This document shows, in pieces, positions 1 through 64,000 of a stretch of DNA of 64,000 nucleotides. Positions within the stretch are counted from its first letter, which is position 1. Each line of letters opens with the position of its first letter. The notes under the pieces are model-generated. The model searched no databases, was not told the DNA's origin, and was given only the letters and a program-made list of their open reading frames with translations. Location: contig NC_016133.3 in assembly GCF_000005505.3 (NCBI RefSeq), positions 31,055,008 to 31,119,007 of the forward strand. Reading direction: 5' to 3'. Both the position numbers and the translations under genes were made by a program. This stretch comes from Brachypodium distachyon (taxonomy: Eukaryota; Streptophyta; Magnoliopsida; Poales; Poaceae).

Positions 1-420
1 GGTCAAACTTTGGCACATAATCCAATAGAGAGGCCTTATAAACCCGGACGGAGGTTGTACATCACATGTACAATAAATACATATTAAATGCATTTATCTA
101 TAAAATTTTTAAAATTTTAATTGTTTTCCACTTTGAAACATCCGTTAGTCTTTAAGGTTTTCCTATTATTACAACTAGATAATGCCCGCGGAACCGTGTT
201 AAAATAAATAAATAAATATATATATATATGCTTTAAATTAATTAAAACTAATGGAAAAATGTAAAAGTGTTCTTGTTTTACATTTAAAAACAACAAAATC
301 TAAGAAGTATATGACAAAATAACGTATTAAAAGAGAAAACGTTTCCAAAAAAAATAGAAAACATGATTTGATGGATGAGGTGGCATGATTTGAATTGATA
401 GATTAATGCAAAAGGAGTAA
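1..420. other. AT-rich intergenic stretch
   Basis: No gene is visible. The stretch is AT-rich, with runs of A and a short TA microsatellite near 215-230. No open frame, terminal repeat or splice pattern stands out. It ends at the left end of a fold-back element. Confidence 0.5.
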
Positions 421-935
421 AATACACCACTAGTCTATGAACGCGGTAAAAATGAACACTTTAGTCCACGAACTCGGAAAACGCACAGTTAAACCCTTAA
501 AATGGGACTACTATGTCACTTTAGCCCAAAAACGGTTCGACGAGGTTTAAACACGCCACGTGGCCGCCACGTCGGCTTCGGCCAGGACCGCAGGCTTGGA
601 TTTTTTTTGCAAAATCACCATGCCGAGCCGCCCGCGAGGGGCAAGGCGGCCGCACCCAGACGGGGATCCTCAGGCCCTGAGAACCACACGTTGCCGCCGC
701 CGCCTCACCTAAGGTTGCTATCAAGTCCACAGCGCTCAATTTTGACGAGAGGACGCCGGTGAAAGGGTCGCTGAAGCCGACATGGTGACCACGCGGCGTG
801 TTTAATCCTCGCCGAACCGTTTTTGGACTAAAGTGACACACTAGTTCCAGTTTAGGGGTTTAAGTGTGTGTTTTTCGAGTTCGTGGACTAAAGTGTTCAT
901 ATTTGCCAAGTTCATGGACTAGTGGTGTGTACTCC
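415..935. mobile_element. Fold-back DNA element with long terminal inverted repeats
   Basis: The left end (about 421-560) and the right end (about 780-932) are inverted copies. ACACCACTAGTC reads inward from both ends, followed by a shared block containing ACTTTAGTCCACGAACTCG and a shared block around AACGGTTCG / CGAACCG. The interior is GC-rich and short, with no protein domain I recognise. This is the architecture of a non-autonomous TIR element; the superfamily is not clear because I could not define the target duplication. Confidence 0.6.
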
Positions 936-1042
936 CTCCGTCCCATATTAAGTGACTTTTTATTACATGTATCTAGACGCTTTTTAGACATAGATATCTA
1001 TATTTGAACAAATTTGAGTCATTTAATTTGGGACGGAGGGAG
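932..1042. mobile_element. Stowaway-type MITE
   Basis: A 111-bp AT-rich element starts CTCCCTCCGTCCCA and ends with its inverse, GGGACGGAGGGAG, with TA on both sides. This is the classic Tc1/mariner-derived Stowaway of grasses. It directly abuts the fold-back element on its left. Confidence 0.88.
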
Positions 1043-1139
1043 TAAATAGTTACATGCATGGCTTCAATGAAAAAAAGACATGCATGACTTGATGAGCTGG
1101 CATATATAGTTTGCATGGCAATGTGGTGCGCCTGTTTGA

Positions 1140-2065
1140 AAGATCGGTATGGTCGACTAGAGGGGGGGTGAATAGGCGACTAACAAATTTTATCGTTTCC
1201 TTTTCTAGAAAGATACAAACAATTAATCCTAGGCCGGTTTACTAAATTTTCTAAAGTGAATGCAACCCTAGTATGAAGTGCAATAACCGAAGCAACAATA
1301 GATATCAAGAATGTAAAGGGTGAAAATGATACCGCACGAGAGACAAAGATTTTCACCGGAGTTCCACCGATTAGGGTAGGTGTACGTCTCTGTTTGGAGG
1401 AGTGCTCTACCACAAAGGTAGAGGCGCCGCAAAGGCTCACTCTATTCTCCTCTCACAACACCACAAAGGTGAGGTGAGCTCCACTAGTGTCTTCCTTGGG
1501 GGCGAAGTCCAAACCCTTACAAACTTGATCGAGGCTAGCTCCACAACTCAATTGGAGGCTCCCAATCCAATATTCGAGCTCCTCACACCAAGGGAGAGCT
1601 TAAGGCAACCGCTTCCGTCTAGGACTCCCAAATGCCCAAGAGAAACAAAATCCACAAATGAAACAAGGGAAATCAACTTTGTGACTTGGTGAAACCCTAG
1701 ATCTAGCTCTTATCCTCCAATTCTCAAAGAATCAACAAGGGGGAAGCTCTATGGAGGGAGATCTAGTACATTTAATCTTATGGAGTTCTTGGGGAGAGAA
1801 GTGGTGTTCTTGGCTGCTTGCTCGGGCAAGAAGCTCGTTGGGGACGAAGGGGTATATAAATGGGGTCCCCAAAAATCGAGCCGTTATGCAGCGCACAACT
1901 GTCTCAGGCCGGAACTTCCGGAGAATAGCCGGACCGGAAGTTCCGCAAATTCCGAAGGGAGTAACAGAGAGCTGCCGGAGGTTCTGCCGGAACTTCCGGC
2001 ACCTGGGAAGTTTGGGCACTCAGAACTGAACTTTGAAGTTTGGTTTTTCTCTCACCACGTGATAT
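1140..2065. repeat. Dispersed repeat, unclassified
   Basis: The block begins near GGTCGACTAGAGGGGGGGTG. It contains several copies and inverted copies of a GGAACTTCCGG motif between about 1905 and 2005. Short frames are open on both strands but show no domain or codon pattern I recognise. From memory, sequences of this look are high-copy in Triticeae, but I cannot assign the family. It runs directly into the 1.03-kb repeat at about 2058. Confidence 0.35.
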
Positions 2066-3101
2066 GGGTCGGGGTGGCCCGATCTTTCGATGAGATTGAT
2101 AACTCTCAATTTGGGTAGGAGGTGACGTTGACGATCCGACTACGGCCTAGGAGGCAGCTCCTTAGCAATCGATACACCAACTCCAGAGGGTTATTGATCA
2201 CGCGGGGGCACGATCAACCTGACCACGAAGGTCTTTGTTCCTGCAAGCAATCGAAGAACAAGCAAGAACAAGATAAATAGCGGATGCAATCTAAAATTGC
2301 GAATATACTATATCAAACCAATGTCTCAACAAGACGATAAGTTGGAGTCTTGACGACCGTAAAACAGGTGGTCTAACCGACACACGCGATTACACGAAAG
2401 TAGCAAATATGGCTAAACTTTATCTAATCAAAAACCCAAGGCTCCTTAGAGGGGCTCATGGGGTATATAAAGGAGGAGGGAGAGATATTTTCGTCCACCT
2501 TGAGTAAGGAGGCCGAAATCCAACTCTATCTCTAACTTTCCTAACAAACTACAACTCTTTAGGAAACAGCAAAACAGATTCGTTCGCTTGTTTTGTCCGC
2601 CACAGTCAGCACGAGTCGAATTTCTTGATGGGGTCAGATCCGTTGGAAAGGTCTTGTAATTACCTTTCCAACAAGTACTTGTTTTCTTGATTTGGACTCC
2701 GGATGCGGCCTGGGTGATTAAAACAAATTCGGGTCTCTTGGCAGCTCGGACCCGAATCGGATTCAACTTTAATTCGTGATATCTTTCTCTAGCGAGCTCC
2801 GAATCATGTGCCGTTTGATTTGTTGGAAAGTACACTTGAAATCCTTCCCTCTCAGCTGTATGAATGCTTAATTCTTGTTGGCCCTCCCGTTTGCCTCTAT
2901 CGTATCTCATCTTGACCTTGGACTTGAAAAGCTCGACAAAATGCCTACGTAATAAAAGGAGACAAGATAGTAGTAGCTCCGCCTCTTCATAAATATGACA
3001 ATGAAAACAATTAATACTTGAATTCACCTGATTATAAATCTTGCCAAATATTATAGAATTGAGGGTACCAAAGGTCGTATCCATGGTTAGCATGTCCATA
3101 T
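2058..3101. repeat. 1.03-kb dispersed repeat, copy 1 (partner at 53353-54393)
   Basis: The block starting GATATGGGTCGGGG and ending GTCCATATC matches 53353-54393 in the same orientation at roughly 95 percent. On the minus strand a 217-239-codon frame is open in both copies. Most differences inside that frame change the amino acid (about 22 replacements in 217 residues), so I see no sign of selection on a protein. A TATATAAAGG box lies near 2463 on the plus strand. No target duplication is evident around this copy, unlike copy 2. The element class is unknown. Confidence 0.7.
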
Positions 3102-3570
3102 CATTTTTGGGTAGGCTTTTTAGTGGGTTCAATTTTGTGTAGATGTGTACATGAAATTGATTCACCCGTTACCTTCCCTTGTGTATTCCCTCTTAATAGT
3201 ATGGATGTCCTACGACTCAAATCAATCGAAAAAGCTGTTAAACACCGCTACGCTTCTTTCCTTCTTGAGGGTCCACACAACGTCTTGTGCCAAGTTCTTT
3301 ATAGAATCTGAAATGCTTTCACATGATTAGATACACAACATGTTGTCATTATCACCAAAACCACTTAGGAGAGAAATGCCCTTTCACTGTTGAGGTGGCA
3401 TGCTTGCATGTTGAGGAAAATAGATAGTGAATACGGACCTGATTACATGTTGAGAGAAATAACTAGTGGAGAAAATAGATAGTGAATGTGAGCCTGATGA
3501 TGTATGCTTGCAATGTTGAGAGCAATAACTAGTGGGGGTCTTCTATTTAGACGTAGAAGATTGTGTTATA

Positions 3571-3694
3571 CTCTCTCCGTCCAACAAAAGATGTCTCAAG
3601 TTTGTCAAAATTTAGATCTATCTAGACATGACTTAGTGTATAAATGCATGAAAATTTAGTTAAAGTTGAGACAGTCTTTGTTGGACGGAGGAAG
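3571..3694. mobile_element. Stowaway-type MITE
   Basis: The 124-bp element starts CTCTCTCCGTCCAACAAAAG and ends CTTTGTTGGACGGAGGAAG, with TA on both sides. It is closely related to the copy at 36905-37028; the two share AAGATGTCTCAAGTTTGTC. Confidence 0.88.
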
Positions 3695-3778
3695 TACTTT
3701 ATTCTTTTTGTTTCACAATTGCTACCTCATAGACACAATTTTTTTTTCTCTGGCATAGATGTTTTTGCTTAAAAAATA

Positions 3779-4606
3779 GTGTAAATTTCACAAAACCACA
3801 CATATTGGGGTAGTCTTCTCACGCAGGCACCACTTTTGCTAATTTGTCCGGAAAACCACACATTTTCCGTCACAATGTAACAACAAGCCCATAATGACGT
3901 GATTAAGCGAGCTGACAGATTTTCTTATAGGTCGGGCCCACATGTCAGATACATGTCGGATGAACCCGACCCGACCCAACCCATTAGCCCGGTAAGTACA
4001 GCCTACGAAGATGATGCCTCCATCAATGGCTCCGGGAACATGGGAGCATCCCGAGCTCCAACTTGGGCAAGCGGAAGCGGCGGCGCGCGGGCCGGCAGGG
4101 GCGCATGATTGGCCGGCGCGTGTTGGCAGGCTGCGAGTGGTCGCGCGCAGGCCGGGGCGCGCGCAAGCAGGCAGGGGCGGCGGCGTGGGCAGACCGGGGC
4201 GCGTGGGCACGCGGCGGGCCAGCAGCGGCAGGCAGCACAGCTACGGCACGCGTGGGCGTGCGGAACGGCGGCCGTGGGCTCATGCGCCGTGCGGCGGCAG
4301 CCTCGCGGACAAGCCACGGTGGCCGAGCTACATCCGGCCGAAGACCACGGGCACAAGGAAGAAGAAGCACAGGGAGCTTCGCCGGAGAGCAAGAAGAAGA
4401 TGGACGGACATAACGGGCCAACTGGTTTGACAGTTCATCTGACATGTGGGCCCGACCTGAAAGAAAAATTGTCAACTTGTTTAATCGCGTCATTACGGGC
4501 TTGTTGTTACATTGTGACTGAAAATGTGTGATTTTCCGGGCAAATTAGCGAAAGATGTGCCTGCATGAGATGACTACTCCAATATGCGTGGTTTTGTGAA
4601 ATTTAC
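3779..4606. mobile_element. Pack-MULE-like element with long TIRs and GC-rich cargo
   Basis: Terminal inverted repeats of about 190 bp begin GTAAATTTCACAAAACCAC at both ends and continue through CACAATGTAACAACAAGCCC. The element is flanked by a 10-bp direct duplication TTAAAAAATA at 3769-3778 and 4607-4616, a length typical of Mutator-like elements. The interior (about 4020-4420) is very GC-rich and unlike both the TIRs and the surroundings. It keeps several frames open on both strands but shows no recognisable domain. A captured gene fragment is a plausible source of the cargo, but GC richness alone would also keep frames open. Confidence 0.72.
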
Positions 4607-4699
4607 TTAAAAAATAAGATGATCTCACAATTAAACATCAATACGACATATTCAATCTAAGACTGTTGAATGTTTGGGCGCCACAAATCATACAGGCTG

Positions 4700-5108
4700 G
4701 GAGCTTGGCCAGATCGGACTGGTGAAAACCTTCATTCGGTGCAAACCGTGAAAACTTCATAAAAACCATGTTTAAAAGTTTCAATAAAATTCTACAAAAA
4801 TACCATATGTTGGGAGTGTGATGTTCTACAAATCTGCAAAATTTCAAGTTCAAAGTCAAAATCATTTGGAAGGAATTAAAAAGAGAAATTTACGATGAAT
4901 AGTGCCAGACATTGAAAGATCACTATTCATGCAGAATTTGTTTTTTTTGCTGCTACCAAATGCCATTAAGTTTGGCTTGAAATTTTGCACATATATAAAA
5001 CATCACTTTTCTAACATATGTAATTTTTTTGAGAATTTTTTGAACCTTTTTCGATGGAGTTTTCACAGTTTGCACCGTAGAGGTGGTTTCACCGGATATT
5101 TTGCCTAC
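4700..5108. mobile_element. Fold-back element with about 190-bp TIRs
   Basis: The left arm contains CGGTGCAAACCGTGAAAACT and CTGCAAAATTTCAAG. The right arm contains the inverted forms AGTTTTCACAGTTTGCACCG and CTTGAAATTTTGCAC. TGAATAGTGCC in the middle pairs with CACTATTCATG. There is no coding capacity. I could not fix the exact ends or the target duplication. Confidence 0.55.
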
Positions 5109-5109
5109 A

Positions 5110-6028
5110 TGTATAAGATATAATTTGTTTGTTTGAACAGCAAGAGTCTCTTTTTTTTTTCTCCTAACATGCTTCCGATCAAAAACTTCTATTTTTGTGG
5201 CACAGCTGCGTTCCAAGTGTTGTACTTTGACCCTGGCCCTCTTCAAAGATTTTATAGCTAGGAATGAAACCTTAGGAACATTTGCTCATGACATACTTGA
5301 AATGATATACATCACACCACCATGGCAGTAGGTAAGAGATGATTACTGTACATTCAGTGATGCAAAAACAATTTGTTGTGAAATCTGCCATAAAATCCGT
5401 GTTTGGAAGACCGTTTTGTCAGAGCCGATTAGTAGATTTCAGAGGGACAGCGAGAGCACGCGGCTCTCTCGAAAGGGCGCGACCGGGGCCGGTGGGTGAG
5501 TTTCTGCGCTACTGCAATAGCCTGCCCCTCTCGATCGGTCTGGTGTTGGCGAACGGTGACCAAACGCAGCTACCGCCGCCGCTGCCCGATCTGGCCAAGC
5601 TCCCAGCCCATCGCCCGGTCTCTCTCTTTTGCACGTATGCTCCCTGTTTTTCCTTCCGCTTCGCGCACCACGTTCCAACTTCCAAGGCGTACGCACGGGT
5701 CGGCGGTCGCTCAGCTAGATCGCTAGTGAAACGGATGTTCCTTCCTTGGGCCCCCGCGCGAGTCTATCGCGCTTTTGTTAAACTCGTTACCCATATCCCC
5801 AGTGACCATCGTTTGATTTCCTTTCTTGGTAGTACGTTTTAAATTTGTTCTTCGTACGGTGATCCGTCGCTGTCGCTCTTCAGCCGGGTTCATTGTGGAG
5901 TACTGTCTTCTCAAGTTCTGACTGGTCGATCTGCGGCCAAATGACGTACAGTGAATGTGGTTGCCAACGGCTAACTAAACATCTGTGGAATGGATTTCTA
6001 TCCGAATATTAACAAATCCCACCCATGA
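5110..6028. other. Intergenic, with one unassigned 167-codon frame
   Basis: A plus-strand frame at 5339-5842 is open for 167 codons across a locally GC-rich patch (5430-5800). It shows no motif, signal peptide or domain I recognise, and overlapping frames on both strands are also open, as expected from base composition. I do not call a gene. Confidence 0.3.
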
Positions 6029-6033
6029 ATTAT

Positions 6034-6477
6034 AAGGACGTGTACAATGGAGTGGTTACCCTTCATTAATGATGCCACGTAGAATAATTACTGACATGAA
6101 AGAGAAAGAAATGAAAAGCCTTTTTTTAGCCAAGAGATCATATCTTCACAAAAGAATAAGACAAAGAAGAGACAAATTTCTCGTTACACTAAATTTCACC
6201 TTAACATTTATTTAATCAATTTTATTCATGTAATCATTTATTGTAAGAGAAGACCTGCTGTACAACACGTTTTACGTTTTGTTATCTTTCCAATAAGACA
6301 AATTTCTCGTTACACTAGATTTCATCTTAACATTTATTTAATCAATTTTATTCATGTAATCATTAACTGTAAGATATAACAGTAAGAGAAGACATGTTGT
6401 ACAACACGTTTTGTTATCTGTTCCAAATGACGTGAAACACATAAGAGAAGGCGGTCTTGTCAACGACTGTACATGCC
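6034..6477. mobile_element. PIF/Harbinger-like MITE with internal tandem duplication
   Basis: The left end reads TAA then GGACGTGTACAATGG, and the right end reads GACTGTACATGCCC then TAA. The ends are therefore imperfect inverted repeats with TAA on both sides, the Tourist/Harbinger signature. Inside, a segment of about 125 bp beginning ACAAATTTCTCGTTACACTA occurs twice, near 6172 and 6298. It shares its terminal sequence with the element at 6533-6857. Confidence 0.6.
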
Positions 6478-6532
6478 CTAACTTGTGCTCGTTCATGCTA
6501 GGTAGCTATCTTGGTAGAAAGACTGTAAGGGC

Positions 6533-6857
6533 GTGTACAATGGTTGATAAGACAGTCTTATCTTAGGTGTTCCACGTCAATTAGAAAAGGCAACATAACA
6601 TGTTCTACAATGAGTTATCTCTTAGTGTTTTATCTAATGTTTAGGTGAATAAAATTAACTAAATAAATGCTAAGAAAAGGTGAAATCTAGTACAATGGTA
6701 AATTTGTCTTATCTTTGCCTTATCATTCTTGTGAAGCGATCATCACTTAATTAAAAAAAGGCTTGTGCCTTTTCTTCGTTTCTCTCTCTTCCACATCGAA
6801 TTTTATCCTATGTGACATCGCTAAGAAAAGGTTGACGTCACCCTATTGTACACGCCC
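6533..6857. mobile_element. PIF/Harbinger-like MITE
   Basis: The ends GGGCGTGTACAATGG and CCTATTGTACACGCCC are inverted repeats, flanked by TAA on each side. The interior is AT-rich and non-coding. It is a relative of the neighbouring 6034-6477 element. Confidence 0.72.
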
Positions 6858-6944
6858 TAAGGGAGACTCATCCAACATAATTGTGAGCACCAGAATTTGA
6901 ACTCTGGTGGGTGAAGTGATGCACCCACAACTCCACCGCCACAG

Positions 6945-8660
6945 CAAGAGGTGTTTCTCCCATCACTTGCTCTTCATAATACATTTTCACCTACTTTTAA
7001 TAAAAGTAATCAAATCTATTGCAAAAGACTAATATGGCGGTGATGTTTGTTATCAAAGCTAAGATTAATTTAGTACCAAATATAATGGTGGTCTTTTAGT
7101 CTAATTTATCTGTGGAAAATAGTCTAATTTTCTTTATTTGTAAGGTACTTTTTTAGGGGATAGAATCTCCACCTAAATATATGTGTAAGGTATTTAGGTA
7201 GTACTCTGTGATCTATAAAATCTTTATTTTGCGTAAAAAAGGAAGTCAACATCACTAGACCCATCCTTCGCATCTTAATATTTCTCCAGGTATTTGGTGA
7301 CGAAATTGCAGAACACCATCATTGCACAAGCTGGACTAATCTTATATATTTTGATAAGTCGCATGAGACGCTCACCTCAAACAGTGAAAACATAAGATCG
7401 TTTAACGCACTATTGCAAGTCGTGAAACCGCTGCTTCGTCAATGAATTGTGAAGAAAAGAGACCAAAAACACCAAAAGATGAGCTACGATAATCATTGAC
7501 TCCATGGTGTAGGCTGCGATGCCTACACCAAAATGAGAACGGAGTCAGGACTCAATCTTCTATACAACGTCATCTCCACGTAATGATGTCACCGCGAAGA
7601 ACACACAAACCTAAAAGAAAGAAAAAAGTTAAGATGCTAGAGATGAGGATAACCGCTGGAGACCAAATCTTTCTTCAAAGGTGAGAGGTAGGGTTTAGGA
7701 TATGTTTGGTTTGTGCCAAGAGTTGCCATACCAAAATTTGGCAAGCATTAGCTAACCAAAATATTGTCAATGATTTGTTTGCCTTTGGGTGGCCAAAATT
7801 TTTGCAAGAAGGGTTTGAGGGGTGAATTTGCAAGATTCTACGGGTAACAAACTTTTTTATATCCAAACAAACAAACGCCAAATCTTCGTAGGACGTCAAA
7901 TTTTATCAGGACAAATATAATCACAAACCAAAAGATCGTTAGTTTTTCGTACTCCAATGTATACCTGGGCAAACCCCGGGCCGGGCTTCATAAAAACCCG
8001 ACGGTCAAACCTGAAGCCCGAGCCCGGCCCGGCCCGAAGACCGGAAAATAGGAAATTTAAACATTAAAATAATTATTTTCAGAATAAAAAAATGTATTTT
8101 TATACATATTTTTCCTAAAAATATCAATTTAAGCCATTTCGGCCTTTTTTTTCAGGCTTTCGGGCTGGGCTTTGGGGAGAAAAGTGAAGCCCGGCCCCGA
8201 CCGGATACACTGGCTTCTGGCCGGGCCGGGCCGGGCCGGTCAGGCCGGGCCACCCATGCACATGTATACTCCTGTGGCTGTATCACCCGTACCCTTTTTT
8301 TTAGGGGAACATCACCCGTACCGTAACTTCTCTGCTTAAAAAGACCCGGCCTTCAGCGGGGTCAAAAGACACTGGGCCTAGTATCTACTTGGACGTCAAC
8401 TCAGGGCCCATCAGTCTCGGGTTGGGTCGGCGCTTCCGGGGTCCAGTCCAGCCCCTCTCAACCAGCGGACGCAGGCACGCATTATTGGCTCCGATCCGTG
8501 CCACCGCCTTAATAAGATCACGAGCCGAACTGCTTGCCCCTCCCCTCCTCTCCCGTTCGAAACAGAATCGAGATCACCAAACCCTAGCTATCTAGTAGCA
8601 TCTTTGTCCCCGCCAACGGGACCCGCATCGCCGTGCGTGTTCCTCCCCGCCAGCACCACC
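6945..8660. other. Arm 1 outer part: no gene, one GC-rich fold-back
   Basis: 7000-7950 is AT-rich and shows no coding pattern. 7970-8270 is a fold-back with GGGCCGGGCC-rich ends and an AT-rich centre (see its own entry). 8340-8650 is moderately GC-rich and leads into the DUF3615 gene. A 30-bp segment starting GTAGCATCTTTGTCCCCGCC occurs twice, near 8596 and 8712. The same applies, mirrored, to 31130-32845 in arm 2. Confidence 0.5.
7960..8275. mobile_element. GC-ended fold-back element (hAT-MITE-like), arm 1
   Basis: GTATACCTGGGCAAACCCCGGGCCGGGCTTC at the left is imperfectly inverted at the right, which ends near GTATACTCC, with repeated GGGCCGGGCC blocks and a 150-bp AT-rich centre. hAT-type MITEs with GGGCCGGGC ends are common in plants, but I could not identify an 8-bp target duplication. 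The mirror copy lies at about 31515-31830 in arm 2. Confidence 0.4.
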
Positions 8661-8661
8661 C

Positions 8662-11600
8662 ATGGAGGAGGAGCATCCACCAAGAATCATCGGTAACGGC
8701 ATGGTGTCTCGTAGCATCTTTGTCCCCGCCAACGGGACCCGGCCCGGCCACTTTATTCCGCGCGGCTCCACGCCAGGCACCCGCCGGTTCCGCCGTCAGC
8801 CGCCGGCGCCGCCACGCAACACCGGCGCCTCTTCATCGTCAGTTTTCGTCGAAATTTTGTTGTTGTGTCTTAGTAATTAATTAGTATTGTTTTGTCTACC
8901 GATTAATGTGGCGAGCTCTTGCATCCTTTGGGGTTTCGGATATCCAGCCTGGCCGAAATCGAATTGTTTTGTCCGTAGATAGATGGGGCTCGTGCATCTT
9001 TCGGGATTTTAAGTCGGTAGATGTCGTATAGTAGACTAGTATTAAAGTCGGTAGATTTGGTTACGAAGTTTTTTTTAACACAGAAAATATAAAGCTTTAT
9101 TGTTCCACATCTAGCACAATGATAATACAGATCATTCATTCATCTCCTAAGATATATAAGATGAACTGTCTTTGTACTCATCAAGCATGTCTTCTTGTTC
9201 TGCTTCAGGTGTGAGGAGAAGGAGCATCTGCCTGATCCATCATCAGGAGTGCACAACATTGCACCACAAATGCTGCTTGGACATGATGTCTTGTTCTCTA
9301 ACCCGATGCTCAGCAACGAGATGACACCATCTGGGTTTTCGGCCTTCACTGCTGCTTACGCCCCCCCATATTGGTGCACTCAGCAGCAGAAACCATGGTC
9401 CTGCCTTTCTACGTCTGTTGATGCACCTTCTTGGTACCTCATAAGCCACCAGGGCGCCGCCTTTGCCCTTCTCTTGGGCCACCTCTCTTGCACTGGAAAC
9501 AGCTTTACTGGGGAATTGACTTTTACATTAGGATCGATCATGCGGGATGTTACCACACGTATCCTCATGTGGGCGGGCCATTTAAAACACAAGATGAAGC
9601 TGCGGAAGCCATCAGGCGCTACCTCCATGACCGCCAGGATCCAAAAATGTAAAGTTTGCCAACTTCTAGATTTTCAATCCTACGGTTTAATTTGTGTGCA
9701 TGCTTGCAATTGATTACATTAAAACAGAGCTATGTTGCCACGTGCTTCTGTGATGTACTCCATGGAAGATAATCAATGTTTTTATGATATCTATCAGGAA
9801 AATGAGGAATAGTCCTAAGTTAGAGTAGAGAAAAGCTGACAAGTTGATAGGAAAAGAAGTACCAGCCTACATTGTTTCTTACGTTCCCATTTTGAGACCT
9901 TCTAAAGTTGAAAAACATGCATTTTTGTAACTGTATATGTGAGAAAAGCTACCACACTGTATTTATATCTGTATATTTTTTATCTCAATCATAAACTGTA
10001 CAATTGCTTAGCTTTTAACCAGGCACACCCACACAACTCTGTTTCATCGTGCACTAAACTGTACTGGTACCCAGAACAATAAGTCCCATTGACTAATCGG
10101 TAAACAGTGTGGTAATAGCACACCGGGTTAGGGGTTTGAAATGAAGGATGGGTACCTTTTTCTTAACAAGTCGATGTATATGAATTGACAACTTGTAGGC
10201 ATGTAAATAGTTCAGTTTTATTTTTGTTCATTATGCCATGGTTTTCACAGCGTCCAGGTGCTTTAAGGCGTTGGGGGGGCGCCTCGACGCCTAGTTGCTC
10301 AAAGCGCGAAGCGAGGTGACGCCTTAGTCAATTTTTGCAAAGCGCTAGGGGAACTAATATGGCAGACATGAGTAGACAGAAAACCTGATTCATACCTTGA
10401 ATTTCCTGGTTGTTGAGCCCATATAGCATCCATTCCTCCCGTCTTGTTTCCCATTTCTTTCTTCCACAATAGAAATCTGCATAAGATCTTTGATTGCTGT
10501 TCAACAACATTTTGTGGACCGTGCTCATGACATTGAAAGAGTTCTTAGTGTCACTTTGTATTGTATGTACTTATGAGAAAGTGTAATGTACTAATCTATA
10601 GAATGTTATGATGTAAACTAGGTTTACAGAGGATAATGTTTCTCCAGTGGACATCGGCTGTACGACAATGTCTTTACTGGCCTGACGGCACAAGGAAGAG
10701 ACGTTTGAGATCAGAACCAGTTGATGAAATCCGTGATAGGCAGCGCCAGTTGGTTCTTGCTTTGGTGGACAAGTACAATGAGGATAACCATCTTTCGGGG
10801 GTTTGCTCTCTGTCCCCTCCTCCTGCTCTAAAAAAAATGCCCTGTTTTTAACTCATATATACTGATTAATGGCTCATTGAATCCATGCTTATTACTTTAG
10901 GATCTTGCATATGCTCTCAAAGATGTGGTGTACTACCAATCAATTTTTGAGGGTGATTTCCAGAATTGTTACCATCATATCAATTTCACTGCAAAGCCTG
11001 AAGGGGCAGTTTGTTACAATCTCTTTTTTGCTGAAGTCATATTTATGAAAGGACAATCTGAAGAATTACCTGTCAGCTGTTTATGCAGTCTTAAACCTAC
11101 TGATAATGGTATATACTCTTATCTTACTTACCTATTTGTTGGTATTCTATACTCTTATCTTACCTATTTTTGCTATCCTAGTACTCTTGTCTTCATCACT
11201 TAATTATTGCTGAAATACAATTTGTGGGTCACTGGGGTTGCACTAACTTCAACTCATGTGTTAGATAGTATTGCAAATGTGTTTCTGTTTCAAATCTTCA
11301 CTGCGTTAACCTATTTGTTTGCCTCTTTTTTCATCTTATCCATTATCTTCGAGCTTTACTTCTTTAACATCTCAAACTGTGTACGGCCATGTGCAATGAC
11401 CAGCTATGCATGTTTTACTACATTCTGTTGTTAAGCAATTTTTCTTGTGCCTGGTTGGTTTATCTGGCAGTCGTTGACAAATTTCCTTCTTTGTCTCTTA
11501 CCTTCTAAAATTAAGGTAACTGCTTTGGTTGTAAAAACAATGGAAATGCTGATATGAAGCACCCCAATGATGTTGGTTACGCTGGTGGCCATGTGATGAA

Positions 11601-11783
11601 AAGATTTTGTCCATTTAGTGGACCTAGGATACCGGCTGGATTTTTTGACGATCACAACGTAAGTGCGATTGTTTACTTTTTAGCAAGCTAGTAACGTTTA
11701 GCATTTTGTTGCTTCATTCATTTCTGATGACATATCTTCTGCAGTTGCAAGCTGAGGAGGCTAATTTAAGAAGAGGTCTTAAG
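8662..11783 (+). pseudogene. DUF3615-family gene, arm 1 copy, 3'-truncated
   Basis: This is a multi-exon gene of the grass DUF3615 family; the function is unknown. A first exon may start at 8662 (MEEEHPPRI). The next coding stretch, around 9195-9652, ends in a conserved block with LYWGIDFYIRIDHAG and YHTYPHVGGPF, but a frame change is needed near 9440. Well-defined exons follow: 10630-10800 (SLYWPDGTRKRR-like, LVDKYNEDNHL), 10901-11108 (CYHHINFTAKPEGA, LFFAEVIF), 11516-11658 (NCFGCKNNGNADMKHP, then GYAGGH) and 11745-11783 (LQAEEANLRRGLK). Junctions follow GT/AG and the phases agree between the last three. After the donor at 11784 the intron runs into foreign sequence at 11877, so the terminal exon is missing; the copy at 58.7-62.9 kb still has it. 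The family assignment is from memory of its conserved blocks. Confidence 0.75.
10240..10335. repeat. Short GC-rich direct/inverted motif in DUF3615 intron
   Basis: An isolated block contains GGCGTTGGGGGGGCGCCTCGACGCC and AAAGCGCGAAGCGAGGTGACGCC within an AT-rich intron. It is absent from the corresponding intron of the third DUF3615 copy near 59.1 kb, so it is a later insertion or was lost there. Origin unknown. The mirror lies at 29455-29550. Confidence 0.35.
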
Positions 11784-11876
11784 GTAATGGCATTGCTTGT
11801 TGTTATTGTATCATTTATCGTTACATAATGTTGCTTACTTGATTTGATTAATGTTGCTTACTTGATTTGCTTACAT

Positions 11877-12594
11877 AAATATTTACGTCGGGGAGTAGTA
11901 GCACCGAGTGCACGTCTCGTCTCGGTATCTGCATGCGACGTAACAAATTTACGCCGGAGTAGTAGCAGCGAGCGCACGTTTGAGGCAGCAGCAGCGAGCT
12001 CACGTCTCGTTCGGCATCTGCATGCACCGTAAGAAGTTTAAGTTGAGGCAGCAGGGGGCATAATTTGTGAGGAGTGTCCGCTGTGTTTGCATGAGACGTA
12101 AGAAAGTTACGTTGCAGCTTATAACAACATAGGATGCTAGTCAGCTAGTACGACCTTAAATTACGGCAAACGATCGAGTGGTTCAGAAGGCTCTGTTGCT
12201 TGGTCACGTTGATTCATAAATCACCGGATTGCTATTTTTGAGTGGTTAGAAATTCACTAGATCATAATTTTGTTGATATAAATAGATGCACGGCTATAGC
12301 TTGTAGATTGTATTAACAATGGCAGACACAGACCTAGACCACTGCAACGTTTGTAATTATCCGCAGTACATGTGTGATCTCAGGTTTTCATTTGAACTCC
12401 TCAACTGGTTCACCATATCTGCAGATTTCAAGACTCGCATGGTAAGCCCTATCACTGATCATCAGAAGTTGTTCATTAACATGTTCTAATATTAATTACA
12501 TATGTGTAGGTCATACCTTGTAAATATGGGGACCACTTCACTCGTTATTGAAGGGGCGAGATGAAATTGGAAATGGAACCACTTCATGAATGGT
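11877..12594. repeat. 718-bp direct repeat, arm 1 distal copy
   Basis: Identical in length to 13875-14592 (constant offset of 1998 bp, no indels, a few substitutions). It carries a tandem of degenerate units, each a CATGCGACGTAA-like core followed by GGAGTAGTAGCA, and then the first exon and part of the second exon of the B3-domain gene. Sequence identity stops abruptly after GAATGGT. The mirrored copy is 27196-27913. Confidence 0.9.
12319..12594 (+). pseudogene. B3-domain gene fragment, arm 1 distal copy
   Basis: Exon 1 at 12319-12441 (MADTDLDHCNVCNYPQ...) ends at a GTAAGC donor. Exon 2 begins at 12510 (VIPCKYGDHFTRY) and meets a TGA where one other copy has a Trp codon. It breaks off after HEW at 12594, so most of the domain is missing. 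This is a truncated copy of the gene at 14317. Confidence 0.75.
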
Positions 12595-13874
12595 TTGATA
12601 GACACATGACCCGTCTATCAGATTTTGAACATAAAAGAGTATTTCATGCAGTTCAGCAGTGCACACATGTGCTATAGTTCGGTGCGTTCTCATTTGTTTG
12701 GGGTGAAAACCCAAATTAGGTGCAGATCTGAAAATTCCAATCCACAGCTGTGGGACCTCCGCAACCAGTAATTTTTGCCCGCGTCAAAGAAGAATGAGGT
12801 CTATAGGCGTGAACGTTCTTAACTTCCATCGGTAAACGAGTGAACTTTCATTTTATAGACTGAAATTCCTGACAGTCTCTGAACCTCCGTCACCTGTAAT
12901 TTTTGCCCGCGCCGGAGAAAAAGGATGTCTCCGGGCGTGAATGTACTGAACTTCCCTAAATACACGAGTGAACTTCCTTTTATATACTGTGAACTTCCTG
13001 ACTGTGTCTGAATCTCCGTCGCCTGTATCTTTGCTCGCGCAGAGAAGAAGGACGTCCACGGACGTGAACGTTTTGAAATCCCCTAAAATACGCTAGTGAA
13101 CTTCATTTTTTTTATTGACTGTGAACTTCCTGGCGGTTTCTAAACATCCGCCGCTTGTATCTTCCTCGTTTATAACCTGTGAACTTTCTGACGGTTTCAA
13201 ACAGCGGACGGTAATTTGAAATCTGCTCTTAAACCGTAAGGAATTAGCAAAAACTTTATTAACAAAAAAGTTGCGACTAGTTCGTAGCTTTCCAATGCCG
13301 TATCATTTGCATCATTCCGACTTGTAGTTCAAAATATATCGTAGAAATACCGTCCGTTGTTTTTTGTTTGGTCGCATCCAGCGGACGATAATTTGAAATC
13401 TGCTCTTAAACCGTAAAGAACTAGCAAAACCTTTATAAACGAAAAAGTTGCGCCTAGTTCATAGATTTCCAACGCTGTATCATTTGCATCATTCCGACTA
13501 GCGGTTAAAAATATATCATAGAAATACCGTCCACTGTTTCTTTGTCCGGGCGCAGGGTCGGCAGCGTTCGGGTCGGGGTGCGAGGCCGGCGGCGTTCGGG
13601 TCGGGGTGCGGGGCGGGCAGCGTGCGGGTCGGGGTGCGGGGTCGGGCGGGGTCGGCGGCGCGCGGGTTGGGGTGCTCGATCGGGAGTGGATCGGGGCGTG
13701 CGGGTTGGTCTTAAGGTAGGTTCCTGTTTAGTCCTGCCCTCTCTCTATATATATATCGCGCTATTTGACTCCCTGGGTGCAGAATACGCGCCAGGTTTGC
13801 TGGAGCGACCGCCCCGCACCGCGCCACACGACCCCGCCGCACGGACCGTGAATATTAATCTGCATGCGACGTAA
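12595..13874. repeat. Nested tandem repeats between the 718-bp repeats (arm 1)
   Basis: Three layers are visible. About 12745-13140 holds three imperfect copies of a unit near 125 bp, each with a CTCCGTCRCCTGTA-like block, a GTGAACGTT-like block and GAACTTCC motifs. About 13200-13540 holds two copies of a unit near 178 bp (TTTGAAATCTGCTCTTAAACC, CATTTGCATCATTCCGACT). About 13556-13690 is a GC-rich minisatellite of about four units around GTTCGGGTCGGGGTGCGGGG. A TATATATATAT run at 13745 follows. I see no protein domain; the long GC frame at 13542-13874 is a composition effect. Confidence 0.7.
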
Positions 13875-14592
13875 AAATATTTACGTCGGGGAGTAGTAGC
13901 ACCGAGCGCACGTCTCGTCTCGGTATCTGCATGCGACGTAACAAATTTACGCCGGAGTAGTAGCAGCGAGCGCACGTTTGAGGCAGCAGCAGCGAGCTCA
14001 CGTCTCGTTCGGCATCTGCATGCACCGTAAGAAGTTTAAGTTGAGGCAGCAGGGGGCATAATTTGTGAGGAGTGTCCGCTGTGTTTGCATGAGACGTAAG
14101 AAAGTTACGTTGCAGCTTATAACAACATAGGATGCTAGTCAGCTAGTACGACCTTAAATTACGGCAAGCGATCGAGTGGTTCAGAAGGCTCTGTTGCTTG
14201 GTCACGTTGATTCATAAATCACCGGATTGCTATTTTTGAGTGGTTAGAAATTCACTAGATCATAATTTTGTCGATATAAATAGATGCACGGCTATAGCTT
14301 GTAGATTGTATTAACAATGGCAGACACAGACCTAGACCACTGCAACGTTTGTAATTATCCGCAGTACATGTGCGATCTCGGGTTTTCATTTGAACTCCTC
14401 AACTGGTTCACCATATCTGCAGATTTCAAGACTCGCATGGTAAGCCCTATCACTGATCATCAGAAGTTGTTCATTAACATGTTCTAATATTAATTACATA
14501 TGTGTAGGTCATACCTTGTAAATATGGGGACCACTTCACTCGTTATTGAAGGGGCGAGATGAAATTGGAAATGGAACCACTTCATGAATGGT
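13875..14592. repeat. 718-bp direct repeat, arm 1 proximal copy
   Basis: Second copy of 11877-12594. Its right end lies within exon 2 of the B3-domain gene, where only this copy continues into the rest of the gene. The pair could be terminal repeats of an element or 1.37 copies of a 1998-bp tandem duplication. I favour the duplication, because the ends do not begin TG or end CA and the boundary lies inside an exon. Confidence 0.9.
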
Positions 14593-14940
14593 ATGAGTTC
14601 GAGGTAAAAAAAAGAGGGGCAAAATTCTACCTCGCAGGCGATTGGGAGATGTTCGCGAACATTTACAATATTAAGCAAGGCGATGAGCTGTGTTTTGTCC
14701 TTGGCCCAATCATCCACGAACACCTAACTATTGGCCATTTACGCCGGCGGTCAGGCGGTATAGCACTGCCTAGGTGCACCATTGGTCGGTTTTGTTCCCA
14801 TTATACTTACCCATTGTCTGGAAACTTATGCCATGAGTTAAACCTAATGATAATATCAATCTTTATCTTCAGCGGAATACGAGGCTGAGCAAGAGCGGGA
14901 CCAGATGGAGGAATGTACAACCTCGGTCGACACTCAATAG
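14317..14940 (+). pseudogene. B3-domain protein gene, arm 1 copy with nonsense codon
   Basis: Exon 1 is 14317-14439 (41 codons, starts MADTDLDHCNVCNY, ends at a GTAAGC donor). Exon 2 starts at 14508 after TGTGTAG. Together they read FTISADFKTRM / VIPCKYGDHF, then KLEMEPLHEWYEFEVKKRG, then AGDWEMFANIYNIKQGDELCFVL. That is a plausible single plant B3 DNA-binding domain (REM-like) with its closing GW..F....L..GD..F pattern. Codon 14547-14549 is TGA in this copy, whereas the mirror copy in arm 2 reads TGG. Exon 2 probably stops near 14772. A possible acidic third exon at 14873-14940 (EAEQERDQMEE) ends in TAG, but the splice phase is unresolved. Confidence 0.6.
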
Positions 14941-16140
14941 TGGATGATTATGACGCTTCTTGCTACCGTTGCCCGTCTCCCGTCATGATTTATTTAAAAA
15001 AATTACGTCGCATGGGGAGTCTGGCTCGGTCGAGTGGCTAGGGTTGGTCCCGTCGTTCGGCTCATTAGATCGACCTGGGTGAAAAATAGTTAGTCTACAC
15101 CCTCGGTATCTAATAGAGTATTGATGGCGAGTGCGGCACCACAGGAAGAGGGCGGCGATCGGGCACATCCGCGGCGAAGAAAGCTAGTCTTGTGTTGTGT
15201 TTTTTTTACGGATTTGACAAGTCTATATTGCCCTCCCACATTACTCCTTTGTTTAGATGGAGTATTAGGTATGGTAGGACCTGCAATATAATTTTATTTT
15301 GAACCGGTTATAAGAACAAAAATGCTTTTAATTATAATTGTCCCAACAAAAAATAAAAGATAATGATTTTGCAATAGAAGCACCCCTACGCTCAGCCCAA
15401 CAAAATACAGCCCACATGGCGCACAACACGGCATCCCAGACACCAGCCCAGCAGCTCGGTCGCTCGCGCAACCTGTGACTGTGAGGATCGTCGTCTGTCT
15501 CGAGTACTGCCCATTCCCAAAGTCCATGCAACGAAAAGAACGGAAGCCGCCCAACTGCAAGCCCCCAAAATCCAAAACTCTACCACAGCGATCAGCGGCC
15601 GGCGGACGAGAACGGCTGGCTCATTCACGTTTTCAACTCCATCTCAGCAAGGTGCAGCACGAGCGCAAGGCACGCACGGCATTGTTTGAGGTTTGTGTTT
15701 ATCTGAAAAAGTTATCCTGCATTGGATTTAGAATGATTCATGATGCACCGATGTAGTTGTTGTTTAAGTACTAATTAACCAGATTATGTTTAATGGAGAC
15801 TAGTAATGCGTCCAAAATGATCTGTTTGAATCCGAAATACAGTTCGTGCGCGCATGCGTATATATATCATATTTCTTCCCCCTGGCATCCACATCAACCG
15901 TGGTACGTACGTATTGAGTTAATCTCCAATCTGCAAGAAATAGTGTCATGTGAGAGGACAAAACAAAATGTACTATATGGCACATAGTTGCATGAACGAG
16001 GTATCAAGTCCTTCAAAAGCTATTATCCTGAAAAGCTTGCTCTCACATGTGCTCCACTACCTCAAAAAGTATCTCTCTTTATTGGCCCATGATTATTGAT
16101 GAGAATTTAGACACTTCCTGAAATAAATCAATAAAAAATT
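14941..16140. other. Inner arm 1 and start of loop, no clear gene
   Basis: The stretch 14990-15826 is present in arm 2 at roughly 95 percent identity. A compositionally mixed segment at 15400-15660 has frames open on both strands but no domain. 15827-16140 is the first part of the loop, unique to this side. I see nothing certain; it could be a 5' flank or terminal region of the transposase gene that follows. Confidence 0.4.
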
Positions 16141-16182
16141 ATGGCATGCAAATGTAAGCTGATCAATTTGCAGGAAAATAAC

Positions 16183-19100
16183 ATGGACTCATCTCCATGT
16201 TTCCGGCGGCGAGAACCGGAAGACACATCCGCATCTCCGGAGAAGGTAGTTGTGTCTGACCGTGCGATTGCACATACCTCTTACCTCACTCCGAAACATG
16301 GCGTCGGGACATCGGGAGCCAGGTGCTCAACTGGATCGATGGCCGGTGATAACCCAACAGCACGCCACCCAGCGATGCACTTGTCCAGGATAACTCCGCC
16401 TCAACCTGTTCAACCACAAGAAATGATGACACCAGATCCGAACGCAAAATTTACACATGTAGGTTCTCTCAACTTCTGTGTGGAACAAAAAAATTATGAC
16501 AATATTTTGACGTGTTTATGTTAATAATCTATTTCAGGGTGAGCAAGTTCATGAGGACTTTGTTCCGAAGAAAAATATGGTTTTTGCTACATGTGAAGAA
16601 GGCTATGAGTTTTATCGGCAATACGCCAGGGAAGCCGGATTTGGAATTAAGAAACATAAGAACAAGACGATGTCACGCCTGTATGCTTGCTCTAGGCAAG
16701 GTTCAAGTACATTTTACAAGACGGGCGGGGAGCGCAAACGTGCAAAAATGTCAAAGAGGGTTGGTTGCAAGGCTGCCGTCAAGATCAAGCTGAAAGGAAC
16801 TGAATGGTTCTACGAGAATGTAGAGTTGGAGCATAACCATGCTCTCAACCCTAATCCATGTGAGGTGAAGCACATGCGTTCACACAAGATCCGGTAATTA
16901 TGGAATATGTTGATGATCTTCAGCAAAGTGGCGTCTCCCCTATCGCAACCATGAATGTGTTGGCTACCTTAAATGGAGACCCTGAGCTCTTGCCAATGAA
17001 TGACCGTGACCTAGAAAACAGGTAAACCAAGACCGAATCAGTTGCATACATATTATTTTTAAAGACAGTTGATAACATACCTGCTAACTTCATCACTCTG
17101 CACTGATACAAACTGATATATGAAATGCAGAAGGGCGGCTAATTTACGAGAGGAGCAAGTGGTTGATGTAAAGAAGCTCATGGCCTTCTTCAGTGAGTAC
17201 AGAACACATAACCCAAAATTTTATTACGATATTGAATTCGATTCAGCAGGGGTCGTGAAAAATATTTTCTGGAGTCATGCTAGCTGCCAAGCTAACTATG
17301 CCGAGTTTGGAGATGTGGTCACATTCGACACCACATACAGGAGCAATTTTTATTGCATGCCATTGGGCATGTTTGTTGGGAGCAACCATCATTTGCAGAA
17401 TGTAATATTTGGGTTTGTCCTCGTCCGCGATGAGACACAGAAAACTTTTGAATGGGTTTTTCGGACTTTCAAGAACTGCATGGAAGGAAAAGATCCTATT
17501 TGCATACTGACAGGTACACAAGGCCTTTTCTGTCTGCATATACACATCTCCAACCAATCACTTTGTAACCAATTTGTTTGCTAACTAATAATTAATTACT
17601 ATGTAGATCAAGACCAAGCTATGGCAAATGCTCTTCAAGCTGTGTTTGTCAGGACGATTCATAGGCTCTGCAGGTGGCATATGTTGAACAAGCACACGGA
17701 GAGCTTGAATAAACTTTATCACTCGAATAAAGGGTTGGAGGAAAAGCTACTCACAGCAGTTAATCACCCACTAACCCCAGCAGTGTTTGAGAATGCATGG
17801 CAGGAGATGGTGAGTGAGTACGAACTCGAGTCAGATCCAACATTGTGTAGTCTGTACGAGCTCCGAGCTAGCTGGATTGCTTCTTACTTCAAGGACATTT
17901 TCTGCGGGAGAATGACGTCGACTCAACGTAGTGAGTGCATGGACAGAATGGTGAAAAGACACCACGTTGATGATTCAACACCTCTCCATGTGTTTGCTAA
18001 AAAAATGTACCAAGTGTTACAAAGGAGAAAAGATGCTGAAGGTCAAGAAACAATTGCATCGCAGGTATTGGATCTAACAGAACATCAAATTCTGATAAAT
18101 GGTTTCTTGTATTCTCTGTCATCTTAAAATCATGTAACATACAAATGGAAAGTTCAGAAACAGACAAATTTATCTTGGAACATTCATCGTATAAATTGGA
18201 TATGTCTGTAGAAAGCTATGTAAAAATGTTGGGTTTAGCCTTCTGAATGGCGTAGCAAAGCAATAATGTAAAATTTGTGTATATACGGCTGTTTGTAGTT
18301 GCTATCATAGTCATGTGAAACTTTTTACATCAATGCACGTCAATGGTACAATGTAGCAGGAATAATAGGTGTTGTGGCTTTGATCTGCAAAACAACCATG
18401 TGCTCATTTATATACTTAGAGCTATAACTTTGCAATAATGTAAATTCTTTCAATCCTTAAGCTGGGTAATTTTCATTCAATTCTATCATTACTTGAAATG
18501 AAAACACATGAACATATCAATCATTCACTCTTCTTTGCGAATGTAGGCCCCCCCTGCGACAAAGACAAACTATCCTCTGGAACGTCAGCTGAGCAGGATC
18601 TACACACGTGCAGTATTCAAAAAATACCAAGAAGCCTATGTTGCTGGAACCTCTTTCCGGACAAAGAATGATGGCCCATGTAAATTCCTTGTGTACTATG
18701 GTAGGGAAGGCCCTACGTTTTCATGGTCACAACATGAGTACATGGTAGTTTGCGATGAAGAGAAAGAAGAATACAGTTGTTGAGTGCAAACAGTGGGAGC
18801 ACACAGGTAACCAAAATATGGGTCTCCACAATTTTACAGTGAAAAATACCATGATTGGAACCACGTTTATATTAACTATGTGTGTCATTGCGCATGACTG
18901 CTTTGCCCACACCTCATTATAGTACTGATAAATGAGCAGATTCAAAAGCTCCCTAGCAAGTACGTGCTAAGAAGGTACACGAGGAATGCACATATTGACC
19001 TTCACTACGACAGGAATGATACTATCCAGACAGGAAATGATGGCCTATCAAAAGGTGGGAGAAATAGCAACATGCTAAGACAAGCTTATGCAACTATAAG

Positions 19101-19605
19101 AGCGGGGATTAGATCAATAGTAGGCTACGAAAGATACATGACCGTCATGAAGGAACTTAGGGAGCAGCTAGAAGAAATTCCTGCTGATGAGATGCCGGTG
19201 CGAGATGAGACAGCCAATGATGATCCACCAGACCTGTTGGGAACCATTCTTAAAGCCCTTCGAAAGTCCAGCACAAAGGGCTCTAGAGCTGAAGATGGAG
19301 CGGCACCAATCATCGGCGCACGTGGGCCAAAGATGTGCACAAGAACTTGTAGCAACTGTGGCCTACAACAAGGTCACAATAAAAAATCATGCCCCCATCC
19401 ACCACAAAAATTTGCGGTCGGTGGCACCAGCGCAGGCAGGGGCCGGGACAGGGGCAGGGGAAGAGGCAGGGGAAGGAATGCGAGAGGCAAAGGAGTCGTA
19501 AGAACTCGACGCCGTCTTCTGGATGACGAGGAAGATGAAGATGATCATGATGGAAATGATGAGGAAGATAGTGAATCACCATGCGGATCAGACAGTAGTG
19601 CTTAG
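16183..19605 (+). pseudogene. FAR1-related (FRS) / MULE transposase gene, frameshifted
   Basis: Exons read consistently with GT/AG phases: 16183-16458, 16538-17021, 17131-17513, 17607-18064, 18547-18806 and about 18893-19605. Domain order: an N-terminal FAR1 DNA-binding region (EGYEFYRQYAREAGFG, then SKRVGCKAAVKIKL and ELEHNHALNP), a MULE transposase core (VVTFDTTYRSN, PLGMFVGSNHH, the second Asp in LTDQDQAM, CRWHMLNKH), a SWIM zinc finger (CECKQWEHT, then LLCPH), a CCHC-like knuckle (CSNCGLQQGHNKKSC) and an RG-rich, then acidic tail. Two lesions are visible. A 7-bp deletion near 16889 is revealed by comparison with the intact stretch at 23498. An extra T at 18780-18781 gives a TGA inside the SWIM finger. 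The acceptor before the last exon is also not obvious. It is derived from a functional DDE-type transposase or FAR1-like factor but probably makes no full protein. Confidence 0.82.
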
Positions 19606-20568
19606 TACTACTATGCCAGGAAACTGATTAGATTAGAATGGGATTGATATGTTGTTCTTCTGATTCACGAAATGATTTGTGGTTTTTGCACATTAGACAC
19701 AAAAGTTGTGACTATTATGCCAATAGTGTGCTATGTAATATATTCACAAAATGATGAGTACTCCAAAATGATTGTCATCAGATGGAGGGATTGAACCTGT
19801 TATGCAAGAGAATATGTACTACTACATTCTGTCTGGATTCCAAAGTGCAGATCTTGCCATATATTCATTTCTATGAAACGCAATAGCTGGACAACCCACT
19901 TCCAGTCTCCTTGTTGCCCATTTCTGTCCGAAAACTTTGCAGATGATTAACCAACCTTCCAGTTCTACCGTTTGTAACTCTGAAATCTGTACATTCTATT
20001 GACATTGAGGTCTAAGACGTGGCTAAATTATGTATATTCTTTTCATAAGCCAATTCTGTATATTTTGTTGACTTACAAGCAATGAATTGAATCAGTCAGG
20101 CACTAAAAACATTTTGAGGATGTATGTTTGGTTGCACGTTTGCCAACAGAAAAAACACATTCATTCGCAAAAGACAGTATTGAAAGATCTTTCACAGGGC
20201 CTGTCTGTTAGGGCTTGCTAGAGGTTCATACAAGAATCAACGCATTTGGAGTCTGCTTTCAGCACTACCCGCCTATCGTCTTCCTTTAATTTGCCTCACT
20301 TGGTATCAGTACACAGTTTGAAGAAAACTGGAACAGGACATCATTACAGAAAGCGCGTATCAAAAACTTCTCATTACGTATTGTCAGTGTAGAGACAATC
20401 AAGAACAAATTGACAAAAAAAACCATAATATGAACTGATAAGCATCATGTAACATCAGGCTAAATTGCAAGTGGCACTGTGGCAGCTGACAAAACAAGTT
20501 TGTATACAGAGGTGTGGAACTTAGTTTGAAGGACGAGGATGCACAACCAGAGCTTCAAAAAAAGTTTT
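19606..20568. other. 3' flank between convergent genes
   Basis: No coding pattern. The segment 19771-20081 recurs in inverted orientation at 23583-23896, and 19726-19758 recurs directly at 23924-23956. Both are pieces of the rearranged loop/arm 2 junction, so this flank was a template for it. Confidence 0.75.
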
Positions 20569-23130
20569 TCACTGCTGCGTGATCGTGGGCCTGAAATTCT
20601 CCAGAGGATTAGGCAAAGGCCTGACCTCGTTCAAATCATGGAAGAGGATGTACGAGAGATCTTCGGCCTTGTAATGATTCTCCTTTGACTGCAGTACACA
20701 AAATTTCGATTTAAATTTGCAAACATGGAAGATTAATGTTGAATATGGAATTTAGTAGAGTGACTGAAAATACCGGTTCAATGCTGCAACGAAGCTGACT
20801 GTCTTCGCCGTCGTACTGGCGCAAAAACCTAATTGCGAACGATGCACATGAGTTGCCTCCTGTACGTTGTCGGGGCACTTCCTTGCTCCAAATTGGCCAT
20901 TCAGAGAAATCTTCGAACTGTTTATTGGTCACTGTTTGAAAAGCATCACTCAGGCGTTTAATCGATCTGTAACCCCAGGGGTTATTTCTTTCTTCAAACG
21001 AGGCACCATTTTTGCTCCAGTCAATAGAGTCCAGAATATCAATCCGGGTGTTGACTCCGTTGATGCAGTAGACGGAAAAGTGGTTGCTGTGGTGATATGT
21101 CCAAAGTATCTGAATATATTTACATGGCAAACAAAAATAATTAATTTACCGTGTAGAAAAAAAAAACGAACTTCAGTGAAATTACAAGTACTAACCAGGT
21201 TAATCTGATTGGGGTCAAGAGCATGTAGATGCTCAGACAAGTATTCGGCAGCCATGGAACTGTCAGTACGCCTGCCCCGGAAGAAGCTCTTCACAGTTCA
21301 TCAAGGACTGGCAAAATAAATGTAGCACAAAAAGGAAAGAGTCATATATCAAAGATGGAAATGACTGGCAGGTGCATGAAGCAGAAACATGATGTTTTGT
21401 GGGGCAAATATAAAGACTAGCTGTCGCACCCCAAGCGTCCAACTGAGGAAAAGCCTATAACCCCTACACGGTGGCGCAAGAAGCTTCTCATCATGACGAA
21501 GACACTCGGTGTAAAAGTTCATGATCTCTATTAATGTAGACGTGTTGTCCTTAAAAGATGAAGCCAAAGCCTTGCCACAAGAGCACACACCAAGGGACGT
21601 GTTGGATAGAAGAGGAACACTGCCAACACTTCAAATGAGTACTGAATTGGAAGAGGTCAACATAAGAAAAATACAAGGCATAAGGAATACTTACTCTGAC
21701 AAACTTCCGTCCCAGATGACGGTGTCACGCACAGCAAGGGCGCTACGAAGAGGAATAGGACAAACTCCTTTGTTAGTTTGGCACTTGAAAGGAGAAAGCA
21801 GTTTGAAACTCAAATTTTTATTTCTCCTGCTTATTTTTGGAGGTTGGCATCCATCCAAAACCCTACGGCTATGAACAACCTTGTGCTGGGAATTCCTTGA
21901 CATGGATAATTTGTTGGAAGGATGTGAGACCTCTGGCTTACTAATAATGGTGGCAGTCTTCTTGCGAGAACCATGAGACTGCATTCAAAAAGGAAATGAT
22001 TGAGAGTTGTTGGATCAAATAAAAAAAGAAACCAAGGATGATATTTTTATATTTTCATTTTTGGTTCGATTTTATTTGGTTTCCTTACTATCTTTTACTT
22101 GTGTACAGGTAGTATCAACATAGTATATTATGGCCAAAAGATTCTTACTACTGTTATGTGCTCATCAGAAATGACCAAATTACCAGTGCTATTCCCTGTT
22201 AAGCATTTGCAAATAGTTGATGAAAAAAAAAAGTGCACCCACAGATAAGCATTTGCAAACAGTTGATGTAGTTCAATAAGGGCAGGGTCAAATCAACGCC
22301 CTCAGGTCTGCAAGTGTGGACGATAAGAAAATGGAAAAAGATGGAACTACCTCGGCTCGGTCAAACATCGATTGGAGGCTCTCCTGCTGAAGTGCCAAGT
22401 TTTCAGTGTCATGTTTATCTTGCTGTGGCGTTTTGTCAAAAACAGGAGGAAGCATATAGGGCAGCTGTAAATTATACAAGCAAGTCAACAATAAAAATTA
22501 AATTACAGAAATCATACATTTCATTTACTCTCCATACCTTAGTGCAGGCGGCCGTCTGTTGGAGACCAGCATCTCGAAGTTGTTGGGACACCTCCCACGG
22601 TTGGGTCACAGGTTCAGTGCCATCAACAGATGGGGTGAACGAGTCGTGGTAAACATCTGGTGTCTTATCAAACACAGGATGAGGCAGCGGGCCAGACTGA
22701 GAAAAATAGAGGGGACGGAACGTTGAAACAATATGAACATATTAGACCATATACAAATATTTCGTGTCAAATGGATTGCAGAGATCTAACCTTGGTGTGG
22801 ATGCCACGACCTGATGGATCTGACACAATATTCCTCATTGTGGGAGAAATACGACGTGTCCTAGGGCTGGCCATCTGACCTGCTGCATCTGCACCAACTT
22901 GTGTACAGAGACCAGGCTGCTCATTTCCCTCCTCAACGGTAGCTGGAAAAGCATAGAGCATGTTCAGGACAATATTATGCTCGCAAGTCAATTACATACA
23001 TAATAAGGCAGACAACATAAGGGCTTATTTGCAAATAATGAAGATGGACAGTGTGACCTCGATCCGCAGCTGATGGATCCGCATCCCCTTGCTCATCAGT
23101 CAGTCCTTCGTCTGGTCGGCAAAACTCATC
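20569..23130 (-). CDS. Ulp1-like cysteine protease gene (MULE-associated), exon limits approximate
   Basis: The C-terminal half is clear. The minus-strand exon 21109-20774 reads ILWTYHHSNHFSVYCIN, IDILDSIDW and VPRQRTGGNSCASFAIRF, which gives the His, Asp, Gln and Cys of a Ulp1/SUMO-protease-like triad in order. The last exon, 20688-20569, ends ITQQ then TGA. Upstream exon-like pieces are 21294-21195 (KSFFRGRRTDSSMAAEYLSEH, LHALDPNQINL), about 21590-21425 (EIMNFYTECLRHDEKLL), about 21984-21700 (basic, Ser-rich), 22490-22290, 22680-22530 (VFDKTPDVYHDSFTP) and 22890-22770. A stop lies just upstream of the KSFF exon in the same frame, so one junction is misplaced or the gene is damaged. Such proteases occur as passengers in plant MULEs, and substrate specificity is unknown. 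Confidence 0.62.
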
Positions 23131-23189
23131 TAGTATGACAATGATTAGAACAGAAAAAAAATATGTCGAAAAAAGAAAAGGCTAGTTTT

Positions 23190-23580
23190 TATGGTTTTTG
23201 CTACATGTGAAGAAGGCTATGAGTTTTATCGGCAATACGCCAGGGAAGCCGGATTTGGAATTAAGAAACATAAGAACAAGACGATGTCACGCCTGTATGC
23301 TTGCTCTAGGCAAGGTTCAAGTACATTTTACAAGACGGGCGGGGAGCGCAAATGTGCAAAAATGTCAAAGAGGGTTGGTTGCAAGGCTGCCGTCAAGATC
23401 AAGCTGAAAGGAACTAAATGGTTCTACGAGAATGTAGAGTTGGAGCATAACCATGCTCTCAACCCTAATCCATGTGAGGTGAAGCACATGCGTTCACACA
23501 AGAACAAGGATCCGGTAATTATGGAATATGTTGATGATCTTCAGCAAAGTGGCGTCTCCCATATCGCAACCACGAATGTA
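23190..23580 (+). pseudogene. Second copy of the FAR1-domain exon (fragment)
   Basis: A direct copy of about 16576-16966, nearly identical. It has no 5' exon and breaks off after ATCGCAACCACGAATGT. It keeps AAGAACAAGGATCCGG where the long copy has AAGATCCGG, so the reading frame MRSHKNKDPVIMEY is intact here. It therefore records the state before the 7-bp deletion in the main gene. It is the first segment of the composite junction. Confidence 0.88.
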
Positions 23581-23967
23581 AGTCATTGCTTGTAAGTCAA
23601 AAGAATATACAGAATTGGCTTATGAAAAGAATATACATAATTTAGCCACGTCTTAGACCTCAATGTCAATAGAATGTACAGATTTCAGAGTTACAAACGG
23701 TAGAACTGGAAGGCTGGTTAATCATCCCAAAGTTTTCGGACAGAAATGGGCAGCAAGGAGACTGGAAGTGGGTTGTCCAGCTATTGCGTTTCATAGAAAT
23801 GAATATATGGCAAGATCTGCACTTTGGAATCTAGACAGAATGTAGTAGTACATATTCTCTTGCATAACAGGTTCAATCCCTCCATCTGATGACAATCAGA
23901 AATGGGCAGCAAGGAGACTGGAAGTGTGCTATGTAATATATTCACAAAATGATGAGGTGCTATGTAA
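23581..23967. other. Mosaic junction of copied segments between loop and arm 2
   Basis: Read left to right after the FAR1 fragment: 23583-23896 is an inverted copy of 19771-20081; 23897-23926 repeats 23741-23770 (AGAAATGGGCAGCAAGGAG); 23924-23956 is a direct copy of 19726-19758 (GTGTGCTATGTAATATATTC); 23957-23967 repeats GTGCTATGTAA once more; then arm 2 starts. Neighbouring pieces overlap by a few bases at some joins (for example GTG). This is what serial template switching would leave. Confidence 0.85.
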
Positions 23968-25017
23968 CAGATCATTTTGGATGCATTACTAGTCTCCATT
24001 AAACATAATCTGGTTAATTAGTACTTAAACAACAACTACATCGGTGCATCATGAATCATTCTAAATCCAATGCAGGATAACTTTTTCAGAAACACAAACC
24101 TCAAACAATGTGGTGCGTGCCTTGCGCTCGTGCTGCACCTTGCCGAGATGGAGTTGAAAACGTGAATGAGCCAGCCGTTCTCGTCCGCCGGCCGCTGATC
24201 GCTGTGGTAGAGTTTTGGATTTTGGGGGCTTGCAGTTGGGCGGCTTCCGTTCTTTTCGTTGCGTGGAGTTTGGGAATGGGCAGTACTCGAGACAGACGAC
24301 GATCCTCATAGTCACAGGTTGCGCGAGCGACCGAGCTGCTGGGCTGGTGTCTGGGCTGCCATGTCGTGCGCCATGTGGGCTGTATTTTGTTGGGCTGAGC
24401 CTAGGGGTGCTTCTATTGCAAAATCATTATCTTTTATTTTTTGTTGGGACAATTGTAATTAAAAGCATTTTTATTCTTATAACTGGTTCTAAAGAAAATT
24501 ATATTGCAGATCCTACCATACCTAATACTCCATCTAAACAAAGGAGTAATGTGGGAGGGCAATATAGACTTGTCAAATCCGTAAAAAAAACACAACACAA
24601 CACTAGCTTTCTTCGCCGCGGATGTGCCCGATCGCCGCCCTCTTCCTGTGGTGCCGCACTCGCCATCTATACTCTATTAGATACCCAGGGTGTAGACTAA
24701 CTATTTTTCACCCTGGTCGATCTAACGAGCCGGACGACGGGACCAACCCTGGCCACTCGACCGAGCCAGACGCCCCATGCGACGTAATTTTTTTAAATAA
24801 ATTATGACGGGAGACGGGCAACGGTAGCAAGAAGCGTCATCATCATCCACTATTGAGTGTCGACCGAGGTTGTACATTCCTCCATCTCGTCCCGCTCTTG
24901 CTCAGCCTGGTATTCCGCTGAAGATAAAGATTGATATATTCATTAGGTTTAACTCATGACATAAGTTTCCAGACAATGGGTAAGTATAAAGGGAACAAAA
25001 CCGACCAATGGTGCACC

Positions 25018-25473
25018 TAGGCAGTGCTATACCGCCTGACCGCCGGCGTAAATGGCCAACAGTTAGGTGTTCGTCGATGATTGGGCCAAGGACAAAACAC
25101 AGCTCATGGCCTTGCTTAATATTGTAAATGTTCGCGAACATCTCCCAATCGCCTCCGAGGTAGAATTTTGCTCCTCTTTTTTTTTCCTCGAACTCGTACC
25201 ATTCATGAAGTGGTTCCATTTCCAATTTCATCTCGCCCCTCCAATAACGAGTGAAGTGGTCCCCATATTTACAAGGTATGACCTACACATATGTAATTAA
25301 TATTAGAACATGTTAATGAACAACTTCTGATGATCAGTGATAGGGCTTACCATGCGAGTCTTGAAATCTGCAGATATGGTGAACCAGTTGAGGAGTTCAA
25401 ATGAAAACCCGAGATCGCACATGTACTGCGGATAATTACAAACGTTGCAGTGGTCTAGGTCTGTGTCTGCCAT
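25018..25473 (-). CDS. B3-domain protein gene, arm 2 copy, open
   Basis: Mirror of the arm 1 gene: exon 1 25473-25351, exon 2 from 25282 downward. The codon that is TGA in arm 1 reads TGG (Trp) here at 25241-25243, so FTISADFKTRM-VIPCKYGDHFTRYW runs on into KLEMEPLHEWYEFEEKKRG and GGDWEMFANIYNIKQG without interruption. Arm 2 differs from arm 1 in several residues (E for V, G for A, H for D). The 3' end and terminal exon are uncertain. If expressed it would be a small single-B3 nuclear DNA-binding protein, with no other domain visible. Confidence 0.5.
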
Positions 25474-25915
25474 TGTTAATACAATCTACAAGCTATAGCC
25501 GTGCATCTATTTATATCGACAAAATTATGATCTAGTGAATTTCTAACCACTCAAAAATAGCAATCCGGTGATTTATGAATCAACGTGACCAAGCAACAGA
25601 GCCTTCTGAACCACTCGATCGCTTGCCGTAATTTAAGGTCGTACTAGCTGACTAGCATCCTATGTTGTTATAAGCTGCAACGTAACTTTCTTACGTCTCA
25701 TGCAAACACAGCGGACACTCCTCACAAATTATGCCCCCTGCTGCCTCAACGTAAACTTCTTACGGTGCATGCAGATGCCGAACGAGACGTGAGCTCGCTG
25801 CTGCTGCCTCAAACGTGCGCTCGCTGCTACTACTCCGGCGTAAATTTGTTACGTCGCATGCAGATACCGAGACGAGACGTGCGCTCGGTGCTACTACTCC
25901 CCGACGTAAATATTT
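25198..25915. repeat. 718-bp direct repeat, arm 2 proximal copy
   Basis: Mirror of 13875-14592, with differences at the positions opposite 14040 (C for A) and 14549 (G for A). It overlaps the 5' part of the arm 2 B3 gene. Confidence 0.88.
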
Positions 25916-27195
25916 TTACGTCGCATGCAGATTAATATTCACGGTCCGTGCGGCGGGGTCGTGTGGCGCGGTGCGGGGCGGTCGCTCCAGCAAACCTGGC
26001 GCGTATTCTGCACCCAGGGAGTCAAATAGCGCGATATATATATAGAGAGAGGGCAGGACTAAACAGGAACCTACCTTAAGACCAACCCGCACGCCCCGAT
26101 CCACTCCCGATCGAGCACCCCAACCCGCGCGCCGCCGACCCCGCCCGACCCCGCACCCCGACCCGCACGCTGCCCGCCCCGCACCCCGACCCGAACGCCG
26201 CCGGCCTCGCACCCCGACCCGAACGCTGCCGACCCTGCGCCCGGACAAAGAAACAGTGGACGGTATTTCTATGATATATTTTTAACCGCTAGTCGGAATG
26301 ATGCAAATGATACAGCGTTGGAAATCTATGAACTAGGCGCAACTTTTTCGTTTATAAAGGTTTTGCTAGTTCTTTACGGTTTAAGAGCAGATTTCAAATT
26401 ATCGTCCGCTGGATGCGACCAAACAAAAAACAACGGACGGTATTTCTACGATATATTTTGAACTACAAGTCGGAATGATGCAAATGATACGGCATTGGAA
26501 AGCTACGAACTAGTCGCAACTTTTTTGTTAATAAAGTTTTTGCTAATTCCTTACGGTTTAAGAGCAGATTTCAAATTACCGTCCGCTGTTTGAAACCGTC
26601 AGAAAGTTCACAGGTTATAAACGAGGAAGATACAAGCGGCGGATGTTTAGAAACCGCCAGGAAGTTCACAGTCAATAAAAAAAATGAAGTTCACTAGCGT
26701 ATTTTAGGGGATTTCAAAACGTTCACGTCCGTGGACGTCCTTCTTCTCTGCGCGAGCAAAGATACAGGCGACGGAGATTCAGACACAGTCAGGAAGTTCA
26801 CAGTATATAAAAGGAAGTTCACTCGTGTATTTAGGGAAGTTCAGTACATTCACGCCCGGAGACATCCTTTTTCTCCGGCGCGGGCAAAAATTACAGGTGA
26901 CGGAGGTTCAGAGACTGTCAGGAATTTCAGTCTATAAAATGAAAGTTCACTCGTTTACCGATGGAAGTTAAGAACGTTCACGCCTATAGACCTCATTCTT
27001 CTTTGACGCGGGCAAAAATTACTGGTTGCGGAGGTCCCACAGCTGTGGATTGGAATTTTCAGATCTGCACCTAATTTGGGTTTTCACCCCAAACAAATGA
27101 GAACGCACCGAACTATAGCACATGTGTGCACTGCTGAACTGCATGAAATACTCTTTTATGTTCAAAATCTGATAGACGGGTCATGTGTCTATCAA
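25916..27195. repeat. Nested tandem repeats, arm 2
   Basis: Mirror of 12595-13874: the GC-rich minisatellite at about 26100-26235, two units near 178 bp at about 26250-26590 and three units near 125 bp at about 26650-27045. I found no difference from arm 1 here. Confidence 0.7.
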
Positions 27196-27913
27196 ACCAT
27201 TCATGAAGTGGTTCCATTTCCAATTTCATCTCGCCCCTTCAATAACGAGTGAAGTGGTCCCCATATTTACAAGGTATGACCTACACATATGTAATTAATA
27301 TTAGAACATGTTAATGAACAACTTCTGATGATCAGTGATAGGGCTTACCATGCGAGTCTTGAAATCTGCAGATATGGTGAACCAGTTGAGGAGTTCAAAT
27401 GAAAACCTGAGATCACACATGTACTGCGGATAATTACAAACGTTGCAGTGGTCTAGGTCTGTGTCTGCCATTGTTAATACAATCTACAAGCTATAGCCGT
27501 GCATCTATTTATATCAACAAAATTATGATCTAGTGAATTTCTAACCACTCAAAAATAGCAATCCGGTGATTTATGAATCAACGTGACCAAGCAACAGAGC
27601 CTTCTGAACCACTCGATCGTTTGCCGTAATTTAAGGTCGTACTAGCTGACTAGCATCCTATGTTGTTATAAGCTGCAACGTAACTTTCTTACGTCTCATG
27701 CAAACACAGCGGACACTCCTCACAAATTATGCCCCCTGCTGCCTCAACTTAAACTTCTTACGGTGCATGCAGATGCCGAACGAGACGTGAGCTCGCTGCT
27801 GCTGCCTCAAACGTGCGCTCGCTGCTACTACTCCGGCGTAAATTTGTTACGTCGCATGCAGATACCGAGACGAGACGTGCGCTCGGTGCTACTACTCCCC
27901 GACGTAAATATTT
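27196..27913. repeat. 718-bp direct repeat, arm 2 distal copy
   Basis: Mirror of 11877-12594, including the truncated B3 exons at 27471-27198. It keeps the TGA at the Trp position, as both arm 1 copies do. One difference from arm 1 is seen opposite position 11917. Confidence 0.88.
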
Positions 27914-28006
27914 ATGTAAGCAAATCAAGTAAGCAACATTAATCAAATCAAGTAAGCAACATTATGTAACGATAAATGATACAATAACAACAAGCAATGC
28001 CATTAC

Positions 28007-31000
28007 CTTAAGACCTCTTCTTAAATTAGCCTCCTCAGCTTGCAACTGCAGAAGATATGTCATCAGAAATGAATGAAGCAACAAAATGCTAAACGTTACT
28101 AGCTTGCTAAAAAGTAAACAATCGCACTTACGTTGTGATCGTCAAAAAATCCAGCCGGTATCCTAGGTCCACTAAATGGACAAAATCTTTTCATCACATG
28201 GCCACCAGCGTAACCAACATCATTGGGGTGCTTCATATCAGCATTTCCATTGTTTTTACAACCAAAGCAGTTACCTTAATTTTAGAAGGTAAGAGACAAA
28301 GAAGGAAATTTGTCAACGACTGCCAGATAAACCAACCAGGCACAAGAAAAATTGCTTAACAACAGAATGTAGTAAAACATGCATAGCTGGTCATTGCACA
28401 TGGCCGTACACAGTTTGAGATGTTAAAGAAGTAAAGCTCGAAGATAATGGATAAGATGAAAAAAGAGGCAAACAAATAGGTTAACGCAGTGAAGATTTGA
28501 AACAGAAACACATTTGCAATACTATCTAACACATGAGTTGAAGTTAGTGCAACCCCAGTGACCCACAAATTGTATTTCAGCAATAATTAAGTGATGAAGA
28601 CAAGAGTACTAGGATAGCAAAAATAGGTAAGATAAGAGTATAGAATACCAACAAATAGGTAAGTAAGATAAGAGTATATACCATTATCAGTAGGTTTAAG
28701 ACTGCATAAACAGCTGACAGGTAATTCTTCAGATTGTCCTTTCATAAATATGACTTCAGCAAAAAAGAGATTGTAACAAACTGCCCCTTCAGGCTTTGCA
28801 GTGAAATTGATATGATGGTAACAATTCTGGAAATCACCCTCAAAAATTGATTGGTAGTACACCACATCTTTGAGAGCATATGCAAGATCCTAAAGTAATA
28901 AGCATGGATTCAATGAGCCATTAATCAGTATATATGAGTTAAAAACAGGGCATTTTTTTTAGAGCAGGAGGAGGGGACAGAGAGCAAACCCCCGAAAGAT
29001 GGTTATCCTCATTGTACTTGTCCACCAAAGCAAGAACCAACTGGCGCTGCCTATCACGGATTTCATCAACTGGTTCTGATCTCAAACGTCTCTTCCTTGT
29101 GCCGTCAGGCCAGTAAAGACATTGTCGTACAGCCGATGTCCACTGGAGAAACATTATCCTCTGTAAACCTAGTTTACATCATAACATTCTATAGATTAGT
29201 ACATTACACTTTCTCATAAGTACATACAATACAAAGTGACACTAAGAACTCTTTCAATGTCATGAGCACGGTCCACAAAATGTTGTTGAACAGCAATCAA
29301 AGATCTTATGCAGATTTCTATTGTGGAAGAAAGAAATGGGAAACAAGACGGGAGGAATGGATGCTATATGGGCTCAACAACCAGGAAATTCAAGGTATGA
29401 ATCAGGTTTTCTGTCTACTCATGTCTGCCATATTAGTTCCCCTAGCGCTTTGCAAAAATTGACTAAGGCGTCACCTCGCTTCGCGCTTTGAGCAACTAGG
29501 CGTCGAGGCGCCCCCCCAACGCCTTAAAGCACCTGGACGCTGTGAAAACCATGGCATAATGAACAAAAATAAAACTGAACTATTTACATGCCTACAAGTT
29601 GTCAATTCATATACATCGACTTGTTAAGAAAAAGGTACCCATCCTTCATTTCAAACCCCTAACCCGGTGTGCTATTACCACACTGTTTACCGATTAGTCA
29701 ATGGGACTTATTGTTCTGGGTACCAGTACAGTTTAGTGCACGATGAAACAGAGTTGTGTGGGTGTGCCTGGTTAAAAGCTAAGCAATTGTACAGTTTATG
29801 ATTGAGATAAAAAATATACAGATATAAATACAGTGTGGTAGCTTTTCTCACATATACAGTTACAAAAATGCATGTTTTTCAACTTTAGAAGGTCTCAAAA
29901 TGGGAACGTAAGAAACAATGTAGGCTGGTACTTCTTTTCCTATCAACTTGTCAGCTTTTCTCTACTCTAACTTAGGACTATTCCTCATTTTCCTGATAGA
30001 TATCATAAAAACATTGATTATCTTCCATGGAGTACATCACAGAAGCACGTGGCAACATAGCTCTGTTTTAATGTAATCAATTGCAAGCATGCACACAAAT
30101 TAAACCGTAGGATTGAAAATCTAGAAGTTGGCAAACTTTACATTTTTGGATCCTGGCGGTCATGGAGGTAGCGCCTGATGGCTTCCGCAGCTTCATCTTG
30201 TGTTTTAAATGGCCCGCCCACATGAGGATACGTGTGGTAACATCCCGCATGATCGATCCTAATGTAAAAGTCAATTCCCCAGTAAAGCTGTTTCCAGTGC
30301 AAGAGAGGTGGCCCAAGAGAAGGGCAAAGGCGGCGCCCTGGTGGCTTATGAGGTACCAAGAAGGTGCATCAACAGACGTAGAAAGGCAGGACCATGGTTT
30401 CTGCTGCTGAGTGCACCAATATGGGGGGGCGTAAGCAGCAGTGAAGGCCGAAAACCCAGATGGTGTCATCTCGTTGCTGAGCATCGGGTTAGAGAACAAG
30501 ACATCATGTCCAAGCAGCATTTGTGGTGCAATGTTGTGCACTCCTGATGATGGATCAGGCAGATGCTCCTTCTCCTCACACCTGAAGCAGAACAAGAAGA
30601 CATGCTTGATGAGTACAAAGACAGTTCATCTTATATATCTTAGGAGATGAATGAATGATCTGTATTATCATTGTGCTAGATGTGGAACAATAAAGCTTTA
30701 TATTTTCTGTGTTAAAAAAAACTTCGTAACCAAATCTACCGACTTTAATACTAGTCTACTATACGACATCTACCGACTTAAAATCCCGAAAGATGCACGA
30801 GCCCCATCTATCTACGGACAAAACAATTCGATTTCGGCCAGGCTGGATATCCGAAACCCCAAAGGATGCAAGAGCTCGCCACATTAATCGGTAGACAAAA
30901 CAATACTAATTAATTACTAAGACACAACAACAAAATTTCGACGAAAACTGACGATGAAGAGGCGCCGGTGTTGCGTGGCGGCGCCGGCGGCTGACGGCGG

Positions 31001-31128
31001 AACCGGCGGGTGCCTGGCGTGGAGCCGCGCGGAATAAAGTGGCCGGGCCGGGTCCCGTTGGCGGGGACAAAGATGCTACGAGACACCATGCCGTTACCGA
31101 TGATTCTTGGTGGATGCTCCTCCTCCAT
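28007..31128 (-). pseudogene. DUF3615-family gene, arm 2 copy, 3'-truncated
   Basis: Exact mirror of the arm 1 gene: possible first exon from 31128, conserved block ending at 30138, then exons 29160-28990, 28889-28682, 28274-28132 and 28045-28007. I found no coding difference from arm 1. As in arm 1 the terminal exon is absent, because the intron meets the 718-bp repeat at 27913. The truncation is therefore older than, or part of, the event that copied the arm. Confidence 0.75.
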
Positions 31129-31514
31129 GGGTGGTGCTGGCGGGGAGGAACACGCACGGCGATGCGGGTCCCGTTGGCGGGGACAAAGATGCTACTAGAT
31201 AGCTAGGGTTTGGTGATCTCGATTCTGTTTCGAACGGGAGAGGAGGGGAGGGGCAAGCAGTTCGGCTCGTGATCTTATTAAGGCGGTGGCACGGATCGGA
31301 GCCAATAATGCGTGCCTGCGTCCGCTGGTTGAGAGGGGCTGGACTGGACCCCGGAAGCGCCGACCCAACCCGAGACTGATGGGCCCTGAGTTGACGTCCA
31401 AGTAGATACTAGGCCCAGTGTCTTTTGACCCCGCTGAAGGCCGGGTCTTTTTAAGCAGAGAAGTTACGGTACGGGTGATGTTCCCCTAAAAAAAAGGGTA
31501 CGGGTGATACAGCC

Positions 31515-31830
31515 ACAGGAGTATACATGTGCATGGGTGGCCCGGCCTGACCGGCCCGGCCCGGCCCGGCCAGAAGCCAGTGTATCCGGTCGGGGCCGGG
31601 CTTCACTTTTCTCCCCAAAGCCCAGCCCGAAAGCCTGAAAAAAAAGGCCGAAATGGCTTAAATTGATATTTTTAGGAAAAATATGTATAAAAATACATTT
31701 TTTTATTCTGAAAATAATTATTTTAATGTTTAAATTTCCTATTTTCCGGTCTTCGGGCCGGGCCGGGCTCGGGCTTCAGGTTTGACCGTCGGGTTTTTAT
31801 GAAGCCCGGCCCGGGGTTTGCCTAGGTATA
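31515..31830. mobile_element. GC-ended fold-back element, arm 2
   Basis: Mirror of 7960-8275. The one mismatch noted in this part of the arms (GTATACCTAGG here against GTATACCTGGG in arm 1) lies at its end. Confidence 0.4.
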
Positions 31831-32845
31831 CATTGGAGTACGAAAAACTAACGATCTTTTGGTTTGTGATTATATTTGTCCTGATAAAATTTGACGTCCT
31901 ACGAAGATTTGGCGTTTGTTTGTTTGGATATAAAAAAGTTTGTTACCCGTAGAATCTTGCAAATTCACCCCTCAAACCCTTCTTGCAAAAATTTTGGCCA
32001 CCCAAAGGCAAACAAATCATTGACAATATTTTGGTTAGCTAATGCTTGCCAAATTTTGGTATGGCAACTCTTGGCACAAACCAAACATATCCTAAACCCT
32101 ACCTCTCACCTTTGAAGAAAGATTTGGTCTCCAGCGGTTATCCTCATCTCTAGCATCTTAACTTTTTTCTTTCTTTTAGGTTTGTGTGTTCTTCGCGGTG
32201 ACATCATTACGTGGAGATGACGTTGTATAGAAGATTGAGTCCTGACTCCGTTCTCATTTTGGTGTAGGCATCGCAGCCTACACCATGGAGTCAATGATTA
32301 TCGTAGCTCATCTTTTGGTGTTTTTGGTCTCTTTTCTTCACAATTCATTGACGAAGCAGCGGTTTCACGACTTGCAATAGTGCGTTAAACGATCTTATGT
32401 TTTCACTGTTTGAGGTGAGCGTCTCATGCGACTTATCAAAATATATAAGATTAGTCCAGCTTGTGCAATGATGGTGTTCTGCAATTTCGTCACCAAATAC
32501 CTGGAGAAATATTAAGATGCGAAGGATGGGTCTAGTGATGTTGACTTCCTTTTTTACGCAAAATAAAGATTTTATAGATCACAGAGTACTACCTAAATAC
32601 CTTACACATATATTTAGGTGGAGATTCTATCCCCTAAAAAAGTACCTTACAAATAAAGAAAATTAGACTATTTTCCACAGATAAATTAGACTAAAAGACC
32701 ACCATTATATTTGGTACTAAATTAATCTTAGCTTTGATAACAAACATCACCGCCATATTAGTCTTTTGCAATAGATTTGATTACTTTTATTAAAAGTAGG
32801 TGAAAATGTATTATGAAGAGCAAGTGATGGGAGAAACACCTCTTG

Positions 32846-34650
32846 GGGAGTTGGGGTTCGGCTGTCTTAGCGGCTACGTACCGAGGTATGTGCAACGCTT
32901 GCCAGCTTGCATCGCCCAAGTCAGCCCTGCTTGGATGTCCTTTATTGTTGCAGCTCTAGTCGTGGGAGAGGTTTTCTATCGGCCGACCAGACGTTACGGG
33001 TGATCACGCTAACCCTGAGCAAGAGTTGTTTGACTTAGAACACATCGACCTGCCTACTTTTGTGACAATTTGGACACGTAACAAGGTATGTCGAATGTAA
33101 AATTTATACATTAGTTTACATAAACCATGAATGAAGCTAACTTCTTCTTTTTACAGAGACGCTTTGCACACGATCAGGTCAGGAATTGCTACCCATCATT
33201 CAACGAGTAGTTCGACGTGTTGCACTCTGAGGCGGTTGTCTGGGAGCCGTACACACAGGACGCCATCGATGTTAGATACCCTGGCGGGATGTCCACGGTC
33301 TGCACGAGAGATTACGCTTACTGGATGACAAAATCAAAGATCATCTTTGACGTCTGCGTGGAGGAGATGGCCCAGCAGAGGGTCATGAGGCAGTTTGGGG
33401 CACGCCAGTTGGTCGTTCCTCTATCAACGGAGGATCCACTTCCACCAATCATCCACAAGTATGTGCAGTTCTACAAATTATGATTGTCGTTCAGAATTGT
33501 CCATAATTTAATTGTTCAATTTTCTATTGCGATCTCAGGTTTACCAGGAAGGGAAGTAACAGGACCCAGACTCAGTGCCTGCAGAGGGTTCAGACGTACG
33601 TCACAGAGTGGGAGACTGCGACGACACGGGTTTGGCCATTGGAGGCCTTTGATCTCGATCTATTCAATGGCTATTTGCAGAGGTACATGACAGCTACCCG
33701 ATTGAGCATCATTCAACACTCTCACTCGCAGGAGATAGCCGAGCCGAGTTTGCAAGATATGTACCCTAGCCAGTCTACTTCAGGCTCTAGACAGCACGCG
33801 GTAAATATTTTCTCTTAACATAATGCATGTGTTTGTTACGTACTTTGCCATATATATGTAATACTCTTCGTGCCAATTGCAGGCTCAGTTGACACAGGAT
33901 TTACAGGCCGAGTTCGCTGCGTATGGACGTTTGCTTTCGACCGGTCCACTTCTACTACCACGGGAGCCGCACCAGTCCTAGCTAAGACGAATGGAGCAGA
34001 AGCAGCTACGCTCTGTTTACGCGGCTATCATGTGCACCCGCACTTCGGACATCGTTCACCACCAGGCATCCGTACGGCCCCCGCGTCCCTCCACGCACCA
34101 GCAGCGGCCACGTCAACAGGAAGCACCGCACCTCCGACACCACCCGCGTCCACGTCTACTAGAGCAGTCGACGCCCAGGCCACCACCTCTTGAGCAGGCC
34201 GGAGGATCGTCATGGCACTAGCCGCAGTCTTCTTTCGACTATTGGCACCAGCAACATTAGGCTATTTTGTAGTCTCCTCCGCCCCTATGCATGTGGTATC
34301 GTTGGATTGACACGGAGATGCCAGATTGGGCGGTGGAAGAGATTAACACAAGGTCGCGAAGTGCATGGCAGCGTTTCCACGCGAAGGAGCGTGCGGCAAA
34401 AGCTGCAGCCCAGGAAAAAGAGGAGCAAGAGAGAGAGAGCTCAAAGAGCATAGGGAGGAACAACGTCGTTACTTTGATGAAGCACTGAGGAAAAACAGGG
34501 AGAAAGCGCTTCGCATGCAAGAGGACGAACGAAGGCGCAAGGATGCTCGTGAGGCAGAAAGGGAGAGGCAAAGAGAAAGGGCCGCCGTGGCAAAAGTTGC
34601 AGAGGAACGTGGCGATACGTCTGGAAAATGGCCTAAGTGGACTCAGTAGT
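32846..34650 (+). pseudogene. Plant mobile domain (PMD) gene, 5'-truncated and broken
   Basis: The frame entering from the breakpoint reads GFGCLSGYVPRY and VVGEVFYRPTRRYG. It then needs a one-base shift to continue as DHANPEQELFDLEHIDLP up to a GTATG donor near 33087. The next exon begins near 33158 (RRFAHDQVRNCYPSFNE) and meets an in-frame TAG before FDVLHSEAVVWEPYTQDAI, RYPGG, RDYAYWMTKSKI and VEEMAQQRVMRQFGARQ, a pattern I associate with PMD/aminotransferase-like proteins of plant transposons. Further pieces follow: FNGYLQRYMTATRLS, a His/Pro-rich region at 34000-34200, and a Glu/Arg/Lys-rich coiled coil at about 34440-34647 ending KWPKWTQ-stop. The 5' end was lost at the palindrome's outer breakpoint. 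Probably non-functional. Confidence 0.7.
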
Positions 34651-35290
34651 GCTTGTACTGTGTTTCAATTGTATTTGTTATCTTAAATCCTGTCCAATTG
34701 CGGTATTATCGAAATATGTTAATTTAGTCGTGCCTTGGTTTCGTAACCATCACATTATCGATGTATGTTAATTTATCCAAGTTGTCAAGTCTTTTAGTTC
34801 ACAAAAACCGCAAGGAATCGACAGAAAAATTGTCCAGCACATTATCGATGAATGTTAATTTATCCAAGTTGTCAAGTCTTTTAGTTCAAAAAACAGTTCA
34901 AAAAACACAAGGATTCGAGACAAAAATTGGGCCTCGACGATTACTTCAAATTAGTTCCAATCGGCTTCGGCGAAACCGACTGCTCCAGTCGGCCTGGCCG
35001 AAACCAACTGGGCTCCAGTCAGGCTAGGCTACCTCTTGCGGGACCCCCGCTCTGTGCAGCCTGCCTCCAGTCGGCCTGGGCCAGGCCGACTGGGCCTAAT
35101 CGGCTTCGGCCAGACCGACTGGGCCTAATCGACCTGGGCCAGGCCGAGGCCGTATTATTTTTGAAATTTGTGAAAAACACGTATTATTTTTGAAAATGAT
35201 TAAAAAAATCGTATTATTTAAAAAAAATTAGCGAGACAATTATAGTGTCTCTACGAACCAAAAATAGTGTCTGGGAACGGAGGGACTAGT
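34650..35290. repeat. Tandem repeat and GGCC-rich repeat, no gene
   Basis: A segment of about 90 bp containing ATGTTAATTTATCCAAGTTG and TCAAGTCTTTTAGTTCA occurs twice in tandem (about 34751-34893). From about 34965 to 35150 short CAGTCGGCCTGGGCCAGGCC-like units recur, followed by three CGTATTATTTTTGAAA-like units. No coding content is supported. Confidence 0.55.
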
Positions 35291-36900
35291 TAAGAACAAA
35301 AGGACCTAGTTGTGAAAGAGGAAGAAAAGGAGAAGGGTCGGAATGCAAAACTGCCATTGGGATCTTGGCATCTTCTTCCCTTTCCTCCACGCTGCTGCTC
35401 CATCTCAGGCCGCCGCCGCGGCCAGGACGGCGTAGCGGCGCGCCACAAAGCTTACTGCTGCTCCTCCTCAAGTACGACCCCATCAACATCCTGCTGCTCC
35501 TCCACGCTTCCTCAAGCTGCTGCTGCAACCAAGGGAACAGCACCGGCGAGCACGACGACCACCTGCAGCTCCTTCTCCTTCTACAACTTGTGCTGCCTCA
35601 TCCCCTGGGTTATTCCCATCCGAATCTCTCCCTTGCTTCTTCACAAAAAAAAAATCTCTCCCTTGTCTCCCTATTGCTTGTTGTTTTTGTGATATGAATA
35701 GAGAACTTGTTTCCCATTGCATGGCAGGTGTTTGATGTAATGCTCGTATGAATTTGCAACGAATTTCATTCTATCCCTTATCCCTGTCTTCTTCCCTGCT
35801 AATCTTGTCTAATTCTTCAATTGTGATGGATTTGTGTGAGCTATTGCTGTTACTCGAGCTACCTAGAACAATCGTATTCAGTTGGAGCTCACGCGAGGAA
35901 GACAAGAGTTTTTGTGCTGCTCAAACTTCCGCAGCTTTTCTGGCGTTTTTCCATTCCCTTTTATTCAATCGTTACATGCATAACAGAAAACGGAGAGAGC
36001 AAGCCGCGCCATGATCCGCTGATCCCGCGCCATCCCACGGCCGAGTCATGGCACACATCCAGCTCCTCCTCAACGGCCACACTACTAGGCACGTCCATGC
36101 AAACGTAAGCAGACGTGCTGGGACGTGATATGCTAACAGAAAACAAAATAACAACTGAAAGCAAAGATATTTAACGTGCACGAGTTTACTAACAATTGCA
36201 TCATCTACTGTAATAATTTCGTACTGGTGTTGTTCTTGTGTAAGATCAATTTTCTGTGATAAATATATATGTGCTGCCCTGTTATGAACTCTCCTTTTCC
36301 CAAACAAATTGCTTCTTTCCTTGTATTATGTGTTTGTTCATGAGATTACTTGTTGTCCCTGTTAATTGTCTTTGTAAATCTGCACCTGTCTTTGATGTTT
36401 GCTTGTGTTAGTGTTTTAATTGTCTAAAGTAAAACGAAAATAACAAAAATATTGTTCATTGCTACATTGTTTCCTTTCTTTTCGGTTAGAATATTACCCC
36501 CTGTGTTTGATTGATCTAGATTTAGTTCTAGCTCGATTGTTGATAGCCTAGTCCTTGTGGAGAACACGACAACCCGCAGTTTCAGCGACATACCCACTGC
36601 TATTTTACACTCGATCAACCACCCCAGCAGAGGCCGGAGATTGCCTAAGAATGAGAGCATTGCGCTGCTTCCAAATGTGCCAGCAAGCCGCGAGAAAGAC
36701 CATTTCGAGGACAAGGAGGCATCTAAAGTGGTGGGAACTCTGCTAAAACGCCCAAGCATGGAGCCAGAAGCATGGGCGGAGCCACCGCCTGGCTACCCCG
36801 GGCAACTGCCCGGGCTCCCCCCTTGATCTCCCTTTAAGATGAAGTAAGCATGGTGGTTAAATTGACAGATTTTTGTGCGTAAATTTTAGTTCAGAAGAAT
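35291..36900. other. Possible host-gene 5' relic, unassigned
   Basis: 35310-35600 is CT/GC-rich with frames rich in Ser and Leu on one strand and Glu on the other. 35700-36500 is T-rich and intron-like. 36557-36826 holds an 89-codon plus-strand frame (starts MENTTTRSFSDIP) without a domain I know, and near 36780 a CCCGGGCAACTGCCCGGG hairpin. It could be a decayed gene or a composite repeat; I cannot name a product. Confidence 0.3.
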
Positions 36901-36904
36901 GATA

Positions 36905-37028
36905 CTCCCTCCGTCCAACAAAAGATGTCTCAAGTTTGTCAAAATTTGGATATATCTAGACATGACTTAGTGTATAGATGCATTCAAATTTAGTCAAAAT
37001 TGAGATATCTTTTGTTGGAAGAAGGGAG
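36905..37028. mobile_element. Stowaway-type MITE
   Basis: The 124-bp element starts CTCCCTCCGTCCAACAAAAG and ends TTTTGTTGGAAGAAGGGAG, flanked by TA. It is closely similar to 3571-3694. Confidence 0.88.
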
Positions 37029-37464
37029 TATGTGCTTTACCCAGGCTTCATCAATCCGCTGGCTCTGCCACTGGCCAGAAGCATGGAGGAGAAGGATAGC
37101 AATTGAAGTCCAACAACGCTGATGTTCACTAGCTTTGCCCAGTGCATTGCAAGAAAAGATGTTCACTAGTTTCCCGGGTACCCAGGTTGCAAAGAGAACA
37201 TACCACAATGCCATCACGGTTGCAGCTCTTCCTGTCCATGATTGATAAATTCACCACAGAAACATATATGTACTATATCCAAATTGGGTAAGAGAATAGT
37301 TGATACCAAAGAGAGAGATTTGACGCTTGGTCTCTTTGCCTTCAATCTCTTCCTTCTTAAGCCAGCTTGGTGCAGTAGATTAAACAAGACAGTGTTGGTA
37401 AGAAACAAGTGGTAGTAAATGACAACAATGTAACATGGTGTTGCTTATGGCATGGTTGCTACTA

Positions 37465-37771
37465 CTCCCTCCGTTTCAGGTTAGTGGTACATGCTTCTTT
37501 TAGCGAGACAGAGTAGGACGAAGTGACAAAATATCACATAAGACCGCTCTTCGCATATTCCATGCAATTAATTGCATCACGCATTCAATCTTTTCCAACC
37601 CCTACTTATCTCCAGTTCCCTTCACCCAACAGTACAATACGATTAAAATTGTTTGCCTAGAAAAAGTAACAATACAATGATACTTAGGCTTTGAATGTTT
37701 AAATGTACAAGTATTCTGAGGCAACTTTCATAGCTATATACTAATATACAACTAAAACAAAATGGAGGGAG
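37465..37771. mobile_element. MITE with CTCCCTCC ends (Stowaway-like)
   Basis: The element is 307 bp, begins CTCCCTCCGTTTCAGGTTAG and ends AAACAAAATGGAGGGAG, flanked by TA. The inverted match is imperfect beyond the first bases. Another GGAGGGAGTA near 38116 may be the end of a neighbouring, truncated element. Confidence 0.6.
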
Positions 37772-38289
37772 TACATTTTTAATAAAAGGAGTCTACTCTA
37801 TAATATCAACGTGACATGGCTTATCAAGTGTGTTGTTGTATTATATCGAGGCCCCATTTGGAAATCTCCAATATCAAGACAAAGAGCACACATTTTAAAA
37901 GGTTTTGATTTTCGTTTTGGCCAATAGATTTGAAACCCAAGAGCCTTGCAATTAGCGTAGATTTCGAATGGTACACATGCATTAGTTTCATCTAATGCAA
38001 ATATGAAACCCGAGGACTTGCAAATAAGTGCGGAAGTATTTAAAAGAGAAGAATTGAATAGTGACCTTGTAATTCTGGGGGAACTCAGATTTAGAACGAG
38101 TCTTGCATACATGGAAGGAGGGAGTATTTTCTATCTTATTTTATCGGTACCAGCTTTTCTGTGAACCAATTGGTGCATGCATTTCAATAATAATGAGTGC
38201 AGTATGGCACATTCCTAGAATGAAAAATAGCAAATCCGAACAAGTGACACCAATGTAAGAGGCAAAGTAAGTTATTTATAAAGGAAGTG
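37772..38289. other. No gene seen
   Basis: AT-rich. A minus-strand frame of 104 codons at 37798-38112 shows no domain. I see no TIR pair and no splice pattern. Confidence 0.4.
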
Positions 38290-39390
38290 TCAAATACCAG
38301 TGCCCATTTCAAGAACCTGATCATCATTCACGAGTTCAAAGCTCTTGTAAGTGTGGCCCACAAAATTCAAGTCCTTTGAAGAAAGCATCTGCAAGACAAA
38401 TAATATAACAGATGGGAATATTGTATTTTAAAGGAGGTGGAAATTGTTGCAAATTTTCAGATTTATAAAGCTACCAAAGAGTTTATACATAAAGGAACAC
38501 TTACTTCCTCCAAGGGCCATCTTTGATGAAGCTTGAAGATAATCCGAAGACTGGAAATACAACATAAAGATTTAATATTTGCACTGACTTCTGAAGACTG
38601 AGACATTTATTTAGAAGAAAACAAGCTGCCTACCTCTACAAATTTCTCAAAATTCTGAGGGTCCAACTCATTCGTTACTTGAGGTAAATATACAGCTTCT
38701 ATTTCGTTTAACTTCTCCCATTCTACTCCACTAAAACAAGAGTGCTCATAATATTAAGCATGCAAAGTTCCATGAACAAATATTAAGCAGTATCAATTTT
38801 CTTTTCTTTTCCTTTCAAAAAAGGATCAAATATTCTTAAAGGACACACAACAACCTTGATTCCTCTGCACCTTTTGTACCGAGGTGCTGGTCGATGTCGC
38901 ATAAGAGTTTGCTTATAAGATCTTTGGCATCCGTCAGTAGCCTTGCTGCTTCGGGAAATTTCAGATGTGTTGTCCAGTTCACTATCTGTTCCAGCGCACG
39001 TAATCACAATTGAAACAAAAGTCCATAAGATTCATAAAGTTGAGAGAAAAATGAACTTCCAAATCACTGAGATATTGAAGTTGGGCATCCTGTAGCTCTA
39101 GGCAACAGGAGGACCAAGCAGCAGAATGTTCATAGCTGAAATCCTGAAAGGCATTACCTTTCTGCAAGTTGTCAGAGGTTCATCTGAGTAGAAGGGACAC
39201 CCCACTAGCATTTCATACATTATGGCTCCGAGTGACCACCTACAAACAGTGTGCAAAAATTTGTCCTTTTGAGTGCAGACTCATTATGTGAAATGCCATC
39301 GGATATACCCAAGTTATGCTTACCAATCGCACTCCACTGAAAAGAACTTCTGGAGCAATTTAGTCCGGTGTACCAACAGTGGAGTAATCC
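38290..39390 (-). pseudogene. NDR-type AGC kinase, C-terminal exons, degenerate
   Basis: Reading the minus strand from high to low coordinates: 39385-39324 gives YSTVGTPD, a stop, then IAPEVL (the activation-loop region, with Tyr replaced by TAA). 39239-39157 gives [14 protein letters not shown] and [12 protein letters not shown]. 38985-38855 gives IVNWTTHLKFPEAARL, AKDLISKLLC and LGTKGAEES. 38731-38634 gives GVEWEKLNEIEA and LDPQNFEKFVE. About 38550-38508 gives LQASSKMALGG, and 38388-38290 gives MLSSKDLNFVGHTYKSFEL ending at TGA. Order and wording match the C-terminal third of plant NDR/LATS-family kinases. The in-frame stop and the apparent lack of an N-terminal catalytic part mark it as a relic. 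Exon-like bits may continue to about 39.7 kb. Confidence 0.8.
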
Positions 39391-40400
39391 TAAGATCATT
39401 TAGCAGCTTTTCAGAAACACAATAGAGAAATCATCGGAGAAGGCATTAAAGAACAAATAATTTATGCCGTCCCTCTTACAGCTAAATTATAGAGTAGCTA
39501 CTAACTAATGAGCAATGATAACTGCAACAGGATGCTGTACTAAATGACAACTAAAATCACTCACTATCAACTTGATGCTTAAATGAAGACAATTTTCCAA
39601 ATATCATGGAGTTTCCCCTCTCAGACAATGCATGTTTCATACAATTGTCAGAGGTGCTATGAAGATCCTTAACAGACTCGTGTGCCTAAAAACATTGCAA
39701 GGAAGAAGGCCAACAGCATTTGTTCCACAACCCAGGTGGTAAAAATAATCCAAAACACACTAAGCACCCATGTGGAACAAATGTGGTTAAAATCCTGGTT
39801 TAAGTTATTTCATCCCTGAAGGCTTTTAAAGATTCGTGTAGAAGGAACAGAGTCAGGTAAGCTTATTTTCTTACGCCATATAAAAACTTAGTATTAACTG
39901 TAGGCTTCTTTTGCCTTTTCATCTGCACTAGCACTTTGAACCCTGCTGCAGCCTGAGTATTACTAACTGAATAAGCAGTACTATTTTCTTTGTTTTTCCC
40001 TGCCAATTTAGAACATGCCGTTTTGCATTCTCACTTTCTCACTACTGGCTGCTTCTATAGCTTTAACAGAGCTCTTTTCGCTTACCTTCACAAACCTACC
40101 CCAGCCCTTCATCACACCCAAGTAAACACCAATATGATCTGAAATAACGGATGTCATGGCAGCACCAGTTGTTTTCATGTGGAGCATGACCTTTCCTGCA
40201 AGCTCCCTCTGAGGTGTTTCCATCTGCTAGTTCCCTCCTACCAATTCTGGGCCTATAGGCACCATATTTTCAGCAGCAAAATTGGCAAAAAACAACTTGT
40301 GTCCATTGAGCTGAACGAACTCTTAGCATTCTTTCCAAATGTTGTCTCCACTAAGAATATGTACCAGAACTTTTGTGCAAGGCGATCATTTAACAATATA
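39391..40400 (-). other. Possible further host-gene exon relics, unassigned
   Basis: A minus-strand stretch at 39680-39600 reads SVKDLHSTSDNCMKH and RGNSMIF. A 71-codon frame at 40223-40008 contains KTTGAAMTSVISDHIGVYLG. These look coding-like by eye but I do not recognise the family. They may be upstream exons of the kinase relic or of the unassigned gene pieces at 42.6-44.2 kb. Confidence 0.3.
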
Positions 40401-40495
40401 CTCCCTCCGATCCATAAAAAGTGTCGCCCACTTAGTCTAAAATTTGTACTAACTTACTAAAAAAATGGACGACACTTTTTATGAATCGGAGGGAG
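40401..40495. mobile_element. Stowaway-type MITE
   Basis: The 95-bp element starts CTCCCTCCGATCCATAAAAAG and ends CTTTTTATGAATCGGAGGGAG, flanked by TA. It forms a near-perfect hairpin. Confidence 0.9.
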
Positions 40496-40859
40496 TATCT
40501 TTTAACTGACTATAGGCGATTATTTATCACCTTGTATCTTTCAAGGCCCTTCATCATACCTGAAAACGTGCATCGTACATTTATGCTATGTTTCTTGTAA
40601 GAGTGTCTTTTAAGTTTTAACAATGAGTAGACCAGCAGAGACATTTTCAACACCTAGGAAATTGGAAAGAAGCAAAAGAAGAGCAGTTCATAGTTCATAC
40701 CCAGCAGTAATTTGTCCAATGAAAATTAAGGGGTGAAAAGCGATCACTTATTAATTTAGTCATGGCTCCCAAGAAAGATTACGTTCATTAGAAGGGGCAT
40801 GCATAACGTTTGACTGCTACCTACGACATCATCAGTGCACTACGGGTCAATTTGACTAA

Positions 40860-41640
40860 CAATAGACCATTCATGAAGTTCTGGGTTCAGAGGATCTCTT
40901 AGACATGTTCAATCTTCCTCTTTCTGAACAAACCTTCCAAGAGTACCTGGAGATTCAGAGGATTGCTGATTCTAGAGTAATGGATGTGTGGAGCATCCTG
41001 GATTGCGGTCGTGGTTATTCGTCTCAAAAGTACTATGAGCTTCGGTTCTATGCGACATCTTCGGACAGAGTAATGGCCTGGGTCTGGAAGAGAAAATGTG
41101 TACCCAAGCTTAACGTCTTTGCCTGGCTCCTTATCAACAATCGGCTGAAACACAAAGGAAATGATGACTAAGTGACAACGTAACCGGTCCAACTCTCTAT
41201 CCTGTGTCCTCTGTGACCAAGGATGCTCTGAAGATCATGACCACCTCTTCTTTGACTGTCCCTTCAATAAAAGCTGTTGGCAATAAATTGGCTTCAATTG
41301 GGACACATTGGAGGATATTAGGCTGAGGATCATCAACAATAGAAGCTCCTTCTCCCATCCTGGTTTCATGGATATAGTTGTCTCGCTGCTTGGAATATTT
41401 GGCTGCAAAGGAATGACCCTCCCTCTGTAGATAGGTGGTCCAGCAGCTTCAAAAATGACATCACTAGTGTTAGATTTAAATAAGATGTTCGGTTGGGTGT
41501 CCTGAATGAGTGAATGGCTTGCTTTGACTGAGTCTGTAATTAAAGTCCCGTATTTCCTCTTTTGGGGGTCCCCTCATACTCTCTGTAAATATTAGCCTCT
41601 CCTGCAGTCCTTATTTCAAAAAAAGGACTAACAAAAGACC
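40860..41640 (+). pseudogene. LINE ORF2 3' end (zf-RVT region), truncated
   Basis: 40905-41171 reads SILDCGRGYSSQKYYELRF and then WVWKRKCVPKLNVFAWLLINNRL, the reverse-transcriptase zinc-binding region of plant LINEs. After a stop and frame shift, 41180-41300 continues with CVLCDQGCSEDHDHLFFDCP. It ends in an A-rich tail near 41625 (CAAAAAAAGG). 5'-truncated and decayed, as is usual for LINE insertions. Confidence 0.75.
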
Positions 41641-42150
41641 TACATGGGTGGTTATGCCATGAGCGGAATGTCTAGCAGTCAGAACTTTTCAAGCAAAATC
41701 AACTAGTATGAATAATGTCTGGAGTGCAGGACTAGCAGTGTGGAATATCAATATAATGTCAGGTAAGGCTTTGAAAAATTGAAATTCAAGAACATCTCTA
41801 ATATCTCTAAAACACATTACTAATAATTAATACAGAGAATGTTTTGAGAGTGGTTGAGACACCCAATCTCAAAGTTCAGTAAATTTCATTCAGAAAATGT
41901 TTTGAGGGTGGTTGACATCCATTCCGAAAGTTCAATTATTTTGGTTGTATCCTAAGTCTAAAATACATTCGATTTTGGTTTACAAGTATAACATTTTTTT
42001 GTGAAACAAAAAGAGATCTTTAATATATATTTTAGAAAATGTAAGCTTTATTACCCTAGCCTATGCACACAATATGCATACAACCTATGTTTATTACGAA
42101 GTTTATTGCAACCGCAAAAAGCAACCAAATAAAAAACCTGACTAGTCGCC
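41641..42150. other. No gene seen
   Basis: AT-rich; CAGAAAATGTTTTGAG occurs twice within 70 bp (41835 and 41890). Nothing else is supported. Confidence 0.4.
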
Positions 42151-42164
42151 ATGAGAACCAAACT

Positions 42165-42410
42165 ACAGTTAGGAGTCTCGAGCTAACCAAACCCTGGTAA
42201 TCCACTCTAGCTTCTTGGCGCCACACTCCATCAATTTCTTGTGTTGGGCCATTGTAGTAAAGCCATCAACCGCAGCCAGTTGATACACGAGTAACACTAA
42301 CACCTGTATGCATGAATGAACTTTTTTCCTGTCAACCATGATTTCATTAAGGCACAGCCATATGGACCAAAAAACTGCTGCTGCCCCAACCAAAATAATG
42401 GAACGTGAAG
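42165..42410 (-). pseudogene. LINE ORF2 C-terminal scrap
   Basis: The minus strand from 42393 reads GAAAVFWSIWLCLNEIMVDRK and continues for about 70 codons. This resembles the C-terminal end of plant LINE reverse transcriptases after the zinc-binding region. It is opposite in strand to the piece at 40860-41640, so it is a separate insertion. Confidence 0.6.
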
Positions 42411-42635
42411 ACTAGTATATGCCCTCAAGCCTGTGTGCAATACTGACTGGAGTGGTCATATAAAAAGACGATTGAGCAGCACTCCAAGCAAACTCGTGCC
42501 AAAAAAGTATAACACAACCCAAAAAAAATAAGATGTTGAATGGTTTTCTATTAAAGGGTTCTTTAATAAAAATAATATTTGAAAAAGTATTTGCAAGGAA
42601 GCCATGCAACTGCAAGTGATATTCCCTTTTTAAGA

Positions 42636-44180
42636 TCAAGAAGAGATGAAACTGGAAAATACTTGATGCATGCATAGGCGCATAGCCCAACTCTTGGAAA
42701 CAATGGAACAGATAGAAGTGGGAGGGCACTGAGGATAATCTCTGGAAAGCAGGGACTCATTTTTCAACATGATAAAGCAGTGGAGAGAACCAGAGAGCTT
42801 TGGTTCAATCGTGATTGCAGGGCATGATCCATCACGAATTGCGATGAAGTATTTGCTCAAAGGAAATAGCATACAAGAGGTTAAACTCACTTGGGTAAAC
42901 TCTGCCCTGCTTGAGATAATACTACAGAAAGATCTCCTCAAACAGGGGATCAATCTAAACTGTCCAGGGACTTCAGATTAACACACAGACTATCAAACAA
43001 GCAGCGAATAAGAAAATGAATGGTTAAATATGTAATTGAAGGATGGACATCCAGCCAAATACTAAAAGTACAAGAAAATCTTTACTTATAAAGATCTGAG
43101 TTGGTGGTCATCTGTTCAGCCCATTAAGATTATCCCCACATTGCTATGAAATGAATGTAATTGCACCCATTCAGTATGGTAGATATAAATATCACTGTAT
43201 TTTGACTAAAGATGACTGGATTGATGTATATTTTGAAATAATTGTTATTCGGTACAAAACTTGGGAACATGAGGACAATAGTGCATTGAAGCAAGTTATG
43301 CGAAATAATAATAATAATAATAATTCTGTAGCAACGCATGTGCATATAGCTAGCTGGGTTAATGATACAGTAGCATAAAAGTACCTGTGCTTAAAGATAC
43401 AAAAAGTAACATGCATATGGAGTAGTGATTATAGCAACCAAGCAAAAACAATACCTCGATATTATTTGGTATAGCACTTCTGAAAGATCTAACTTTTGCT
43501 CAAAATATTGCTCCATGTCAGAATAGCACAATGATTACCAACCGGACCCCAAAATGTAGCATATCAGCTAGCCAGTGTACAGTTTTGGCCTTTGGACAGT
43601 TTTGGCTTGCTTTTGTTCTTTTGGCTTCTTTCAGTTTGCTTGTTTTTGCCATTGTAACTTTTGCCTTCTCGGTGCTTCTTCTAATGAAAATGACATGCAC
43701 TTAGGTGCGGGTTTGAGGAAAAAAAAACTTACAAAGAACAACATATAACAGTACAACTAATCAGGTAAAATAAAAATTATATGCTGACAATCAGAAAGAA
43801 TACTAGAATGCATGTCAGAAAGAGAGAAACATCGTAATTTCCTTTGCTATCCACTCTCTGCAGATCAGTCTGCTTCAAGTAAAGAACAACTTCATGCACC
43901 ACTCTGCTCGGACCACTTGCTTCAAATAAAAATTCTACATATGCCGCTTTGGACTCTTTGAAAACTTCGGGAGGTATTCCATATGTGAGAACAAGGTGCA
44001 TAAAATTATGAAACAAGGAATGAAGAAGAAAAGTTGCACCATTGGGCAGTAAATACTGTAGAGCAGAGCTTCTTATAGACATTATCAGCTCCTGATGATA
44101 GGCTATAGATGAACAGGTTAAAGTTAAACCCATCCCATTATATAGCTCTAACTGGATACTGAACCACACGGTTCGATCTC
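42636..44180 (-). pseudogene. Exon-like pieces of an unrecognised multi-exon gene
   Basis: Minus-strand pieces in order: 44169-43830 (a 110-codon stretch including YLLPNGATFLLHSLFHNF, PPEVFKESKAAYVEFLFE and VVHEVVLYLKQTDLQRVD), 43520-43456 (MEQYFEQKLDLSEVLYQIIS before a GT donor), and 42950-42770 (RSFCSIISSRAEFTQVSLTS, DGSCPAITIEPKLSGSLHCF). The composition and splice-like borders suggest a conserved host protein rather than a transposon. I cannot name it. Large AT-rich gaps and stops between the pieces suggest a relic, but a real gene with long introns is not excluded. Confidence 0.4.
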
Positions 44181-46270
44181 TTGGTTACGTTGAAGGAATT
44201 CAACTCCAGATGGAATGGCTGGAGTTACAAAACCAGCCAACTGTTTACAGAGTGGCAAAAAAACTAAGGTTTTAATGTCAATTGCTATAACATTTACCTC
44301 ACAAACACGAGCATCTCACAAAAGGTTGCTAGAATCTGAAATTGAAACAAAGAGCAAAAGGCAGACTGGCATTGGACAGCTTTTAGCATGTCCCTCCCTG
44401 AAATGCTCAAGATTGTTTGGAAGGGTTAAGAATTTTGGAACGACACACAAGCACAAAATATTGATTGACTTGGTAGAGTTAGCCAATTATAAGGGATATA
44501 CTTGATAATATATAACATATTTTAAAATGAAGTCTGAATTGGAAAGCTTTGCTGACATAAAGCAGGCAAATTAGATGCCAGAATGTGAGATCGATGCAGG
44601 TTGCAGCATGACAGCATCAACATAAGCTAAAACAATAATTATTTTCAAATGAAGTCTTCAAAGAGGTTTCTGATTTGTTTACTTATTAGTGGAAAACTCT
44701 AAATATTTGGGGTTGGGTTTCATATTTTGCAATCTACTTCAATAAATGTGAGGAGATAGTGCTAGATCAAGTTAAGGGACTAAAATAAAAACTGAAACAA
44801 ACATCTAGCAACCACCGCTGACAGATAAAAGCCACACGATTGTGAAGGAACACCTTCCTTGCAATATCTTAAATAGTTATCTGGCTCTAGCTGACAATAA
44901 GAAAGCAAGTGAAATCAAACCATCAATAAATACCTGCATCTATCACTGAAGTATGGTTACATACTCAATTATTATGAAACCTAAAGAAACATGAATTCAT
45001 ACAACAATGCCTCTACATTGTATGCAGCAAATACAAAATTCTACCCCTTCAACTTTCAGGTATGCCCGGAGTTGGTGCTCTGCTTAAATTTTGGATGAAC
45101 CCGGGACTAAAAGTTTCTTCTTTAAAAAAGCAGCTGTAATACCAGAGCAGATTTTATAATTGCATGAACTACTCCCAAAATCTAATACTCCCTCCGACCC
45201 ATAACAACAGTTGTACTAAATCAGCGACACTTATTATGGATCGGAGGGAGTAGTAATGTTTTGATTATGCAGTAGCAGGTCATAACACAAGGGGGGTTAT
45301 CAGATTAGTGTGACAAAATAACCTGATCTTGTGCGCTATTTTTGACAGTAGGAACCACGATAAACCAAATAAAGATCTTCCACTAAGAACTTTGTATAAC
45401 TGTAGAAAAAATAAGAAGAAAACATCCACTCATATGTTACCAGTTTATCCCCCATCCCCTTGAAAGTTGAAACACAGCAAAAAGTTGATTCCTTCCTTCC
45501 CTTGTGTATGCATCATAAATGTTTGCAGCTTATTTACTAGATATATTCTGCAAATCAAAGATAAGAAAATGTATCAAAACTCCAGGTATCAAGTACTGAA
45601 CACATGGAGTTCAGAGTTGGTGCGACTTAACTGCAAAAAGCACTGCAGCCAAATTGAACTCCAGATTCGCTGCTAAGTTATTTATTCAGGGTAACCTGTA
45701 TACTGCTTGTCCACCTTGAAGAGTGAGTATCTTCTTCATATCCAGTGTTGGATAGTTAAAACTTAAAAGCGAGATGGTTGTATAGCTAACAGCCAGAAAG
45801 GGAAAATGATTACAAAATCTGCAAGCAGCAAGTAGCACAGTTGATGATCAGAAGCATCTTGAGCAGATAAATTGGCATGCCATATAAAGAATAACTAAGT
45901 GCGTAGATAGGGTTAGATGGGATAAGAACATGTCGTCACAACACTTCTCTTAATGAAAACTATGTCAAAGGACTGTAAACACAATATTTAGAACTCCAAT
46001 TGATGTACAGAGACATTTATTAAATTAGATGTGAATGTAAGTGTTATCCAATGGGACCACAGGATCATCTCAAACTTGTGCCAAAAGAAGGAAGCTCCAG
46101 ACATATAGAGCTAGAGACATAAATTGGACAGCAGTCTAAAATATGTGCAAATTGTTCTGACTCTACTGGTGCGTTTTATGCAACTAAGTGTTAAATCCCT
46201 AGAGTGTCTTCCAAGTTCCAACAGTTAGCGACAAATTAGCAATGTCCACTTAACAAAGACAAAAGCAGTA
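44181..46270. other. AT-rich intergenic or intronic DNA
   Basis: No domain, TIR pair or clear exon apart from one short MITE. The plus-strand frame at 44215-44505 is antisense to possible coding (EVNVIAIDIKTLVFLP, FVTPAIPSGVEF on the minus strand) that might be an upstream exon of the unrecognised gene. Weak. Confidence 0.35.
45188..45250. mobile_element. Very short Stowaway-type MITE
   Basis: Only 63 bp: starts CTCCCTCCGACCCATAA and ends TTATGGATCGGAGGGAG, flanked by TA. Probably an internally deleted copy. Confidence 0.82.
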
Positions 46271-46275
46271 CTGTA

Positions 46276-46374
46276 CTCCCTCTGATCCTAAATTCTTGAC
46301 TCGAGTTTGCCCATATATGGATGTATCTAGATATATACATGTAATTTTCGACAACAATTTAGAATCGGAAGGAG
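46276..46374. mobile_element. Stowaway-type MITE
   Basis: The 99-bp element starts CTCCCTCTGATCCTAAATT and ends AATTTAGAATCGGAAGGAG, flanked by TA. Confidence 0.82.
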
Positions 46375-46764
46375 TATATTGGAAAGGAATAAGCATGGGA
46401 TAAAATACGAGTATCATATTTCACCCAATCGATAGCACATTACGAAAAAAAGCATATACTTGTCTTCCATCCCAATCATATTTTGGCCTCGTTGATATAT
46501 CCCATTCTATTCTAGGAGAGTGCATTATTCTACCCGGGTTCGAATGTGATCTGTGCAGTAACTAAACCGTTGCTAATCATGTTTGCACTGCTTGAGTATA
46601 GCAGCATCAACAGAATCCGGGGCTAGCGATCTGACTCGACTAAACGTATTAAACGGAGCGAAGTGACAGACTAGTGGGGCCAGTAAATGATCTTTATTAG
46701 AAGCGCTGGGCCCACCAACCCCTCTAATCCCTGGTTCCCGCCTGCTACGTTTCCAAGCGCGCTC

Positions 46765-46840
46765 TCTCTCTCTCTCTCTCCGCGCACGGCTTCACCCACT
46801 CAGGTTTCGATGCTCCTCCTCCTTTCTCTATAAAGTGGCA
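46765..46840 (+). promoter_or_regulatory. Core promoter of the papain-like gene
   Basis: A CT repeat (46771-46789) lies upstream of CTATAAAG at 46828-46835, followed about 30 bp downstream by CT/CA-rich sequence suitable for a transcription start near 46860. Pyrimidine-rich patches beside TATA boxes are common in plant core promoters. The assignment rests on position and sequence only. Confidence 0.6.
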
Positions 46841-46859
46841 CCGCGGATCCTCTCCATCT

Positions 46860-47690
46860 CCACCGCCGCCTCCTCCACAGAAAGCCTCCAAAACCCTAGC
46901 TAGTTCTCATCTTGAGGTTGCCTCTCATCGGTTGCACCCCTCTCGGCGGAGCAGCCTGCTACGGTACCAACTCTACCCCCCAACCCCCCCCCCCCCCCCC
47001 ACCCCCGACTTCTCCTACCTATGGTTGGTTTGTTCTTGAGTTAATCTTCCTTGCCGGCCGACCGGCCGGCCGGATTTGTTGCTGGTGCTGGGTAGATAGA
47101 CGGCACAGCGGGTAGAATATGGGTGGATCTTGAGGTATGCGACAGAAAGAGTTGATGCATGCGTGGAAGAGTTGATCTTGATACAAAGGGTTGATCTTGG
47201 GGTATGCGGTAGAAAGAGTTTTGATCGATCTTGATGGAAGTGCGTGTTAGAAAGAGTTGATCTTTGGGTATGCGGTAGAAAAATTTGATCTTGATATGCA
47301 TGTGCGTGGTAGAAAGAGTTGATCTTGAGAGGGTACGCGACAGAAAGAGTTGATCTGAGTTACTACGCTTGGAAGAGATGGTTTTGAAATCTGCGCTTGA
47401 AAGAGTTGAGGATCTTTCTCTGTGCGCTAGAAAAAGTTTATCTTGCGCTAGAAATAGTCAGCCAGCGTCAAAGAAGAGGTGTGCATGCCACAGCGAGCGA
47501 GGCACGGTCGCCGCTGCATTTCAAGCTTGCTATTTTGCTCTGTTTGCCGTCGATTGAGGAGGTCGATCGATCTTTTTGCTCTCGTTTGCGGTTTGCCGTC
47601 GCTCTAGCTTGCTGCATGAATTATGTTAAAGCCCGTATCTCAAACTTCCTTTCTGCTCTGCTGTGTTTGATTCTGGAAATCTGGATGCAG
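46860..47690 (+). other. 5' leader with long intron and degenerate tandem repeats
   Basis: A first untranslated exon probably runs from about 46860 to 46963 (donor GGTACCAA), and the acceptor GATGCAG ends at 47690, five bases before the ATG. The intron contains a run of C (near 46985-47002) and, from about 47110 to 47460, eight or nine imperfect repeats around GAAAGAGTTGATCTT with GGGTATGCG between them. A leader intron ending just before the ATG is common in highly expressed plant genes. Small open frames here are not credible genes. Confidence 0.55.
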
Positions 47691-47695
47691 GATAA

Positions 47696-50600
47696 ATGGC
47701 GACCTGGGAGGTCTCATGGGTAGATCGGCTTCCGCCCGTCAGAAACCAGGGCAATCGCCCCAGTTGCGTCCTGGAATCCAGCATGTACGCTGCGCAGGTG
47801 GTAAGGAACACCAATATTCGCAATGGTTTACTGGTGCCACCTTTGACCACGTTTCACCATGAATCCTTCATTGTGGATTACGAGCTATCCACCCAGACGT
47901 TTCTAGATGAGTGGGACAACCTCTACTACCCAGAACAAGAGCGGAGAGTACAAAATGCATTGGAGCTGTTTCGGACCCAAGGAGTCTATGCCACTTCTGA
48001 AGATTGGTTTGGTTTCGAACGTGTTAACATATCAAACTACCAAGCCCATGATTATCTGAGCTTCGAGCAGATACACGAGTATGTGTGTATGGGTCATCCG
48101 GTGCTTGGCACTTTTGGGGTCCGATCGGACTACACCATTTTTCCGTTCGAACTCATATACGAGCTGTCTCCTCCTGCGAATGAACGGGATTACACATATA
48201 TGGTCATGATTTGCGGGTGCGGCGAACTCATGGGTCGAGCCTATGTACTTTACCTCAATACCTTTGGCTGGTGGTGGGGTTACTGGGGACTTGGGAGGGT
48301 GTACTGGGACCAAATACTTCAGTTCCCGGGCACGCAGCACTGTCTGTGGACCATCGAGATGGACGGGATTCAAGTTCCAGTTCCACCCGTCGACCCACGG
48401 TCACCGCCTCCTTACCCCCCTCCGAGCAAGAGAAGAAGAACAAGATATGCTCATCAGCCGCGGCCGTTTCCCCCGGGGTATGCTCCGCAGTCCCCGCCTC
48501 CTCCGGGATCTACAGCGAATTTCTCTGGCTTGAAATCGCCGCCGGCGTTACTCCTCTGCACAGAGGCCGCCCGGAACATCCTCCTCCCTCCAGGTATCTC
48601 TCTCTTAATCCCCACCCCTCAAGCATTTGGTTCATGTTGAGTTGCCGCCATGTAACAGCTGTTTGTTCTGTGTAGATGGCACGGCGTCGAAGGCTGCCGA
48701 CTGCATAATGAACGCCTCTGCTAGTGACTCTGCGTGGCAATATAAGGTCAGCTCTTTTAAGCCTACAGTGTTTCTTCAGCACTTTGTCACGCGAAATTTC
48801 TTCTGTAGTCTGTACGTCTTGTTTCTGATAGTGATATACTCCGTATAAAACATAGAGATGAAATAAAATAAAACCTGATTGAAAAGAGAATAGGTAAGGG
48901 AGGGACAGGGACAAGACTAAAGACTTTTACCAATTATCCCTGAAAACTACTAAAATTTATCATTGGAACTGTTTGACAGATATGTGATTCGTCGGAGAAT
49001 CAGATCGCATTGGAAGCCTCAAACTTTACTTCTCAAACAAGAGGGAAGTTGAAGGGGTCCAAAATCATACTGGAAAGGTAAAAGGACTATTGGATGCATC
49101 CTTTTCTGCCATTTGTTGTTTGAAGCTTTGTGTACCCTGTGTTTCTCAAGTATTTGTGGCATATTTGTGTTTGTACTCTTTATTTCGGGTCTTTCTGGCT
49201 GTGGAATGACTTTCTAGCTTTATTTTGTTTTATATCTTGTATACAGCATGCTACCTAAAATAGTACCATCTACGTTAGAGCCATAGCACAAGCAGTTTAC
49301 ACTTTCTCTTTACACTGTTGTTACAGCTAAATAAAAGTTCATTGTCAGTCCGGGTACATTAATTCCAATCTGGCCCTTGAACGATCTGACATAAGTAAGC
49401 TAAACTGAAATATGTAATTGGTGGTGTCCTCAAATAAATATATTGCTAAAGACCCAGATAAAATAATAGAAGATCCGCTCAAGTTACATTTTTCTTAATA
49501 ATGATTCTGTTTATTTTGTAAACGGCGCATGCCCGTGATTATGCTCGTTAAACATTTTACATGCCTTTGGAGCTTGCAGAGTGATGGAGGATATGGTCAA
49601 GGCTAAGGGAGAACACCTGAAGAGTTATGACAGATATATAAAAGAATTTCACAAAAGGAACAATCAAATTCATCAGGAAAAGCTGGATATGACCCAACGA
49701 GAAAAGCTCAGTCTGCTTAAGTTTGATGAAGCTGAAGGCTATCTTTGCATTGTCCAAGTGAGTCTTGTTTACTTTTACTTTTTTGCTTATATATTTTCAA
49801 CTCAACCCTTCATTCTAGTTTCTTAATATTTGTTGGACTAGGTACCTGGCACTTCTGATAAGTATATTGCTACTTTGTAGGACGCAAAGTGTGACCATGT
49901 TATGCAACTTAGGCGGGAAACTGAGAAATGTTTATCCCGGTTACAAGTTGACAACTCTTTGGATGGCAGTGGACCTTATGTCTTTTTGAAGAAAATTGAA
50001 GATGAGATCTACGAGCCGCAGGTTTTATATCCCTTGCTTTCAGTCTTTTTTAGATGTATTTTGGAGGTTTTTATCTGTAATATACTGGCTTGCATTCTTT
50101 AGATCTGCTCGGTACTCAACTCTGTTATGGAGTTGACGAATACATGCAACCAGATACATTATAGCCAACTTCATATTGAGGAGGTGGGATGTGATTCTTT
50201 CATTTGCCACAATTTGGTTATTTTTGTTTCTTCATAGGCATTATTAGCCATCTTGTTTTTCTCTGTAGATTGAGGGTTATCTGCATAGTCACTATCTGCC
50301 ATTTGTTGTGAGGCTCGCTGAAAAAATTGAAAGGTTGGACAAATTCATATCCAAACTCAAAGCTACTGGCCATAGGGTAAGTGTAATATCCTAATTTCTG
50401 TGTATGGTAAAAGTTCTAATGGTTTGCACAAATTTCCTAATTTCTATGTATGGCCTACTTTAGTCACACATATGGAAAAACGTCGTGGTTACATAATGCC
50501 TATTGGTTTTACCTTTGTGAGCTATGCACCTTACTTACGTACCACAATTGCAATGTAGCATACCATTTAGACAGTTGAATTTGGTTATAAGTTATGACAT

Positions 50601-52236
50601 GTTTATTTCAATAGGTAAATGCTACTGAGCCTTATAAACTGATCGTTCTTATATAAAAAATTGTAGCGCCAATTATAATGATCTCTCTGAAGTTATTGTT
50701 TTATTGGTATACTTATGTCAAACATTTGCTTCATGGTTGGGAGTTACAAATTCCAACCATAGATACCACAGCTGATATGCTAAGCTATTTATCGTCGTAA
50801 AAAAATAATTAACTGTAAAACGACTTACATTTATAAAGGTGGGAGTGAATTATATGTGTTAGTGTAGGTTTATTAGGATTACTTTATCCTACAACTTAGT
50901 TAAAGTTCCCTTTCTCTTGTTTTTGAACACCCATATTAGTTTTTTTTCCGAACATGAACACTTATATTAGTTATAAAGCTAAATCAAGCATTCCTGGTTA
51001 TTTTTGTTTCTTTCTGGCCATTATCAACCATCTTGATTCTCTATGCAGGTTGAGGATTGTGCACCTGGTCTCTATCTTCCTTCTGTTATGAGGCTGGGTG
51101 CAAAACTTGAAATGCTGGAGACATTGGTATCCAAACTAAAAGCTGCTTCCCATAAGGTATCTGAACTTTAATGGTATTTTGGTAGGTTTGCACTACTCTG
51201 CTAATTTATGAGTGTGACCTACTTTAGTCACACATGTGGAAAAGATGTTGTGGGGATATAATGCATAATGGTTATATCCTTGTGAGCTATGCACCTTCAC
51301 CTTTGGATCATAATTGCAACATAGCATTAACATCCAGATATCGTTGAATTTGGTTAAAAATTATGAAGGATTTACTTTAATGGGAAATTGCTACTGAGCC
51401 TTTTAAACTGATCGATTGTTATTTAAATGAATTAGGCACTAATCATAAGGGTCTCACTGAGATTATTGTTTTATTCGTAGATGTATGCCAAACTTTGCTT
51501 TATGGTTGGAAGTTGCAAATTCCAAACTTTAGATCGTGTCAAATAGACATGCTTTTGACATACTTGAGTGTGTTCCATTCTTCATACCTAATTTAACTTT
51601 TGTACCTTAGCTGACTTTGATCTGCTTGTTTCAGTCCGATTATCGACATTTCCAAGAAGCTCTGCGCAAATGTATTTCACTTTACAATGTGGTATGTATA
51701 GTTTTGTACATGCCATCGATATCATTGTCGAGGAATTGGAGTTTCTATCTAGTTTTTCACTTCACCTGCAACTGGATCTTTCTCTTTTTTTGAAACAAAG
51801 AAAAATTGGTTTGGAAGGGCATGCATAGATGTCCAGGCAATGGGAGAACGCTGCTTTGATCTTTTCTGTGGGTCTTTGTCTGGAGGATTTCACAACTGGG
51901 TACATTTAATTTTTTTGGAAACTTGGTTGAAATACATTCCAACGATGTCTGTTAGCTGACTATTGAAAGAATAATTGATCTATTTTCTTTCATCTGTCCC
52001 CTTATTCCCCTTCCGCCCCTTTTTTAGCTGCATTTCTTATGACACCTAACTTACTGAAATGTGATTACTAATGAAAATTCAATTTCAGTGTGTCCGAATT
52101 GTAGGATTGACCTTTTTCAATTCATCTTTTGCAGGCAACAACTTCAAGCCGGGCCGTGCTGATCCTCAAGCAGTGCAGACTGACAGAAGACAAGCATGCA
52201 GAGCTTCTGCCTATTGAGTGGACAGACAACATCTGA
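47696..52236 (+). CDS. Papain-fold (C1A-like) pseudo-peptidase with helical C-terminal region; intact 10-exon gene
   Basis: Exons: 47696-48593, 48676-48746, 48980-49077, 49580-49757, 49881-50021, 50103-50183, 50269-50376, 51049-51156, 51635-51691, 52135-52236. All introns are GT/AG, all phases agree, and the sum is 1842 nt, giving 613 residues and a TGA. Residues 1 to about 225 look like a C1A peptidase: PVRNQGNRPSC gives Gln18 and Cys24 at the papain Gln/Cys positions, and LYLNTFGWWWGYWG gives Asn188 before the conserved glycines. At the catalytic His position there is Tyr168 (DYTYMVM), so peptide hydrolysis is unlikely. Then come a Pro-rich linker with a basic SKRRRTR patch and a mostly helical tail (320-613) with Lys/Glu/Leu-rich segments. 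Exons 7 and 8 are tandem duplicates. No signal peptide or membrane segment. Role unknown; a nuclear or cytosolic binding protein is plausible. Confidence 0.82.
50200..51760. repeat. Tandem duplication carrying exons 7 and 8 of the papain-like gene
   Basis: Two units of about 780 bp. Each starts in the upstream intron (GTTATTTTTGTTTCTT before the acceptor), includes a 108-bp exon (GYLHSHYLPFVVRLAEKIERLD against GLYLPSVMRLGAKLEMLE) and runs through a downstream intron with CCTACTTTAGTCACACAT and TTGTGAGCTATGCACCTT in both. Length and phase of the two exons are identical, so the duplication kept the frame. Confidence 0.85.
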
Positions 52237-52379
52237 CTATGTACGCTGACAGTTGTGAGCCGAAAAGTTAGCGTCTCGTTGCAAACTTTTTAGGTGAAGC
52301 TGCTGCGTTAACTTGATTGACCAACATTAGAGTTTCATTTTGAACTTGTGGCACCTTCTTTATGCATTAAAATAAAATA

Positions 52380-52610
52380 CTCTCTCTGACCTTGTTTATA
52401 AGATGTTTTAGCTTTGTCTTAAAAGTTTGACCAAGTTTGTGGAAAAATATATTTATGTCTACAATATGAAATAGGTATATTATAAAGATATATATCATCA
52501 CGGATTTAATAAAACTATTTAGAGTTGTTGATGTTGAAGATAATTATATAAACTTGATTAAACTGACTTGGGATAAAGTTATAACATCTTATAAAAAGGA
52601 ACCGAGATAG
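52380..52610. mobile_element. Stowaway-like MITE downstream of the papain-like gene
   Basis: The 231-bp AT-rich element starts CTCTCTCTGACCTTGTTTATAAGATGTT and ends AACATCTTATAAAAAGGAACCGAGATAG, flanked by TA. The ends are imperfect inverted repeats. Confidence 0.7.
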
Positions 52611-52614
52611 TAGC

Positions 52615-53325
52615 AGTCTAGATTAGAGCATCTCCAGCCGGGCCCCCGAAAGACCCTCCAAACACTAAATGGGGGTGCCGGCGCTGAAAAACTCACCCGG
52701 ACCACTCCCCTAAATTGAAAAAGTAGCCGGCGCGGTCCAAGAATTCAGTCGGCACTCCCAGCCCGCTCCCTACTCGGAGGGGGGGGGGGGGGGGGGCACG
52801 GGACAACACTGTCGGTGAGACAAACTAAATTGAGGTACCGACGTTTGGGGGTGCGGTTGGGTGCCGGTTTCATCCCAAACGAATTGTTTGCGTCGACATC
52901 TCCCCATATGGCCATGCGCCGGACGATTTAGGGAGAGACGAGTGAAGGTGATCTTATATCAGGAGCAACATCTTTAAAAGAATGGAAAACTGCGAGCTCA
53001 CTGTCACGTGGTAGGGATGTGTTCAGACAGTTCAGTGAGAGTTGAGAATGTTGGCAATAGAAGCCAAGGGAACATGAAGCCTAGTACATACAACGAAGGA
53101 GATCCGTGTCAGCCAGCTTGCGCTAGGTAGTGACCACATTGTATGTGTGGTTACAGAGATAAGCCAACTTTATTGCATAGTTTGAGAGTTACAGATACGT
53201 ATCAGTTGGCTACGGCTGCAACCAGAAGTCATAACTTCCCATTGATCATCCTAATTAAAGAAGTGGGTAGCCTTGAAGATGACTTGAAAAGAAAAACTCT
53301 TCATCTCTTGAAAATAATATCATTA
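52615..53325. other. GC-rich repeat block and flank, no gene
   Basis: From 52625 (GAGCATCTCCAGCCGGGCCCCC) to about 52920 is a GC-rich repeat with a pure G run near 52780-52796. GAGCATCTCCAGC ends are typical of plant MITE families, but I could not pair the ends. 52930-53325 shows no coding pattern. Confidence 0.4.
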
Positions 53326-53326
53326 T

Positions 53327-54499
53327 TTTCCTCCGTCCATGAATAAGTGACTGATACGGGTGCGGGTGGCCCGATCTTTCGATGAGATTGATAACTCTCG
53401 ATTTGGGTAGGAGGTGACGTTGACGATCCGACTACGGCCTAGGAGGCAGCGCCTTAGCAATCGATACACCAACTCCAGAGGGTTATTGATCACGCGGGGG
53501 CACGATCAACCTGACCACGAAGGTCTTTGTTCCTGCAAGCAATCGAAGAACAAGCAAGAACAAGATAAATAGCGGATGCAATCTAAAATTGCGAGTATAC
53601 TATATCAAACCAATGTCTCAACGAGACGATAAGTTGGGGTTCCGAAAGCGGTAAAACAGGTGGTCTAACCGACACACGCGATTACACGAAGTAGTAGCGA
53701 TGGCTAACTTTTAACTAAACAAAAACCCAAGGCTCCTTAGGGGGGCTCATGGGGTATATAAAGGAGGAGGGAGAGATATTTTCGTCCACCTTGAATAAGG
53801 AGTCCGAAATCCAACTCTATCTCTAACTTTCCTAACAAACTACAACTCTTTAGGAAACAAAAAAACAGATCCGTCAGCTTGTTTTGTCCGCCACGGTCAG
53901 CACGAGTCGAATCTCTTGATGGGGCCAGATCCGTTGGAAAGGTCTTGTAATTACCTTTCCAACAAGTACTTGTTTGCTTGATTTGGACTCCGGATGCGGC
54001 CTGGGTGATTAAAACAAATTCGGGTCTCCTGGCAGTTCGGACCCGAATCGGATTCAACTTTAATTCGTGATATCTTTCTCTAGCAAGCTCCGAATCATGT
54101 GCCGTTTGATTTGTTGCAAAGTACACTTGAAATCCTTCCCTCTCAGCTGTATGAATGCTTGATTCTTGTTGGCCCTCCCGTTCGCCTTCATCGTATCTCA
54201 TCTTCACCTTGGACTTGAAAAGCTCGACAAGATGCCTACGTAATAAAACGAGACAAGATAGTAGTAGCTCCGCCTCTTCATAAATATGACAATGAAAACA
54301 ATTACTACTTGAATTCACCTGATTATAAATCTTGTCAAATATTATAGAATTGAGGGCACCAAAGGTCGTATCCATGGTTAGCATGTCCATATCAGTGACT
54401 ACGACTTGTTTATATTTTCATGTATCTAAATACTATAATACGTCTAAATAAATATGAATCTAAACCAATCCGAGTCACTTATTTCCGGACAGAGGGGGT
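53327..54499. mobile_element. Stowaway-like MITE split by a 1.04-kb insertion
   Basis: Left part 53327-53352 (CTCCGTCCATGAATAAGTGACT) and right part 54394-54499 (ending GAGTCACTTATTTCCGGACAGAGGGGG) are the two halves of one element with matching inverted ends. The insertion point duplicates AGTGACT at 53346-53352 and 54394-54400. Confidence 0.8.
53353..54393. mobile_element. 1.04-kb element, copy 2 (partner at 2058-3101)
   Basis: Bounded by a 7-bp target duplication, AGTGACT. It starts GATACGGGTGCGGG and ends GTCCATATC, giving only a minimal GATA/TATC inverted end. It is about 95 percent identical to copy 1. The same minus-strand frame (217 codons, ending IPHEPP at 53737) is open. Since the differences between copies are mostly amino-acid-changing, I treat it as a non-coding mobile element of unknown class. 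The clean insertion into a MITE defines its ends. Confidence 0.75.
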
Positions 54500-55200
54500 A
54501 TGCAATTTCAAATAGCCCAACGAAATGCAGAAACTCCCACACACATGTCAGTCTTTTTGTCAACTCCATCAAACCAGTTCACAAATATATTTGTGACATT
54601 AGTTGGTGGGGGTAGATTGCACGAAATGTGGACTATCGGCGGTGCTCTTGGCGCGGCATTAAACGGCGGGCTCTTCCAGGTCATCTTGTCGGCTCGTGAT
54701 GCAGCTTCTGCGATTCTGAGTTGTCCTGCGGCTTCGACGAGGGATTTGCATTTGCAGGTTTGTACAGTCTTCTGCAGGCGTGCTTTATGGCGCCACTCCT
54801 TCATGGTGTGTGCGACGACGGCTATCTTTGCAGGTTGGTTGGCCGGGTGTGAGGAGAGGGTGGACCATCCTAGGCGAAAGCCGAGCTCTGGCTTCGGCTG
54901 GGGCCAATGATGGCGACACTCATGGACGCCGTTCACTTTCTTGAAGGCATCATTGTTCTCGCCTTCTACTCTCTCTTCGCTGGTCGAGCTTCGGGGGAAA
55001 CCTCGGATCCAGTGATGGATCAGAGGATGGTGACGCGCTGTGCGCCGCTTCCCTCCTTGGTGCCATGGCATTTGGAGTTCGCATTTGGCAATGTGTCACT
55101 GCTACGGCTATGGATCGAGGCATTGCCGCCTCTAGGTCGCCATGAGAGGAACGAGACGAAAGATTTTTTTTCGCCGATCAGGGAAAGAAACCACGAGTGA
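54500..55200 (-). pseudogene. LINE scrap joined to unassigned open frame
   Basis: The minus strand at about 54640-54508 reads VHISCNLPPPTNVTNIFVNWFDGV and VGVSAFRWAI, which fits the region after the zinc-binding domain in plant LINE ORF2. Upstream in the same frame (55071-54640) is about 140 codons rich in charged residues (HTMKEWRHKARLQ, CKSLVEAAGQLRIAEAASR) that I do not recognise as LINE. It may be an unrelated fragment fused by rearrangement, or a poorly known part of this LINE lineage. Confidence 0.45.
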
Positions 55201-56749
<1,549 letters not shown>

Positions 56750-56828
56750 TCTGGCGCGCCAGGTACATAGGGGGGCGTGCGGAGAGTTTTTGGTGACCGC
56801 CGGCGTCATCGTCTTCACCAGCTCGCCA

Positions 56829-57910
56829 TGCCGCCCAAGAAGGCAGACGAGCCCAGGATCGACCCGCGTGACTTGCTTGCCACGCGCACTCGGTCACACG
56901 ACGTCGCGCGGGCGTCGCAGGATCATGGGGATCACGGGTCCCCACAACATCAGCCACATCAACAGCCACAACAGCAACCGCTGCTGCCCCCGCCAGCCCC
57001 TCGACCGTCGGTGGACAACCGACCGAGGGGACCTTCGACACCCAGCGCCGAGGCCAGCCGCACGAACGACGCCATCGTCGGTCGTGTCAATCAGCAAGGT
57101 CACTCGCGGGCAGATGGGGAGCAGTGACATTCGCTCCAAAACCCATCCGCGTCGCGTGCGACGCCCTCCGGCTCTCTACCCCCGCGACGGGGAGCCCAAG
57201 GAGAACAGGCGGACGACAATGGGTTAGGACACCGACCGCCTCCTGCCCGTACGCGAGCAGAGGCCATCGCGGCCGCGCGTGTCATGGTGCGCTATGAGCC
57301 ACCACGGGACATGCCAGCGCACGACGTGTGGAGTGCTGAGCTTGGACGCTCTCCTCGCCATGGCTAACCGCCGCCCGGAAGGGGCGTGCGACCCGTCTGG
57401 CTCCCGTTCTGGAACGAGCCAGGGGCTCGGTTCAGGACGAGGCCAAGACCCGAGGCACAGGGATCCACCCCGCGCCTCCGGCCAACGCGCCCCGCTCACC
57501 GGGGAGCAAACCGACGTCGACCCCGGCGACTACTCGGTTGATTCCTCACCAACCGTCACGCCGATCGATGCCCGGGGCGTCCTGAACGCCGGACGTGGAG
57601 AAGACTTGCGCCAGTGACTACAACGCCGGCAATAGCGTGAGTTTAAGCGCAATCGGTCCGAGGAGCAAGGAGATGTTCCGCTCGGCGTCGACGACGGCTG
57701 CACCGCGTTTACCCGCGAGCTGCGCCAGGTGACATGGCCCCGCAAGTTCCAAGCGCCTGCGCTTGGTACTTATGACGGGACCGTGAATTCCAAGGATTTC
57801 CTCCTGACCTACACGTCAGGCATGCACGCCATTGGCGCCGATGATAAGGTCAAGGTCAACTGGTTCACGATGGTTCTGAAAGAATCAGCGAGGACCTGGT
57901 TGCTACTTAA
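56829..57910 (+). pseudogene. Ty3/gypsy gag, frameshifted and truncated
   Basis: The frame opens at 56829 (MPPKKADEPRIDPRDLLATR), with Gln/Pro-rich sequence to about 57127, and then is broken by stops and shifts. The diagnostic block is at 57715-57905: RELRQVTWPRKFQAPALGTYDG, FLLTYTSGMHAIGADDKVKVNW and FTMVLKESARTWLL, the retrotransposon gag domain of plant gypsy elements. Similarity ends abruptly at about 57910, where AT-rich DNA begins. No protease, reverse transcriptase or integrase follows. Confidence 0.78.
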
Positions 57911-58744
57911 TTCTTGTTTACAAAATATAAATATAGTTTCAGACGAATGGAGTGGATTTGCTACTTAATATTCCGGTGATCCGTGAAAAAACAACGAAAA
58001 ATTGTCAGGTCGTACCATATTTATCCTAAGTTTGACATCATACACATAAATATTTGTCTAGCATATTGAGCCTACGGGCCTCTAATCACTCTGTAGTTTT
58101 GTCCCTAACCCATTATACATACCCATCTCATTAAATCTTAGCCATCAGATATAAGATCAATTAAGAGATAATATGAACTTATTAAAAAATTGTATATTTT
58201 TGTGCTGAAGAGATGGGATTGGGATCTTCGAGGGCAATAAAATTGTGCGAGCAACAACAAAATTATCGTCCCATCTCGTAATGGTCAATGTGCTAAGTAC
58301 CTTTCAGCCGTCGTGACCACCGCTTCCTGCATACATGCCTGTCTCGGCGGCCAGCTCGAATTGGCGTTCAATTGATTGGAATCTGGTGAGTCGATCGATT
58401 GACGTCGCGTTGCGTTTGCCGCCGCACGGCGTTTTGCGTTGTCGCTTCCCGCCGGATTGCCTGGGCTCGTAGTAGATCTCACGGGATTGTGTTCGGTAGA
58501 GCAATAGAGCTTAAACATGATGGCTAATACAGAATTCCGTTTATGCTGAGCGAACCGTGATCGTGTTGTCGCAACGGAGAAAAAGAATAGTGGTGGAGAC
58601 GGACAGAGACACTATTGAAAAGCGTGCAACTTTTAATCTCAACCGTTATGCCAACGTGACATATTTAGACGGGTGTTTCCTTTTAATGGTTTAGCCCAGC
58701 GTATCATCGAACAAACATTTTGTAAGACTCGTAGATCTAACGGC
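57911..58744. other. No gene seen
   Basis: AT-rich, with a small GC-richer patch (58300-58520) where minus-strand frames are open without a domain. It separates the truncated gypsy element from the third DUF3615 copy. Confidence 0.45.
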
Positions 58745-60261
58745 TGAAAATATAGGAAAAGAAGTACCAGCATACATTGTTTTGTACATTCCCATTTCAA
58801 GACCTTCGAAAGTTGAGAAACATGCATTTTTGTAACTGTATCTGTGAGAAAAGCTACCACTCTTTATATCTGTATATTTTTTATCTGAATCATAAACTGT
58901 ACAATTGCTTAGCTTTTAACCAGGCACACCCAGCAATTATGTTTCCTCGTGCACTAAACTATACTGGTACCCAGAACAATAAGTCCCATTGACTAATCGG
59001 TAAACAGTGTGGTAATAGCACACCAGGTTAGGGGTTTGAAAATGAAGGATGGATACCTTTTTCTTAACAGTAAAAGTATATGCATTGACAACTTGTAGAC
59101 ATGTAAAAAGTTCAGTTCTGTTTGTTTTTTTTTTTTTGCTAATTATGCATCATCATAAGATCCTTGATCCCTGTTCAACAACGTCTCAGGCAAACTAGTT
59201 CACTGCAACCATATATGCCATGCTCATGACATTGACGGAGTTCTTAGTCACTTTTTATTGTCCGTACTTTTGAGAAAGTGTAATCTACTAATCTATAGAA
59301 TGTTTTTATGTAAACTAGGTTTACGGAGGAGTCGGAGGACAATGTTTCTCCAGTGGACATCGCTGTACGGCAGCCTGATGGCACAAGGAAGAGACGTTTG
59401 AGATCAGAACCAGTTGATGAAATCCGTGATAGGCAGCACCAGTAGGTTGCTGCTTTGGTGGACAAGTACAACGAGGATAACCATCTTTCCGGGGTTAATT
59501 TGCTCTCTGCCCCTCCCTCCTGCTCTCATTTTCTGCCCTGTTTTTCATTCATTCATACTGATTAATGGCTCACTGAATCCATGCTTATTGTGTTAGGATC
59601 TTGCATATGCTCTCAAAGATGTGTTGCCATACCAAATCGATTTGTGAGGGTGATATCTACAAGTGCTACCATCATATCAATTTCACTGCAAAGCCTGAAG
59701 GAGCAGTTTGTTACAATCTCTTTTTTGCTGAAGTCATATTTATGGAAGGAGAATCTGAAGAATTACCTGTCAGCTGTTTATGCAGTCTTAAACCTACTGA
59801 TAATGGTATATACTCTTATCTTACTTACCTACTTGTCGGTATTCTATACTCTTATCATGTGTCAGATAGTTTTCTAAATGTGTTTCTGGCTCTAATCTTT
59901 ACTGCGTTTCCCATAAAAAAAATATTTACTGCGTTAACCTATTTGTTTGCCCTTTTTCAACTTATCCATTATACTTGAGCTTTACATTTTTAAACATCTC
60001 TTATCGTGTACAGCCATGTGCAGTGACCAGCTATGCATGTTTTGCTACATTATATCAATCAATTTTTCGTGTGCCTGGTTTGTTATATGGCAGTTACTGA
60101 CAAATTTCCCTTTGTTGCTTATCTTTCAAAAGTAAGGTCACTGCTTTGGTTGCCAAAACAATGGAAATGCTGATATGAAGCACCCCACAGACGTTGGTTA
60201 CTCTGGTGGCCATGTAATGAACACAATTTTTCCATTTAATGGACCTAGGATACCGGCCAGA

Positions 60262-61028
60262 TACTTTGACGACGACAACGTACGTGCAATTGTTTATCTT
60301 TTAGCAACCTAATACGGTTTAGCATTTTGTTGCTTCGTTCATTTCTGATGACATGTCTTCTGCAGTTGGAAGCTCAGGAGGCTACTTTAAGAAGAGATCT
60401 TCAGATCTGGGCAGCATTACGGTCACCCTCTGCAAAACTGAACCGGAAACCGAAAAAAAATAACCGAAACCGAACAGAAATTCCGGTTTTCCCGGTTTTC
60501 GGTTTCGGGTCCAGTTTCAGGAAAGCCGAACCCAATGACTTTCGGTTTTTAGGTTAGAAAACCACCGGTTTTCGGTAACCGAAATGACCGAAACCCACCC
60601 CGAGTGAAAGAAAAATTTAGAAACCTGGGGAGTCGAACTCCCAGATACTTTGACGACGACAACATACGTGCGATTGTTTATCTTTTAGCAAGCTAATACG
60701 GTTAGCATTTTGTTGCTTCGTTCATTTCTGATGACATGTCTTCTGCAGTTGGAAGTTCAGGAGGCTACTTTAAGAAGAGATCTTCAGGTCTGGGCAGCAT
60801 TACGGTCACCCTCTGCAAAACCGAACCGGAAACCGAAAAAAAAATAACCGGAACCAAACAGAAGTTCCGGTTTCCCCGGTTTTCGGTTTTGGGTCAGGTT
60901 TCATGAAAGCCAAACCCAATGATTTTCGGTTTTTAGGTTAGAAAACCACCGGTTTTCGGTTTAAACTGAAATAACCGAAACCCACCCAAGTGAAAGAAAA
61001 ATTTGGAAACCTGGGGAGTCGAACTCCC
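60262..61028. repeat. Tandem duplication of about 383 bp
   Basis: Unit 1 is 60262-60645 and unit 2 is 60646-61028. Each begins ATACTTTGACGACGACAAC (end of a DUF3615 exon), includes the following intron and the 39-nt exon, then a stretch of GGTTTTCGGTTTCGG-like repeats with many AACCGAAACCG units, and ends CCTGGGGAGTCGAACTCCC. A few substitutions separate the units. Confidence 0.85.
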
Positions 61029-62765
61029 GTCCTCTGCCTCCCCGCTGCCCCTCCGAGCCAGTTGACTAAGAAATGTTCGCATATTTGTTTAGGAAAACAT
61101 GTTTTTAACTAGTTCATCTGTCGGGACTTTTAGTTTCCCTTGGGTTGTTGCTGTTGGGCCGAGTATGCTAGTATGACAACAATATGTTCAATTATATTTT
61201 CTCTTGGGCCGTTGCATATTGGTGATTTCATCATCATTGTTGTCAGAAAACACTAATATACGTTCAATATGTTCAATTGGGAGAGTGTACTAGTTAGTAG
61301 CATTATACATGCTCTTGACAACATATTTTATATTGATGTTTGAATTTAGGTGTAACAACACGTTATGTGTTGCTTAAAAATTCGAGTCAATTTTGATTAT
61401 TTGGTTAAAGCCGAAACCGAATGGTTAAAACCAAAACCTAACCGTATTAACCAAGTATACAAACCTATTAACCGAATAACCGTATTAACCGACCAAACGC
61501 ATACCCTGACATTACGTAGGGGATTTTCTGCACTCGGTGGCCAACACACCCGGAATCTTTGGCCGTTGAAGCTGTCATCTGTATCTGTGCCGAAATAAAT
61601 GGACATCTTTGTTAAATCAATATACATTCTAAATACACTGCAAGAATACGGGCCCGCCACGTTGGCTTCCCCCAATCGACCAACCCACGACCCCCTTTCT
61701 CTCTCGATCACTCCAGGCTGCGCCGCTTCTTCTTCCACGAAGCCGGCGGCCAGATCCGGAGCAGAAGCTTCTTCCCCGAGTCCGGCAGGCCGACGGCGCC
61801 ACCTAGCATTCCCTCCTCCGAACGCCCCAAGCATTCCATCATTCGTCCCTGCAGCTCACCGCTGCCTCTAGCCGCCGTCGGCGGCACAAGTACGGCCGGA
61901 GTTCACGCTGGCTAGCTCTGGCGACGGTGTTCACGTCGAGAACTTTCTCCCATGGTGCTTTATACGGCGACATGCGGGCGGCATGGAGCCTGGCCAAGGA
62001 GGTGAAGTTCCGGCCGATCCATAATAACCTTTTCTCGGTGCAGTTCTCCTGTTTGGCAGATTGGGAACGTGTGATGCAAGGGGGTCCGTGGCTCTTCCGT
62101 AGATGCCCGGTGTTGATGGCGGAGTATGATGGCTGGGGAGATGTTGATGCTGTGGAGCTGGTCAAGTTTCCAGCGTGGGTACAAGTGCTTGATCTGAAGG
62201 AGAAGATTCAAACCGGTAATATTGCAAAGCAGCTCTCCAGGCGTGCCGGCGAGTTCGTTGCGCTGGATGAGCATTCGGTAATGGGTGCTGGTGGGGGCGT
62301 ACGAGTAAGGGTGTTCACCGTGGGAGGCCGGAGTGGGAGAAGAGGGCGAGGGCGGGCCGGCGTGGCGGGCGAGCTCGCCGGAGCTGCAGGTGAAGGGGGG
62401 AGGGGCGGCTTGGGTGGAGATGAGGTGGGAACCCGGACCAGGCCGGCTGGCGGATGGAGGGACGGAGAAGCGGGCGGCGAGGCCCAGGCCAGAGGCGGCC
62501 TGCCGAGGCCAGAAGCGGGAGGCGGAGCGGCCCGGCGAGGGAGGAGGAGGGGAAGGGGGAGAGAGATATTTCGGTGGGGGCTGGGGAGAGAGAAGTGAGG
62601 GAGAAGGCTGGCAAGTGGCAACGCCCATGGTGGGGCCAATGGGTGCCGTATACGGTTTGAAATACATATAAAGGGAGATGGCGGATCTCTCAACGCGGTT
62701 TGCACGGTACATATTGAGGGTGCGATCGCCACCGGGCGCAAGATGACATTTCCCCAGTTCTTGTC
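60405..62765. mobile_element. Insertion of about 2.35 kb in the third DUF3615 copy
   Basis: Compared with the arm copies, the intron is interrupted from just after exon LRRDLQ to 62766. The insert contains CCGAAACCG-type repeats, a tRNA-like GAGTCGAACTCCC (60633 and 61016), AT-rich DNA, and a GC-rich ORF with a DUF4283 domain. The tandem duplication of exon plus insert edge shows it rearranged after arrival. I could not identify terminal repeats or a clean target duplication. Confidence 0.55.
61927..62598 (+). CDS. DUF4283-domain ORF (LINE ORF1-like)
   Basis: The stretch from residue 15 to about 110 reads DMRAAWSLAKEVKFRPIHNN, LFSVQFSCLADWERVMQGGPW, LFRRCPVLMAEYDGWGD and VELVKFPAWVQVLDL. This is the DUF4283 pattern found in plant LINE ORF1 proteins and related nucleic-acid-binding proteins. 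The tail after about residue 120 is Gly/Arg-rich from GC-rich sequence and may be read-through. The true start may be upstream near 61860. No CCHC knuckle follows and no reverse transcriptase is adjacent, so it is a fragment, or a gene captured with the insert. Antisense frames here are composition effects. Confidence 0.55.
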   Translation: MFTSRTFSHGALYGDMRAAWSLAKEVKFRPIHNNLFSVQFSCLADWERVMQGGPWLFRRCPVLMAEYDGWGDVDAVELVKFPAWVQVLDLKEKIQTGNIAKQLSRRAGEFVALDEHSVMGAGGGVRVRVFTVGGRSGRRGRGRAGVAGELAGAAGEGGRGGLGGDEVGTRTRPAGGWRDGEAGGEAQARGGLPRPEAGGGAARRGRRRGRGREIFRWGLGREK

Positions 62766-62930
62766 GTTATTGTATCATTTATAGTTGCGTAATGTTGCTT
62801 GCTTGATGTGGTTAGTCCTTCTTGTGTATCTCTATTTTTGTAGTGCCTTAATGATCCACATCGGATGAATACATTGCCTGGCAGTAAGGCTACGGAGACC
62901 ACTGATCATCATAATGTTGATATTTCTTAG

Positions 62931-63424
62931 AAGTAGACCATGGTAGCTTGCTATTTCCTGTTGCTACGACAAAAGACATTTGGTTTGAGATGGACATATT
63001 TTAAAGATACGCTTAATCAAGTAGCTAGTCTCTCGATTCCACCGTCACCCGTGCGGTTGTACACGCTTGTGTTTGCTTATCTTAGGAAATACTTCCTCCG
63101 TCACATATTTTTATACCATTAAAAAAAGGAAGTATAAGACTGGCACGAGAGACCGAACTGCTAAGAAAAATCGCTAAAATTAAGAAGTAAAAACAACCCA
63201 CAGAAAAACAAGAAGGCAAAACCAGAATAAAACAGAGTCGCACACAATCCATCCAAATGACAAGTTTTGCAGTCGCTATCATGCTGATCATGCAGTGCAT
63301 GTGCAGCTACAAATATAGGAGTAGTACTGGGTACGCAAACAAGCACGGTTCAAAGTTCAAAATAAAACTGGACGAAAGTGCCATGCGTGACGATCAAAGT
63401 CATAAAAAAACGAAGACGCGCACG
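62931..63424. other. Intergenic, possible truncated MITE
   Basis: ACTTCCTCCGTCACATATTTTTAT near 63091 and AAAAAAAGGAAGTA ending near 63134 could be a short Stowaway remnant; the match is weak. Otherwise this is probably the 3' untranslated and downstream region of the zinc-finger gene that reads leftward. Confidence 0.35.
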
Positions 63425-64000
63425 TCAGGTTGCCAGGTTGCCGGCGGCATTGGCGCCGCGGGAGAGGAAGACCCGCTGGAGGTGCTGCTTGCCGGCGTAG
63501 TGCTCCTTGACGTTGCGCTGGGTGAGGAGTGGCACCTTGCAGACGTCGCAGCGGACGTCCATCTCCCCGGCGGCGTAGGCCACCTTGTTCCGGTGCTTCC
63601 TCCCCTTCTCGTGCTGCTTCAGGTGGACCGCCGTCATGCACCGGATGTCGCACACGGCGCAGAGCACGGACGGCATCTTGAACGACGCTGCTGCTGCCGG
63701 CTTGGCTGCCGCGGACCTTGTGTGAAGCTGGTGGGGCTTGCTGCTGCTGCTGCCGTTCACCGCCGGCGGCGGCGGAGGAGGAGCTCTGGCCGGGGCCACC
63801 TGGGCCCGGGGAGCGGTTGGTGCAGCCGCAGCCGCTGGTGATGGGGGAGCACCGTGCTGCCGCGGCGCCCTTTGCCACTGTGGTTGTGCTGCCTGGTGTT
63901 GCTTCGGCGGTGGCGGAGCCTGCGCCGGCGCCACGTGGTACTGCAGCGGCGGCGGTGGTTGAGCCGGTGCCGCCTGGTACTGCCTCTGCGGTGGCTGCAT
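63425..64000 (-). CDS. Two-finger C2H2 (zf-met/U1-like) protein with Pro/Gln/Ala-rich N-terminus, partial
   Basis: An open frame of 191 codons on the minus strand ends at TGA (63425-63427). The first 105 or so residues are Pro, Gln and Ala-rich (QAPPPPKQHQAAQPQWQRAP). Two widely spaced zinc fingers follow: CAVCDIRCMTAVHLKQHEKGRKH (about 114-136) and CDVCKVPLLTQRNVKEHYAGKQH (about 151-173). Both have CX2CX12HX5H spacing and the KQHEKGRKH/KEHYAGKQH endings typical of U1-like or zf-met fingers that bind double-stranded RNA or RNA-DNA. The only ATG lies at the last base of the window, so the real start is probably further right. Location is probably nuclear. The gene appears intact within view. 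Confidence 0.72.
   Translation of the reverse strand: MQPPQRQYQAAPAQPPPPLQYHVAPAQAPPPPKQHQAAQPQWQRAPRQHGAPPSPAAAAAPTAPRAQVAPARAPPPPPPAVNGSSSSKPHQLHTRSAAAKPAAAASFKMPSVLCAVCDIRCMTAVHLKQHEKGRKHRNKVAYAAGEMDVRCDVCKVPLLTQRNVKEHYAGKQHLQRVFLSRGANAAGNLAT

Follow-up and report, generated by a model that had tools for sequence, protein, structure and literature searches.

How a 26-kb palindrome came to be built around a transposon, and whether its two arms arose in one event, is the question raised by this locus. The window (the whole stretch of DNA analysed here, 64 kb, C4:31055008–31119007) yields a sole inverted self-BLAST match, between the left arm (6945–15826) and the right arm (32845–23966), which covers 8882 columns at 99.48% identity with one gap opening. 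Global alignment of the arms gives 44 substitutions (22 transitions) and a single 2-bp gap at 15700–15701. The arms enclose a loop of 8139 bp (15827–23965), which is unduplicated between the inverted copies and holds small internal repeats of its own. A 26-kb palindrome with 8.9-kb arms, an 8.1-kb loop and almost no indels had been claimed in the preliminary description, and the alignment bears out each of these points; the coordinate sums of 39790, claimed from 6945 to at least 15531, hold as far as 15699 and become 39792 past the 2-bp gap. In 20 mononucleotide shuffles of the window, the longest inverted match was only 47 bp (E up to 10), which excludes a palindrome formed by chance.

The divergence between the arms is markedly uneven. 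The outer part (left arm 6945–14548 on the plus strand, right arm 25242–32845 on the minus strand) carries 3 mismatches in 7604 bp (0.04%) without gaps, whereas the inner part (14549–15826) carries 41 mismatches in 1278 bp (3.2%; Fisher P 1.5e-31). The best single changepoint lies at 14548, where the log-likelihood gain is 69.6; among 2000 uniform placements the highest gain was 11.4. The mismatch nearest the outer edge is 1022 bp inward, and the outer-arm differences fall at 7967, 11909 and 14039, the first two being transitions. Since the base of the right arm at 14039 is common to the outgroups described below, only 7967 and 11909 look post-copy. If substitutions are assumed to accrue at 1.3e-8 or 7e-9 per site per year, the outer arms date to ~15 or ~28 thousand years ago (the two 95% ranges jointly extend from 3 to 82 thousand) and the inner arms to ~1.2 or ~2.3 million years ago. 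The earlier view that one arm is a reversed copy of the other is supported in that one arm does look like such a copy, but the arms are not one homogeneous copy (3 versus 41 mismatches).

The divergence step falls inside a transposon. A terminal motif is exact at 13758 (plus strand) and at 26004–26032 (minus strand), and these are the only two sites in the window with up to 6 mismatches; the right-hand motif is no independent witness, because it sits in the recently copied part. They delimit a Mutator-like element (about 13758–26032, plus strand) with relatives at C5:25.80 Mb and C6:8.68 Mb. The transposon is not confined to the loop, as had been supposed, and takes in the inner ~2 kb of both arms. 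Its Mutator-like nature is supported by the FAR1 (PF03101, E 6.8e-16) and MULE (PF10551, E 2.6e-16) domains, both above cut-off, in the transposase gene region (16511–19602, plus strand; open frames 16511–16894, 17117–17581, 17585–18124 and 18898–19602), and protein relatives of the transposase piece among the matches listed (at least 69) include Triticum and Aegilops entries. By comparison, the protease gene also attributed to the loop comes down to a weak match, a possible Ulp1-type (C48) protease exon (20714–21145, minus strand; PF02902, E 0.047, below Pfam's cut-off).

The element has long terminal inverted repeats (TIRs) of ~2.07 kb, and 1.28 kb of this length owes nothing to the recent copying. 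The left TIR spans 13758–15826 on the plus strand, and its part 14549–15826 is 3.2% diverged from the right TIR (23966–26032, minus strand). Within the latter, 23966–25241 is old right-lineage sequence, whereas 25242–26032 is nearly identical to the left TIR, indicating that it was overwritten. We searched the genome (271.29 Mb, 11 contigs) for copies. For the TIR stretch 14597–15826, full-length relatives occur at C6:8.685 Mb (97%) and C5:25.800 Mb (96%), in addition to partial ones. The C5 copy matches 13925–23193 in a single run at 97.2%, and its right TIR was not seen within the 30 kb fetched; the C6 relative contains a 1320-bp inverted repeat (99.2%), the right-hand repeat of which ends at 15134. 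Over 14549–15826, the left and right TIRs differ from each other at 41 of 1276 columns and from the C5 copy at 37 and 39 of 1270 columns, respectively. They have 11 substitutions and two indels in common against both outgroups, and 18 changes in 1270 columns are private to each. Judged from these counts, the two TIRs are an old sister pair that evolved at equal rates. The right TIR can be read in two ways, as the native second end of the element or as an early inverted copy of the first. The private changes (14549–15826 / 23966–25241) are rich in transversions, with 17 of 36 being transitions.

TA runs adjoin the left end of the C5 copy, the right end of the C6 copy and one end of both short relatives (2/2); the first bases of the C6 left end are missing, yet a TA run precedes it too. 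With regard to a 9-bp target-site duplication, the element ends lie beside TA runs, and at our locus the left flank recurs on the right as an inverted copy. Within the TIR, a terminus-like motif is present at 15090–15135, where two short relatives end against TA repeats, and the right-hand repeat of the C6 relative stops ~15 bp or less from it; a short element may be nested there. Elsewhere, two diverged (75%) FAR1/MULE relatives lie in inverted arrangement at C5:26892675–26898890 and may reflect a similar but older rearrangement.

The loop is closed by a templated mosaic of 0.78 kb (23190–23965), consistent with the mosaic junction reported earlier. It is composed of four or five element pieces in the order 16576–16958 (direct), 20088–19769 (inverted), 19926–19897 (inverted) and 19725–19758 (direct), the last piece being a 9–11-bp repeat of 19728–19738 (direct), followed by the TIR. 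Overlaps at the joins are ~4, 0 (plus ~3 extra bases), 2, 4 and 1–2 bp. The C5 copy runs unbroken across the first join, and among the matches listed (23 genomic places) the joined form is the window's own only. Mismatches between the mosaic pieces and their donors number 11 in 703 positions, against 41 in 1278 between the TIRs (P 0.028), and the donors differ from the C5 copy at 5 positions by hand count. Dated by these differences, the mosaic clearly predates the outer arms (P 4e-10). Its copy of the FAR1 exon (23149–23592) can still be read for 148 codons without a stop and matches FAR1 over the full length.

An extra copy of the TIR in the left flank makes the direction of copying readable. 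This 722-bp repeat, hereafter repeat A (11877–12598, plus strand), is 99.2% identical to TIR 13875–14596, and its counterpart in the right arm (27192–27913, minus strand) has left-TIR-derived bases at the 3 sites where the TIRs differ within A. For polarity we used two other genomic element copies as outgroups (two loci, three sequences). Positions 14039, 14549 and 14594 carry the same derived base in the left TIR and in both copies of repeat A, whereas the right TIR still has the base found in each of the three outgroup sequences. These derived bases imply that repeat A was made from the left TIR and that the repeat A of the right arm came from the left arm. Because the right arm has left-lineage bases and the right TIR is ancestral at these sites, the polarity points firmly to left-to-right copying in the repeat-A/TIR region, as read from three sites and two outgroup loci with 20 of the 42 variable columns, at which the outgroups differ, set aside. 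The left outer arm would accordingly be the donor and the right outer arm the recent inverted copy; the reverse assignment, with the right arm as donor, is ruled out by the polarity at the derived sites. Position 14373 is derived in both TIRs and not in repeat A, so the transfer into the right TIR post-dates repeat A. Furthermore, over 13758–14548 the TIRs differ at 1 site as compared with ~25 expected from the inner rate (P 2.5e-10), and 0 right-private changes are found among the polarisable columns as compared with ~11 predicted.

The transition zone of the recent event (14039–14549) is of alternating ancestry. Moving outward along the right TIR, one meets the ancestral base at 14594 and 14549, a left-derived base at 14373 and the ancestral base again at 14039; past this point the sequence is identical to the left TIR. 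This patchiness suits a repaired heteroduplex; the ancestral base at 14039 is possibly a reversion or the product of a mixed consensus. Between repeat A and the element end lies a high-copy repeat (12755–13738) that contains 128-bp and 177-bp tandem arrays. The 722-bp repeats were also considered as an LTR retrotransposon and rejected, as they lack TG...CA ends (start AAATAT, end TGA) and a 5-bp duplication, their flanks being TACAT and GTTCG.

The two outer edges of the palindrome are of different nature. At the right edge (32845/32846), the arm meets the interior of a high-copy transposon with 0–1 bp of overlap at the joint. The truncated transposon (32846–34664, plus strand) probably carries a plant mobile domain (PMD PF10536, E 4.4e-8, just under cut-off). 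Among the matches listed (40 of 262 candidates scored), 38 of 39 other places match from query position 1–4, and in 11/11 other copies fetched (two aligned) the transposon extends upstream of the breakpoint. The part after 34256 is found ~1.1 kb further along in 4/11 copies (within a 1500-bp flank), indicating that the transposon continues rightward with an internal deletion. We considered 32846–34256 as a complete transposon inserted at the edge and rejected it, since the copies continue on both sides. At the left edge (6944/6945), no repeat family was seen to break among the matches listed (40 of 932 candidates scored). The nearest repeat is a MITE-derived stretch with family copies (6035–6858), which ends 86 bp outside this edge; its computed fold as single-stranded DNA is very strong (z –15.2, 0/20 shuffles as stable). 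The terminal motif of the element is absent from both outer edges (6945 and 32845), and the flanks have no duplication in common. A giant foldback transposon spanning the whole 26 kb was rejected for this lack of a flanking duplication and for the broken transposon found at the right edge.

Few other features were recognised in the arms. Among five arm ORF pieces outside the element that were scanned, a DUF3615 gene fragment alone (10901–11200, plus strand; PF12274, E 1.3e-12; mirror copy 28590–28889) scored above Pfam's cut-off, and a Pfam search with the ORF at 9195–9713 gave no match. Neither tRNAs nor Rfam matches reaching the gathering score were found in the 64-kb window. An older direct-orientation copy (85–91%) of arm 9847–11783, the DUF3615-like region included, lies at 58752–60789 and is the sole other copy among the matches listed (40 of 351 candidates scored). 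In addition, the window holds a 1.04-kb direct repeat (2060–3103 / 53352–54394), the two copies of which are 95% identical and lie 51 kb apart.

The divergence step, its position inside the TIRs, the left-to-right direction in the repeat-A/TIR region and the broken transposon at the right edge can be read directly from the sequence. Since the inner arms are diverged TIRs and the outer ~7.6 kb alone is recent, at least two phases are required and the homology that seeded the copy can be named. We lean towards an origin in which the diverged TIRs of an old element later seeded a recent, break-induced-replication-like copy outward. In the first phase, an old Mutator-like element (~12 kb, TIRs ~2 kb) would have been resident at the locus; its two TIRs would have diverged to 3.2%, and its right internal part would have been lost and patched with the templated filler mosaic. 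In the second, recent phase, a break may have occurred in or just beyond the right TIR. The right TIR end could then pair with the left TIR for homologous repair, presumably by strand invasion, and synthesis, running outward, would copy the left element end and then the adjoining 6.8 kb of flank, stopping at 6945. The hairpin at 6035–6858 might have stopped it, which is only a guess. The new end would have been joined, with 0–1 bp overlap, to the interior of the transposon on the right, and the original right flank would have been lost in the process.

TIR strand invasion followed by outward synthesis is expected to leave the trace seen here, a step in identity ~790 bp inside the TIR, beyond which the right side is nearly identical to the left. 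We favour two-phase copying because of the divergence step, the identity of the inner arm as TIR, the left-to-right polarity, the cut transposon and the patchy zone, although misassembly or gene conversion of an older palindrome would also yield the same polarity. The replication-based origin proposed in the preliminary description is supported, and can now be stated more sharply.

The main biological rival is gene conversion of an older full-length palindrome. Here a single old event would have produced both the whole 8.9-kb inverted copy and the mosaic, and later left-to-right conversion would have homogenised the outer 7.6 kb only. The chain of mosaic pieces leads straight into the arm at 15826, as one event would have it, and conversion has been reported for plant palindromes, as described in PMC7023750. 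The mosaic is weakly less diverged from its donors than are the TIRs (11/703 versus 41/1278, P 0.028), with even fewer donor–C5 differences (5), which makes one old event possible. Conversion would, however, have to reach the very end of the homology, since the outermost mismatch lies 1022 bp in from the edge (the probability that 100 bp of leftover diverged tail would be free of mismatches is 0.04), and would also have to carry across repeat A, which was made after the TIRs split. We therefore regard this explanation as unlikely, the strongest of the alternatives though it is.

An assembly artefact comes next. The right TIR might have been misjoined to left-flank sequence, the TIRs being 97% alike; the identity step indeed lies inside the very repeat able to mislead an assembler, the alternating bases at 14039–14549 could reflect a mixed consensus, and the outer arms are marked by only 2–3 differences. 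Against this, 0–1 bp is shared at the right outer junction, which makes overlap an unlikely source of that junction and would require a chimeric clone or read. The outer differences besides 14039 are both transitions, the outer 7.6 kb is gap-free and the window contains zero ambiguity letters N. The artefact named in the preliminary description, a fold-back long read, does not account for an unpaired loop of 8.1 kb. A misjoin in the assembly thus seems distinctly improbable to us.

Even less credible, in our judgement, is unequal exchange of the inverted TIRs between sister chromatids, giving a dicentric chromatid that broke and re-fused. The repeat-mediated route to inverted duplication with deletion (inv-dup-del), as described in PMC9199198, has the same geometry, an unpaired spacer edged by inverted repeats, and by sequence alone the exchange is indistinguishable from copying, but to leave an interstitial palindrome the chromatid would have to break and then fuse again with the same chromosome arm. 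Re-replication from the element ends by alternative transposition, as in maize Ac/Ds, can duplicate DNA flanking transposon ends (as described in PMC4270019), but it predicts that the new insertion junctions have transposon ends with target duplications. Here the identity step sits ~790 bp within the TIR, and no site in the window other than 13758 and 26004 matches the terminal motif at up to 6 mismatches; we give this explanation hardly any weight.

Large palindromes often conceal their origin, because gene conversion evens out their arms. At this locus, the seed repeat, the direction, the relative order of events, the zone of strand exchange and the broken right edge are readable from one sequence and two outgroup copies. 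Two-phase copying, if confirmed, would mean that, in a plant, transposon TIRs suffice as the seed of an inverted duplication, and it suggests a signature that can be sought genome-wide, namely identity steps falling inside long TIRs. More speculatively, and with considerable doubt on our part, long MULE TIRs might continually drive the replicative rearrangement of plant chromosomes, with three copying events here (the mosaic inside the element, the TIR fragment exported to the flank as repeat A and the recent 7.6-kb inverted copy), and the inverted DNA might also yield a hairpin RNA that silences the family.

Among the open-access papers listed for Brachypodium palindromes and for MULE TIRs with break-induced replication, none dealt with this locus or mechanism; its separate features have counterparts in described systems. 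The runs of TA beside the left end of the C5 copy, the ends of the C6 copy and one end of each short relative recall MuTAnT and TAFT, the MULEs described as targeting TA microsatellites (PMC4486113), whereas ours is a grass element with a FAR1 domain and ~2-kb TIRs, the likeness being one of description. Repeat A, an extra TIR copy outside the element end, resembles the arrangement described for MULEs with tandem TIRs (PMC3310237), but it lacks an element terminus and lies 1.16 kb away with another repeat between. The mosaic is similar to the gap-filling and template-switching (FoSTeST) mosaics described in DNA transposons (PMC8277862) in its short, nearby templated pieces and mostly microhomology joins, and differs in that the pieces come from the element itself, beside a palindrome, with no captured gene seen. 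As with Mu killer of maize in the description of PMC3440606, a MULE has been rearranged so that the same end occurs twice in inverted orientation. Unlike in Mu killer, the inverted internal piece here (19769–20088 / 23580–23898) lies past the transposase open frames; an inverted duplication of transposase coding sequence of that type is absent, the copied FAR1 exon being direct and only 19769–20088 inverted.

The palindromes of the willow W chromosome, as presented in PMC7023750, likewise combine a plant setting with uneven arm identity, but they are much larger and sex-linked, and conversion was tested there with a second species. A close parallel is the human inv-dup-del rearrangement, in which inverted copies surround a single-copy spacer and form via inverted repeats or fold-back, as described in PMC9199198 and PMC3907307. 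The unduplicated spacer, the inverted homology at its edges and the outer end joined elsewhere are common to both, and at our locus that homology predates the copy, with a TIR divergence of 3.2% as compared with 0.04% outside. By comparison with the human cases described, ours is interstitial, of kilobase scale and in a plant, and its inverted repeats are the ends of one transposon with the recombination step visible inside them. Rearrangements of this kind are already known; unusual here is that so much of the history can still be read.
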